In this document: positions 1 to 64,000 of the stretch, one piece after another | Position numbering within the stretch: position 1 is the stretch's first letter | How the letters are laid out: each line of letters begins with the position of its first letter | From: Adenophora triphylla var. japonica | Taxonomy: Eukaryota; Streptophyta; Magnoliopsida; Asterales; Campanulaceae | Reading direction: 5' to 3' | Assembly: GCA_022495995.1 (NCBI GenBank) | Contig: JAFEMH010002342.1 | Span: 248,001-312,000, forward strand | Length of the DNA stretch: 64,000 nucleotides | Program-made: the position numbers and the translations under genes | The notes under the pieces: model-generated | What the model was told of the DNA's origin: nothing | The model's input: the letters and a program-made list of their open reading frames with translations, nothing else | Databases searched by the model: none

Positions 1-2
1 CC

Positions 3-1226
3 AAGACCATGGTGCCCATAGATGTCACCCCAGATGAGGTCGTCCAGATGATTGGAAGTATCCATTACGGAAACATCATTACCTTTACTGACTTGGACCT
101 GCCAAAGTATGGGGCTAGTCATAACGAACCTCTTTACATCACGGTCCAGTTGGAAGAACGCCGATTGCCACGGGTATTAGTCGATGGAGGGTCTGCAATG
201 AATGTCCTGCCAGCAAAGATGATGGACTTATTGGATTTGAAGCCCACGAATTTGAAGCCTTCTAGTCAGACTATTAAGGCCTATGACTCTACTGCACGAT
301 CAGTTTTGGGGATTGCTACTCTCAAGTTATGGTTCGGGAAAAAGGTCATGGACGTTGACTTTCAAGTGATTGACATTCCGATTTCATTTACCGTTCTGCT
401 GGGACGCCCTTGGATCCACCAGATAAACGGGGTAGCCTCTACTCTACACCAATGCGTCAAATTTCAATCAAATGATGGTACTATCACCACTATTTACGGA
501 GACAGCGTCACAATGGAAGGAACCAGCACTGGTGGTATTCCGATATTGGAAATTAAGCATAATGATGAAGGGTTTGCCTTGACCGGATTCTCTGTAGCTT
601 CTTCCAAAGCACAAGTGTGTTGCACTGACCTCACTACTACCTCCGATAAAATTCCCCCTGCCATGAGAATGATGAGAAAAATGGGTTATCTTTCGGGGCT
701 TGGATTGGGCAAAAGACTGCAGGGTCGCAATACTATCATTAATGTAAAGGAACAGACTACCAGATATGGCTTGGGATACAAACCGAACTCTCGGGATGAC
801 AGAAAAGCTAAAGGCACAGTTCCAGGAAAACGAAGTGAAGGGGTCCATCTCCATCCTTACAGTTTGTCTCTGACCCATTACTTTACAAAAAGTGGGACCC
901 AATACGATGAAAGTGATTGCCGGAGGAAAACCCTTCTAGAAAACCTTGATAAAGTTAGGGGAAAACCAGCAAATCCTGTTCGGAGAATGTTCCTCGACTT
1001 GCCAGAAATTCCTAGAGCTACCACTACCGTTCAGAACGAGTATGTCATCAAAAGAAACCAGAACAGTGTCAAAGGGTCAGCATCCTTCTCATCCGGGGTA
1101 ATGGATTTCTCCGCCTTTGAGTTAGCTCTTCCGAAGATCAGCCAGATAGAAGCTGCCAGTAGTGAAGATAGTGAGTGGGGCTTGCAAAAGTTGTTTGATG
1201 AGGAAGCACAGATCCCTGATTTTTGA
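3..1226 (+). pseudogene. Element A pol fragment: aspartic protease plus G-patch
   Basis: The frame is open to the left edge of the window, and sense codons precede the ATG at 9, so this is the inside of a longer polyprotein. The retropepsin active site reads DGGS (residues 59-62 from that ATG) and the flap-side LLGRPW motif is at about residues 130-135. Residues 216-240 form a G-patch (KMGYLSGLGLGK), an RNA-interaction module known in Tat/Ogre-type polyproteins. The protease would mature Gag-Pol inside virus-like particles. The frame ends at 1226 and sense coding continues in another frame from 1223, which marks a frameshift at a T run. Confidence 0.8.
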
Positions 1227-2016
1227 TCGACTTCAGCTCAGATGATGAGGTAGTTGCCGTAATTGGAGACGGTGGTGAAGAGCCTTTCGATCCCCGCACT
1301 TTGGTGACTAAGACAGAGATGCCGTTGAAGAATTGGGAGACATTTTCAGGGCCAATAGCCAGCCGACAGCAAATGATCATGGAGCTTGGATTGGTACCCC
1401 GTCCTTCTCAACCCGATCGTGTCAAACACCACATCGTCTATACGGTTGAGTCGGGAATCTTTGAATTCCGAGTCCTCGAGTCATCCGAAGGCCTCACGCT
1501 GAGGATTATGAACATGTAATCAATGTCATCTTTCCCTTTGCTTTGAATGAAATGACGGATCTTTACGAGTATCCTCTTATTGCCAACTTAACAAATGATA
1601 AATTAACTCAAAACTTAACAACAGATTAATAATGAATCATTTGAACAAGATGCAAACACACTAAACGAACAATACATTAAAGAAATCTTTAAGCGGAGTT
1701 ACGAGAAAAAGAGGAAAACCGGGCCCAAGCTGCCGAGGAGGTTTTGACGAGTGTTAACTCCGGGTACTATCGAGGAACCTAAAGAGACACAGATTGGAAG
1801 CCTCTTCCAGGGGGTTGAAAGGGACAGGCTGGTTAATCTGCTCGGAGAATACATGGACGTCTTTGCATGGTCGTACAAGGATATGCGGGGCTAGACAGGT
1901 TCAATAGTAGAGCACGTAATCCCTCTAGCACCGAGATGCTAAGCCGGTGAAGCGAGCGAGGAAAATCAAGCGAGAATGGTCTCTACAGTCAAAGAAGAAA
2001 TTGAGAAGCTCTGCGG
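1223..2016 (+). pseudogene. Element A pol linker and RT N-terminus, frameshifted
   Basis: Sense coding resumes at 1223 in a shifted frame with an acidic linker, then shifts again near 1490. There copy B keeps a base that A has lost (compare 22280-22300). From about 1790 the DNA encodes degraded RT N-terminal text, including a VFAWSY-like segment typical of gypsy polymerases, with several stops. No continuous protein can be made from this stretch. Confidence 0.65.
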
Positions 2017-3040
2017 GTGGGATTCATCAGTAGTCATCGAATATCCGACATGGTTGTCCAATATTGTGACCGTAACCAAGGCCAATGGGAAGGTGCGGCT
2101 GCTTGTGTAGATTTCCGGGATCCGAACAAGGCCAGCCCCAAAGACGATTACCCCTTGCCAAACATAGACATCCTGGTGGACGCCACTGCCAACTACGAAG
2201 TCAAATCCTTCGTTGACGGCTCTGCAGGCTACAACCAGATCAAGATGGCCGAAGAAGACCAAGAAAAGACAGCCTTCACCACATCGTGGGGAACTTACTG
2301 CTATACAGTAATGCCATTTGGGCTTAAGAACGCCGGGGCTACTTATTAAAGGGCAGTGACCGCACTTTTTCATGACATGATCCACAAGGAGATTGAAGTC
2401 TACGTCGACGACATGATAATTCACTCCAAAGGCGAGGATGGGCAGCACTTTGTTGACCTGCGAAAGTTCTTTGAGAGGCTAAGACAACATTCCATGAGAC
2501 TAAACCCTGCTAAATGCACCTTTGGAGTGACAAGGGTAAAAGTGCTTAGGTATATGGTCACGGAGAGAGGTATCGAAGTCGACCCCCGAAAGATCAAAGC
2601 CATTATGGACATGAGGCCACCTCAAACCCAGACGTAAGTCAAAAGCTTTAAGGGAAAAGCTGCGGTACATCGGCCGTTTCGTCAACCGGTTGACCACTAT
2701 GTGCGAGCCCATCTTCAAGCTCATGAAGAAGAATGTAGATACTGAGTGGACCGAAGAATGCCAGATGCCTTTGACCGAGATCAAGGCGTACTTAGTACAT
2801 CCTCCGGTACTATGCCCCCACATAGACGAAACCTCTTGCTCTATCTCACTGCCACCGATACGGCGGTTGGGGCTATGCTTGCTCGGGAGAAGAAAGACTC
2901 TCGGGTAGAAAATGCCATTTACTTTGTCGGCGGAAGGCTGCGGGAAGTGAGCTCAATTACTCAAAGCATGTGAAAAGACTTGTGCGGGAGGCCAGTGCAG
3001 GGTAGTCGATAAGCTGAAGCATTATATGTAAGCCCACCCT
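2017..3040 (+). pseudogene. Element A reverse transcriptase, interrupted
   Basis: The palm is recognisable: VDFRDPNKASPKDDYPLP, then SFVDGSAGYNQI with the first catalytic Asp, then MPFGLKNAGATY, then YVDDMIIHSK with the catalytic YVDD at about 2400. A TAA at 2347 sits where copy B has CAA, and another TAA is at 2635. From 2640 to 3040 thumb and RNase H text continues across several frames (GRFVNRLTTMCEPIFKLM). Reverse transcriptases of this class copy element RNA in cytoplasmic particles. This copy is dead. Confidence 0.85.
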
Positions 3041-4327
3041 GTGAACTTGGTCTCAAAAATGGACCCCATCAAGTACATCTTTGACAAGCCTTCCCTCTCG
3101 ATGCGCCTAGCAAAATGGTCCTTCTTCTTGGCTGAATACGACATCAACTACGTGACCAGAAAGGCCATAAAGGGTCAAGCATTGTCAGACCATCTGGCAA
3201 ATTTTCCTAGTAATGAGGACCGTGGGCCTGAACCCCAGTTCCCAGATGAAGGGATCTTTGTAGTCGAGCCTGAGAACCGATGGCAGCTTTTATTTGATGG
3301 AGATGCTAACAAAAGAGGAAATGGCGTAGGGATGCTACTGGTTGACCCGAAAGATGAGCACACGCCCATAGCCCTTAAGTTGAACTTCCCTGCCACAAAC
3401 AATGTTGCTGAGTACGAAGCCTGCATTGCTGGTTTAGAAGCTGCCCTAGAAAGGAATGTCAAGGAGCTCGAAGTTTATGGAGACTCAGCCCTGATCATCA
3501 ACCAGGTCTCCAACAAATGGAAGACTGTGGACCCTAATATTCAGCGGTATCATGCCCATATGGAGGAGTTGACTGGACAGTTCAGAGAAGTGACTTTCCA
3601 CTACTTGCCAAGGGAAAAGAACAGATTCGTAGATGCCCTAGCTACTCTAGCCTCACTGGTAGAGATCCCCGAGGGAAAAGCCATAAAACCCTTCAGAGTG
3701 GGTAGAAGAGAAGCCCCGACTTTCTGTTGTGAAGTAGACTTGGGACCTGAGCCTATCAAGGAACCCTGGTACAATCAAATTTACCAGTTCCTCAAAGATG
3801 GAGAGTCAGCTTTCAGAGACGAAGAAGGTAGACCAAAAGAAGGTGTCAAAGCCAAGAGCTTGCAAGCCCTGAAAAGGTTGGCTTCCCATTATGTCATTTT
3901 AGGAGGCAACCTGTACAAGAAGCGGTACCAAGGACCACTCCTCTTGTGCATCACTCAAGAAAGGGTCAGAGAGTTGATGACCGAAGTCCACAATGCTCCC
4001 TGCGGTCCTCATATGAATGCTAGAGCCCTGATGCAAGTGATCCTCAGAATGGGTTACTACTGGATTTCCATAGAGACAGACTGTGTCCAGCATGTCCGAG
4101 CGTGTGACAAATGCCAACGGTTTGCCAACCTCAACCATCTCCCGCCTCATGACCTGTACTGCATGATGACTCCTTGGCCGTTTGCAACTTGGGTTATTGA
4201 CGTGATAGGGAAGATAGCCTCGGCAGGAAGCAATGGGCATGAATTTGTGTTAGTAGCCGTCGACTACTTCACCAAGTGGGTAGAGGCCAAGTCATACAAG
4301 GTTCTCACTTCCAAGAAGGTGTCCTAG
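3041..4327 (+). pseudogene. Element A second RNase H (aRNH) and integrase zinc domain
   Basis: A 428-residue open stretch. It starts in the end of the RT-linked RNase H region (FDKPSLSMRLAKW). It then has a complete-looking second RNase H with acidic residues D86, E124, D148 and D198 (LFDGDANKRGNGVG, NVAEYEACIAGLEAA, VYGDSALIINQV, NRFVDALATLA). The integrase HHCC zinc domain and the first part of the core (WVIDVIGKI) follow. A second RNase H at this place marks the Tat lineage. The frame ends at a TAG (4325) where copy B has CAA. Confidence 0.85.
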
Positions 4328-5037
4328 TTTATCAAGGAAAACATAATGTGTAGATATGGGGTGCCCAATGAGATCATTTCTGATAATGGGTCGCACTTTG
4401 AAGGAGACTGCGATAGGTTCTTGTCGAGTCGAGAATCACTCGCCACAAGTCATCCCCATACAGACCTCAGACTAACGGAGCCGTGGAAGCTGCTAATAAG
4501 ACGCTCGAATGGATCATCCGAAAAATGGCCACCCGTGGTCGTGATTGGCCCGAAAAGCTGCACCTGGCACTCTGGGGCTACAGGACGTCTGTCAGAACAG
4601 CCACAGGAGAAACTCCTTTTGCCCTAACCTACGGGATGGAAGCGGTGTTACCAGTGGAGTTGGAAATCCCGTCATTAAGGGTCATCCTGGAAAACAGCGT
4701 CAACGAAGTAGAATGGCTACGTAGCCGGCATGATGAGTTGGCCCTGCTCGATGAAAGAAGGCTAAAAGCCATGGAGCACACCCAAGCCTATCAGAGGCGA
4801 ATGGCCCGAGCATTTGACAAGAAGGTCAAGGCCAGGGACATCAAAGAGGGTGACTTAGTGTTGAAAGTGAAGCCCCCTACCAGAGACAATCCCCTGGGAA
4901 AATGGGAACCCATTTGGATCGGCCCGTATGTGGTGCAGAAGATACTATCGGGAGGAGCCATGAAACTTGCAGACCTGGACGGCAATCCCTTTGTCCACCC
5001 AGTCAACGGTGATAAGCTCCGAAGGTACTATGTCTAA
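4328..5037 (+). pseudogene. Element A integrase core and C-terminus
   Basis: After the TAG at 4325 the core continues (CRYGVPNEIISDNGSHFEG, with the second catalytic Asp), shifts frame near 4430-4490, and runs from about 4483 to a stop at 5037. The tail GDLVLKVKPPTRDNPLGKW is the usual gypsy integrase C-terminal fold that ends in a basic, chromodomain-like region. The normal role is insertion of element cDNA into nuclear DNA. The stop and frameshift inactivate it. Confidence 0.8.
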
Positions 5038-5073
5038 AAAAAATATAAAAAAAAAGAAAATAAAAAAAAAAGA

Positions 5074-5263
5074 AAAATCTTAGTGCAAAAAGAGTAATAC
5101 CCAGCTAGGCTGAAAACCCAAAAAGGGCGATCTAGGCAAAAAACAGGGTTGCACATAAAAAAAAAGAAAGAAAAATCTTAGTGCAAAAGAGTAATGCCCA
5201 ACTAGGCTGAAAACCCAAAAAGGGCGGTCTAGGCAAAAAACAGGGCTGCACATAAAAAAAAGA
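5074..5263 (+). repeat. 98-bp tandem duplication after integrase
   Basis: Two copies start at about 5074 and 5172. Each carries CTTAGTGCAAAA, then CTAGGCTGAAAACCC, then GGTCTAGGCAAAAAAC. Copy B has a single unit at about 24615-24695, so A gained a unit after the two diverged. The surroundings are A-rich (5038-5280) and non-coding. Confidence 0.75.
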
Positions 5264-5283
5264 AAAAAAGAGTTCACCAGAAT

Positions 5284-5340
5284 GAACTACGAAGACCTGA
5301 GCCCCTTAGTCTTTCTTGTAAAAGGGGAACGTAGGCAGCC
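5284..5340 (+). other. Conserved CTACG...CGTAG stem-loop motif, A1
   Basis: GAACTACG at the left pairs with CGTAG at the right, with an inner CCCCTT/AAGGGG stem between them, followed by GCAGCC. The same outer frame recurs at 10985 and 11329 in A and at 24721, 30879 and 31146 in B. From 5345 to 5661 I see only AT-rich non-coding sequence. Confidence 0.5.
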
Positions 5341-5661
5341 ATTTATGGTTCGGTCTAAACAAAAAAAAAAGGGCGATTCAGTCTCCATGAAATGCGTCCT
5401 AAATAATAAATAAAGGGCATTCAAGTTTTCATAAAACGGGTCCTAATCAATAAGACATCTGAAATTTCCATAAAATTGTGTCTTGATTAATTTCTAAGAT
5501 AATATCTCTTGTTCATTACAAGTTAAAGACTTCTTGATGAGTTCAAGCACGGTCTACTCTTGACTCTGCTAACCTGCTACAAAGATCTAAAATACAATAA
5601 AAGGCCTAATAAACTACTGTGTTTGCAAAATGGCAATAAGGAAATCCCAAGAAAAGATTTA

Positions 5662-7152
5662 TCAGTTGTCATTCACTGAGTCTTCTTTGGTCTTCTTCCC
5701 TTTACCTCGACCTCGTCGAGTGTTCTTTCTCTTCTTCTCTATGATGTCGGTCTCCCTTACCCCGATTTCCGGTATCCTCACTGGAGCCTCCATCAAACCT
5801 GTGTCAATAAGTGCCCTCTCAATACGGGCATGAGTCCGCACTTCCTCCCTCTGAGCCTTAGTCAAGGGAGCGACTTCGGATAGTCTCTTGTATCGATCCT
5901 CCATATCCCTGATAAGGTCACCCGATTGGTTATGGCGACTCGCCTTAGCTTCAGTCTTCCTCAGAGTCCTACTCGAATCGCAGTCAGCCCCCAATAAAGC
6001 CTGACGTCTCTCTCCCAATATGACCTGAGTCACTCCCATCTCCCTCTCATACCAGTCCAAGTATGCCGTGGTCAAGATGGTACTTTTCCTGCTCTTGAGA
6101 ATGGCCCTGGGTGGAAAAACAGTATATGTCCAAGCCCTCGAGAAGAATGAGAAGCTGGCTGGATCCCTCATGTCTAAAAGCACCACCTCCATGGTACGAA
6201 TGTCTTCCCAATTGCCCAACGGCTCCTGTAAGGCCCTGAACTGCCTGAATACCAAGCAGGGTATGTAGAAGGATGACCAACAGAATCCTGGAACCCTCAC
6301 TATATAGGACTCCTGAAATGTCCTCCTGGTCTGCAGCCTCCAGTGAGGTACCCACCAGCAAATATCTGAAGTGGATAGCCTAGCCATCATCAGCTCCCAG
6401 TCACCCTGGTCCTGCTGTCGAGGTAAACCCCTCCGGGAAATCACCCAAGGGCATTGAGTCGGCAAAGCCCCGAATCTCTCCTGTAGCCACAAAGTCAACA
6501 CGGTTGGACTCCCAGACCTCATGAAACGGTCTCCTCTAGCCATCCTATAGATGCCATGCAGAGTCTCACCCAGAACCAATGGGACAATGTCCTTCCCAGC
6601 CCTGCAAACCCTAACCATGTCCAAGAGACCACCATGACAGATCCCCACGGACTCAGCGGTGAACAGAGAAGAGAATATGCAGAGGATAAATGCATCCATA
6701 GCCACCATGGTCGTAGCCATATCCGGAGACCCGAACCTGCTCGGGATATCAGAAAGGTCAATCCTGTCCGGAGCTATCATCATCCCCTCAGCCTCTCCCA
6801 GAGATATGTGCAGAAAAGATGCCAACTTTGCCGCCACCGGCACATCTTCGATCAGAGGAATCGATATAGCCTCAATTTCTGGACCCCCAATCAAGGCTCG
6901 AAAGTCTTCATAAGTTGGGACAATCTCATTGTAAGAAAAGCAGTAAACGTGTCTCCGGACGTCCCAAAACCTTGCTGCTGCTCTCAAAAGGTCCCAATCG
7001 GGCGGGAGATCCCTCAAATGCCATAAAGATTTGATCTTGAAAGAAGAATCAAATAGCCCCTTGTGAGATTGAAAGTTATATCTCACCCAAGATTGAAGAT
7101 CGGATAGAAAACGGTCTCTTTTCCCCCTTTGCAATCTAACGGGCTTCTCCAT
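5662..7152 (-). CDS. Antisense gene 1 of element A: DUF7745-like plant mobile domain protein, intact 496 aa
   Basis: A single uninterrupted frame runs from ATG 7152 to a stop at 5662, opposite to pol. The region with WDLLRAAAKFWD-like text (AAARFWDVRRHVYCFSYNEI, then VPTYEDFRALIGGP) is the signature of the DUF7745/plant-mobile-domain family. This family is widespread in plant transposons and its biochemical role is not established. The C-terminus is strongly basic (KKRKNTRRGRGKGKK), suggesting nuclear import. The start is the ATG shared with copy B (26589). Copy B has the same gene with two frameshifts. A paired palindromic motif lies 139-180 bp upstream. An intact frame beside a decayed pol suggests later or separate selection, but chance survival in a young copy cannot be excluded. 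Confidence 0.75.
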   Translation of the reverse strand: MEKPVRLQRGKRDRFLSDLQSWVRYNFQSHKGLFDSSFKIKSLWHLRDLPPDWDLLRAAARFWDVRRHVYCFSYNEIVPTYEDFRALIGGPEIEAISIPLIEDVPVAAKLASFLHISLGEAEGMMIAPDRIDLSDIPSRFGSPDMATTMVAMDAFILCIFSSLFTAESVGICHGGLLDMVRVCRAGKDIVPLVLGETLHGIYRMARGDRFMRSGSPTVLTLWLQERFGALPTQCPWVISRRGLPRQQDQGDWELMMARLSTSDICWWVPHWRLQTRRTFQESYIVRVPGFCWSSFYIPCLVFRQFRALQEPLGNWEDIRTMEVVLLDMRDPASFSFFSRAWTYTVFPPRAILKSRKSTILTTAYLDWYEREMGVTQVILGERRQALLGADCDSSRTLRKTEAKASRHNQSGDLIRDMEDRYKRLSEVAPLTKAQREEVRTHARIERALIDTGLMEAPVRIPEIGVRETDIIEKKRKNTRRGRGKGKKTKEDSVNDN

Positions 7153-7249
7153 TGCAAAATGATCAAAGTTGATGTCTTTAGGTCAAATATGTGCTATGGG
7201 AACAGTTGGGACAAGTCTAGAGTGAAAATGAAATGAAATGGCCAAGCCT

Positions 7250-7341
7250 TGGTTTTATTCTAAAAATAACCAGTCCAGACAGAACTGTAAGCCGCACGGC
7301 TTCATTTGCTCCAGAGACCAGACCGCACGGCTTCATTTGCC
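7250..7341 (-). promoter_or_regulatory. Putative promoter of antisense gene 1 (A) with paired palindromic motif
   Basis: GCCGCACGGC at 7291-7300 and a near copy (accgcacggc) at 7322-7331, 31 bp apart, are each followed on the plus strand by TTCATTTGC. An AT-rich stretch at 7255-7270 reads AATAAAA on the minus strand and could serve as a TATA region. The geometry matches copy B (26728-26768) and the LTR promoter. The rest of 7153-7684 holds nothing else I recognise. Confidence 0.45.
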
Positions 7342-7684
7342 TGATGTGAGAAAAAAATCTGCAGCAACCAAGTTGCTGCCCAAAGGGAGTTTTCACCCCA
7401 CTTTTCCAACAAAAACCTGTGCAAAAATATATCCAAACACTAACCATGCAGTTATGTGTCATCACAAATCATTTTGGCCCAATTCCAGCCTCAATTCCAA
7501 GCAAAAAAACTGCCCCAAGGCTCGAGTAATATGCGAATTCATAAAGCATGAATTTAAAAAGCAAATAAAACATTAGTACATTGTTTTCGCCCCATCGGCG
7601 CCCAAATAAAGCAAAAAAATAAACAAGTTGTGCATAAAATTGTTCATTGTTTGTTTTTCCTCCTAAATCGATTCTAGAGACCTC

Positions 7685-10309
7685 CTAGGCCTCCGATTCT
7701 TCCTCATCACTACTCAACTCATAAAGGCTCGCCTCTCTCATCAAGTCCTCACTGTCGCTCACATCAGAAAGATGAACATTCACATGTTCATACTCTGCCA
7801 GATGCTCCAGGATGCCGGCATTGGGTCCCCGTCCCCGAGGCATGGCACTAGAGGAGTACTCTGAAGCCGATGAGGTGGATGCCGTGCCCCCTACATGCCT
7901 CCTTTTGCGCACAGGCTCCTGCACGTTCGCTGCGGCCTTTGAAGCGCAAGCCAGCTTCTTCAAAAGGGATCGGCATACATCCTTCCAGCCCCTATTCTGC
8001 CTGACCAAGCCATCGTAAGTGCGAGCTGGAACCTGAGAAAAAGAGAAGATAATCTCAGAAAAATCTCGAAATGGCAAAAAGCAAAGAAGTCTAAAAAAAA
8101 AGAGGGGAAAAGACCCTAAAGTGTACTTACAAAGGTCTTTGTCCAAGGGCAAGAGTATACTGGGGCTCCCTAGTGTCGGGGACAGGTATCCTGAACCTCC
8201 TCGGTACCCCATTGACTACATAAGAAAGATGAGCAGGAGGCATCAGCGGATCAGTAGGCTCAGCCTCCCCATACCCCTGAGTGACAGCCAGCTTCACTAG
8301 CTTCTGTGGCGTCCTCAGTCGCTGCTCCACAAAGATAGCATAAGGAGTAGCCATGTCAAAGTACTCCTCAGCTGCTACGCCTGCCTGATATCTCTCTATG
8401 TCATCCGCCGACCAATCCCGGGGCTGCAGCATCCGTGCTGGAGGATCATGGGGGGTAATGGCATCCAATAGAGGGACATGGCCATGCTGCCTAGAGAAAC
8501 GGTCCCCCAGATAGATGACATCACATGTCAACCCGGTCAACCATCGCCTCTGCCTCGTCGCCTCCACGGCCTCTCCTAGCAAAATCTCTGGATACCTCCC
8601 CCAAGGGTAAAAGTTCACTCCATCGTTCCCATCTCTGTTGATAACTGGCCCAACCATCTTGTAGTCAAAGGTGATCCGGGTCTTCCCGGTGAACTTATCC
8701 CTCGCATCTCCCCTCCAGCGGACCATAGCGGGAAAGATGGTAGCATCGCTCTGTTGGTTCCACAGAAAGAACCTGATCACCTCGTAAAACCAGACCTGCA
8801 TGTTCAAAGCATCAAAAAGGTCATTTTCTCTCATAAAAGTCTCAAAGACAGAAGGTAAAAGAAAGGAAAGAAAGTGAGACTACTTCAAGAGCAAAAGAGA
8901 AGCAATTCATCGAAGCAAATTTCTTATTCACTTTTGTACAGATCCAGGGAAAAGTAAAGCTCCGCCAAACCGGCCTCGCCCCAAGAGACCGTCCCAATCC
9001 CATCTACATCCTCCAAGGAGTCGAGAAGGCAATTCATAGCCAGCGTCCCAGAATTAGAAAAAATGGTGACTGACAACATCAACCACACAAAAGCCCTCGC
9101 AAGCTGGGAGGCAGTGACCTCATTAGCAGCAAATTTCTGCATGCAGTTCTGGACTGCCACCTCGACATTCCTAGTCTCCATCCCGAGACCCTTAGGAATA
9201 AGCTCAAACCCAACCAAAGCTCTAAACTACTCCGCCGTAATATGGTTCCTCCAGGTCACAGGCCTCCCGGTGAACTGCAGGCCAGTGTTAACAGTGAAAT
9301 CTGCAGGCGTCACTGTCAGCTCCCCCCAGCTAAGGTGAAAGCTGTGGGTAGTGTCCCACCAGAACTCCGAAAGGGCCTGGATCAAGCCCTTGCTCTTCGA
9401 GGTAATGTGAATACCTCTGCCAATAGCCTCAATAAATAAATCCAGGCCAGTAGCCCTCACTAGCTGCTTTGGGTTCACCACATCCTTCTCAAAATCGGGC
9501 ATCCTCTCCCATAGTCTCACTGCAATCTCGGAAGGCCCCCTAGACTTGTTCTCCTGTCGACAAGCACAGCAAAAGAAACGTATCAGTCCTTCACCTCATT
9601 TCAAGAGCATGCATATATTCAAAAGTGCACATGTTTTCAAAAGAAAAGCATTCAATAAAATTTTTCTAGCATCCTTTGCATGAAAAACGTGTCTTTCATC
9701 ACTTGAAACACATCATGTCAAGCACATTGCTATCCTAAGCACAAAATCACAATTTTCAAAATTATTTGCACATAAGCATTCATTTTTTCTCAAAAAATGG
9801 CATGCATGAATCCTTTTCATCATCCAAAATCCCTTTTAGCATCCATGATCAAAAATTTGACCTAGTTCTAGCACATGCAAGGACTCCGTCACATCTTAGA
9901 CAATTATTTTCCCAATTTATTTTCAAAAATGGGTCATTCTCATTATTTCTTAAGAAAATTGCACATGCATGATCATTAATCTTCTTAGCCTCATAGGTTA
10001 ATCATTAATATTTCAAAATCATCATCAAAAATCCTAGGAAAATTCGAGAAATTCCTAAAACTTGAGTCAAGCCCCATAATCAATCAAAATTCAATCAAAA
10101 TCGACGAAATTGAGCAAATTAAGAATGCTTACCCCAACCGATTGAGGATTCGTTGATTTGTGCTCCCTCCTACCCGGGTAGAGCTCCGATGGAGGCGTAA
10201 GGAAGTCATACTTCCTCTCCGTGCGGACGAGCTCTTTCCTCCTCCTCCGAGCGGCCTCCGAGATGTTTCCTCTTGCTTGCCTTGGCATAGGATTCCCCTC
10301 CGGATCCAT
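7685..10309 (-). pseudogene. Antisense gene 2 of element A: plant mobile domain (PMD) gene, broken
   Basis: This is the copy of the four-exon gene that is intact in B. Exon 1 runs from ATG 10309 to 10133 with donor GTAAGC. Exon 2 starts at 9553 and carries the PMD core (SFHLSWGELTVTPADF, then TGLQFTGRPV). Exon 3 is at about 8798-8130 and exon 4 at about 8035-7685. Exon 2 has a TAG at 9225-9227, a 12-nt in-frame insertion and a frameshift near 8940. The exon 3 donor is out of phase. Exons 3 and 4 remain close to B at protein level (KFTGKTRITFDYKMV). PMD proteins occur in plant MULE and gypsy elements and in host MAIN/MAIL genes, probably in nuclear or chromatin roles. This copy cannot make the full protein. 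Confidence 0.78.
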
Positions 10310-10425
10310 TTCAATCGGTAGAAGCAAAGGGAATTGAAGAATTTTGAAGAAATTCTCTCCCTCCTCTCTCTCTTCCTCGGCAGTAGATGGGCGGCAACAA
10401 TGCCCAATGCCCGTTCAAATCTGTT

Positions 10426-10493
10426 TTAAATAATCTGGAAAAATCAAACTTCTAGCCGTACGGCTTCTTTTGCCCCGTCTCACGCCAGGCGGC
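10426..10493 (-). promoter_or_regulatory. Putative promoter of antisense gene 2 (A) with paired motif
   Basis: GCCGTACGGC at 10455-10464 and GCCAGGCGGC at 10484-10493 are 29 bp apart and lie 146-185 bp upstream of the ATG at 10309. The TATA-like TTATTTAAAA (minus strand, 10427-10436) is about 20 bp inside the near motif, as in copy B. The assignment rests on position and repetition between copies. Confidence 0.45.
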
Positions 10494-10680
10494 CTCTTTC
10501 TCCCTGAGCAAAAATTACAGTTTTGCCCCTGGACTTCCCACTTGGACGTATAATTCCTGTTATCCTTTAACTAGGATAACGTCGTCTTCCAAAGGATATC
10601 CGTTATCTCCTAAGCAAATAGACTTTCCTCCCCAGTCGCCTCCGTTACTCCCGTTATGACGGAATGACGCTAGGTGACAC

Positions 10681-10876
10681 TATCACGAATAGAGAAGTAC
10701 GCTCAAGAAATCTAAACTTAAGCTACCACTATCACGAATAGAGAAGTACGCTCAAGTTCTCTAAACTCAAGCTACCTCTATCACAGATTGAGAAGTATGC
10801 TCAAGCTCTCCAAACTTAAGCTACCTCTATCACAGATTGAGAAGTACGCTCAAGTTCTCCAAACTTCAGCTACCTC
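10681..10876 (+). repeat. 49-bp tandem repeat, four units
   Basis: TATCACGAATAG-type units start at 10681, 10730, 10779 and 10828, exactly 49 bp apart. Each has a CTAT...ATAG-type inverted core and ends in AAGCTACC. Copy B has related 48-50 bp units at 30128-30324. The array lies between the antisense gene 2 promoter and the 3' LTR. Confidence 0.8.
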
Positions 10877-10984
10877 TATCTCCTCGATAGTGACGTAAGC
10901 TTTAGTCAAATCAGGTGACAACCTCCATTAATTGTCAAAACCTCAAGGATCCTAGACATCGTTCCTAACTATCTAGTGATGCTT

Positions 10985-11030
10985 GAACTACGACCAAGGC
11001 TTGATTCCTCCGGGATACGTAGGTAGCCTT
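10985..11030 (+). other. Conserved CTACG...CGTAG stem-loop motif, A2
   Basis: GAACTACG pairs with CGTAG around an inner ATTCC/GGGAT hairpin. AAGGCT and AGCCTT are also complementary across it, so a pseudoknot-like fold is possible. A near copy follows at 11329. Confidence 0.5.
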
Positions 11031-11328
11031 TCATAAAAGGTCCAGCCATCCGACCGCAGTGGTCACCCTTTTTCCATCATCGCTCCTCAGTGGTGAGGCA
11101 GCCTTTCATAAAAAGGTCCAGCCATCAGACCACATTGGTCACCTCTTTGTCATTCATCACTCCTCAGTGGTGAAGTAGCCCCTCATAGAGGTCCAGATAT
11201 CCGACCACATCGGTCACTTCTAGCATATCCCCAGTAGGATCAATCGCCTGACCTCCTAGGTCACTTTCTCTTCTATTTTCCCAGCAAGAGACCAGCTTCT
11301 CTCCGCTATTCCCCTGCGGATCTTTTCT

Positions 11329-11372
11329 GAACTACGGCCTGGCTTGATTCCTCCGGGATACGTAGGTAGCCT
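11329..11372 (+). other. Conserved CTACG...CGTAG stem-loop motif, A3
   Basis: Same arrangement as A2: GAACTACG, GGCTTGATTCC, GGGATACGTAGG, TAGCC. The stretch 11031-11491 holds this motif and repeated CCGACCAC/GGTCACC text, with no open frame. GAGGGGCTTC just before the LTR is a weak polypurine-tract candidate. Confidence 0.5.
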
Positions 11373-11709
11373 TCCAAAGGTTCAGCCACTCGACCACCTT
11401 GGTCACCTAATCCGTCTCGGCATTCGCCAGATCGGATCCTTTTCTATCGACAACCCCACTCGCCCTGCAAGTGACGTTGCCGAGGGGCTTCTGTAAGTAC
11501 CCAAATCTGGCTCATGCCTTCCGGTTAAGTTTTCCGGCAATTTCCCGGACTTTCCTAAAGTCCGGGAGCAATTCCGGAACTGTTCCGAACCTTCCGAGGA
11601 ATGAAGGGACTGATTTAAATTAAAAGGGCACGTTTTCCTTAATATGGAAAACCTTCTAGAAGTGCCACCTTGCATGATTCTAGAAACATGCTGAGTCACA
11701 CAGGATAAT

Positions 11710-11783
11710 GCCGCACGGCTGCATTAGGAGGGAACTCCTAGCCGCACGGCCTCATTAGCCTTATCCAGACTGCCTATAAATAG
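11710..11783 (+). promoter_or_regulatory. LTR promoter of A: paired motif plus TATA box
   Basis: GCCGCACGGC occurs at 11710-11719 and 11741-11750, 31 bp apart, each followed by (G/T)CATTAG-type sequence. TATAAATAG follows at 11775-11783, giving the normal sense promoter of the element. Motif-to-TATA spacing is about 25 bp. Confidence 0.7.
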
Positions 11784-12119
11784 AGCCCTCCTCTACCCAT
11801 TTTAGAAAAACAACAACATACCATATTCAGCACAAAAGCTCTGTTCAAGCCCTGCTGCGAAAATCTCAGAAGTTGAAGAGTGCCAAGAAGCCACCTCCCT
11901 CCTCCTTGAAGCCTTCCAAGTTGGTCCATCCACTAGGCAAGAATCAAAGAAGAAGAGGTCACCACCATTGGTAACCTCTCACTCCCTTACCTTGCATCAT
12001 GCATGTTTATGTGATATAATTGCTCCTTGCATTCATATATTACTATCATCTTGCTTGGAACTTGGTATTTGTTGTTAAAGATCCTATCTTTATTCATATA
12101 AATCATACCCCCTCCCCCT

Positions 12120-12520
12120 TTGCATCCTTTGCATAAAATAAGTATCCTTTGCCCATAAAAATATAATCTTTGCATTAAAGGTGCATCATTTGCACCTAAA
12201 AATCCCTTTTTTTACATAAAAATGGTATCCTTATGCATCCTTTGCATATAAAAATGTAATCTTTATATTCAAATTGCATCCTTTGCATCCTAAAACTCAT
12301 TCTCATACATAAAAATGTATCCTTTGCATTAAAGATCATTTCTTTGCATGAAAGAAGCATCCTTTGCCTAAAAATGCTATTTTCCTATAAAAAATGCATC
12401 CTTTGCATAAAAATTCTTTCTTTACATCAAAAGGCATCATTTACAAATCAAAAGCATCCTTTGCACCCAAAAATGTCATCTTTTCACTAAAAATGTCATT
12501 TTTACATGCATTCCCCCATG
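12120..12520 (+). repeat. Degenerate TGCATCCTTTGCAT array inside LTR
   Basis: GCATCCTTTGCATAAAAAT-like units of about 20-30 bp repeat irregularly through the transcribed half of the LTR. The same array is in the B LTRs at about 14395-14800 and 31930-32340. No coding potential was seen. Confidence 0.6.
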
Positions 12521-13268
12521 TCCCCATTAGCAACCTTCGGAACGGACCGGTGTAAAGATCCTATCTTTACATCGTTCCTTCCATTAAAGGTGCCAAAATC
12601 TCTTTAGAAAGGGATAAACCTTAAACCTATATCTCCGATTTTCGCTTGAGACGAGCATGATAGCTCCCATATAAGCTCAATCGTCTCAAAGCTTAGGATT
12701 GATGGGCTAAGGACGCTCCTTTTCTAAAGAACCCCATTTTGGACTATAAAAGAGAGTCCTTCTCTCGATCACGCAAAGACCCAAGGTCAAATAGCGATGA
12801 TCACAAGTCCAAGATGAGGACGGGATCAAAGTCCCGAACACATAAAAAATCCAAGGAATCCCGAGCGACAACCAACTAAATGGTTTGTACGTCCGGAAGA
12901 CGACTTGGGACATTCCCCCCCCCCTCTTTTCAACACATGCACACAAGAAAGCACGTAAGCAAGCACGAAAAATGGAATCTAGGGAGACTTGCTACGGCAA
13001 GGCACCTTGGGTGAACGACGATCCGTTCTTCCCAAGGGGTAACTTAACCTCTGAACCCTAAAATCCTTTTTTTCAAAGTTTTGAGGAAATCAAAATGGTG
13101 TGGCGACTTCGTTTTTCAAATTAAACCGGATGTTTTCAAACTCGCGTGAATCCGATCTAAAAACAAAAATTTAGAATTTGGGCACACATTCACAATTATG
13201 TAAGGAGGGATCGTCCAGCGGCCAACAACTGAGCTGGAAACAACGACCCTCCCGAGAGGCAGCCGAGG

Positions 13269-13759
13269 ATGGTCTTAGTCATTTCTGAGGAGATGAGCAA
13301 GAACCAAATCAAGAGTTCTATCTACCACCTGAAGAAAGCTCCCCATGTTCCTCAAAAGTCTGAGGTTCCAAATGATGTGATCAGTTTTTACCCATACGAG
13401 TTGTCGTCCAGTCCTTTAGCCCGTCAGCAGACATTGATCGTCCCTGGCTTCATTGACAATTGTGAATCAAGAAGGATATTGATTGATACCGGGGCAGCCA
13501 AAGATATTTTGTTCTACAACGTCTATCAGAAGATGGGTCTACCTGATAGTCGCCTAAGTCCCTACTTAGGTCATCTTGAAGGATTCACCAATCATAGGGT
13601 AGACGCCAAGGGACAGATTGATTTGCCCGTTGATCTCGGGGATCATCCTTTGAGGACCATTCGAACGGTTACTTTCGTTGTAATTGATGTTATAAGTGAC
13701 TATCATGCAATACTCGGCCAACCAGGCCAAGCAGCTCTAGGGATCGTCGCGTCCGTCCC
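13269..13759 (+). pseudogene. Element C aspartic protease, split by insertion of B
   Basis: The retropepsin active site LIDTGAAKDI (DTGA at residues 73-76) and the ILGQPG motif near residue 153 are visible. The frame is cut after VASV by the 5' LTR of B. At 33024 the same frame carries on into an IKFPT segment, the usual downstream part of this domain, before a stop near 33137. The function would be polyprotein cleavage. The gene is disrupted. Confidence 0.8.
13755..13759 (+). repeat. Target site duplication of element B (GTCCC), left copy
   Basis: GTCCC directly precedes TGTAAG of the 5' LTR, and the same five bases follow the 3' LTR at 33024-33028. Five bases is the normal size for gypsy integrases. 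Confidence 0.9.
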
Positions 13760-15471
13760 TGTAAGTACCCAAATCTGGCTCATGCCTTCCGGTTAAATTT
13801 CCCGGCAATTTCGGTAAGTTTTCCGGTAATTCCCCGGACCTTCCTAGTGTTCCGGAAATATTCCGGAACAGTCCCAAATTAATTAAAGGCTGAAGAGGAG
13901 CCTTCCTAATTAAGAAACACGTTTTTCTTAATTAGGAAGAACCTTCTAGAATTTTCCACCTTGCATGGTTCTAGAAATGCTGAGTCACAATGGATAATGC
14001 CGCACGGCTGTATTAGCTCGAGGTCCCTAGCCGCACGACCTCATTGGCGATTTCCAGACTGCCTATAAATAGAGCCCTCCTCTACCCATTTCAACACACA
14101 CAATTGACACAACAAAATCAACTCACAAAATCATAATACTCCCAAGAGGCTGTTGAAGATCCAAGAAGGTGAAGAAGAAGGCCAAGAAGCTCCCTCCCTC
14201 CTCCTTAAAGATCCAAGATCAACCTCTCCTCCTAGCTCCATCCAAAGAAGAAGGAAGCCATTGGTAACCTCGCACGCCCTAACCTCGCATCCTAATTGCT
14301 TTATAAATTGCTCATTGCATTGTCTTTATATTGCTTGGGACTTGGTAGATTAAAGATCACATCTTTATATTCCCCCTTCCCCTTTTGCATGCATTAGACA
14401 TCATTTGTCATAAAAATGTAGTCTTTCCCCATAAAGGTGCATCCTTTTCACCTAAAACCCCCATTTTTCCAATAAAAATGTCATCTTTATGCATCCTTTG
14501 CATATAAAAATCAAATCTTTTCAATCAAAATGCATCATTTGCATTCAAAATCCCTTTTCCAAGCATCATTTGCTTTAAAGACCATGTCTTTACCATAAAT
14601 TATCATCATAATGCTTTTTAAAAATGCAATCTTTATGCATCATTTGCATAATGAATGCCAAGTTCTTCATAAAAATGCATCATTTGCATAAAAACCATAT
14701 CTTTATGCATCATTTGCAATAAAGATCATTCCTTTGAATCAAGTGCATCATTTGCAACCCAAAAATGTCATCTTTTCATTAAAGTGTCATTTTTACATAC
14801 ATTCCCCCCATTCCCCCATTAGCAACCTAGGAACGGACCGGTGTAAAAGATCCTATCTTTACATCGTTCCTTCCATAAAGGTTTCATAATCTCTTTAGAA
14901 AGGGACACCTTCGAACCCTATATCTCTGATCATCACTTAAGATGAGTATGAAGCATCTATACAAGCTCGACCATCTTAAGGTGTAGGATTGATGGGCTAA
15001 GGACCCTCCTTTTCTAAAGAACCTCATCTTTAACTACAAAGAGAGTCATTCTCTCGATCACGCAAGTCCCAAGGTCTAAAAAATGCGATGATCACAAGTC
15101 TAAGATGAGGGCGGGATCATAATCCCGAATACATAAAATCCAAGAAATCCAGAGCGACAACCAACAAATGGTTCGTACGTCCGAAAGACGACTTGGGACA
15201 TTCCCTCCTTATTTTCAAACACATGCACACAAGAAAGCACGCAAGCAAGCACGATTAATGAAATCATGGGAGACTTGCTCCGGCAAGGCACCTTGGGTGA
15301 ACGACGATCCGTTCTTCCCAAGGGGTAACTTAACCTTCGAACCCATAAAACCTTTTTTTCAAAGTTTTGAGGTAATCAAAATGGCGTGGCGACTCCGTTT
15401 TTCAAAATAAACCGGATGTCTTCAAACTCGCGTGAATCCAACAAACACAAAAATTTGGGCACACATTCACA
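13760..15471 (+). repeat. 5' LTR of element B (1712 bp)
   Basis: Runs from TGTAAGTACC to CATTCACA. It is the same length as the 3' LTR (31312-33023), with about 18 substitutions and no indel noticed. It contains the paired motif, the TATA box and the TGCAT array. Confidence 0.93.
13999..14072 (+). promoter_or_regulatory. LTR promoter of B: paired motif plus TATA box
   Basis: GCCGCACGGC at 13999 and GCCGCACGAC at 14030, 31 bp apart, are followed by TATAAATAG at 14064-14072. The 3' LTR has GCCGCACGAC at 31551 and GCCGCACGGC at 31582, so each LTR has one mutated copy, but a different one. Confidence 0.7.
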
Positions 15472-15474
15472 GTT

Positions 15475-15493
15475 TGGCGACTCTGCTGGGGAC
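15475..15493 (+). other. Primer-binding site of element B
   Basis: TGGCGACTCTGCTGGGGAC begins three bases after the LTR end. TGG at the start fits a tRNA 3' CCA end, and this sequence type is what I recall from Ogre/Tat elements, described as tRNA-Arg-like. I could not match it to a specific tRNA here. Confidence 0.7.
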
Positions 15494-16830
15494 ATCCCAA
15501 AGGAGAAAAGCTTTTATTTTCAAAACAAAAAAATCGATACTCGGTATATAGGTGGAAACCACTTGCCTTTCCTGTACACTCTCTGACGTGGGAGTTGGGA
15601 TAACCGGTGGTTTAACAATCCCACGTACCGGTATCACTTTTTCGAAAAAAATAGAAGGAAAGCTTTTCCCTTTGAGCGGGTTAGACTCCCGTCGCCGATT
15701 CCATTAATCATGCTTGCTTTCTTTACCATGCATTGCATCATTTGCATCTTGGAATCTGTGCATACTTTGAACGGGAAACAACCCGAAAAATAGCAAAAGG
15801 AGTGGAACCTGGAAAATTGATCCATGCAGTCGTACGACTCAATCCTCATTAGATTTTGACCGGGCAACCTCAGTGGCAATTCCACCAGGAAAAATCATGG
15901 TTAATCTGGCAGTCCTAGCAGCTTGGGGCTACTCAGCTCCATGGCCGATTTGGGGCTCCCAGAAAATTTACGTGCTTATGTGTTGCATTCTCCCCGTCCC
16001 GAAAATCATTCCTTTAAAACACATTTATGAAAATCTCTGTTTTAACTCAAAAAGGAACATTTTTAGGAGACCGCACACTACGCGCACTTGATATATCCTG
16101 TACACTTTTGCACGCACGTCCTTCAAACCCGAGGGTGGTTCCAGCTGCAGTCACGGACAGCCTTACGATGCTCCCGGGCGCGCACGGAATCATCCCAACC
16201 TCCCCATGGCGGCCAGTGTTGACCAATGCACGATCCCGTGTCACACGTTTCAAAAAACCGTGACTTTTTGGTTGGTTTTTGGTCTAGTCCGTGTCATATA
16301 GCCCAGTTGCATACCCTCGTAAAGGTCAAGCCTTAGTTCATAACGGAAGAAGAACTCTGCCAAAATTCCGACAAGGAAAAATTGGCGAGATCTCAACTCC
16401 GACATTGACTATTGACCTTGACCTGCACGGAATGCGTAAGAGTCAAGACCGAGTCTTTGCCAACAAATCAAAAGATCTTTCGCTCAAGCGAAGCTCTGCT
16501 AAAATTCCGACAAGGAAAAATTGGCAAGATCTTGACCCGGCATTGACTTCAATTCTAACTCACGCCCGACGTATGCAACAAAGTTCAATGTGAAACTGTG
16601 TCATCCAGCTTTTACCGCCCGACCCATGCCTATTATATTCTCGGACATTACCGAAAGTCAAAACGTCAATCGCTCAAGCGAAATTCTGCCAAAATTCTAT
16701 CAAGGCAGAAAGACGAGACTTTCCCGGTATTGCCTTGACTATAATCCGCATCGATCGTGCGTTGAAAGTTCCTATGACCCGCTAGACCCGTTAGGAGCGT
16801 TCTTTACTCTCGGTCGGTGGGATCCGCGTG
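15494..16830 (+). other. Leader of element B with a three-fold imperfect repeat
   Basis: No convincing frame is present. Imperfect repeats start at about 16352, 16493 and 16681 and share CTCTGCCAAAATTC, CAAGGAAAAATTGG and CGCTCAAGCGAA. Long leaders are usual in this lineage. The segment could carry packaging or dimerisation signals, but nothing here proves that. Confidence 0.5.
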
Positions 16831-17113
16831 CCCTATAGGACCCTCGCCCGGGGCTGTCCACCCTGGGAGGTCGAAATACAGGTGGAATACGAGGGGCTTA
16901 TAGACGTAGTGACGGAACCCACTGATCCAGGATCTAGAGTAGTTACGAAAAAGAAGGGCAAACCCCCTTTTCCAACCAAATAGATATTAATAAAAGACAC
17001 TGTTTTAAGTAAACTGGAAGATTCTAATTTGCATATTGCCCGAGCCTTCAGCCTAAACACCTACCCCGAGTCTAAACCTTTCCTATCCCTTTCCCGCGGC
17101 GAGAAAGAAGTGG

Positions 17114-17949
17114 GTGAGAACACCGGGTCGCCGACTTGTTAGCGCAAAATTCTCGGAAGTTCGCGAGAATCCTCGCTTGCGGCTTTTCGGTGTCAAAATG
17201 GCCAACATGGTAGTCAACAATGGTAATGACCAAGTAGTCGGAGAGGCCATCCCGATTCAGCCCAAGCCTCACATATGGTATGATGTATGCGATCGTGAGG
17301 ACCTGCCCTGAGTATGAGTACTAAGAATGGATCAATGAAGACGCTCCTTCGAGAAAGAAGAAGAAGAGAAAGTCCACACAACAGAAGCTAAAAGAAAGGT
17401 ATGAAGCCGGAGACAAGAGCGTCGGAACTCTAGGGGAGCCTTATGGCAAGTTCGATTACTATGTCAGCTATGCCAAACAGCCCGCCAAGGAACCCATCAT
17501 TCAAAGCACAAATTCCCCTGATACCCCCATGTACAATGATCCTCTTGAAGCGTAAAGTGCTGAATTTGTGGCCATCGTAAAGTTCAATGAGAAGCTAGCA
17601 GATCTAGAAGCGTAATACGTAAAGCATATTGAATACGTAGCCGGTCAAGGAAGAATTAAGATCCTCTCAAGAAGACTTCATCAAAGCATTATCCAGGCCA
17701 ACCTCCCCGTTGGCTACACCGACAAGGTCGTGGTGTCCAAGATCGAAAAGAGAAAATGAATTATCGGCGGTGCATTGATAAGATGAGCCGAGACTCTTCA
17801 GTCAATGAGCCCAGTTGTCACGGACGAGCTCACTGAGAGATTGCATCAAGCTACTCTAGCTCCCTCACTATCTTTCCACGGTACCGGCCTGTCAACGATT
17901 TCCGGCAAGTTTTTGATCAATTTGAAGTCTCCAACTTTCTGAAGAACGC
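17114..17949 (+). pseudogene. Element B gag-like remnant
   Basis: A frame from 17114 reads through a FGVKMANMVVNNGNDQVV segment to PHIWYDVCDREDLP and stops at 17309. Further sense text (GEPYGKFDYYVSYAKQPAKE, then FNEKLADLEA) is broken by at least four stops up to the hAT insertion at 17950. Position after the leader and before pol suggests gag, but no zinc knuckle or capsid motif is clear. After the hAT element the sequence jumps to the part equivalent to A 1445, so the protease was deleted. Confidence 0.5.
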
Positions 17950-18110
17950 TAGACATGGCCAAATCCGGGTACGGGTACGGGTACGGGTCCGAACCGCCGG
18001 GTCACGGGTCCAAAAATGGAGACCCGGAACCGAACCGTGAGAGGCACGGATACGGGTACGGTTCCGAAACGGGTCCTACGGGTACGGTTCCACGGGTCCA
18101 AAATAATTAT
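17950..18110 (+). repeat. hAT-1 left terminal inverted repeat and subterminal GGGTAC array
   Basis: TAGACATGGCC, then repeated CGGGTACGGGTACGG and CGGGTCCGAACC units. The partner array is at 21875-22114 and ends GGCCATGTCTA. Confidence 0.85.
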
Positions 18111-18843
18111 GTTTTTTTCAAAAAAATTTTTCAAATTTAGTTGTTACCTATTTTTTTTTTTCAAATTTAGTTGTTACCTTACCTTCTTCTTTTTTTTTTT
18201 TTTTTAGTTATTAAGAAGGACATAAATAAAGTTATAAATAGTCTTTAACTTGCCTTACCAATGCCAATTGCCAAAATGCCAATGCCATCCTCTGTTGGAG
18301 TTTGGACCGTTGCCTTGCCCCTACCCCTACCCGGCCGGCTAAGGCCTTACTAACCTAACCCACATCCACAGTAAGTCAGTAAGTAGTAAGTAGTAACCCT
18401 CCTTGTCAATTTGTCATTGTCATTTGTCAATGTCATTGACTCATAATTGTCGATACTTTTTCATTACCAATGCAATTGCAAATGGCAATGGTCCAATTTC
18501 AATAATAAAGAACATAAATAAAAAACTTGTATTTTAAAAAATTTGATTTGAATTTTGAGGTGAGATGAGATGAATGAAAATAGTAAAAAGATCGGTTAAA
18601 TTATAATAATTTTATATAATGAATTAATAAAGTAATAATGTAAAAAAAAGGGACGGTACCCTTTAAATTTTATTAATATAAAAATAAATTTACAATGAGG
18701 GGGACAAACCAACCTTGCCCTTTTATAAGTAAGGGAGGACATAAGGAGCCTTACCTCTTTTATTACAATAATTATCTAATTCTATTCTAAAATCTAACCT
18801 ACATAAAAAAAATACAATTTAAAAAAAATTACAATTACTTACC

Positions 18844-21108
18844 TTAATCGCTTCCCGTTCCCGTTGTATTACCATCAAAGTAGTCATCATCATCGGAAGA
18901 AAGCGCATTTGAGGAGTCTTGCTCTCTTCTTTCCGCTTTGAACCAATCATTCAACAAAGTTTGACGTTCTAAATTAGCAGTTGTTAATCTTAATCGCCTA
19001 GCGTCCAACATATTACCACCAATGCTAAACGCCGACTCCACTGCAACCGTTGATGCGGGACAAGCAAGTATTTCTCTTGCAATCATAGAAATGATATGAA
19101 AAGAAATTGCTTTCTTGGACCACCAACTTAAAATATCAAAGTTTTCGATATCATATTCAAATATTCCATTTAAATATTTATCAAATTCACCATTAGAACC
19201 GCCGACTCGAGCTTGTTGTTTTTCATAAAAATTTGCCACAAATGATGATGATGATGACATTGACGACGATGAGGAAGCTTGAACCGAAGGTTGGCGGCTT
19301 GGCAGGCTTGCACCATAAAGTGAGTTGTACTCTTTAAAAATATCATAAAATGCTTTTCTAACTTCACCAACAATTTGAGTTACGTTTGGTAAACAAGGAT
19401 CACTTTGACCAAATAAATTTGAATAATAAAAAGAAAGAAATGCTTCCAAACCTTCTTCTCTTACTCTTGGATCTAATAACTTAGCAATCAAAAAAAGCAT
19501 TGGAATATTTGTAAAATATTTTCTCCACTTTTCTAACATTTTGCAAACGGCGCCTCCAAGTATAGGATCATTTAAAAACTCACAAAAAACTGTAGAAATT
19601 TCGGCACAATGATCAAGAACTAAACTAGAAGTAGGATAATACGTACCGGATAGTGCCAACGTTGCTTCCTTGAATTTCTTCAACAATTTAATCATACTAG
19701 CACATTCTTCCCATAATCGACCATATATTGGAACATTATAATTTATGGAACCCAAAAATAAGCAAATATCACCTCTATGATCATAAGAATCTTCTAATAG
19801 TTTAAGGGTGGAATTCCATCTAGTTGATACATCTGTTGATAATTTTTTGTAAGGCTTGCCATTATCTTTGCAATATTTTCTCCATTGGGCTTTCACATTT
19901 GATTTTTTCATAATAGTATAAATTGCACTTCTAATTGGATTCACAGATAGATGCAAAGCAGATAAACCATCTTGTACACATAAATTTAAAATATGGCAAA
20001 AACATCTAATATGAAAAAATTTACCACCAAAGGATGGTTGACAAATAGAAATTAATTCGGGTAAACTAGCAGTATTAGCGCTAGCATTATCAAAAGACAT
20101 TGAAAACACTTTTGTAACAAGATTATATTCTTGCAAAATTGATTGTAATTTAAGAGCAATATTATGAGCTGTGTGCGATTCATCAAAATCTTTATATGCT
20201 AGTAACCTCTTTTGAATTCTCCAAGAATCATCAATCCAATGACATGTTACTCCCATATAAAAACGTTCCATACCCGGGTCACTCCATATATCGGAACAAA
20301 TAGAAACTTTAGAAGACAAATCACCAAATAATTCAACTAAATGCAATTTATGTTCTCCGAACATATTTTTAATATCACGTGTGAGTGTCGTACGTGATAT
20401 TTTTTTTTGCGGAGGGATTAAGAGAAAGTTTAGCAAAATTTTCATATGCCTCATCATCGGGGAAACTAAAGGGAAGACTTTTCAAACAAACAAGTTTAAC
20501 CATTTCTTTCCTATGAACATGGTCGGAATATGTAAATAGATTAGAAGAAGACGTACCTACGCCACTTTTTTTTGTGACAGAGTGAATCCTTGCAATTGCG
20601 TTTGAGACGTAGTCATCCCATATTCGGCGGGATGTTTGGTTCTCATATGCTTAGAATAATTACCGTATCCATCACCGAAATACCATGGATATCTTACATG
20701 GCAATAGTTGCATTTTCCATATATTTGCTCAAGATTTTCGCCCTTTGCATCTCCTTGCACCTTCTTGAAGTGTTTTACGAAAATATCCGATTTCGTAGCC
20801 CTTGTAGGTCTAGGAGCGTCACTTGTTGCTTTACGACGCCGCCCTCCTTGACCTCCTCCTCTAATGGTTTCCATAGTATTTCAGTCACTTTCTTGAGTAT
20901 TCGGACTCGAAGCACCAAAATTAGGAAGCTCTTCCACTTCATCATCATCTTCTTGTTCAACCTCATGTTCCCATGCATTTTGGCCCGAAATACCCCCATC
21001 AAAATAAGGACGACCCTCCTCTTCGGAAAATGTTGGTGGTGGTGGTGGTGCTTGGGAGGATGATGATTTCCTACCCTTCTTGCTAGCAAGATTTTTAAGC
21101 ATATTCAT
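18844..21108 (-). pseudogene. hAT-1 transposase (BED finger plus hAT core), broken at two homopolymers
   Basis: An N-terminal stretch starts at 21108, or at METIRG (20874) if the in-frame TGA at 20881-20883 is real. The BED zinc finger has CNYCHV and KHMRTKH (about 20700-20640). The core runs from 20457 to 18844 (537 aa) with ICSDIWSDPGMERFYMGVT (first catalytic Asp), FSMSFDNASAN (second acidic region), RCFCHILNL, and the C-terminal dimerisation motif TVAVESAFSIGG. The role is cut-and-paste transposition as a nuclear multimer. The two breaks between BED and core both fall at poly-T/A runs (about 20565-20572 and 20400-20408). They may be sequencing errors or recent slippage. Confidence 0.85.
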
Positions 21109-22122
21109 GTTTGAAAATAAGAAAAAGAAATGAAAATATGTGAAATGAATGGAAATATGTGAAATGAAGGATTAAAATATGGATGTAAAGGATGAAAATA
21201 TGGATGTTGAATGGAAAGATTGAAGCTTGATCAGATTTGAGCTTTAGAAAGGCTTTGAAATTTAGAATGAACAATTTTCGTTAGAGAGAAAGAGTGAGAG
21301 ATAACTGAGTTTGTGAAGTAAATTGTTTGGGGTGGGAAATGGTATTTATAGTTAGATAATTATATATGGATAACAATTTTATTTTTTTTGAAGGAATGAA
21401 AAGATGTTAAAAAGTCAGTCAAACGGTAATATTTTGGTCAAATGGACTGTCCGTTACTAATGCCAAGGGGACTGAAATGAAAAAAGGCCAAAAGAAATTC
21501 TGGGAAACTGTCACAATGTGACCGTTCTGAGTCTGACTTCATCACTTTTTTATACATGGTTTGGTTTAAAAATAAAAAAAAAATAAAAAATTTGAATTGG
21601 AATTGGATTGGCGCGGGGCACGCGAGGGCAGACAAGAGAAGAGAGACCCTTTTTTTTTGGCTTTTTCTCCTTCACTTCAGACTTCAGTCAGTACTTTAGA
21701 CACTACACAGACATGGCCTACCTACTAGTACTACTTCCTAGGCTTTTTTCATAAATAGTACTACTTTTTTTTAAAATTAAAAAAAAAAAATCTATCACAA
21801 TCTGGCTCCTACACAGCTACACTTTAGAGACATGGCCTACTCGGCTACTAGTACTACTTCCTATCCTAGGCTTTTGACGCGGGTCCTACGGCGGGTCTTA
21901 CGGGTACGGTTCCACGGGTCGTAACGGGTACGGTTCCACGGGTTGGAACCGCCGGGTCACGGGTTTTGAGAAAGAGGAACCGGAACCGAACCGCCAATTA
22001 TACGGGTACGGGTCCAACGGTTCCGCGGGTCGAAACGGGTACGGTTCTGGCGGGTCAAATCCGGGTACGGTTCCACGGGTCCAAACGGGTACGGGTACGG
22101 GTCGGCCATGTCTAAAGAACGC

Positions 22123-23014
22123 TGACAAGACTGCTACTCCCTAGGGCAACAGCAAGAAGGAGTGAGATCCCGGTCCAACCTTTGTCAAGCCACCCTCGAG
22201 TCAATAAGTAGTGTAGGGTCCAGAGTCAGTAGCGTCTGTTCAGTTGAGTCAGGAATCTTTGAAGTCCAGTCCTCTGAGTCATCCGAAGGCCTCACGCCCG
22301 AGGACTATCAAAATGTAATCGATGTCATCTTTCCCCTTATTTTGAATGAAATGACAGATCCTTGAGTATCCTCTTATTGCCAACTTAACAAATGATAAAT
22401 TAACTCAAAACTTAACAACAAGCTTAATAATGAATCATTTGAACACGATGCAAACACACTAAATGAACAATACATTAAAGAAATCTTTAAGCGGTGTTTC
22501 AAAAAGAGGAAAACCGGGCCCAAGCCTGCCGAGGAGGTTTTTGACAAGTGTGAACTTGGTGCGTCGAGGAACCTAAAGAGACACAGATCGGAAACTTCTT
22601 CCGGGGGTTGAACGGGACGACCGATCGACCGCTCGGGGAATACGTCGACGTGTTTGCATGGTCATACAGGGATATGCCGGGGCTAGACAGTTCGATAGTA
22701 GAGCACAGTAATCCCTCTAGCACCGCATGCTAAGCCAAAAAAGCGACCGAGGAAGATCAAGCCGAGAATGGTCTCTACAGTCAAAGAAGAAATTGAGAAG
22801 CTACGCGGGTAGGATTCATCAGAGTCATCGAATATCCGACATGGTTGTCCAATATTGTGACCGTCACCAAGGCCAATGGGAAGGTGCGCTGCTGTGTGGA
22901 TTTCCGAGATCTGAACAAGGCCAGCCCCAAGGACGATTACCCTTTGCCAAACATAGACATCCTGGTGGACTCCACTGCCAACTACGAAGTCAAATCCTTC
23001 GTTGATGGCTTTGC
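22123..23014 (+). pseudogene. Element B pol linker and RT N-terminus, frameshifted
   Basis: Continues element B after hAT-1. From about 22237 the sequence matches A from about 1445 (ESGIFEVQSSESSEG, then LTPEDY). The protease and G-patch region is missing. RT text follows in several frames with stops, including KHRHPG and NYEVKSF equivalents near 22990. Confidence 0.7.
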
Positions 23015-24598
23015 ATGATACAACCAGATCAAGATGGCCGAGGAAGACAAGGAAAAGACAGCCTTCACCACGCCGTGATGCCATTTGGGCTTAAGAACGC
23101 CGAGGCTACTTACCAAAGGGCAGCGACCGCGCTTTTTCATGACATGATCCACAAGGAGATTGAGGTCTACGTAGACGACATGATAATCCATTCCAAAGGC
23201 GAGGACGGGCAGCACTTTGTTGACCTGCGAAAGTTCTTTGAGAGGCTGAGACAACATTCCATGAGACTAAACCCTACTAAATGCACCTTCGGAGTGACAA
23301 GGGGAAAAGTGCTTGGGTATATGGTCACGGAGCAAGGTATCGAAGTTGACCCCCAAAAGATCAAAGCCATTATGGATATGAGGCCACCTCAAACCCAGAC
23401 AGAAGCCAAGAGCTTGCAAGCCCTGAAAAGGTTGGCCTCCCATTATGTCATTCTAGGAGGCAACCTATACAAGAAGCGATACCAGGGACCACTCCTCCTG
23501 TGCGTCACTCAAGAAAAGGCCAAAGAGTTGATGACCGAAGTCCACAATGGTCCCTGCGGTCCTCATATGAATGCCAGAGCCCTGATGCAAGTGATCCTTA
23601 GAATGGGTTACTACTGGATTTCCATGGAAACAGACTGTGTCCAGCACGTCCGAGCATGCGACAAGTGCCAGCGGTTTGCCAACCTCAACCATCTCCCGCC
23701 TCATGACCTGTACTGCATGACGACTCCTTGGCCGTTTGCAACTTGGGGTATTGACGTGATAGGGAAAATAGCCCCGGCAGGAAGCAATGGACATGAATTT
23801 GTGCTAGTAGCCATCGACTACTTCACCAAGTGGGTAGAGGCCAAGTCTTACAAGGTCATCACTTCCAGAAAAGTGGCCCAATTCATCAAAGAAAACATAA
23901 TGTGCAGATATGGGGTGCCCAACGAGATCATTTCCGATAATGGGTCGCACTTTGAAGGGGACTGCGATAGGTTCTTTGTCGAATTAGAATCACTCGCCAC
24001 AAGTCGTCTCCGTACAGACCTCAGACTAATGGAGCCGTGGAAGCTGCTAATAAGACGCTCGAACGGATCATCCGGAAAATGTCCACCCGTGGTCGTGATT
24101 GGCCCGAAAAGATGCACTTGGCACTCTGGGGCTACAAAACATCTGTCAGAACAGCTACAGGAGAAACTCCTTTTGCCTTAACCTACGGGATGGAAGCAGT
24201 GCTACCAGTGGAGTTGGAAATCCCGTCATTAAGGGTCCTCCTGGAAAAGTGTGTCAATGAAGTAGAATGGTTGTGCGGTAGGCATGTTGAGTTAGCCCGC
24301 TTGACGAGAGAAGGCTAAAAGCCATGGAACACACCCGAGCCTACCAGAGGCGGATGGCCGCAGCGTTTGATAAAAAGGTCAAGGCCGGAGACATCAAAGA
24401 GGGTGACTTAGTGTTGAAAGTGAAGCCCCTACCCAGAGACAACCCCCTAGGAAAATGGGAACCCGTTTGGATCGGCCCTTATGTGGTGCGTAAGATACTA
24501 TCGGGAGGAGCCATGAAGCTTGCGGACTGGACGGCAATCCCTTTGTCCACCCAGTCAACGGTGATAAGCTCAAAAGATACTACGTCTAAAAGAAAAAG
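23015..24598 (+). pseudogene. Element B RT palm fused directly to integrase, RNase H deleted
   Basis: A 388-aa frame holds MPFGLKNAEATYQRA and YVDDMIIHSK from RT, reaches RPPQTQTEAKSLQALKRLA, and continues straight into the integrase zinc domain (HNGPCGPHMNARALM, CDKCQRF) and core (IDVIGKIAPAGS, SDNGSHFEGDC). In A these two parts are separated by about 1.2 kb that encode RT thumb and both RNase H regions. The core then shifts frame near 24000, and the C-terminal part runs 24037-24318 and 24324-24598 in other frames. The fused protein would lack RNase H and is interrupted. Confidence 0.85.
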
Positions 24599-24720
24599 AA
24601 AAAAAAATATAAATAAAAAAAAGTGCAAAAAGAGTAATGCCCAGCTAGGCTGAAAACCCTAAAAAGGGCGGTCTAGGCAAAAAACAGGGCTGCACATAAA
24701 AAAAATTAGTTCACCAGAAT

Positions 24721-24777
24721 GAACTACGAAGACCTGAGCCCCTTAGTCTTTCTTGTAAAAGGGGAATGTAGGCAGCC
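24721..24777 (+). other. Conserved CTACG...TGTAG stem-loop motif, B1
   Basis: Equivalent of A1 at 5284. The outer right arm has changed to TGTAG, which still pairs as G-U in RNA, and the inner CCCCTT/AAGGGG stem is kept. The flanking 24600-25090 is AT-rich and non-coding. Confidence 0.45.
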
Positions 24778-25092
24778 ATATATGGTTCGGTCTAAACAAT
24801 AAAAAGGACAATCAAGCTTCCATGAAGTGCATCCTAAATAATAAAGGGTATTTCAGTTTTCATAAAACGGGTCCCAATAAATAAGACATTTGAATTTCCA
24901 TGAAATGTGTCTCAATTAATTTTTAAGATAATATTTCTTGTTCATTACAAGTTAAAAACTTCTTGATGAGTTCAAGCACGGTCTACCTCTTGACTCTGCT
25001 AACCTGCTACAAAGATCTAAAATACAATAAAATGCCTAAATAAACTAATGTGTTTGCAAAATGGCAATAAGGGAATCCTAAGAAAAGATCTG

Positions 25093-26589
25093 TCAGTCGT
25101 CATTCGCTGAGTCTTCTTTGGTCTTTTTCCCTTTTCCTCGGCCTCGTCGAGTCTTCTTCCTCTTTTTATCTATGATGTCGGTATCCCTCATCCCGACCTC
25201 CGGTATCCTCACTGGAGCCTCCACCAAACCTGTGTCAATAAGTGCTCTCTCTACCCGAGCACGAGTCCGCACCTCCTCCCTCTGAACCTCAGTCAAAGGA
25301 GCGACCTCGAACAACCTCTTGTACCGAGCCTCCATGTCTCTGACCAAGTCACCTGACTGGTTATGGCGACTCGCCTTAGCTTCAGTCTCCCTCAGAGTCC
25401 TACTCGAGTCACAGTCAGCCCCAATAAAGCCCGACGTCTCTCCTCCAAGATGACCTGAGTCGCTCCCATCTCCCTGTCGTACCAGTCCAAGTAGACAGTG
25501 GTCAAGATGGTGCTCTTCCTGCTCCTGAAGATAGCCCTGGGTGGGAAAGTAGCATATGTCCAAGCCCTCGAGAAGAAAGAGAAGCTGGCTGGATCCCTCA
25601 TGTCCAATGACACCACCTCCATGGTCCGGATGTCCTCCCAATCACTCAATGGCTCCTGTAAAGCCCCAAACTGCTGGATACTAAGCGGGGTATGTAGAAG
25701 GATGACCGGCGAGAATCACGGAACCCTCACAAGATAGGACTCCTGAAATATCCTCCCGGTGCAACCTCCAATGAGGAATCCACCAACGGATGTCCGAAGT
25801 GGATAGCCTAGCCATCATCGGATCCCAGCTACTCTGGTCCTTTTGCCTCGGTGCACCCCCCCGAGAAATCACCCAAGGGCACTGAGTCGGTAAAGCCCCT
25901 GGCAAAGCCCCGAGCCTCTCCTGCGGCCATAAGGTCGGCCACGGACTCCCGGATCTCATGAAGTGGTCTCCCCGAGCCATCCTGTCAATCCCATGAAGTG
26001 TCTCTCCCAAAACCAGCGGGACAATATCCTTCCCAGCCTTGCAGTCTCTAACCATGTCCAAGAGACCACTATGACAGATCCCCACGGACTCAGCAGTGAA
26101 CAAAGCAGAGAATACACAAAGGATAAATGCGTCCATAGCCACCGTGGTCGCAGCCATATCCGGAGACCCAAACCTGCCCGGGATATCAGAAAGGTCAATC
26201 CTGTCCGGGGCTACCATCATCCTCTCAGCCTCCCCCAAAGGAATCTGCAGAAAAGATGCAAGCTTTACCGCCACCGGCACGTCTCCGATCAGCGGAATAG
26301 ATATAGCCTCAATCTCGGGACCCCCAATCAAGGCTCGGAAGTCTTCATGCGTCGGGACAATCTCGTTATAAGAAAAGCAGTAAACATGTCTCCGGACGTC
26401 CCAGAACTTTGCTGCGGCTCTCAAAAGGTCCCAATCGGGCGGGAGATCCCTCAAATGCCATAAAGACTTGATCTTGAAGGAAGAATCAAGCAGTCCCCTA
26501 TGAGATTGGAAGTTGTGTCTCACCCAAGATTCAAGATCGGACAGAAAACGGTCTCGTTTCCCCCTTTGCAATCTAACGGGCTTCTCCAT
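25093..26589 (-). pseudogene. Antisense gene 1 of element B: DUF7745-like gene with two frameshifts
   Basis: Same gene as 5662-7152. It begins MEKPVRLQRGKRD at ATG 26589 and is open to about 25765. There a short loss relative to A (where A encodes LQTRRTFQ) changes frame. Coding resumes (WEDIRTMEVVSLDMRDPASF) and breaks again near 25420, where a C run is one base shorter than in A. The tail to 25093 is preserved, including the basic KKRKKTRRGRGKGKK segment. No internal stop lies in the main body, so decay is recent. Confidence 0.8.
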
Positions 26590-26689
26590 TGCAAAATGAT
26601 CAAAGGTGGTGCTTTTAGGTCCAAAATGTGCTCTGGGAACAATTGGGACAAGTCTAAGTTGAAAATGAAATGAAATGGCCAAGCCTTGC

Positions 26690-26768
26690 TTTTATTCAGA
26701 AAATAACCAGTTCAGACAGAACTGTGAGCCGCACGGCTTTATTTGCCCTCTGGACAAAACCGCACGGC
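26690..26768 (-). promoter_or_regulatory. Putative promoter of antisense gene 1 (B) with paired motif
   Basis: GCCGCACGGC at 26728-26737 and ACCGCACGGC at 26759-26768 are 31 bp apart and start 139 bp upstream of ATG 26589, exactly as in A. An AATAAAA-type AT-rich element on the minus strand is at about 26690-26705. Confidence 0.45.
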
Positions 26769-27117
26769 TACATTAGCCATCTGCAGAAAAAATTCTGCAG
26801 CAACCAAGTTGCTGCCCAAGGGAGTTTTCACCCCACTTTTTCAACCAAAACCTGTACAAAAACATGTCCAAAAGCCATTCAAGCATTTATACACCATTAT
26901 AAATCATTTTGGCCCAGTTTCAGCCCCGATTCCAAGCAAAAAATCGCCCCAAGGCTCAGATAATATGCAAATTTAAAAAGCATAAATTAGAAAAGCAAAT
27001 AAAACATAAGTACAATGTCTTCGCCCCATCGGCGCCAGAATAAAGCAAAAAATAAACAAAGTGTGCATAAAAATTGTTCATTGTTTGTTTTTGTTCCAAA
27101 TCTACTCTAGAGACCTC

Positions 27118-29723
27118 CTAGGCCTCCGATTCTTCTTCTTCTTCATCACTGCTCAGCTCGTAAATGCTAGCCTCCCTCATCAAGTCCTCCTGGTCGCTCA
27201 CGTCAGACAAATGGACATTATCGTGCCCGTACTCAGCCAGCTGCTCCAGAATGTCAGCGTTGGGTCCCCGCCCCCGAGGCATGGCACTGGAAGAGTACTC
27301 CGAGGCCGATGAGGTAGACGCTGTGCCCCCGACATGCCGTCTCTTGCGCCCGGGCTCCTGTGCATCCGCTGCTGCCTTTGAAGCGCAGGCCAGCTTCCTC
27401 AGAAGGGACCGGCACATGTCCTTCCAGCCCCTATTCTGCCTGACCAATCTGTCATAAGTACGAGCTGGAACCTGAGAAAAGAAGAGAAAAATCTCAGAAA
27501 AATCTCAGAAAATCTCAAATTTGCAAAAAAGCAAAGAAAGCTGAAAAGGGAAAGACCCTAAAAGTATACTTACAGTGCTGTCAGGCGGCAAGGTGTACTG
27601 GGGCTCCCTAGCGTCGGGGACAGGTATCCTCATCCTCCTCGGTACTCCATGGACCACGTAGGACAGATGCGCAGGAGGGATCGGCGGGTCAGTAGGCTCA
27701 TCCTCCCCATACCCCTGAGTGACCGCCAGCTTCACTAGCTTCTGTGGCGTCCTCAGGCGCTGCTCCACAAACACAGCGTAGGGGGTGTCCATGTCGAAAT
27801 ACTCCTCTGCAGCCACGCCTGCCTGGTACCTAGCAATCTCGTCCTCTGGCCAATCCCTGGGCTGTAGCATCCGTGCTGGAGGATCGTGGGGAGTAATGGC
27901 GTCCAGTGGAGGGACATGGCCATGCTGCCTCGAGAAACGGTCCCCCAAGTAAATGACATCACATGTCAGCCCAGTAAGCCATCTCCTCTGCCTAGTCGCC
28001 TCAATGGCATCTCCCAGCAAGATCTCCGGATACCTGCCCCAAGGGTAGAAGTCCACTCCGTCGTGCCCATCCCTGTTGATGACCGGCCTCACCATTTTGT
28101 AGTCGAAAGTGATCCGGGTCTTCCCCGTGAATTTATCCCTCGCATCTCCCCTCCAGCGAACCATAGCAGGGAAGATGGTGATATCACTCTGCTGGTTCCA
28201 AGGGAAGAACCCGATCACCTCACAAAACCAGGCCTGCATGTTCAAAACATCAAAAAGGTCATTCTCTCTCTCATAAAAGTCTTAAGACAGAAAAGAGAAA
28301 AGAGAAAAGAAAGAGAGACTACCTCAAGGGCAAATGAGAAGCAGTCCATGGAAGCAGCCTTGTTCCGGCTGTACATGTCCAGAGAGAAATAGAGCTCCGC
28401 TAATCCGGCCTCTCCCCAAGAGACCGTCCCTATCCCATCCACATCCTCCAGAGAGTCGAGGAGGCAAGTCATGTCCAGTGTCCCATAATTAGCAAAAATG
28501 GTGACCGACAACATCAACCACACGAAAGCTCTAGCCAGCTGCTGGGCAGTCACATCATTAGCAGCAAAGTTCTGGACTGCCACCTCGACATTCCGCGTCT
28601 CCATACCCAGCCCCTTGGGAATCAACTCAAACCCAACCAAATTCTGAAATTCCTCAGCTGTAATGTGATCTCTCCAAGTCACGGGCCTCCCGGTGAACTG
28701 TAGGCCAGTAATAGCTGTGAAATCGGCAGGAGTCACTGTCAGCTCTCCCCAGCTCAGGTGAAAGCTATGGGTACTGTCCCACCAGAACTCAGAAAGGGCC
28801 TGGATCAAGCCCTTGCTCTTAGAGGTGATGTGAACACCCCTGCCGATAGCCTCGACGAACGAATCCAGGCCGGTAGCCCTCACCAAACCCTTGGGGTTCA
28901 CCCCATTCTTCTCGAAATCCGGCATCCTCTGCCAAAGCTTGACTGCAATCTCTGATGGTCCTCTAGACTTGTTCTCCTGTAGACAAGCACAACAAAAAGA
29001 AGTGTGTCAGTCCTTCATCATTTTCAAAGGCATGCATATATTCACAAAAGTGCACATATTTTCAAAAGAAAAGCATTCAAAAAAAAAAGTTTTTCTAGCA
29101 TCATTTGCATCAAAAAAAGCGTCTTTCATCACTTGAAACGCGTCATGTCAAGTCCCATTGCTTTCCTAAAGCACAAAATCACAATTTTCACAATTCTTTG
29201 CACATAAGCATTATTCTTTCAAAAATGGCATGCATGAATCCTTTTCATCTTCCAAAATCATGTTTTCTCAAAATTTTGACCTAGTTCTAGCACATGCAAG
29301 AACTCCGTCTCACTTTAGACAATTATCATTCTTACTTTATTTGCGAGAAAAAGTGGGTCATTCTCACTATTTTTGTCAAACAAATTGCACATTGCATATT
29401 CTTAGCCTCATAGGTTATTCATCAATGTCTCAAAATCATTCAAAAATCCTAGGAAAATCCTAGAAAATTCCTAAGTTCGGGTCAAGCCCTAAGTCATTCA
29501 AAATTCAATCAAAATCGACGGAATTGAGCCAAATAAGAATGCTTACCCCAACCGGACGCGGGTTCGTCGATTTGTGCTCTCTTCTCCCCGGGTAAAGCTC
29601 CGACGGAGGCGTAAGAAAGTCATACTTTCTTTCCGTTCGCACGAGCTCCTTTCTCCTCCTCCGAGCGGCCGCCGAGATGTTTCTTCTTGCTTGCCTCGGT
29701 ATAGGATTGCCCTCCGGATCCAT
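27118..29723 (-). CDS. Antisense gene 2 of element B: intact four-exon plant mobile domain (PMD) protein, about 614 aa
   Basis: Exons are 29723-29547 (177 nt), 28976-28323 (654), 28233-27574 (660) and 27471-27118 (354 with stop TAG). All exon lengths are multiples of three, so every junction is phase 0. Introns start GTAAGC, GTAGTC and GTAAGT and end in CAG. Exon 2 holds the PMD core (SFHLSWGELTVTPADF, TGLQFTGRPV). Exon 3 is a conserved domain I cannot name (KFTGKTRITFDYKMV, YLGDRFSRQHGHVP). Exon 4 has a basic GRKRRH segment and an acidic tail rich in S, D and E, suggesting a nuclear protein. The start is the ATG shared with A. PMD is known from plant transposons and MAIN/MAIL proteins; its role here is unknown. 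It is the only multi-exon frame in the element without breaks. Confidence 0.8.
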
Positions 29724-29834
29724 CTCAAATCAAAGGGAAGCAAGGGGATTGAAAGAATTTCGAAATTCTCTTCCTCTCTTCTCTCTCTGCGTTCTTGGGC
29801 GGCAACACAATGCCAATGGCCCGTTCAAATCTGA

Positions 29835-29904
29835 TTTTAAATAATCTGGAAAAAACAGGCTTCTAGCCGTACGGCTCCTTTTTCTCCATCTCATGCCGGG
29901 CGGC
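29835..29904 (-). promoter_or_regulatory. Putative promoter of antisense gene 2 (B) with paired motif and TATA-like box
   Basis: The TATA-like TTATTTAAAA (minus strand, 29835-29844) lies 112-121 bp before ATG 29723. GCCGTACGGC at 29866-29875 and GCCGGGCGGC at 29895-29904, 29 bp apart, follow outward. The spacing equals that of copy A. Confidence 0.5.
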
Positions 29905-30127
29905 CTCATTCGCTCTGAGCAGAAAATTACAATCCTGCCCCTGGACCTTCCACTTGGGCATGCAATTTCCGTTATCTTTTAACCAAGATAACATATTTTT
30001 CAGAAGATATCCCTTATCTCTTAAGCAATTAAGCTTTCTTCCCAGTCGCCTCCGTTAATTCCGTTATAACGGGATAATGCTAGGTGACAACCTCCGAATT
30101 GTCAAAACTCTAAACTGAGCTTACCTC

Positions 30128-30324
30128 TATCCCGGATAGCGACGTATGCTAAGTTCTCTTAACTAAAGCTACCTCTATCCCGAATAGTGACGTATGCTCA
30201 AGTTCCTCTCAACTTAAGCTACCTCTATCCCGGATAGTGACGTATGCTCGAGTTCTTCTTAACTTAAGATACCTCTATCACGAATAGCGAAGTATACTTA
30301 AGTTCTTCTAGCTTTAGCTACCTC
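30128..30324 (+). repeat. 48-50 bp tandem repeat, four units
   Basis: CTATCCCGGATAG-type palindromic cores recur with TAT starts at 30128, 30176, 30226 and 30276. They are the counterpart of the exact 49-bp array of A (10681-10876), more diverged. Confidence 0.7.
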
Positions 30325-30754
30325 TATCTCTGTCAAAAGGAGATAGCGCCGTAAGCTTTAGTCTTCGTTATTTCCGTCATAAAGAAATAACGCCATCTAG
30401 CTTTAGCTACCTCTATCTCTGTCAAAAAGAGATAGCGCCGTAAGCTTTAGTCTTCGTTATTTCCGTCATAAAGAAATAACGCCATCTAGCTTTAGCTACC
30501 TCTATCTCTGTCAAAAAGAGATAGCGCCGTAAGCTTTAGTCTTCGTTATTTCCGTCATAAAGAAATAACGCCTTCTAGCTTTAGCTACCTCTATCTCTGT
30601 CAAAAAGAAATAGCGCCGTAAGCTTTAGTCTTCGTTATTTCCGTCATAAAGAAATAACGCCATCTAGCTTTAGCTATCTCTATCTCTGTCAAAAAGAGAT
30701 AGCGCCGTAAGCTCTAGTCTTCGTTATTTCCGTCATAAAGAAATAACGTCATCC
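30310..30754 (+). repeat. 89-bp tandem repeat, five units, two hairpins per unit
   Basis: AGCTTTAGCTACCTCTATC starts at 30310, 30399, 30488, 30577 and 30666, with a sixth partial unit at 30755. Each unit contains TATCTCT/AGAGATA and CGTTATTTC/GAAATAACG inverted arms with 7-9 base loops. Copy A has no such array, so it was amplified in B. No spacers or leader are present, so it is not CRISPR-like. Confidence 0.9.
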
Positions 30755-30878
30755 AGCTTTAGTTACCTCTATCTTCTCGATAGTGACGTAAGCTCTAGTT
30801 TTCTCAGGTGACAACCTCCATTAATTGTCAAAACCCTCAAGGATCCTAGACATCGTTCCTAACTATCTAGTGATGCTC

Positions 30879-30924
30879 GAACTACGATCAAGGCTTGATT
30901 CCTCCGAGATACGTAGGTAGCCTT
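30879..30924 (+). other. Conserved CTACG...CGTAG stem-loop motif, B2
   Basis: Equivalent of A2: GAACTACG, AAGGCTTGATTCC, ACGTAGG, TAGCCTT. Confidence 0.5.
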
Positions 30925-31145
30925 TTGTAAAAGGTCCAGCCATCCGACCACTTTGGTCATCCTTTTCCTCCGTCACTCCTCAGTGATGAAGTAGTCTCTC
31001 ATAAGAGACTTTGTTATCCGACCACCTCGGTCACTTCTAGCATATCCCCAGTAGGATCAATTGCTTGACCTCCTAGGTCATTTTCTCTTCTATTTCCCCA
31101 GCAAGAGACCAGTTTCTCTTCTCCATTCCCCAGCGGATCTATTCC

Positions 31146-31190
31146 GAACTACGGCCTGGCTTGATTCCTCTGGGATACGTAGGTAGCCTT
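31146..31190 (+). other. Conserved CTACG...CGTAG stem-loop motif, B3
   Basis: Equivalent of A3, lying 122 bp before the 3' LTR. GAGGGGCTTC at 31301-31310 is a weak polypurine-tract candidate. Confidence 0.5.
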
Positions 31191-31311
31191 TCATAAGAGG
31201 TTCAGCCACTCGACCACCTCGGTCTCCCAATCCGTCTCGGCATTCGCCAGATCGGATCCTTTTCTATCGACAACCCCACTCACCTTGCAAGTGACGTTAC
31301 CGAGGGGCTTC

Positions 31312-33023
31312 TGTAAGTACCCAAATCTGGCTCATGCCTTCCGGTTAAATTTCCCGGCAATTTCGGTAAGTTTTCTGGTAATTCCCCGGACCTTCCTAGT
31401 GTTCCGGAAATATTCCGGAACAGTCCCAAATTAATTAAAGGCTGAAGAGGAGCCTTTCTAATTAAGAAACACGTTTTTCTTAATTAGGAAGAACCTTCTA
31501 GAATTTGCCACCTTGCATGGTTCTAGAAATGCTGAGTCACAATGGATAATGCCGCACGACTGCATTAGCTCGAGGTCCCTAGCCGCACGGCCTCATTGGC
31601 GATTTCCAGACTGCCTATAAATAGAGCCCTCCTCTACCCATTTCAACACACACAATTGACACAACAAAATCAACTCACAAAATCATAATACTCCCAAGAG
31701 GCTGTTGAAGATCCAAGAAGGTGAAGAAGAAGGCCAAGAAGCTCCCTCCCTCCTCCTTGAAGATCCAAGATCAACCTCTCCTCCTAGCTCCATCCAAAGA
31801 AGAAGGAAGCCATTGGTAACCTCGCACGCCCTAACCTCGCATCCTAATTGCTTTATAAATTGCTCATTGCATTGTCTTTATATTGCTTGGGACTTGGTAG
31901 ATTAAAGATCACATCTTTATATTCCCCCTTCCCCTTTTGCATGCATTAGACATCATTTGTCATAAAAATGTAGTCTTTCCCCATAAAGGTGCATCCTTTG
32001 CACCTAAAATCCCCATTTTTCCAATAAAAATGTCATCTTTATGCATCCTTTGCATATAAAAATCAAATCTTTTCAATCAAAATGCATCATTTGCATTCAA
32101 AATCCCTTTTCCAAGCATCATTTGCTTTAAAGACCATGTCTTTACCATAAATTATCATCATAATGCTTTTTCAAAATGCAATCTTTATGCATCATTTGCA
32201 TAATGAATGCCAAGTTCTTCATAAAAATGCATCATTTGCATAAAAACCATATCTTTATGCATCATTTGCAATAAAGATCATTCCTTTGAATCAAGTGCAT
32301 CATTTGCAACCCAAAAATGTCATCTTTTCATTAAAGTGTCATTTTTACATACATTCCCCCCATTCCCCCATTAGCAACCTAGGAACGGACCGGTGTAAAA
32401 GATCATATCTTTACATCGTTCCTTCCATAAAGGTTTCATAATCTCTTTAGAAAGGGACACCTTCGAACCCTATATCTCCGATCATCACTTAAGATGAGTA
32501 TGAAGCATCTATACAAGCTCGACCATCTTAAGGTGTAGGATTGATGGGCTAAGGACCCTCCTTTTCTAAAGAACCTCATCTTTGACTACAAAGAGAGTCA
32601 TTCTCTCGATCACGCAAGTCCCAAGGTCTAAAAAATGCGATGATCACAAGTCTAAGATGAGGGCGGGATCATAATCCCGAATACATAAAATCCAAGAAAT
32701 CCCGAGCGACAACCAACAAATGGTTCGTACGTCCGGAAGACGACTTGGGACATTCCCTCCTTATTTTCAAACACATGCACACAAGAAAGCACGCAAGCAA
32801 GCACGATTAATGAAATCATGGGAGACTTGCTCCGGCAAGGCACCTTGGGTGAACGACGATCCGTTCTTTCCAAGGGGTAACTTAACCTCCGAACCCATAA
32901 AACCTTTTTTTCAAAGTTTTGAGGTAATCAAAATGGCGTGGCGACTCCGTTTTTCAAATTAAACCGGATGTCTTCAAACTCGCGTGAATCCAACAAACAC
33001 AAAAATTTGGGCACACATTCACA
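31312..33023 (+). repeat. 3' LTR of element B (1712 bp)
   Basis: Same length and ends as the 5' LTR. TATAAATAG is at about 31616. It is followed directly by GTCCC (33024-33028), the right target duplication, and then by element C. Confidence 0.93.
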
Positions 33024-34612
33024 GTCCCTCACCAAAGAATAAAATTTCCAACACGCTCAGGAGTCGGATGCGTATTGGGGACGGCCCCAGAATTCCTTGA
33101 GCACGTGTTGAAAACCAAACGGACAATCGAAAATTGACGACCCTGACCACATTGTGAAGCTTTCTAAATCAATCAAGCAGGCGACGACCTCCTACTCCAA
33201 CGTTTCCACAATCAAGTGTGTGGACGAGACTGAAGTCTTTGTTGAAAAATTCCTGGACGACCAAATTGCAGCTCCACAGCTTTTGGTCACCCAGGAATCG
33301 GGGGGCCGAGCTGGACAAGTTAATTGAAGACGAGGTTCCCGACCTTACCCCGGAGGCAAAGAAAAAAATCAAGGAAATTGTGATTGAATCCATGGATTTT
33401 CGCGACGACACTCCCGAAATAAAGCCTGCCGACGAGCTGATTGAGCTGGTCATCAACCCAAGTTACCCCGAGCAAAAGATAAAACTGGGGTCTCAGCTAA
33501 CGACTGAGGAGAGGGATGAGATAATCACCCTACTCAAACATAACCTCGACGTCTTTGCTTGGAGGGTTGAGGACATGAAGGGCATAAGGGAAGATGTGGC
33601 CTTCCACAGGCTTGGAGTAAACCCGACGATGAAATTCAAGGAGCAGAGGCTGAGAGTTTTTTCAACGGAAAAGGAGATTGCAATCAAACAAGAAATTGAA
33701 AAATTGTTAAGTGCTGGAATAATCATGGATGCTGGATTCACGACTTGGCTGGCAAATGTGGTTCTAGTTAAAAAACCCAATGGAAAATGGAGATTATGTG
33801 TAGATTTCACCGATCTAAACTTGGCGTGCCCCAAGGACAGTTACCCCCTACCAAGAATTGACAAGCTCGTCGATTCTGTTGCTGGTCATACGACCCTTAG
33901 CTTTTTGGATGCTTATTCTGGCTATCATCAAATCAAGATGGCCGAAGAAGATATTCCAAAGACGGCTTTCCAGGCCGCAGGGGGAACCTACTGCTACACG
34001 AAGATGCCTTTTGGGCTAAAAAATGCCGGGGCAACTTACCAACGGATGATCAACAAGGTTTTTAAAGGTCAGCTCGGTGACAATCTGGAGGCGTACATAG
34101 ACGACATGGTCGTCAAATCAAAAAAGAGGAAACATGTGGACGACCTTCAACAAACATTCTCCAACCTACAAGCAAACGACATGGTGCTCAATCCAGCTAA
34201 ATGTGTTTTTGGAGTTGCAGCAGGCAAATTCTTAGGGTTCATGCTCTCTCAACGGGGGATAGAGGCTAACCCTGAAAAGATTAAATCTTTGATTGATATG
34301 GCCGAGCCTACAAGCATTAAGGAGGTCCAAAGGCTGAATGGACGAGTGGCCACCCTAGGTCGTTTCATTTCAAAGTCAGCCGAAAGATCTCTCCCCTTTT
34401 TCAAGGCTCTTCGTAGCGCAAAAGATTTTAAATGGACGGAAGAATGTTCTAGGTCGTTCAATCAGCTCAAAGAATACCTTGGCTCCCCACCTCTCCTCAG
34501 CAGCCCCATTGTAGGGGAAGACTTGTACGTATACCTCTCGACGGGTGACAAGGCCGTCGCCGTCGTGATGGTCAGGGAGGAGGATGGGATACAGAGGCCA
34601 GTGTATTTGTGA
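33024..34612 (+). pseudogene. Element C reverse transcriptase, long open segment
   Basis: After a protease remnant with stops (33024-33217), one frame is open for 464 codons from 33218. It contains KKPNGKWRLCVDFTDLNLAC, SFLDAYSGYHQIKMAEED (catalytic Asp), MPFGLKNAGATYQRMI and YIDDMVVKSK (catalytic YIDD), then the thumb (EVQRLNGRVATLGRFISKSA). It ends at a TGA (34610-34612) in the RT-linked RNase H. The palm is complete, but the polyprotein is cut. Confidence 0.88.
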
Positions 34613-35735
34613 GCAAAGATTTATCTGACGTTGAGACTCGTACTTCAATGCTGAAAAAATTGCCTATGCTCTCGTCATCGCAGCGCGGAAGCTACGAGCG
34701 TATTTTTCAGCCCATCCAATTATTGTTTATACAGACGCCCCACTCCGAAAAATCTTACACCGACCCGAAAGCTCTGGTCGTCTCCTGAACTGGAACATTG
34801 AGTTGACCGAATTTGACATCCAATATAGAGCACGAAAGACTTTGCAGGCCCAAGCTTTGGCCGATTTCTTGATCGAGACGACCTTCAGCTCGGATGACGA
34901 TCAAAGAAGGCCACTCTAAAAAATTAACAAGTGCAAGCAGGTTGATGACAAGCCGGAAGAGGTGACTTTACCTGTTGGATGTTGGAAGATTTTTTCAGAT
35001 GGATCGGCGACGAAAGAGCTGAGTGGGGCCGGGATCGTACTAGTTGAGCTAGAGAGCAACACTGTTTTTGAAGAGGTTTTGAGGTTCAAATTCCAAGCGT
35101 CGAACAACCAAGCAGAGTACGAGGCACTAATTGCAGCTATCGAGTATACTAAGTGTTTCGGGGAAACTAAGATTGTGGCCTACTGTGATTCTCAACTGAT
35201 CGTCAACCAAATTCGCGGAGATTACGCGGTCGTAGATACGACTTTGCAGAGATACCACTCTTTAGTTGGCGAATTGGTACAAGGTTTGGAATTTTGGGCC
35301 ATACAACGTATTGCCAGGGAAGATAATGAACACGCCGACCTACTCTCAAAGTTGGCCACGGATCAACTGCCAGAAGATGAGCATGGCCACCACCTGCCCT
35401 ACCTTGAGCAGGCAGCTTATGAAAGAGTAAAGGTTATGTGTGCTGGGGACGGGCCCAAGTGCTGGATCGACGAATTGAAGGCTTTCATCAAAAGCGACGA
35501 GCTCTCAGCCGACGAAACACTTGCTCGTCAAATCAAGAGGAAGTCTCCCCGTTTTTCAGTCATAGATGGTGAGCTCTATCGACGATCTATCACGAGACCA
35601 TTGCTAAAGTGTGTCCACCCAGACAAGATTATGAACCTACTTTTTGAGGTGCATCAAGGAGAGTGTGGGGGCCATCCTGGAGCCCGTACACTTGCTGACA
35701 AGCTAATCACTATGGGATACTATTGGCCCCACTAA
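34613..35735 (+). pseudogene. Element C RNase H pair and integrase zinc domain
   Basis: From 34613 to 34961 the RT-linked RNase H is broken by stops and frame changes. From 34962 a 257-codon frame holds a second RNase H (WKIFSDGSATKELSGAGIVL, QAEYEALIAAIEY, AYCDSQLIVNQI, EHADLLSKLA) and the integrase N-terminus (HQGECGGHPGARTLADKL). It stops at YYWPH. The double RNase H assigns C to Tat. Confidence 0.85.
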
Positions 35736-36694
35736 CGCTAAGATGCGAAGCAGTTTGTGAGAAAATGTGACACATGTCAGAGATTCGCCGACCTTTCGAA
35801 GCTCCCGATGACAGAGCAAACCCATGTTATGGCCGCCTAGCCCTTTGACATGTAGGGCGTCGACTTGATTGGGCCGTTTCCACAGGCAAAAGGGGGAGTG
35901 AAGTACGTTATTGTGGCAGTGGATTATTTTTCTAAATGGGTTGAAGCCAAGGCACTAAATAAAATTACAGAGAAATATACCTTGAGTTTTATTCATGACT
36001 CAATATGGTGTCGCTTTGGGATCCCCAGGGTGATTTTTTCTGACAATGGCTTACAATTTTCAAGGAAGTTTGAGCAAGAGCTGAATAGGATGGGAGTGAA
36101 GCATTCAAAGTCGTCCGTCGCCTACCCTTAGGGAAACGGGCAAGCTGAAGCAGCAAATAAGCTCATGTTGTCTGCCTTATGTAAAAATCTTGAGGTTCGT
36201 GATGGAAGGTGGTTGGACGAACTCCCGTCGGCTCTTTGGGCAGTCCGGACAACCTCCCGGGGGCCTACTGGGGAAACCCCATTTGCTTTGGCCTATGGTT
36301 CTGAGGCCATGGCTCCCGCCGAGCTTCAACTTCCTACTGATTGTGTGGCCTTCTACGATGTTGAGAGAAATATCCACAGCAGACAGGTCGACCTTGACCT
36401 CTTGGACGAGCGACGACTGGACGCCCAGTTAAGAATGGCAAACTATAAAAAGAGGACCAAGGCGTATCACGACAAGAAAGTCAAGAAGAGAGTTTTCAAG
36501 GTCGGAGACTACGTTCTGAGAAAAATCGAAGCTACGGGCCTCAAAGCTCGTCAGAACAAGATCTCCCCCAATTGGGAGGGCCGTACATCGTCACCAACGT
36601 TATCAGAGAGGGAACGTACAGACTTGCCAAGCCCAACGGCGAAAAACTCAAACACCCGTGGCATGCCAATCATCTCACAAAGTATTACTTCTAA
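35736..36694 (+). pseudogene. Element C integrase core and C-terminus
   Basis: CDTCQRFADL completes the zinc domain. The core follows with VDLIGPFPQAKGG and VIFSDNGLQFS (catalytic Asp residues) and GNGQAEAANKLML after another stop at 36129. The tail FKVGDYVLRKI is the usual C-terminal domain. At least five stops lie between 35736 and 36130. It ends about 36694. Confidence 0.82.
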
Positions 36695-36904
36695 GATCGT
36701 CGTCAGACACCAGCGCCCTCAGGGCACCGTATCTTGTGGTTCTTTATGTATCTTTTTCGAAAAAGATGATTTTTGAAGCTTTTGGAAATTTGTAAGGGAT
36801 AAGCTGTAAATCCCATAAATTCAAGTTGTAATGAATCGAACCAATTATCAATGAAAGATCGTCGTTCTGATCTCTTTGCAAATTCTAGATTTTTTAATCA
36901 AATG

Positions 36905-37045
36905 CGAAGATCGGTTGAAGCCAGACTTCGACCTTCACAATCACTTTGATCAAGTATAAAGATCAGTCGAAGTCAAACTTCGGCGTTTACACGCACTTTA
37001 GCCAAGTATAAAGGTTAGACGAAGCCAGACTTCGTCGATAGCTAT
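36905..37045 (+). repeat. Short tandem repeat after integrase of C
   Basis: Three units of about 55-60 bp share GAAGCCAGACTTCG and AAGTATAAAG. Each has a CGAAG...CTTCG inverted core. The rest of 36695-37454 has no recognisable feature. Confidence 0.5.
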
Positions 37046-37454
37046 AACGGAATAAGACGACTCGTCCAGACGATCTTGCCTCCGAGCAATGATCTAGGGA
37101 CCTTCGTACTATACCTACGAGCCATTTGAGAAGTTAAAAAGTACAAGTGTGAACAAGGGTCGGTCGTAATAGAAACAATCTATGTTCTGGTCATCATAAA
37201 CGACGACCATACACACTTGCCTTCAAACTTACTCATTTACTAAGTTATCATCACATGCTATCTACGTTAACGTACAGATTAATGAACAGTAAATACCAAA
37301 CATCAATTAAACACAACATTGTACGACCCCCTCTAAATGATGAGGAAACGGGCCAATTACAGTACGAAATATAAATTGTTTAAGACATTGTTTGGAATCA
37401 AAAAACCAGAAGAAACATTGTTTATGACATTACAAGCCATCTCAGAAAAACAAA

Positions 37455-38276
37455 CTACTGTTGCCAACCTACCCTACTCTCAACCACAATCATATGGTTC
37501 TCCCAACCATACACTTTATTCTGAGTATCCAAAAACAAGCCTCGTACATTCCTATGTGAAGCAACACTAACCACGGATTTCCCACAAACTCTGGATCGGG
37601 TCGTCTTGTAGTACTGACGAAAGACCTTGTTGCAAGGCTCGTATCCAAGGAATCTACAAACGATGATGAACGACGACAGAGTCCTGACTGCGTTGGCACT
37701 TAATTCCATGGGAACGCAGGCAGAATCCTCCAGGAACTCGTTGATAAAAGGGTCAAGGGGAAATCTCAGGCCGAGCTCGAATTGCTTATAAAAGAAGGCC
37801 ACCTTCTCCTTGCTGGTAAGGAGGGCCTCCCGATGAGGCTCGTACTCAGCCTGACTGAGATATTCAAGTCTATAGGTGGAGGCCTGGACTCCGTACGACT
37901 CCCGTAGGGCGTTGACCATTTGCTCCCCAATATTCCTCTTCCTGGTCTGGATTCTTGTTATGGCCCATGGCCCTTCTACCCCGGCACCAAAGCGTCGTTC
38001 ATTGTGCCCTGGTCGTACGCTGGTATGGAAGGCATCAACTATTCGAGGTTCACCAGCACTCGTACTGGCCTCATTTACTTCATAAGTGGATTGTTGGGAG
38101 CGACCGTCGTGATCCATAGCTACAAAACAATGTGAAAGAGCAAGGGAATCAGTCCTAGCATCAGTAAGCGACGATCTATCTAAGGGCAACCTAGATTCCC
38201 CTGAAGACAAGTTCCTAAATGAATCACGACGGGCCAAGGAATAATGAGTTTGCACGTGCCTAGGAAGGTCGTTCAT
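37455..38276 (-). CDS. Antisense gene of element C: gypsy-associated Transposase_28-like fragment
   Basis: A 273-codon frame on the strand opposite to pol. The segment FYKQFELGLRFPLDPFINEF with VRTLSSFIIVCRFLGYEP resembles the PF04195-type domain (putative gypsy type transposon), which is found in antisense genes of plant gypsy elements. The function is not known. The first ATG is at 38276, but MDHDGR at 38119 follows a TTTTGTAG acceptor-like site, so an upstream exon is possible. The frame stops at 37455 soon after VYGWENHMIVVE, so a further 3' exon may have been lost. It occupies the same place as the antisense genes of A and B but belongs to a different family. Confidence 0.55.
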   Translation of the reverse strand: MNDLPRHVQTHYSLARRDSFRNLSSGESRLPLDRSSLTDARTDSLALSHCFVAMDHDGRSQQSTYEVNEASTSAGEPRIVDAFHTSVRPGHNERRFGAGVEGPWAITRIQTRKRNIGEQMVNALRESYGVQASTYRLEYLSQAEYEPHREALLTSKEKVAFFYKQFELGLRFPLDPFINEFLEDSACVPMELSANAVRTLSSFIIVCRFLGYEPCNKVFRQYYKTTRSRVCGKSVVSVASHRNVRGLFLDTQNKVYGWENHMIVVESRVGWQQ

Positions 38277-38781
38277 GGACCTGAAGGGTGTTACCCTTGG
38301 GTCATCTTCTTAAAACTCCCCAAGAACCTCCTCTGTGGGAAATCCCAAATCCTCATTTACAAAATCAAATTTTTGAAGGATTGAACATTCAACCAAAGGG
38401 ATTTCTCTGCAAATGCCCCTAGAACATTTATATACCCTTTGATTGAGCCCAAAACCAAACCTAACCCCTCTCTCAAAACTTACGGTTCTGGGGGCCATTA
38501 TGCAAGTTCTTAAACCCCAAAAACCCCAGAAAACCGAAGAACAATTGAAGAAATTACCTGTTTGAGGGCTTGCCGATGAATTTTCCGGTGGTAAATCAAA
38601 GAAATCCATAATCCAAGCTCCCAGTTGTCGCAGAGATGGAGAAGCCAGAACCGTCAATGTCGCCGGAAAAGGTTTCTATGTTCGCCAGAGTTGAACTTGC
38701 TGATTGCCGAAATCTCTTCTTCTTGCTAAAATCTCTCACGAATCTTGGGTGCAAAAAGTTTAGAATGGAGGAGGGGGGAGG

Positions 38782-38789
38782 TATTTATA
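38782..38789 (-). promoter_or_regulatory. TATA box candidate for the antisense gene of C
   Basis: Minus strand reads CATATAAATACC about 500 bp before the first ATG. Between 38277 and 39030 there is otherwise only a probable untranslated leader. No GCCGNNCGGC pair was noticed here. Confidence 0.4.
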
Positions 38790-39045
38790 TGCAGAGAATA
38801 TGAAAGGTTTTGGCCTAGGAAACTCAAACGGTGTAATAATGGAGAGCATTAAATACCAGTTGTAATTTTCAAGGGGAATGTCCCATCACGGGACGCGTGC
38901 CATTTAATGCAGGAATCATGGCCGCCCACGTCATCAACAGTGACGTCACCTCATTTCAAATTTCAAATTGGCTGTCGTACGGATAACCCTAGAAGAAAAA
39001 CGCTAACTCCTGGCCCGTCAAGACGACCCATGAGTTGGGGGCCAC

Positions 39046-39845
39046 TGAACGGAATATTTCATGATGGGCCAAGGCCCAAGTCGTTCCCTACGAGCTACGG
39101 GCCTAGCAGGCCCACCAAGGGATCAAGCCCAAAGAGCCAACTCAAGATTTGGGTTATGGCCCGTCGAACAATGGATGGCGGTCGTCACCACTGAGCGACC
39201 AAGCCCATCCAAGTGACGAGCCATTACACCCATGGGTCGGAGCCCGTCTTACGAAGAATGACCGTCGTCGCCATTGAGCGACTAGGCTCATCCCAAGACG
39301 AAATGATTCACCCGTGCACTCGCTCGTCGAGTTATCTACTCAGTGACGACCCCATTGGACGTACAGCTCCAAGTCATCCATTCATTTAGCTTGCTCAATA
39401 AGCTTGCCCAATAAGCCATTTTGGGATAAAGTCAGACCTACCACTGGGCCACTCAGCGCGTGTAATCATGGAACCAGTGATAGTGCCAAAAGTGTACAGG
39501 TTGACTTTCTATTATGGGACAAACAAATTATCCGTGTCAGACACAACAGTGTCCTTACATAGGTGGAGCAATCCCAGGATGCCACGTGTATGCATAGGGG
39601 ACAAAGCCAATCCAACGGTTGGTAGTAATCCAATCCAACGGTTCAGATGAAAATCCTAGTTTCTTTCATCCACTATAAATACCAGAACAGTTCCTTGGGC
39701 TAAGGTAATGCACCTTTCATTATTCATGTATACACACACCCACCATATCTTTATCACCTTTCTCCTGCCGAAACACTGATTCTCATGCCGGAGGGCCTTG
39801 CCGGACAAGCCTCGGCGCAGTTCACGGTTCATTTCTTGTGTTGTG
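39046..39845 (+). repeat. 3' LTR of element C, first part
   Basis: Begins TGAACGGAATATTTC after the polypurine tract, has TATAAATA at 39674-39681, and is interrupted by copia-1 at TTGTG (39841-39845). The remaining part is 46629-46699. The ends were judged only from TG...CA and the polypurine tract. Confidence 0.65.
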
Positions 39846-40777
39846 TGTTGGAAAAATAGTGTGTTTGAAGGAAATTAATGGTTTAATTTCTAAAGGGTAA
39901 TTTTGTCAAATTAGTTAAGTGGTTTAGTGTGGTTGGGAAATAAAATATTTAATTGTCCAAAATGGGTTTTGGAGGAATTAAATATGGTTTTGAGATTTTC
40001 TGAGGTGCTCGGCCGAGTAGGGTTATTGACTCGGCCGAGCATAGTGTAACAGAAGGTCCCAAGTTTCTGGACAACCTTGCTCGGCCAAGGCATATGCCTT
40101 GCTCGGTCGAGCAGAGCCTTGCTCGGCCAAGCAGGCTATAAGACTCGGCCGAGCAGCTCCTGAGCAGTTATGTTTGCATTGATTTCAAAGTGTAACAGTC
40201 ATGCCACAAATGGGAAAACTGAAAATCAAAATATTAATGTTTAATATTTTTGTTTAATGTCCGAAAATTATTTGCAATAATTCTTGGATTAATGATTAAA
40301 ATCAATTTTTATTTTGGTATAATTGTTTTGAAGTTGTTTAAATTGTTGTTTGTTAACAACAATTAGAAACACTTGGTAAACACTTGGAAAATTCTGAGGC
40401 AAACAATTTTGAGAGAAAACCACTGCAGAAACTATTGTTTTTCTCTTGCAATCCTCCTCCATATTCTTTGGTTGCATATTGTCATCATCTTCCTTGGCCT
40501 CCTCTCTTGCATATACAAAGAAGAGGTGATCTAGTCCAAGCACAATTCAACTCGCCGGGAACTTAGGTGCAAAGTGCCCCCGGTCCGCACGTTCTATCCT
40601 GGGAGACAAGCGACTCAAGAAAACTCTAGCACACTCGGTGAGGAGTCGAATATGTCTTAAGGAGACAGTGATTTCATTGGGCTCGTACAGAATTTCACAA
40701 CTTTCTCCTTTTGTATTTTCTGTTTTGTTAATTATTTTGTTTTATAATTTTCTGTAATTGTACACCCGTGTGTAACA
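39846..40777 (+). repeat. 5' LTR of copia-1 (932 bp)
   Basis: TGTTGG...TAACA. Around 40005-40155 it contains repeated palindromes of the type GCTCGGCCGAGC, with TATAAGA at 40137 among them. No tRNA-iMet-type PBS (TGGTATCAGAGC) follows at 40778. Confidence 0.92.
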
Positions 40778-40857
40778 ATCTTAAGACATATCCTAATCGA
40801 GGGAGTGTCGATTACAGTTTGAAAATCAGGAAATTTAACTTGGTTGTTGTGTTTCAG

Positions 40858-41502
40858 ATGGCGACGAACAACAACAACGTGGAGACCCAAGTTGGACCCC
40901 AAGCGGAACCCCAAACTAATTCCCAAACTGGAAACGAAAGTGGCTCTAAGACTGTGATTAATCCTCATACAATCCATATCCCGACCCCTCATGCGGAAAA
41001 ACCCTAGAAGTTTGTTGGCCACGACTTTAAGCGTTGGCAACAAAAGATGCTTTTCTACCTCACTACCTTGCACTTGGCAAGATATCTGAAAGAAGATATG
41101 CCAAAGGTGAGTGAAGGAGAAACCGGTGTTACAACCTTGGCTGCGGTTGAAACATGGAAGCATGGGGAGTGCTTGTGCAGAAATTATGTCCTCAATTCGC
41201 TTTCAGATTCTCTCTATAACGTGTTTAATGAGAAGAAAACTGCAAAGGAATTGTGGGGGTCGTTGGACCACAAATATAAAATTGAGGATGCGGGAACAAA
41301 GAAGTTCATTGTTGCCCGTTTCCTTGATTTTAAGATGGTGGACAACAAGAGTGTGAAATCTCAAGTGGATGAGTTTCAAACTATCTTGCACGAGATTCAT
41401 GCCGAAGGTATGGTTATAAGTGAAAGCTTCCAAGTGGCTGCAATCATTGAAAAATTGCCTCCATCTTGGAATAATTTCAAGAACTACCTTAAGCATAAGT
41501 GA
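40858..41502 (+). pseudogene. copia-1 gag
   Basis: ATG 40858 (MATNNNN) starts a frame that meets TAG at 41005 and resumes in the same frame with KFVGHDFKRWQQKMLFYLT, a copia Gag (UBN2-like) motif. It runs through KKTAKELWGSLDHKYKI to a TGA at 41500. The next stretch is again in the same frame, so gag and pol were one frame split by two nonsense codons. Confidence 0.85.
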
Positions 41503-41508
41503 AAGGAA

Positions 41509-42885
41509 ATGGATGTGGAAGGAATTATCCTTCGATTGAGTATTGAAGAGAACAATAGAGTTGCTGAAAGCAAGTTTGTTTCTAGTGTGGCTAAGGCCAA
41601 TGTGGTGGAGCATGGTGAAAGCTCCAAAGGGAAACGGTTTGGAAAGGGAAAAGGGAAGGTTGTGACAACTTCCAAGAATTTCCACTTGAGACCAAAAGGT
41701 AGTGTTTCCAAGAAGAAGTTCGAAGGAACTTGTTATAATTGTGGCGGTCAAGGCCACAAGGCTCATGCTTGCAAGTTGCCAAAGAAGGCTCGTGAGGCCA
41801 ACATGGTGGAAGGCATTGCTAGAGACGTGTCCGAGATGCACCTCCCAGCTGTGATTTCCGAGGTGAATTTGGTGGGTTCAAACCCAAATCAATGGTGGAT
41901 TGACACCGGCGCTACTAGACATGTGTGCTCCAATAGAGACATGTTTAGTACATTTGTTGCTAAGGATGGCGAGAAGCTATTCATGGGGAATTCAGCCACC
42001 TCCGAGATCAAAGGAGAAGGAAAAGTGGTTTTAAAGATGACATCCGGGAAGGAGTTAACTCTCAACAACGTGCTTTATGTGCCCGATATCCGGAAGAACT
42101 TGGTGTCCGGATCGCTTTTGATAAAGCATGGATTTCGTATTGTGTTTGAGTCCAATGTAGTCACTTTGTCTAAGAGTGGAATGTTTGTAGGCAAAGGTTA
42201 TGTCAATGATGGACTGTTTAAGCTAAGTGTAATGGTTGTGAAAGCGAAAGCTAATGAAATGAATATCTCTTCCGTTTACTTGCTTGAGTCATCTAATTTG
42301 TGGCATGGTAGACTTGGTCATGTTAATTTTGATTCTATACGTCGTTTGACAAAAGCAAATTCTATTCCAAAGTTTAAAGTTGATTGTAAACAAAAATGTG
42401 AAATTTGTGTAGAAGCAAAATTAACAAGAAAGTCATTCCCATCCGTTGAAAGACATAGTGAACCACTTGAATTGGTTCACACGGACTTATGTGACTTTAA
42501 ATCAACACAATCACGGGGCGGCAATAAGTACTTCATGACTTTTGTAGATGATGGCACAAAGTATTGCTATGTGTATCTTCTAAAAAGTAAAGATGAAGCT
42601 ATAGAGAAGTTTACTCTATATAAAAATGAAGTTGAGAATCAATTAAACCGGAAAATTAAGGTGCTAAAAAGTGATAAAGGTGGTGAATATGAATCTCCAT
42701 TTGAAGCAATTTGTGCTCAAAGTGGAATTAAACATATTACCTCGGCACCTTATACACCCCAACAAAACGGTGTTGCCGAAAGGAAAAATCGGACATTGAA
42801 AGAAATGATGAATGCCATGTTATTGAGTTCGGGACTACCGGATAACATGTGGGGGAAGCCGTGTTGTCGGCTAACTATGTGTTAA
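41509..42885 (+). pseudogene. copia-1 pol, first part: zinc knuckle, protease, integrase
   Basis: Contains the zinc knuckle CYNCGGQGHKAHACK, the protease site WWIDTGATRHVC, the pre-integrase zinc region (LWHGRLGHVNFDSI, KCEICVEAK), and integrase core VHTDLCDF and LKSDKGGEYES with QQNGVAERKNRTLKE. The frame is lost at a G run near 42850, where the next frame (from 42849) takes over mid-integrase. Confidence 0.9.
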
Positions 42886-44045
42886 ACAAAATACCCCGAA
42901 AGAAACAAGACAAAACTCCTTATGAACTATGGCATGGAAGAATGCCAAGTTATAAACACTTGAGAGTGTGGGGGTGTCTTGCAAAGGTAGCCATACCTCC
43001 TCCTAAAAAGGTGAAAATTGGACCAAAAACTGTTGATTGCATATTTATTGGATATGCACATAACAGTAGTGCTTATAGATTTCTTGTGTATGAGTCGAAA
43101 ATTGAAGCTATACACAAAAATACTATAATGGAATCTGTGAACGTATCGTTCTTTGAGAATATATTCCCGTGTAAGTCAAGAAATGAGGCAAGCTCATCGA
43201 CTAGGGTAATAGATTCAATAGAAGACGAACACGTTCAAGATGAAAGAGAAGAAGAAGAGGTAGAACCTCGACGGAGCAAAAGAGCTAGGATTGAAAAATC
43301 CTATGGTCCGGACTTTCTAACCTATATGGTAGAAAGCGAACCACAAAGTTACAAAGAAGCCGTTAGCTCTTCGAAAGGACCTTTGTGGAAGGAAGCAATT
43401 AAAAGTGAAATTGATTCCATTTTGCAAAATCACACATGGGAACTAGTGGACCTTCCTCCGGGAAGTAAAACACTAGGATATAGGTGGATTTTCAAAAGAA
43501 AAATGAAGGCGGACGGAACAATTGATAAGTACAAGGCCCGACTTATAATTAAAGGTTACAGACAGAAAGAAGGCCTAGACTATTTTGACACGTATTCTCC
43601 GGTCACGAGAATAACGTCAATAAGAGTAGTACTTGCAATTGCCGCATTGAGAAATCTTGAAATACATCAAATGGATGTAAAAACAGGCTTTCTAAATGGA
43701 GATTTAGAAGAGGAGATTTACATGGAACAACCCGAGGGGTTTGTTGCACATGGACAAGAAAAGAAGGTGTGCAAATTAGTAAAGTCATTGTATGGCTTGA
43801 AACAAGCACCAAAACAGTGGCATCAGAAATTTGATAATGCTATGATGCAAAGTGGATTTAAGATAAATGAGTGTGACAAATGTGTCTATACTAAAACCAC
43901 GGAAAATGGCTATGTCATTTTGTGTCTTTATGTAGACGACATGCTTATCATAGGGAGTTGTGATAAGATGATCAAATCCACGAAAGACATGTTGAATTTG
44001 AAATTTGACATGAAAGATATGGGACTTGCGGATGTAATCCTTTGA
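42849..44045 (+). pseudogene. copia-1 pol, second part: integrase end and reverse transcriptase
   Basis: Starts with integrase tail text (LWHGRMPSYKHLRVWGCLAK), then an acidic linker, then RT: WIFKRKMKADGTIDKYKARL, HQMDVKTGFLNGDLEEEIYM (first Asp), [15 protein letters not shown] and LCLYVDDMLIIG (catalytic YVDD). A TGA at 44043 interrupts just after LADVIL. The following text is in the same frame. Confidence 0.9.
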
Positions 44046-44075
44046 GTTAAAATTTCTAGAATATCCAATGGACTT

Positions 44076-44906
44076 GTGTTAAGTCAATCTCATTATGTGG
44101 ATAAAATTCTTGAGAAATTTAGCAAGGATGACCATGGAATAGCGAGTACTCCATTCGACCCGAATCTTCATCTATCAAAGAATAGAGATGAACTGGTGTC
44201 TCAATTAGAGTATTCGAGAATTATCGGAAGTCTAATGTACTTGATGAGTTGTACTAGGCCGGATATTGCTTACACTGTTAGCAAGTTAAGCCGGTACACA
44301 AGTAATCCTGGAACAAATCATTGGAAGGGTATAGTAAGAGTACTAAGGTACTTAAGATATACTCGTGATTTTGGATTACATTACACTAGACGTCCAGCTG
44401 TGATAGAAGGATATAGTGATGCTAATTGGATATCAGATATCAAAGACTCAAGGTCTACAATTGGATATTTATTCACATTAGCAGGTGCAGCTATATCATG
44501 GAAATCTTCTAAGCAGAATGTTATAGCCAGATCAACCATGGAATCTGAGTTTATAGCATTAGATAAATGTGGTGAAGAATCCGAATGGCTACGCCAATTT
44601 CTAGAAGATATTCCAAGATGGGAAAAGCCCGTGCCTGCAATTAGTGTACATTGCGATAGCCAATCTGCAATTGGTAGGGCACAAAGTCATATGTATAATG
44701 GTAAGTCTAGACATATACGTCGAAGACATAATACCATTAAACAACTACTTGCAACTGGCACCATATCTATTGACTATGTGAGGTCAAAAGATAATTTGGC
44801 GGATCCGCTAACCAAAGGGTTAAGCAAAGAGATAGTTGCAAGGTTGACATTGGGAATGGGTTTAAAGCCTCTTGAGAAGTTGAACGCAATGGAAAACCCA
44901 ACCTAG
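44076..44906 (+). pseudogene. copia-1 pol, third part: RNase H
   Basis: Contains [20 protein letters not shown], then RNase H residues in [38 protein letters not shown] and [14 protein letters not shown], ending near [15 protein letters not shown]. It is complete at the C-terminus. The next 509 bp to the 3' LTR are non-coding and end in a polypurine tract (ATGTGGGGGAT, 45405-45415). Confidence 0.9.
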
Positions 44907-45415
44907 TTGACTGGAGATCCCAAGATCTAGGTTCAAAGGGACAACCTAACTGTTAAAAGACTTGTAGCGTCACTGTGGGGGTCAACCCAATGCTCATTCC
45001 TTAAAGTGACATCTCGAGATGAATGAGGTTAAGCTTATTGCTTTTAATGATTCTTATGTGAAGTATGGTTACTTAAAAGAATCACCTATGTGAGAAAGAA
45101 GTAGAGGCCGCTTCGAGGAGAATTGTGTGAGGCTCAATTCTTAGACCTTCTCACAGAACCAGGCATTGTGATCCAGGGCCATGAATGGACACAGCTATGA
45201 GAGCTGAATTGTGTTAGGGCGATACATGTGTAAAATATATGATCGGCTACACAAATAGCTAGCAGTTCAAGGACATCGCGTCTACTGATTAGCGAGTAGA
45301 GTAAATATGCTTTTACAAGGAAAGGTTAAAAGGGCAAACCCCTACCTATCCTATGCAGGTTTTCGACTGCCGGACTTTATCACCTATCCTCATAAATTTC
45401 CTTCATGTGGGGGAT

Positions 45416-46623
45416 TGTTGGAAAAATAGTGTGTTTGAAGGAAATTAATGGTTTAATTTCTAAAGGGTAATTTTGTCAAATTACTTAAGTGGTTTAGTGT
45501 GGTTGGGAAATAAAATATTTAATTGTCCAAAATGGGTTTTGGAGGAATTAAATATGGTTTTGAAATTTTCTGAGGTGCTCGGCCGAGCAGGGTTATTGAC
45601 TCGACCGAGCATAGTGTAACAGAAGGTCCCAAGTTTCTGGACAACCTTGCTCGGCCGAGGCATATGCCTTGCTCGGCCGAGCCTGCTCGGCCGAGCAGGC
45701 TATAAGACTCGGCCGAGCAGCTCCTAAGCAGTTATGTTTGCATTGATTTCAAAGTGTAACAGTCATGCCATAAATGGGAAAACTGAAAATCAAAATATTA
45801 ATGTTTAATATTTTGGTTTAATGTCCGAAAATTATTTGCAATAATTCTTGAATTAATGATTAAAATCAGTTTTTATTTTGGTATAATTGTTTTGAAGTTG
45901 TTTAAATTGTTGTTTGTTAACAACAATTAGAAACACTTGGTAAACACTTGGAAAATTCTGAGGCAAACAATTTTGAGAGAAAACCACTGCAGAAACTATT
46001 GTTTTTCTCTTGCAATCCTCCTCCATATTCTTTGGTTGCATATTGTCATCATCTTCCTTGGCCTCCTCTCTTGCATATACAAAGAAGAGGTGATCTAGTC
46101 CAAGCACAATTCAACTCGCCGGGAACTTAGGTGCAAAGTGCCCCCGGTCCGCACGTTCTATCCTGGGAGACAAGCGACTCAAGAAAACTCTAGCACACTC
46201 GGTGAGGAGTCGAATACTCCCTCCGTCCCACCTTAGTGTAGACTTCTTTCCTTTTTCGTCCGTCCCACCTTAGTGTAGACTGCCAAAATTAGAAAGTTTT
46301 TTATTATTTTTTATTTTCCCTATCCCACCCACTCATTCTCTCTCTTCATTTCCACCATACAATTTATTCAACCAACCTACTATTCACTCCACTCATTCTC
46401 TCTCTTCATTTTCTACCACACATTTCCATTATCTTAATAATATTCCTTAGTTATTGTGCCCACCACCTTAGTCTACACTAAGGTGGGACGGAGGGAGTAT
46501 GTCTTAAGGAGACAGTGATTTCATTGGGCTCGTGCAGAATTTCACAACTTTCTCCTTTTGCATTTTCTGTTTGTTAATTATTTTGTTTTATAATTTTCTG
46601 TAATTGTGCACCCGTGTGTAACA
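45416..46623 (+). repeat. 3' LTR of copia-1 (1208 bp including a 281-bp MITE)
   Basis: Matches 39846-40777 apart from point changes, a 7-bp difference within the CGGCCG palindromes, and the Stowaway at 46217-46497. Confidence 0.92.
46217..46497. mobile_element. Stowaway MITE in copia-1 3' LTR (281 bp)
   Basis: Ends CTCCCTCCGTCCCACC and GGTGGGACGGAGGGAG form inverted repeats. The TA target duplication is at 46215-46216 and 46498-46499. The 5' LTR at 40651 shows the empty site with a single TA, which proves the boundaries. Confidence 0.95.
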
Positions 46624-46883
46624 TTGTGTAGGTCAGAAGTCAGCCTAAATACTTTGCTGGACCCAGAGAGCTGAGCCCGAACGTTTTCCTGCGTCATCAA
46701 GGTGCTTTGATTGGGGAAAAGAGATTTGTTTATGAGATTATATTTGAATTGTTCATCAAAATTCGAAGGGATTAGCTTGGTCAATTTCAAGAGTGGAATT
46801 GGAACAGGATATGGAGGTGGGTGGATTGATTTTCGGGATGAAGAAGAGGATGAACTGTAATGGGTGTTTTTTTTTTTCTTTTT

Positions 46884-46918
46884 CTTGAAGGTGATAGAAA
46901 CTTTCTATCACCTTCAAG
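46884..46918. repeat. Perfect 17-bp inverted repeat, one-base spacer
   Basis: CTTGAAGGTGATAGAAA, then C, then TTTCTATCACCTTCAAG. It lies just upstream of the first recognised kinase exon. The rest of 46700-46951 has a poly-T run and no clear coding. Confidence 0.85.
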
Positions 46919-46951
46919 ATACTTTTGTCAACTAAATATTTTTTTACCTAG

Positions 46952-48907
46952 GTTAGGTTAAGAGGCGCAAGATGCTTCTCATTTGAAGAGCTAAACAAAT
47001 GCACCAATAACTTTTCAGAAGGCAATATCATAGGGATTTGGGGCTACGGGCAGGGCAGGTTTGTCTATACATCATCTTTTCTGGTTTAACAGGATTACTA
47101 ATGTTCTATCTTTCTTTCCATCATTTGTTGATTAGTCAAACAAAGTCAAACAAGTTCTTAATAGCTAAATGTTGGCTAACTTTTGGAACATTAGGGGCGG
47201 AGCCACCCTTACACCAATAGCGGCAGCTGTCCCATTTGATTTAGAAAACAAAAGATTTACTAGTGTAATTTTTGCCTGATATTTCTTAAATTCAGGGGGT
47301 TTAGTGGAATAAATGAAAACCCTCCCCCATTTGGCAAAGCAAAATAAGCAGTAAAAATTTATTTACCCCCCTCCACCCCCTTTCAAAAAATATTGGGGAA
47401 AATGTGCAATCTTTTGGTGATGTTGCATATAGCTTTACTGCAATGATAGCTGAACATGAGGCACATATTTACCTTAACCTACTCTATTTTGTTTTTCCAA
47501 GATTATTTACTTTTCCCGTTCATAACTATCTGTACTCCAAGCAGTGTCAGATTCCCAAGTGTGTACTGTTTTTGCAGGTTTACAAAGGAACTCTTAGCAA
47601 TGGACAAATAGTTGCCATAAAAAGAGCGCAGCAGGGATCATTGCAGGGCGCGAATGAATTCAAAACTGAAATTGAACTTCTTTCAAGGATTCACCATAGA
47701 AATGTTGTTGCCCTCGTTGGTTTCTGTTTCGAACAAGGAGAACAAATGCTGGTCTATGAATTCATTTCTAATGGTACCTTAAAAGAAAATCTTTCAGGTA
47801 CTCTGCTCTTGGGGGCTTCTTCCCAAATCTATCTCTATTTTTTTCTGCAACCCCAAGAAAATTTTAACCACTCCGTACTACGAATATATCTAAGGAAATA
47901 ATCTTTAGTATATCACCATTTCTATGCAGGGAAGTCAGGAGTTAAACTAGACTGGATAATGAGACTTGAAATAGCCCTTGATGCAGCTAAAGGCTTGACA
48001 TACTTGCACAAACTTGCTGATCCGCCCATTATACACAGGGACATTAAGTCAACCAATATCCTCCTGGATGACCACTTGATTGCAAAGGTTGCTGATTTTG
48101 GTTTGTCCAAGCTTCTTGGAGATTCAGCTAAGGGTTACATCACCACTCAAGTCAAAGGGACATTGGTAAGGATATGACTGAACCCTCCAAATCTTAATAT
48201 AATACCCCCACCGACCAAGAATAAATGTCGTACTTTCCATTTTGGTTCGTCCCAAAAAAAATATCTAAGGAATACCAAGCAATGTACAAACTAATAAAAC
48301 ACCTTTCTTAAAAACGTTGACAAGTCAATTGTGACATTTATTCTGGGACAGAAGGAATACCAAGAATTCCTTTTTCTTATTTACCTTGTGTTCAAAGTTG
48401 GATTTGTCTTTCTCTATGTAGGGATACATGGACCCCGAGTACTACATGACCAACCAGTTGACTGACAAGAGCGATGTCTACAGCTTTGGAGTGGTCTTAT
48501 TAGAGCTCTTGACTGCAAGAGCACCAATCCAACAAGGGAGGTACATCGTAAAAGAGATGAAGGAGGCAAAAGATAAGTTAAATGACTCATACGACCTTCA
48601 CGAGCTTCTTGACCCTGCTCTTGGTTCAAATCCCGTACTAGTAGGTTTGGCCAAGTTTGTGAACCTGGCAATGAAATGTGTCAGAGACTCATCAGATGAA
48701 TGGCCTAGAATGAGTGAAGTGGTGAGAGAGATTGAGAATATCATTCAGTTGGCTCGTATAAATTACAAATCAGTGTCTTCCGTCTCAAGTCAAAAAGGTA
48801 ATAAAGACAGGGACCTCTATGATTCTTATGGAGAAATTGACCTCTACGATTCGACTATCTCTGATTATAGCCGGACTGCAGTGTCGTTTGAGACACAGTT
48901 GCCGTGA
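46952..48907 (+). pseudogene. LRR VIII-type receptor-like kinase, cytoplasmic exons only
   Basis: Exons: 46952 to about 47060 (GARCFSFEELNKCTNNFSE), 47578-47797 ([17 protein letters not shown] with the beta-3 Lys, then [15 protein letters not shown]), 47930-48165 ([25 protein letters not shown]) and 48422-48907 (GYMDPEYYMTNQLTDKSDVY to the stop). Donors and acceptors of the last three are GT-AG and in phase. Catalytic HRD and DFG are intact. The glycine loop reads GIWGYG, lacking the second Gly, and the first donor is unclear. No LRR or membrane exon lies upstream; the transposon stack begins only 250 bp away. It resembles the At5g49770-like family. A gene with its 5' exons far upstream remains possible. 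Confidence 0.7.
48205..48357. mobile_element. Old Stowaway MITE in kinase intron (about 153 bp)
   Basis: Ends CCCCCACCGACCAAGAATAAA and, inverted, TTATTCTGGGACAGAAGGAA are degenerate Stowaway termini with TA on both sides (48203-48204, 48358-48359). It lies within the intron between 48165 and 48422. Confidence 0.7.
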
Positions 48908-49357
48908 GTGAAGCATAAAGTGCTCTTTGGTTATTGTAGATATTTTTCATCTATTGGTTTGGACACTTCATGAACTTCTGCATTGTTGCTTAGACAGTAG
49001 AAAACGAATTTTGTAGATACCATCTTCTTGTACATCAGTCCTAACAATTCAAACACTTACCATTACCTTCATCTCCCCTCCCCCGACTTATTTGGAGTTC
49101 TAATCTCAATAGGTCTAGTAATGTTGTATAATTAAATCCAGAGAACTAGTCTTCCATGAATTCATCCGAGTGTGTGTGTGTGTGTGTTAGTTGTTCACTG
49201 ATGACAGACAATGAAATCCAATTGGAAACCAAACAGGAGAAAATATTTGATTGACCGAAAAATAAGTAATTAAATTCGTTCATTCTTTCATGAACTGGAA
49301 CAAAGAAGTTGCTTATACAGATTATAAGCACTATACATATATCTCTGAAAGACAGCT
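48908..49357. other. Intergenic, no recognised feature
   Basis: 3' flank of the kinase. It contains a GT dinucleotide run at about 49172-49187. It probably holds the 3' ends of the kinase and of the minus-strand gene that follows. Confidence 0.5.
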
Positions 49358-49609
49358 TTACACTATTCCTTCATCAGTAGGAGATTTCTCGAAGCCTCTG
49401 CCAGTAAATTTCTTGGGATCGATCCAAGGCCTAGTCAGAATTTCATCAACAATATCAGATTGCTGTTTGGGTTTCCTATCTCTTGATGAGGTAGGCCATG
49501 AAATAGGATCTATTTTGATGCTACCAACTTCAAATGTATCAAGATAATAACCCCCGTTAAGAAATCTAATAAATTCCTCAAAGGGTAGGTTGCCAATACT
49601 CTCTGCCAT
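49358..49609 (-). CDS. Small protein of unknown function, 83 aa
   Basis: ATG 49609 begins MAESIGNLPFEEFIRFLNGG. The frame ends at 49358. The frame is also open upstream to 49795, but that part reads as a 5' leader (GAGAGA run, hydrophobic low-quality text). The 83-aa start is therefore preferred. The protein is mildly acidic with no membrane segment or known motif. A TATA-like TCTATAAGAAC is about 150 bp upstream on the minus strand. I do not recognise the family. It may be the only intact host gene in the window. Confidence 0.55.
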   Translation of the reverse strand: MAESIGNLPFEEFIRFLNGGYYLDTFEVGSIKIDPISWPTSSRDRKPKQQSDIVDEILTRPWIDPKKFTGRGFEKSPTDEGIV

Positions 49610-49757
49610 TGCTAAAAACACACACTCACAGTTTCTTTCACACCCACTACTTTGTTGCAGGAAATTGAGGAGAGAGAGAGAGAGAATTGCAATTGAGAAG
49701 ATGTAGAGAATCGGAGGAAATTGAAAAGCTAAGAATAAGGATTTGGCGCAGCCTGTT

Positions 49758-49985
49758 CTTATAGACTCAAAATCCCAACGGTAAAGAAAACCCAATTGGG
49801 TCGATTTTGATACGAAATCGCTGATTGCAGATTTTGCCGGGTTTTTAATTGACGCGCTAAATTGAAATACGACCCAATTATGGAAATCAAGTACAACGGT
49901 AAGAAAATCTCAGCTTGTTAACGTTAAGATGTACAACGGTAAGAAAAGATTTGTATATGGAAATCGACTATAACGGTAAGAAAAA
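49758..49985 (-). promoter_or_regulatory. Upstream region with four AACGGTAA motifs
   Basis: CAACGGTAAAG occurs near 49788, ACAACGGTAAG near 49894 and 49933, and ATAACGGTAAG near 49970, with TATA-like TATAAGA at about 49760 (minus strand CTATAAGAAC). The AACGG core is that of plant MSA elements bound by three-repeat MYB factors at G2/M. The match is partial and the orientation is opposite to the gene. Confidence 0.4.
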
Positions 49986-50784
49986 GATTTGTATACGGTT
50001 TCCGTTAAAACAGTCAAACCTAGGTTAAAATTCAATTTTCGCGCCTTTAATGTTGTTTGTAAACTTAATATTTGAGGCGGTTGACTATGGGATTGGATGA
50101 GGGAGGCCCAGTCCATTACTTGAGTCAGCTTCTCCCCCTCCCTAATCATTTTCATGTTTAGTTTATTTTTATTTTTATTTTCTTATTTGCTGATTGATTT
50201 TTTATTTTTTATTTTTCAATTTGGTTTCCTTTAAGAATGTTGATGTTGTTCAATTTTAGAAGGTGAATTTTGATTTACAGTTTTGAGTTGATTGCAAACC
50301 CAACTGGACACGCCCACCAACTGTTTGATATTTGGCACAAGTGAACTCGACCTAAGTTAGTACTTAGAATTTCATGGTAGATTTCATCTTCTTGCTATAT
50401 AATCATACCATGGCCCCGTAGAATTTTATCATTTAATTGTATTCCCGCTGTATAAAAATGAATATCCAATTTTAGAAGGTGAATTTTGATTTACAATGTT
50501 GGGTCGTTTTTCCTTTTTTCCTGTCCATATTCCTCGGTTACTTGCTAAAACATAGCAGTGCTATGTTTGCGCAAATAAACATGAGTAATTTGCGAGTTCA
50601 TAGCACGTACATTGAACACGGAAGGCAAGCATGTCTGTGGTTCAAGTTATGATCTCCATCTTTCCATTAATTTTAAAAGTAACTCTTAATATAGATGCAA
50701 CTATTCTTTACTACCAGTTTTCCAGCTGAAGAAAACTGTTTATGATTTAAGTTTCTGTAAAGTAAATCATGATAATGAAGTATA
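49986..50784. other. Intergenic AT-rich DNA, no recognised feature
   Basis: Poly-T/AT stretches and no coding homology. Two short repeats of AGAAGGTGAATTTTGATTTA are at about 50258 and 50475. Confidence 0.5.
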
Positions 50785-51057
50785 CTCCCTCCTCCCACAC
50801 CTACGTCATTTTGCCATTTTGGGTGTCCCAAACCTACATGCACATTTCCTAAAATGGAAAGGAATCTTTACTATTCCCTCCACTCATTTTCTCTCCTACA
50901 TTATTTTTATACTCACAACACCATTATAATTTACTATTCCCTCCACTCATTCTCTCTCCTATTTTACTTTCACACTCACATCACTTTCAATATAATACTC
51001 TCTCCTTAATTTACGTGCAAAAGTCAAAGTGTGCACCTAGGTCCGGGACGGAGGGAG
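50785..51057. mobile_element. Stowaway MITE (273 bp)
   Basis: CTCCCTCCTCCCACACC at the left and GGGACGGAGGGAG at the right, with TA at 50783-50784 and 51058-51059. Confidence 0.88.
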
Positions 51058-51059
51058 TA

Positions 51060-51250
51060 TTACACTAGTCTAAAAAGTCAATTAATTACTGACTACGGCT
51101 CTGCATATACACAGGAATCTTTTGAATAACATTGGAAAATAAAATAAAATAGAAAAATAACTGAACTTTGATGATGTGATATTACACGAGTCTAAAAGGT
51201 CAATTAATTCCTGGCTATGGCTATGGATATATATAGGGATCTTTCGAATA
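51060..51250 (+). repeat. 118-bp tandem duplication before the LRR exon
   Basis: ATTACACTAGTCTAAAAAGTC (from 51060) recurs as ATTACACGAGTCTAAAAGGTC (from about 51180), and both lead into GGAATCTTTTGAATAAC or GGATCTTTCGAATAAC. The first copy thus contains a decayed duplicate of the LRR exon start. Confidence 0.65.
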
Positions 51251-52034
51251 ACAAGGGCCTGCGAGGAACTCTTTCGTCATCTATTGAGAATTTGAAGAAT
51301 CTGACAACCTTGTAAGAGAGTCATACTGTTCTTTACATGTAGCTGGGAAAAACTGTGTTAATAGTCCATTGATCTGAAGAATTCATTTTCATGCATGCAG
51401 AATTCTGATTGGCTGCGGTTTCTTTGGTCCTATTCCAGATACAATAGGATCCTTAAGCGAGCTGGTATTTTTGTAAGTATTTCCAACTTCAGTCCATCTC
51501 CATCTCCATCTCGTTCAATGTAAGAATGTTTCTTTATCATGGATTTCCTCAAAAATATAAGGTCATTAGCTAAATAAAACTAATGTGAAACACTTCAATA
51601 AGGGTCTCTTGTTGTTGTTTATTCTTCTGTTGTTGTACACCATGTTGCTTTTTCCATGGTAGAACTTTCTTCTGATTGAACTTTATTTTCCATTCTTGCA
51701 GAGGTCTGAATAATAACAGCTTTATTGGACCGATCCCTCCTTCCATAGGCAACTTATCTAAACTTAAGTGACAACCTGCTTTATGGACCTATTCCAGTCA
51801 CTAGAGGAACACCACCTGGTCTGGATATGCTGCTTAATGCTAGACACTTATATGTTTTACTCTTTATACCTTAAGGAACTTGTGCATTTTTTTTTTATTT
51901 TTTTTTAACGTATTGACAATTCTTAACCCCTGTTCTGCCCTTTACACAGCAACTTAGCACAGAATCAGCTATCTGGTAGTACTGGTACCATCCCACCTCG
52001 ACTTTTCAGCTCAAATATGCGCCTGATGCTCTTG
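51238..52034 (+). pseudogene. LRR exons of a decayed receptor-like kinase, copy 1
   Basis: DLSNNKGLRGTLSSSIENL (about 51250-51312, donor GTAAG), ILIGCGFFGPIPDTIGSL (51401-51472, a 72-nt LRR exon), GLNNNSFIGPIPPSIGNLSK (from about 51702) and NLAQNQLSG...GTIPPRLFSSN (about 51949-52034, donor GTAAGT). They match the extracellular LRRs of the LRR VIII family to which the kinase at 47-48.9 kb belongs, so they come from a second gene copy whose kinase is absent. Exon 3 has lost the codons between LSK and SDN and is read out of frame. Confidence 0.65.
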
Positions 52035-52379
52035 TAAGTATGACCATGATTCAGCATACGCGCTTACCTGGTGATATATATGAACAAGGTATGATTTCAA
52101 GGTCTAGCATGCAATCTTATACTCCGTATATGTTACAGAAAAAAACTAATAACCCAAATTCAGAGTAAAATGTTGTAAGAATAATAAAGATTTAATCCTC
52201 GCTGATTTCTTAAGGGATTTATACTAAATTGAGAAAGTCTCGATCTTTTCTAAGACCTCTTCCTGAGTTCCAAGTGCGCTGTCATATTTTCTTAGTTCAG
52301 ATTAGATAAAGTAGATGGGATGTCCTAATTCTTTTTGATACATTGAGCTTAGAATAGCATAATTTAAAACTTAAGAATA

Positions 52380-52485
52380 CAAGAATATATAAATACATAC
52401 ATACATATATATGTATATACGTATATATATTAACCTTTGTGATAACAACTAGAAAAGTAGGAAGATCATTTTGGGACGGAGGGAG
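52380..52485. mobile_element. Stowaway remnant replaced by an AT microsatellite
   Basis: Only the right end TTTTGGGACGGAGGGAG is left (TA at 52486-52487). The left part is a (TACA/TATG)n-like tract. The site corresponds to that of the Stowaway at 55879 in the duplicated copy, so the insertion predates the duplication. Confidence 0.55.
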
Positions 52486-52504
52486 TAGTCCTTTGATATA
52501 AAGA

Positions 52505-53045
52505 TTCTTTGGTATATTTGCAAGTATTTCCAACTTCGATCCTTCTTCACTGTAAGCATGCTTCTTCATCATGAATTCTTAAAAAAAAAAGGGACACTAG
52601 ATAAAACTGATGTGAAACACTTGAATAAGGATCTTATTTGGGATTTTTAAGCACTATAATCTTGTTTCATTTTTATTTTTTTGGTTATATATTCCATTTC
52701 CCTAGGTAGATTATCTAAACTTTCATGGCTTGATCTAAGTAACAATTGGCTTACTGGACCTATTCCAGTCTCTACGGGAACGACTACTGGTCTGTATATG
52801 CTGCTTAATAATAATGCGAGGCACTTGAGCACTTGAATGTTTTACTGACTTCTTAAAGGAATTGTGAGATTTTCATTTCTTTTAATCTATTGACAATTTA
52901 TAACTCCCGTTCTGTCCTTTACGCAGCCACTTGGCAATGAATCAGCTAAATGGTACCATCCCACCTCGACTTTTCAGCTCAAATATGCGCCTCATACACT
53001 TGTAATCGACTTTTCAGCTCAAATATGCGCCTCATACACTTGTAA
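52505..53045 (+). pseudogene. LRR exons of a decayed receptor-like kinase, copy 2
   Basis: LSKLSWLDLSNNWLTGPIPV (about 52706-52760) and HLAMNQLNGTIPPRLFSSN (52927-52990) repeat exons 3-4 of copy 1, with intron sequence also shared (AAGTATTTCCAACTTC at 51475 and 52522). The last exon carries an exact 40-bp tandem duplication (52966-53005, 53006-53045) that duplicates the splice-donor end. Copy 2 continues after the insertion, at 55714-55878. Confidence 0.65.
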
Positions 53046-53677
53046 GTATGACTATATGATTCATTGCTCGTGAGTTATTATAAAAAAAACAACCAATAAC
53101 ACAGTCAAAAAAAAAAAAATTAAGAAGAATAATGTTTTAACTCTCGTGGATTTCTTATGGGTATTGCTCCCTCCGTCCCATAAAGATATTCCCATTTGTC
53201 GTTTTTTGTTTGTCCCAAAAAAAAAGATAGTCCCATTTCCAAAATGGGCATTTACAAAAAACTCATTTTAAAAGATGGAAATTACAAAAAAAATACACAC
53301 AAGATGGAAATTACAAAAAACTTCTATAAAAATTACAAAAAACTACTTTTGTAAATTGAAAGCACTATTTTCATAAAAAAAAGAAAGAAAAAGAAAAAAA
53401 ACATAAATAAACATAAAATTTAAAACATTCAGTTACAATAAGATACTTATGAATTAATAAAAAATGTAAATGCTGCTGAGCCAAATCAAAACAAAAAACA
53501 AAATGAAATTCCCATGTGGCTGCTAAGCACACTCATCACTAAATAGCTCACTCTGCTCAATTGCTTATAAATTTCATAAAATTACAAAAGAGAATACATC
53601 ATAGGGCCAAGCTAGGCCTTTTTTGGTCTGCTCTTCGATCAAAAGAGCCTTGAATATAGAACCACAAATTAACCGAT

Positions 53678-54374
53678 AAACAACTGATAAACATGATAAA
53701 CAACTGATAAATAAATAACTGATAAACATGATAAACAACTGATAAACATGATAAACAACTGATAAACAACTGATAAACAACTGATAAACAACTGATAAAC
53801 AACTGATAAACAACTGATAAACAACTGATAAACAACTGATAAACAACTGATAAACAACTGATAAACATGATAAACAACTGATAAACAACTGATAAACATG
53901 ATAAACAACTGATAACAACTGATAAACAAATGATAACAACTGATAAACCTGATAAAACAACTGATAAACAACTGATAAACAACTGATAAACAACTGATAA
54001 ACAACTGATAAACATGATAAACAACTGATAAACATGATAAACAACTGATAAACAACTGATAAACAACTGATAAACAACTGATAAACATGATAAACAACTG
54101 ATAAACAACTGATAAACAACTGATAAACAACTGATAAACATGATAAACAACTGATAAACATGATAAACAACTGATAAACATGATAAACAACTGATAAACA
54201 ACTGATAAACAACTGATAAACATGATAAACAACTGATAAACAACTGATAAACATGATAAACAACTGATAAACATGATAAACAACTGATAACAACTGATAA
54301 ACAACTGATAAACAACTGATAAACAACTGATAACAACTGATAAACATGATAAACAACTGATAAACAACTGATAA
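53678..54374. repeat. Minisatellite of 11-bp and 9-bp units
   Basis: About 65 units of CAACTGATAAA mixed with CATGATAAA. The minus strand is open in all three frames because the unit has no stop on that strand. The resulting proteins are low-complexity artefacts. Confidence 0.95.
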
Positions 54375-54744
54375 TTTGATGGATCCGCTCTAAGAATTTT
54401 GAGTTTTGTGTTGAATGTGATATGATATCATGATTACCATGTGATGATATGGACAAACTGATCACCGATATGGATTATATTATTTGGATTTCTTATTTTT
54501 AGTTAGGCTGTTCTTAATCATAGATTTGACAGAGCACGCTAATTGAACACACTTTGAGGTTTTTTAATTGATTGATCAATGGCTGGAATAAACGGATTTT
54601 GGAATTCTCTGATTCTCTTCATCTTGTAAAACCGTGCCCCAGAGATATTTATTTTCCAAAGATTTGTCAAACTTATGACTGATTTTTCATTTTACCTCAC
54701 TGATCAAATACATGTTTCACAATGGCGGATTTGATTATGCTGCT

Positions 54745-55180
54745 CGACCTCCCAGCTAATAGATTGTTTGAACTGGAGGATTGAAAATGAGATTGACGAT
54801 ATATTGGCGGTGAGTTTTATATATCATTTCTTGAAATTTTATTTAGCATCCGCTTTCTGTTTCGCGATAAAGATAAAGTTGGTCATGTACTTCTTATGGA
54901 TCCCACCAACATTCATTATTCGGTCACATGAGACACATAGTGAACTTTCACTGTTTGCATCTGCATTTCCAAAATTAGTTCAGTATAGACTTGCTCACAG
55001 GTTTCCTGCTTATAAATGCACACTAAAGCAATTGAACTGAAAAATTTAAGGATTATAGTCTGTACCTAATGCTTTTCAATGTCTAACTTTAGTGTTCTTT
55101 ATGCAGAAACCAATCATTCCTATTGATTTTTATAGAGGTGTTCGAGATTCACAGCTTATAGGAATGTCAGGTTATTCGAA
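54745..55180 (+). other. Possible captured gene fragment with one intron
   Basis: A coding-like piece ends at a GTGAGTT donor (54810) and resumes after TTTATGCAG at 55107 with PIIPIDFYRGVRDSQLIGMS. I do not recognise the source gene. The downstream part is GGAGGTGG-rich low-complexity sequence (55195-55390). Confidence 0.35.
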
Positions 55181-55713
55181 AGAGGTACTACCTTCATCCG
55201 GAGGTGGAGAAGGTCGTCGCCGGAGGTGAAAAAGGTAGTTGTCGGAGGTGGGTTTGGGTAGAGAGAGAAAGTGGAGAGAAAAAAGTGTGGGTGGAGGTGG
55301 TCGCCGGAGGTGGGGAAGGTGGTCGCCGGAGGGAAGCTTGTCACCGGAGTTGGGTTGGGTAAAGAGAAAGAGGGTAAAGAGAGATGGGTGTGTGTTTTGT
55401 GTGCAAAAATAGTTTTTTGTAATATTCATATTTAGCTAAATAGTTTTTTGTAAAATCACAACTTACATGTTTTTTTTTTTTGTAAATAGCATGTTTTTTA
55501 ATGAGTTTTTGGTAAAAAATCCATGAGTTTTTGGTAAAAAATCCTTTCCAAAATTGTTAGGTTAAAAAAATTGAACTTCCAAAATTGTCAACCAAGGAAG
55601 AAGAGGGGTAATGGAGTAAGAAGTAAACGTCATTAAGGTTAGTGATGAAAATGAAAATATGTTGTCAAAATGTTTGATTAGTCAAATGGAACTATCATTA
55701 TGGGTTGGGGGAG

Positions 55714-55878
55714 TATATTTCTACATTCTATATTGGGGAAGTGTCGGGTATTTTCTAAGAACTCTTCCTGAATTCCAAGTACGCTGTGTGTTCTTAATTC
55801 AGATTCAATAAAGTAGATCTGATGTCCTAATTCTTTTTTACTGTATATGAATAGCATAATTTCAAAGTTAAGAAAATA
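55714..55878 (+). other. Continuation of duplicated LRR locus
   Basis: AACTCTTCCTGAATTCCAAG and AAAGTAGATCTGATGTCC match 52258-52330 of copy 1, showing that the 2.5-kb element split copy 2. Confidence 0.65.
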
Positions 55879-56138
55879 CTCCCTTCGTCTCATATTACCT
55901 TACACATTTTGCTATTTTGGGCGTCCCACTTTAAAGTCACACTTTTCTTCTTAAAAGGAAACTTTTTAATACTTCTTTATTCATAGGATCCACTTGTCAT
56001 ACTCACAACAACTATCCGCTTACTATTATCTACCCCACTTTCTCTCTCCTATCCACTCACAACTCCTACTTTAATAACATTATTCCTTATTTTTCGTTCT
56101 CAACAGTAAACAAGTAAGCTATTATGGGACGAAGGGAG
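55879..56138. mobile_element. Stowaway MITE (260 bp)
   Basis: CTCCCTTCGTCTCATATTAC and, inverted, GGGACGAAGGGAG, with TA at 55877-55878 and 56139-56140. Confidence 0.88.
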
Positions 56139-56261
56139 TACAAACTTTAGTTGACAAAAATATCTTTTTTTTCCTTTACCTAGTTTAGTTTTTATCTTTT
56201 TTGACGGTGTGAATTTAGCTATTGGGTTGTCTTGGCTAGGGTTGTAAACGAAGCGAACTTT

Positions 56262-56411
56262 TTTTATTCGATTCGATATTCGATTCGAGTATTCGGTATT
56301 CGTATTCGAAAATTTCGAATTCGAATTCGAATCTTTATATTGATTCGATTAGTAAACGAATACGAATAATAAATCACGATATTCGATTAGAGTATTCGCG
56401 AATACTATTCG

Positions 56412-56415
<4 letters not shown>
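56262..56415 (+). repeat. hAT-2 left subterminal repeats
   Basis: ATTCGATTCGA and GTATTCGTATTCG units. The partner is at 62838-63035 (GAATACGAATCGAATAC). These are probably transposase-binding arrays. Confidence 0.7.

Positions 56416-56483
<68 letters not shown>
56416..56483. repeat. (TA)n microsatellite
   Basis: About 34 uninterrupted TA units directly inside the hAT-2 subterminal region. 56519-57451 is a G/C-rich leader and intron-like DNA with internal repeats of CAAGCTTTTCTAT and no coding. Confidence 0.95.
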
Positions 56484-56486
<3 letters not shown>

Positions 56487-57451
56487 ATATTAATTAATAA
56501 TTATATATATAATGAAATCTATTTTATAATTTTTTCTAACCCTAACCCTAGAGAGTAGAGAGAAGAGAAGTATAGAACTGAGGAGTGAAGAACGACGGCG
56601 CTCCCTCTCAGGCTCACAGTCACACTGACCGATCCCTTTACCTTCGCCTCACCTCGCCGGCGCCGCCTCACCTCGCCGGCGCCTCGCCTCGCTGCTTTTC
56701 TTGGTTTCCGGTGATTTCCCTTCAAGCCCCCTCCCAAGGTTGGTTCCTGTGATTGTCACATTTTAATTTTCCGACTCTGATTTCATATTTCTGTGATGCA
56801 ATTTCGCCTGGAATTTGTTGCTTGTTCTTGCTATTGTAAGCTTTCAAGCTTTTCTATAATGTCAATTCAAGCTTTCAAGCTTTTCTATATTGTAAGCTTT
56901 CAAGCTTTTCTATAATGTCAATTTCGCCTGGAATTTGTTGCTTGTTCATTGTTTGACTGATCTACATCTTCGGGATAAGGGGTTGGTGTTAATGGGGGGG
57001 TGGATTTGGTAAGCCTTGCAGTTGCCCACTCTATTCTTTCTTGATTGATTAGAGGATTTGGTAGAGAGAATACCTACTTTTTTTATTAATTAAGTTGACA
57101 ATTTGGTAGAGAGAAGGATGAGCAGACTTTGCGGCAGTGTGGAATTTCCATTACTGTCTAATGCATGTGAACCAAAGGGAATATATTTGTGATAGAGAGG
57201 TGGTCTGTTTTCTTCTCCCTTTTGTAATAATCTTTGTTTGTCTATGTTTTTGAATATATTAATCGTTGCGAAACAGGTGGTCTGTTTTCTTTTGGGCCAT
57301 ATGGAGCAGTGTTGCCTTTTATTTTGCAATAAGATATTTTTTGTTTTGGGGAAGGAGGGACTATTACATAAAATAAAAGTGGCAGAAAATGCTGCCGATT
57401 GATGTTTGTTTCTCACTCTTTGATATGTTGTATTTCATCTGATGTAGGTGC

Positions 57452-57645
57452 TATTATAATTGAGAAAATAATGGAAAACTTGAATATTATTGATGAGTAC
57501 TTATGAATATATATACAATCCTAACTAGCCTTGACTTGGAAATGATTACAGTATAAGGAAAAGATAGATACAAATAAATAGAAGATTACATTAGATATTT
57601 ACAAATATACTCAATGATTAGGATATGGAAGTTGTATCTTTATCA
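57452..57645 (-). repeat. 3' LTR of copia-2 (194 bp)
   Basis: On the plus strand TATTATAATTGAG to TCTTTATCA; on the element strand it starts TGATAAAG. Confidence 0.93.
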
Positions 57646-59537
57646 GGCTCCCGCAAGATGGACGGTCTGTGAGTAAGTCCAATCTTGGAAATAAGGTCAA
57701 GAAAGCGCGTGCGGGGTAATGACTTTGTAAGAACATCAGCAAGTTGATCCGATCCTGAAATATGTGAAACACGAATAGACTGTTGTTGAACAAGCTCGCG
57801 AACAAAATGATAGTCTAGGCCCAAGTGTTTCATGCGAGAGTGGAACTTAGGATTGGCAGCAACATATGTGGCTCCAATATTGTCACAGAATATAGCTGGA
57901 GTGCTGGGGAGAGAGAGACCTAGCTCATGAAGTAGATTGCGTACCCAAATGACTTCAGCAGTTGTAGAGGCTGTGGCACGATATTCAGCTTCCGTAGAGG
58001 AACGAGCAAGAGTTCGTTGTTTTCTAGAACTCCAGGATACGGGATTTTTGCCAAGATAAACAATGTAACCAGTAGTAGATATATAATCATCCTTATCACC
58101 TGCCCAATCGGCATCAGTAAAGGCATGAAGTGACATAGAGGAGCAAGGACGAAGTAGAAGACCATGAGAAGATGTGCCCGCAAGATAGCGGAGGACACGC
58201 TTGAGAGCACCAAAATGAATATCAGTGGGACGGTGCATAAATTGAGAGAGTTTATTTACAGCATAAGAAATATCAAGGCGAGTAAAAGAGAGATATTGGA
58301 GACCACCTACTAGAGCACGAAATTCAGTGGGATTAGATAAAGGAGTACCAGAGTGAAGAGAAAGTGGAGGATTAGGAGCCATTGGAGTCGGAACAGGTTT
58401 GGCAGCGGACATATGGGCACGGGTGAGTAGATCATTAATATATTTCTGTTGACTTAAGAAAAGGCCATCAGAGTGAGGAAGAACTTCAATACCTAGGAAA
58501 TACGAGAGAGACCCAAGATCCTTAAGCGAGAAACGAGAGGATAAAGTAGAAATAAAAGAGTTAAGAAAGGAAGAACTGGAGCCAGTGATAATAATATCGT
58601 CGACATAGACAAGGAGGTAGATGAGACCAAGAGAATGACGAAGAATAAAGAGAGAGGAGTCAGAAATACAGTTAGTAAATCCGACAGATAGAAGATAAGT
58701 TTTAAGCTCATTATACCAAGCACGAGGGGCTTGCTTTAGGCCATAAAGAGCTTGACGAAGTTTACACACATAAGAGGGATGAGACGGACTCGAGAAACCC
58801 GGAGGTTGAGACATGTAAACATCATCAAGAAGAGAACCTTGAAGAAAGGTATTATTAATGTCAACTTGACGAAGAGACCACCCTTTGGAGAGAGCAAGAC
58901 TAAGAATGAGACGAACAGTTGTGGGTTTAACAACGGGGCTGAAGGTTTCAGAGTAATCAATACCAGGGCGTTGGTTAAAACCTTTCGCAACAAGTCGAGC
59001 CTTGTAGCGATCAACTGACCCATCAGGGTTAAATTTGGTGCGAAATACCCACTTGCAACCAATTAAATTTTGAGTAGGGGAAGGAGGAACAAGATCCCAA
59101 GTGTGGTTTTTGATTAAAGCATCATATTCTGTTTGCATTGCGTCACGCCACACTTTACTCTTGAGAGCCTGAGTAATAGTGGCAGGTTCTGGTATAATGG
59201 AGGTATGAAGTGAGGCATGAAGGTTCAATTTAGTTATAGGTTTATGGATGTTATTTTTTGAACGAGTGACAGGACCAGATGGGAGGGGTAACGATGAAAG
59301 AAGAGGATGAATAGTGGTAGATGGTTCGGCCGAGGGAGCTTGGGGAACAACGGGGTTGGGGCTATTTACTGGTGGAGCCGAACCAGGTTGTCTGATCTCT
59401 TCAGGTGAAGGAATTGGCTCGACTGGAGGGGAAGAAATAGGAGTTATAGGGTTACTAGGTGGGATTGGCTCGACTGGAGGGGAAGAAATAGGAGTGGTAA
59501 GGGGGTACACAGAGTAGGTAAGTGAAGAGTGCACCAT
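57618..59537 (-). CDS. copia-2 reverse transcriptase and RNase H, open 639 codons
   Basis: After a proline-rich linker comes [40 protein letters not shown] (catalytic Asp), [28 protein letters not shown] (YVDD). RNase H follows: [51 protein letters not shown] and ADVLTKSLP. No break lies within this span, which runs into the 3' LTR. It is in a different frame from the integrase upstream, so a frameshift near 59500 cuts the polyprotein. Confidence 0.92.
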
Positions 59538-60993
59538 TCATCAGGATTTGAAGTAGGAGGCGAAAGAGATAATTTAGTGAAGGGAAAATCATGTTCAATG
59601 AATTTAACATGGCGAGAGGTGTATATTTTATGTGAAGAGGGATCCAAGCAGTAGTAGGCACTTTGTGTAGAAGAGTATCCTACAAACACACATGGAGTAG
59701 ATTTAGGCTCTAGTTTATGAGAGGTATAAGGGCGGAGCCAAGGATAGCACAAGCAACCAAAACTTCGAAGTTTATGATAGTTGGGAGGATTTTTGTGAAG
59801 AGTAAGGAAGGGAGAGCTTGACTGTAAAGTGGGAGTAGGCATACGATTTATAAGATAACAAGCTGTAGCAAAGGCGAGAGACCAGTATTTTAGAGGCATA
59901 GAGGCGTGAGTGAGAAGAGAAAGGCCAGTTTCAACAATATGTCGATGGCGTCGTTCTGAGTAGCCATTATGTTCAGGGGTATGAGGGGGGGAGGTAAGAT
60001 GAGATATACCATGAGAGGCAAGAATTGGACGAAGGCCAATATATTCGCCTCCATTGTCACTGTATATAGTGAGGATGGAGCATTTGAAGTATTTTTCGAC
60101 AAGCAGTTTGAAATGAGAGAAGACAGAGGTAGCATCGCTTTTATGTTTGAGAGGATAAAACCAGATGTATTTGGAAAAATGGTCAACAAAAATTATATAA
60201 TACTTGAAACCATCAAAAGAGGGTACTGGGGAGGTCCATACATCACTATAAAGCACATCAAGAGGTCCAAAAGATGAAATGGAATTAATGTAGAAAGGGA
60301 GTTTATGACTCTTATTACAATCGCAAGAATTGCAATGAAAAAATCTAGAGCTAGGAATTTTTAAATTAAAATTATTGCTGAGATAACTTAAGATAGAAGG
60401 TGCTGGATGACCAAGACGATGATGCCAATCGATGGTGGACTGCAAGATGGAGGAGTGAGCACGAGGAGGGACAGGATTCCATTCGTAGACACCAGAATTA
60501 GTTGGACCTTGGAGGAGAGTGGTGCCCGTGGAAAGATCCTTCACAATATAAGAAGAAGGTAAGAAAGTGATAGAGGAGTTATTGTCTTTACAAAACTTAG
60601 AGATAGATATGATGTTGCGAGATATAGAAGGAACAAAAAGAACATTATTTAAAGAAAATTTGGAAGTGGAGTTAGAGAGAGATGTAGAACCAGTATGAGA
60701 AATAGAGAGACCTGTTCCGTCCCCAATTATAAGTTCCTCTGTACCGTCATATGGAGAATGCAAAGCAAGCGTGTCAAGATCATTTGTTGCGTGGTGTGTG
60801 GCACCACTGTCAAGCAGCCAAGGGTGAGGGGAAGCAGCCGCGGTTGAGGCCGTGTAGGCAGCAGACTGACCACGGTATGAATTTTGCTGGCCATGGTTCT
60901 GATTTCTGGTGGAGTTGTGGTTCGAAGATCTGGATGGATTATGAGGGTTGGAACCTGATGAGTTGGGAGTGGGAATGGTAACATGGGGATATT
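59444..60993 (-). pseudogene. copia-2 protease and integrase
   Basis: Follows a TAA at about 60991-60993. The protease site PWLLDSGATHHATND is at about 60800-60840, then WHHRLGHPAPSILSYL, CNSCDCNKSH (zinc domain), and the core (LYSDVWTSPVPSFDGFKYY, YSDNGGEYIG, HTPEHNGYSERRHRHIVE). The frame changes near the RT boundary. Confidence 0.88.
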
Positions 60994-61927
60994 AAGAGCG
61001 GAAGAGGGGACATTGGGACAGATAGTGTCCAGTAGTACGACACCATTGGCAACGATCCTTGAAGGGTGCAGCTTGGTTAGAAGTTGATGTGTGGGTAGGA
61101 GAGGGTGTAGGCAGCAGACCCAAATTAGGAGTGGGGTTTCGTGGTGGGAAAGCACGAGTAGAAGGCTTGGCTGCATAGTTGACAGAGGCTGGAAAAAGAG
61201 TAGAGGTTTTTGATTTTTGCTTAAGGGAAATCTCCTTATTCAGTAGTTTCTCGTCTAGCTCATCAAAAGAAATCGGGGTGTCACGACTCTGAACTGCAGA
61301 GACAACTGAATCGAATTCAGGATCATTGATTTGATCAAGAACACGTTTACTATGTCTTCCGGGTCAAGGGTTTTGCCAAGAGAGGAGAGTTGATCTGTGC
61401 AAGTTTTGATTTCTTGCATGTATTCGGTAACGGAACGAGGTCCTTTGGTTACATTTTTCAGACGGTCTTTGATTTGTTTTAGGTGCCCTTTGGAGGGATT
61501 AGCATAGGTCTTGGCTAGGGTTTGCCAAGCGGAATAGGATGTGGAACATAGGGAGATAAGAGGGACAAGATTCGGGGAGAGGGTACCCGCCAAGGCGCCA
61601 AGAATTAGCTTATCTTGGCGGAACCATGTTGTGTAAGTGGGATTTGGTCTGGTGGTGGGTTACGCAGAGTGGTGCTTGATCGGCACCGTGGTGATGGTGG
61701 TGGTAGCGAGCGCGAGGCGGGTTTGTGGGAATATTCTCAGGAGGTGCAAGATGGGTACCGTCTATGAATTTGTACAGATCATGACCAATAAGAGTGGCTT
61801 CAATCTGAATTTTCCAGGAGATGTAGTTGGTGGGAGAGAGCTTGAGGACATGAGCAAGAGAGACAACAATGAGGGGAACATTGGGTTCAGCATTGTTGGG
61901 AAGAAGAGCAAGATCAGGGGAAGCCAT
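60994..61927 (-). pseudogene. copia-2 gag with frameshifts
   Basis: Starts MASPDLALLPNNAEP at 61927 and reads LKLSPTNYISWKIQIEATL, the usual Ale gag start. It shifts frame near 61690, continues SAWQTLAKTYANPSKGHL, shifts again near 61330, and ends with the zinc knuckle CQWCRTTGHYLSQC before a TAA. Confidence 0.85.
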
Positions 61928-62012
61928 GGAAGACGGCGGGGCAAGGAGAAAGGAAGAGAATTAGGGTTCCGACTACAGGCAAGGAGAAGAGAAAAAAATT
62001 TGGATCTTTTAT

Positions 62013-62025
62013 GCTCTGAATACCA
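62013..62025 (-). other. Primer-binding site of copia-2
   Basis: TGGTATTCAGAGC on the minus strand, directly after the 5' LTR, matches the initiator tRNA-Met PBS (TGGTATCAGAGC) with one extra T. Confidence 0.85.
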
Positions 62026-62219
62026 TATTATAATTGAGAAAATAATGGAAAACTTGAATATTATTGATGAGTACTTATGAATATATATACAATCCTAACT
62101 AGCCTTGACTTGGAAATGATTACAGTATAAGGAAAAGATAAATACAAATAAATAGAAGATTACATTAGATATTTACAAATATACTCAATGATTAGGATAT
62201 GGAAGTTGTATCTTTATCA
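62026..62219 (-). repeat. 5' LTR of copia-2 (194 bp)
   Basis: Matches the 3' LTR with a single difference (GATAAATAC against GATAGATAC). Confidence 0.93.
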
Positions 62220-62309
62220 GGTGCCTCATAGAAATATTTTTGTTTATGCAACTTCAGTCCCACCTCCATTTCTAATTATTTGTTGTATGTTAACTGTTCA
62301 TGTAGAGAA

Positions 62310-62790
62310 TGGATAGCTCAAATGCAATAGAGCAAACACCTCAACTTCACGTGGACGACATTTTTGTAAGATCATGAGGTAAATATTACATATTAAATGT
62401 ACAATTAAATATTGTGAGATCTAATTAAAAACTTGTAATGACAGGTGAGGAGCCCTACGATCGAGATAAATGATGATGGAGGTGATATTGAAAAAGATGG
62501 AGGTGGTAATATAGAAGATGATTGTGATGATGGTGAACATGAGGAAGATAAGGGCCAATTTCAAAGGAAAAAGGGAAAGAAGATTTCAAAAGCTTATAGT
62601 GATTTCATTGAAGTGACTTTAAACGAGGGAACTCAGGAAAGTACAAAATTACAATGTATACACTGCAAGGGTTTTCTTTCCAAGTCAAGTACCGGTACAA
62701 CAAGTCATCTTTGAAATCATTTGAAGAGGTGTTTACAAAAGAAAATTCATACCGAAAAACAAAAGAAATTGCAATTTCAGCCTACCGAAT
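62310..62790 (+). pseudogene. hAT-2 transposase N-terminus with BED finger
   Basis: ATG 62310 (MDSSNAIEQTPQLHVDDIF) ends at a GTAAGA donor. Exon 2 begins about 62444 with RSPTIEINDDGG, then an acidic stretch, then the BED-like finger LQCIHCKGFLS and TSHL. A TGA at 62712 separates this from NHLKRCLQKKIHTEKQKKL. After that the sequence runs straight into the terminal repeats, so the catalytic core is deleted. Confidence 0.7.
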
Positions 62791-63109
62791 ATTGGGCCGA
62801 ATATTGGGCAGGGCTGAGTATTGGGTCGGGCTGGGTATTGGGTCTCAAATCGAATACTCGAATCGAATCGAATAATTCGAATATCAATTTCGAATAAAAT
62901 ATGAATCAATTTTTATATTCGAATAAAATATGAATCAATTTTTATATTCGAATACGAATCGAATACGAATACGAATCGATTTTAATATTCGAATACGAAT
63001 CGAATACTATGATATTCGATTCGATTCGTTTACACCCCTACCCCTAGTCTTGACTACCCAATAATAATTAATTAAAAAAATATTTTCCATGTCATCATTT
63101 TGTTAGTAA

Positions 63110-64000
63110 AATCTAACTTCATCCAATGATTTGCATTATTTGAAATGAGAGTTTTTTTTTTTCTAAAAGAAAGTACCCAATTTTATTAACATTCACAAAT
63201 AGAAAGAAGTTGCCTATCCACATAAGACAAGACGGTAGCTCAACCCATATAGTGGGGCTGGCATTAGCATATGTCGCCTTGAAAACAACGTCCGGCTTCA
63301 CTTCGACACACCAATCGAACTACAAAAGAAGGATGAACACGGAGTAAATACTTTCAAGACTCAATTAGCACATCTAGTTCAGATTGGCCTTTAACAGTGG
63401 AGCGGATTCCATCAAACACCACTTTGGCCCAACACAATAAAGAATACTCCCTCCGTCCTGCATAATCCAAGGGTTAAATGCTTTCACTTTGATTCGTCCC
63501 GCATCGAGGTTCATTTTCATAAATGGCAAGTTTTTGAATATATTTATACCCTTATCATCTCCATATATTTACAAAAAAACCATTCATTATATCCTTATAC
63601 ATTCTGTCTCCTATTCCCTACCACACATTTAACTACTATTCCTCCCACTCTTTCTCTCTCCTATTAAATATTTTTAACTTTTACATTCTCTCTCCTATTC
63701 CCTACCACATATTTAACTTTTACATTCTCTCTCCTATTTCCTACCACACATTTAACTACTATTCTTTATTCCACATTTAACTTTTATTCATTTTTTAAAA
63801 AATTTCTTAAAAAGCGTGAAATTCACCCCATATACCCATGGTCGGGGACGGAGGGAGTATAATCCAATGGCTTCTCCCTCTGATGCAGTCACTAAACCAT
63901 GAATGAAGTGGGTTTTTTACTTTTTGCTACCATGAAAGCTCCTGTCCAGTCCCTTATAACTTTCCCAAATCCAGTTAATCTTTGTCCAATTGAGAAAGAA
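63110..64000 (-). pseudogene. Decayed RNase H-like (RVT_3) coding remnant
   Basis: On the minus strand near the right edge ASEGEAIGL is followed, beyond a Stowaway insertion, by CWAKVVFDGIRSTVKGQSEL, FVVRLVCRSEAG and ANASPTIWVELPSC. The order and the YASPxxWxExPSC-like ending resemble the RVT_3 RNase H domain of plant LINEs and related genes. Frames change and stops occur. It continues past the window. Confidence 0.45.
63447..63857. mobile_element. Stowaway MITE (411 bp)
   Basis: CTCCCTCCGTCCTGCAT and inverted GGTCGGGGACGGAGGGAG, with TA at 63445-63446 and 63858-63859. It is long for its class because of three internal CTCTCCTATTCCCTACCACA repeats. Confidence 0.88.

What the first reader, a model, noticed from the sequence alone, without database searches (positions are those of the whole stretch)
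7250..31591. One paired palindromic motif lies upstream of all three promoters of the A/B retrotransposon family
GCCGNNCGGC pairs, 29-31 bp apart, occur at 7291/7322, 10455/10484 and 11710/11741 in A, and at 26728/26759, 29866/29895, 13999/14030 and 31551/31582 in B. Before both antisense genes the near copy starts 139-146 bp before the ATG in all four cases. In the LTR the pair ends about 25 bp before TATAAATAG. The core is itself palindromic, so it can act in both orientations. Inference: one DNA-binding protein, perhaps host, perhaps the element's own PMD or DUF7745 protein, controls sense and antisense transcription together.
Basis: partly seen in the sequence, partly recalled or inferred. 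Interest (0 to 1): 0.75.

Follow-up and report, generated by a model that had tools for sequence, protein, structure and literature searches.

The report
Paired operator shared by retrotransposon promoters
A large family of plant jumping genes carries the same short paired DNA signal in front of its main promoter and both of its backward-facing genes, and a related family keeps the layout but uses a different signal in those places, which suggests that each family has its own matching control protein.

Summary
All 14 sites are at the stated places (9 exact, 5 with one mismatch), and the genome has 12,060 exact pairs against 2 for the reversed pattern. Of 20 DUF7745 genes picked by protein alone, 20 have the pair upstream. 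(1) The unit is about 19 bp, GCCGNRCGGCTTCATTNGC, and directional: it points the same way on the element in 120 of 120 promoter half-sites. (2) A fourth pair lies in the 5' leader. It is an intact 85-86-nt hairpin in three other copies and decayed in B. (3) A cousin family (DUF7745 29%, PMD 35% identical) has paired sites in the same four places but uses TCTCGNNCGAGA, 19-20 bp apart. Of 20 of its DUF7745 promoters, 20 carry that pair and 0 the GCCG core; of 20 main-family ones, 0 carry the TCTCG pair. Best reading: a lineage-specific operator, read by one DNA-binding factor, probably element-encoded (PMD or DUF7745), which couples sense and antisense promoters. Binding is not shown. The closest analogue is the Arabidopsis VANC system.

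The parts
7291..7340 (+). Element A, DUF7745 antisense promoter: pair of units GCCGCACGGCTTCATTTGC / ACCGCACGGCTTCATTTGC, 31 bp apart
   Evidence: 20 of 20 sampled genomic DUF7745 promoters have it
7263..7270 (-). TATA-like box of the A DUF7745 antisense promoter (AAAATAAC on +), 20 bp from the pair; weak candidate
5662..7152 (-). Antisense DUF7745 gene of A, intact 496-aa ORF
   Evidence: PF24924, 31.6 bits, cut-off 26
10455..10502 (+). Element A, PMD antisense promoter: pair GCCGTACGGC / GCCAGGCGGC, 29 bp apart
10425..10433 (-). TATA box (TTATTTAAA on -) of the A PMD promoter, 21 bp from the pair
8127..10309 (-). Antisense PMD gene of A (ATG at 10309; ORFs in several pieces, taken as exons)
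   Evidence: (PF10536); exon borders not determined
11710..11759 (+). Element A 3' LTR (about 11492-13194): pair GCCGCACGGC / GCCGCACGGC, 31 bp apart
11775..11783 (+). LTR TATA box TATAAATAG, 24 bp after the A pair
13760..15471 (+). Element B 5' LTR; pair at 13999/14030, TATA 14064-14072; target duplication GTCCC at 13755-13759 and 33024-33028
13999..14048 (+). Pair in B 5' LTR (second core GCCGCACGAC)
15806..15891 (+).
26728..26777 (+). Element B, DUF7745 antisense promoter: pair, 31 bp apart; TATA-like box 26700-26707
25681..26589 (-). Antisense DUF7745 gene of B (shortened ORF)
   Evidence: 24.6 bits, just under the cut-off of 26
29866..29913 (+). Element B, PMD antisense promoter: pair GCCGTACGGC / GCCGGGCGGC, 29 bp apart; TATA box 29836-29844
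27508..29723 (-). Antisense PMD gene of B (ATG at 29723)
   Evidence: exon borders not determined
31551..31600 (+). Pair in B 3' LTR (first core GCCGCACGAC), TATA 31616-31624
31312..33023 (+). Element B 3' LTR

Best explanation
The pairs are operators: two directional 19-bp sites about three helical turns apart (29-31 bp), placed next to the TATA box of the LTR promoter and of the antisense DUF7745 and PMD promoters, with a further pair in the 5' leader. One sequence-specific DNA-binding protein reads all of them and so couples sense and antisense transcription. The protein is most likely made by the element itself (PMD or DUF7745), because a cousin family has a different palindrome in the same places. 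Shown: the sites, their conservation, direction, spacing, TATA distance and lineage-specific replacement. Inferred: binding, which protein binds, and whether it activates, represses or prevents silencing.
For: 12,060 exact pairs vs 2 for the reversed pattern. 20 of 20 DUF7745 promoters picked by protein carry the pair (20 of the 86 rows). In 16 loci picked by their PMD pair plus A and B, 17 of 18 copies aligned at the DUF7745 promoter and 17 of 18 at the LTR; there the motif CpGs are kept in 100% of aligned copies against means of 0.50 and 0.69 for 11 and 11 other CpG positions (those present in over a fifth of copies), and fixed core columns score 0.95/0.93 against spacer 0.70/0.48. A vs B: 58 of 60 core bases identical, P 0.0015 against six random noncoding windows; motif CpGs 11 of 11 kept vs 146 of 221 elsewhere. 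Distance to the box, repeats removed: LTR 24 bp in 23 of 25, PMD 21 bp in 16 of 17, DUF7745 17-23 bp in 17 of 18. Extension on the + side in 120 of 120 promoter half-sites. Cousin family: paired palindromes in LTR, leader, DUF7745 and PMD promoters of one element; 6,132 exact TCTCGNNCGAGA pairs vs 0 control; 20 of 20 sampled DUF7745 promoters have it, 0 of 20 the GCCG core, and 0 of 20 main-family promoters have the TCTCG pair.
Against: No binding, transcript or methylation data. Pfam shows no DNA-binding domain in either protein, and the single-sequence model is unusable (pLDDT 36). Over the whole promoter alignments the core template ranks only 35 of 401 (DUF7745) and 34 of 409 (LTR), since other blocks are conserved too; the PMD spacer is nearly as conserved (0.93) as the cores. 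The PMD rows used for the TATA distance were grouped by having the box, so they speak for its distance, not its presence; two PMD loci (L022, L026) with changed boxes fell out. The cousin does not keep the short distance: 56 bp at DUF7745 and 153 bp at the LTR (16 bp to a weak box at PMD). Its PMD and LTR sites come from one element, each with one degenerate half. The leader site folds as an RNA hairpin, which a pure DNA operator does not explain. A relative without hits to RT, PMD or DUF7745 keeps the LTR pair, compatible with help in trans but also with a host factor. A Copia-like LTR in the window also has paired palindromes.
Confidence: 0.52

Rival explanations
1. Host transcription factor sites. 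The element carries paired sites for a plant factor, and the two families use two related host factors with different specificity.
For: Repeated host-factor sites in LTRs are usual (recalled). The window's Copia-like LTR has CTCGGCCGAG palindromes 22 bp apart. A relative with no hit to RT, PMD or DUF7745 keeps the LTR pair. Pfam gives no DNA-binding fold for PMD or DUF7745.
Against: The 50 exact pairs listed (of 12,060) all sit in promoter or leader contexts of this family, none in other DNA (4 of them assigned by eye). The palindrome differs between families at LTR, leader and both antisense promoters alike.
Confidence: 0.3
2. RNA element. The pairs act in the genomic RNA as hairpins (packaging or dimerisation), and the promoters only happen to contain them.
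For: The leader copy is a strong hairpin in L005, L007, L008 (z -5.7, -6.0, -7.1) and weaker in L037 (z -3.5), with 5 of 27 pairs changed on both sides. Promoter units all have the same direction in the genomic RNA. Some DUF7745 copies also fold well (L021 -35.5, L023 -33.8 kcal/mol; no z-score taken).
Against: The three promoter pairs given a z-score fold only modestly (z -1.2 to -1.4). First-base changes in one half (ACCG, TCCG) are not compensated in the other. It does not explain the TATA distances. B's own leader hairpin is gone (z -0.23).
Confidence: 0.12
3. Duplicated remnants. A leader or LTR piece was copied to the antisense promoters and the similarity is only descent.
For: The leader and PMD promoter share CTGGAAAA 12 bp before the first core.
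Against: CpG-rich cores are kept (100%) while LTR and DUF7745 spacers and other CpGs decay; the cousin's sites have other letters in the same places.
Confidence: 0.05

Closest known systems
VANDAL / VANC sequence-specific anti-silencing (Arabidopsis; Hosaka 2017 PMC5735166 and EMBO Rep 2023 PMC10398659; passages only)
   Same: Short motifs in non-coding regions of one transposon family; related families have related proteins but different motifs. VANC carries DUF1985; the cousin's PMD has a weak, sub-threshold DUF1985 match (16.3 bits, E 0.0096, cut-off 35.1).
   Different: VANDALs are DNA transposons (recalled). VANC motifs are often tandem repeats, with binding and loss of methylation shown; here they are paired palindromes in an LTR element and nothing is shown biochemically.
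Antisense extra ORFs (aORFs) of plant Ty3/gypsy elements: Retand with TRP28 (Vicient 2025 PMC11963269, parts 1-3 of 5 read), Grande, RIRE2 (PMC7264820, part 1 of 3 read)
   Same: Antisense genes between pol and the 3' LTR; regulatory or DNA-binding role proposed for TRP28.
   Different: Here the antisense genes are DUF7745 and PMD. In the parts read no promoter motif shared with the LTR is described.
MAIN/MAIL1 PMD proteins and the DOWN motif (PMC7156037, PMC9899485; passages)
   Same: PMD proteins linked to expression of genes that share a promoter motif.
   Different: The motif printed for MORC1 is CATGCAGTTT, unlike either palindrome; direct binding is unknown there too.

Membership tests
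Ogre/Tat-type Ty3/gypsy retrotransposon | LTRs, target duplication, and RT, RNase H and integrase domains | tested here: met
   B: LTRs 98.95% alike, GTCCC duplication; RVT_1, RVT_3, Integrase_H2C2, rve in A or B (rve and RNase_H matches below their cut-offs)
Ogre/Tat-type Ty3/gypsy retrotransposon | Phylogenetic place of RT within the Tat/Ogre clade | not tested
   No tree was built; RVT_3 RNase H and an Arg-type primer site (TTTGGCGACTCTGCTGGGGAC, 15473-15493) are suggestive from recall only
Retand lineage with TRP28 | Antisense Transposase_28 (PF04195) ORF | tested here: not met
   A and B antisense ORFs scanned hit DUF7745 and PMD or nothing; the neighbouring Retand-like element does have it
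VANC-like sequence-specific anti-silencing system | Short, family-specific motif in non-coding regions of the element | tested here: met
VANC-like sequence-specific anti-silencing system | Encoded protein with DUF1985 | tested here: inconclusive
   PF09331 16.3 bits, E 0.0096, below cut-off 35.1, in 1 of 6 PMD or DUF7745 pieces scanned
VANC-like sequence-specific anti-silencing system | Protein binds the motif and causes loss of methylation | not testable with these tools
   no binding or methylome data
RNA packaging or dimerisation signal | Covarying stem in the leader | tested here: met
   leader only: (5 of 27 pairs with both-side change, 10 sequences)
RNA packaging or dimerisation signal | Stable stem formed by the promoter pairs | tested here: not met
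   z -1.2 to -1.4 for one LTR, one DUF7745 and one PMD copy; other copies folded without z-scores

The most novel reading that the evidence does not exclude
A Ty3/gypsy-type retrotransposon group encodes, on its antisense strand, its own sequence-specific regulator (PMD and/or DUF7745, perhaps distant kin of the DUF1985 protein VANC). This regulator binds a family-specific paired operator in the LTR, leader and antisense promoters and keeps the family expressed against silencing. Operator and protein co-evolve, so that related families, each with tens of thousands of first-look DUF7745 candidates in one genome, run on separate, non-crossing control codes built on a common CGNNCG centre.
Probability: 0.38. 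Interest if true: 0.86.

Novelty: new variant of a known kind. Interest (0 to 1): 0.74.

Why it matters
The function of antisense genes in plant LTR retrotransposons is unknown (PMC7264820; PMC11963269). A promoter code that is shared within a family and different as a set in its relative gives a direct, cheap test: do PMD or DUF7745 proteins bind their own family's pair and not the cousin's? A yes would give LTR elements a private regulator comparable to VANC and could give the plant mobile domain a molecular function.

Tried and rejected
Rejected: the pairs as RNA hairpins in the promoters (z -1.2 to -1.4 in the three copies tested; first-base changes uncompensated). Rejected: the MAIN/MAIL1 DOWN motif as the same motif. 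Led nowhere: viral contigs; protein homologues of DUF7745; single-sequence AlphaFold (pLDDT 36); literature: 'DUF7745' 0 papers; the listings showed nothing on such paired sites. Set aside: GCCGATCGGC pairs with ATTGG between them, 45 of the 50 places listed. The three read have no detectable similarity to the window's ORFs or to the other loci over 1 kb, and precede a Gly-rich ORF; two such ORFs gave no Pfam match.

Rows dropped before counts: L019 (DUF7745 region) and L016 (LTR) did not align, so 17 of 18 each. One search had missed the L025 DUF7745 pair because its spacing is 42; one search found it. PMD rows were picked by the PMD pair and are not evidence for PMD conservation. The site groups cover loci up to L030 and the window; LTR rows were grouped by TGAGTCA or the TATA box, PMD rows by their box, DUF7745 rows by nearby motifs, so they bear on distance and direction, not on presence. 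L001-L004 and L010 repeat later loci: searches count them (132 of 132 half-sites), one search leaves them out (120 of 120). Leader half-sites: 9 on the + side, 4 on the - side, 1 tie of 14. The 20 main-family and 20 cousin promoters are rows I chose, from the upper and lower parts, of the 86 and 150 listed.
Full report
What was claimed. Pairs of GCCGNNCGGC, 29-31 bp apart, were said to lie before the LTR promoter and the two antisense genes of two related retrotransposon copies, A and B. This holds. The window has 9 exact cores against 0.21 expected and 24 with up to one mismatch against 5.39 expected. Five of the 14 listed sites are one-mismatch copies. Distances to the ATGs (139, 139, 146, 143) and to the LTR TATA box (24 bp) are as stated.

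What the elements are. B is a complete insertion, 13760-33023, with 1.7-kb LTRs 98.95% alike and a GTCCC target duplication. A is cut by the window's left edge, with its 3' LTR at about 11492-13194. Pol domains are gypsy-like, with RT, an RVT_3 RNase H and integrase. Between pol and the 3' LTR, on the antisense strand, lie a DUF7745 gene (PF24924) and a PMD gene (PF10536). B apparently sits inside a Retand-like element that has its own antisense Transposase_28 ORF.

More than chance, genome-wide. The assembly (2.48 Gb, unnamed) holds 12,060 exact pairs with 15-25 bp between cores; the same pattern read backwards gives 2. With 26-55 bp between, there are 581 against 17, that is about 19 per spacing against about 1,100, and 45 of the 50 places listed there are a different repeat. 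Shorter spacings were not counted. Of the 50 places listed, 46 were assigned by fixed context rules (19 LTR, 15 PMD, 9 DUF7745, 3 leader); the other 4 have changed TATA boxes and are LTR or PMD by eye. None of the 50 was outside these contexts.

Unbiased test. From 86 scored DUF7745 genes (70,411 first-look candidates) I took 20 upstream stretches without regard to the motif. All 20 have the pair, 19 at 31 bp and 1 at 30 bp; none is exact in both halves, since the second half starts ACCG or TCCG. The exact count is therefore an underestimate. In 16 loci chosen by their PMD pair plus A and B, 17 of 18 copies aligned at the DUF7745 promoter and 17 of 18 at the LTR. There the motif CpGs are kept in 100% of copies against means of 0.50 and 0.69 for other CpG positions, and the spacer between the two cores is much less conserved (0.70, 0.48) than the fixed core columns (0.95, 0.93). 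Its length is nearly constant (30 or 31 bp start to start in all but one copy, L025, 42 bp). Against this reading, the core template ranks only 35th of 401 and 34th of 409 positions, because other promoter blocks are conserved too, and at PMD the spacer is itself conserved (0.93).

The unit is longer and directional. Across the half-sites the conserved unit is about GCCGNRCGGCTTCATTNGC. Its extension lies on the + side of the element in 120 of 120 LTR, DUF7745 and PMD half-sites once repeated loci are removed (132 of 132 with them). So relative to transcription it points one way in the LTR and the other way in the antisense promoters. The distance from the near core to the box is almost fixed: LTR 24 bp in 23 of 25, PMD 21 bp in 16 of 17, DUF7745 17-23 bp in 17 of 18. 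The DUF7745 box is only TATA-like, and PMD rows were grouped by having their box; two PMD loci with changed boxes (L022, L026) are not in that count.

A fourth site. About 350-400 bp after the primer-binding site there is another pair. In L005, L007 and L008 it is intact and forms the two arms of an 85-86-nt hairpin (-41.7 to -42.5 kcal/mol; z -5.7, -6.0, -7.1); 5 of 27 pairs changed on both sides in a 10-sequence alignment. In the B-like subfamily both halves are usually altered (GTCGTACGGC / ACCGGGCGAC), with partial compensation (L037 z -3.5), and in B itself (15829/15859) the hairpin is lost (z -0.23). The three promoter pairs tested do not fold this way (z -1.2 to -1.4); some other DUF7745 copies fold well but were given no z-score. 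One relative (L005/L039) with no hit to RT, PMD or DUF7745 inside it keeps the LTR pair and the leader hairpin.

A cousin family with another code. L045-L043-L044 is one element whose DUF7745 and PMD are 29% and 35% identical to A or B and whose integrase is 73% identical. Its only GCCG pair (L043 2027/2057) belongs to a main-family LTR inserted into its pol region. Instead TCTCGNNCGAGA-type palindromes, paired 19-20 bp apart, lie in its LTR, its 5' region (two pairs), its DUF7745 promoter and its PMD promoter, with one degenerate half in the LTR and PMD pairs. Genome-wide there are 6,132 exact TCTCGNNCGAGA pairs against 0 for the control. Of 150 listed cousin DUF7745 genes (31,246 first-look candidates), 20 upstream stretches were taken: 20 of 20 have the TCTCG pair at 19 bp (halves with up to 2 mismatches) and 0 of 20 a GCCG core; of the 20 main-family promoters, 0 have a TCTCG pair. 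Both palindromes share the centre CGNNCG. A third LTR (L042) has the dyad AGTCCGTCCGGACT 18 bp before its TATA box, a single case.

Mechanism. Shown: a paired, directional, conserved cis element common to the promoters of a family and different as a set in a relative. Inferred: it is an operator for one sequence-specific protein, and because the code is private to the family and differs in step at separate places, the protein is probably encoded by the element. PMD and DUF7745 are the candidates seen. DUF7745 of the cousin weakly matches PMD (E 0.006 and 0.003) and the cousin's PMD weakly matches DUF1985 (E 0.0096), all below cut-offs. DUF1985 is a domain of VANC, a transposon protein that binds family-specific short motifs and removes silencing. 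That makes a VANC-like role the boldest reading not excluded; a host factor remains possible.

Limits. 

Noticed in passing
window 39846-40777 and 45416-46623: The LTRs of a Copia-like element carry CTCGGCCGAG palindromes, several of them 22 bp apart: another LTR with paired CG-centred palindromes.
   Followed up: partly
L086, L087, L088 and rows: A further repeat has GCCGATCGGC pairs with ATTGG/CCAAT between, about 140 bp before a Gly-rich ORF without Pfam match in the two scanned; no similarity to these elements was found.
   Followed up: partly
window 18844-20457: A hAT transposase ORF (Dimer_Tnp_hAT, hAT-like RNase H) lies inside element B, so probably a nested DNA transposon.
   Followed up: no
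window about 11640-11705, 13940-13990, 31490-31545: Upstream of the LTR pair A and B keep two TTCTAGAA heat-shock-element-like palindromes and GCTGAGTCA; the names are recalled.
   Followed up: no
window 13999/31551 and 14030/31582: The two LTRs of B differ at the motif by two G-to-A changes, both CG to CA, as expected if inserted copies lose the site by deamination of methylated CpG.
   Followed up: partly
L009: A relative that looks internally deleted: the leader is joined to the PMD exon 1 and PMD promoter region.
   Followed up: partly
window 3-1223: Aspartic protease ORF of A also has a G-patch domain (PF01585, 42.3 bits).
   Followed up: no
window 30216-30863: 89-bp tandem repeats between the PMD promoter and the 3' LTR of B; A has other repeats there.
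   Followed up: no
L043 7598 and 7633: GTCGCACGAC twice, 35 bp apart, in the LTR of an inserted element with 99.4% alike LTRs (L043 7093-8488, L044 3620-5015).
   Followed up: no
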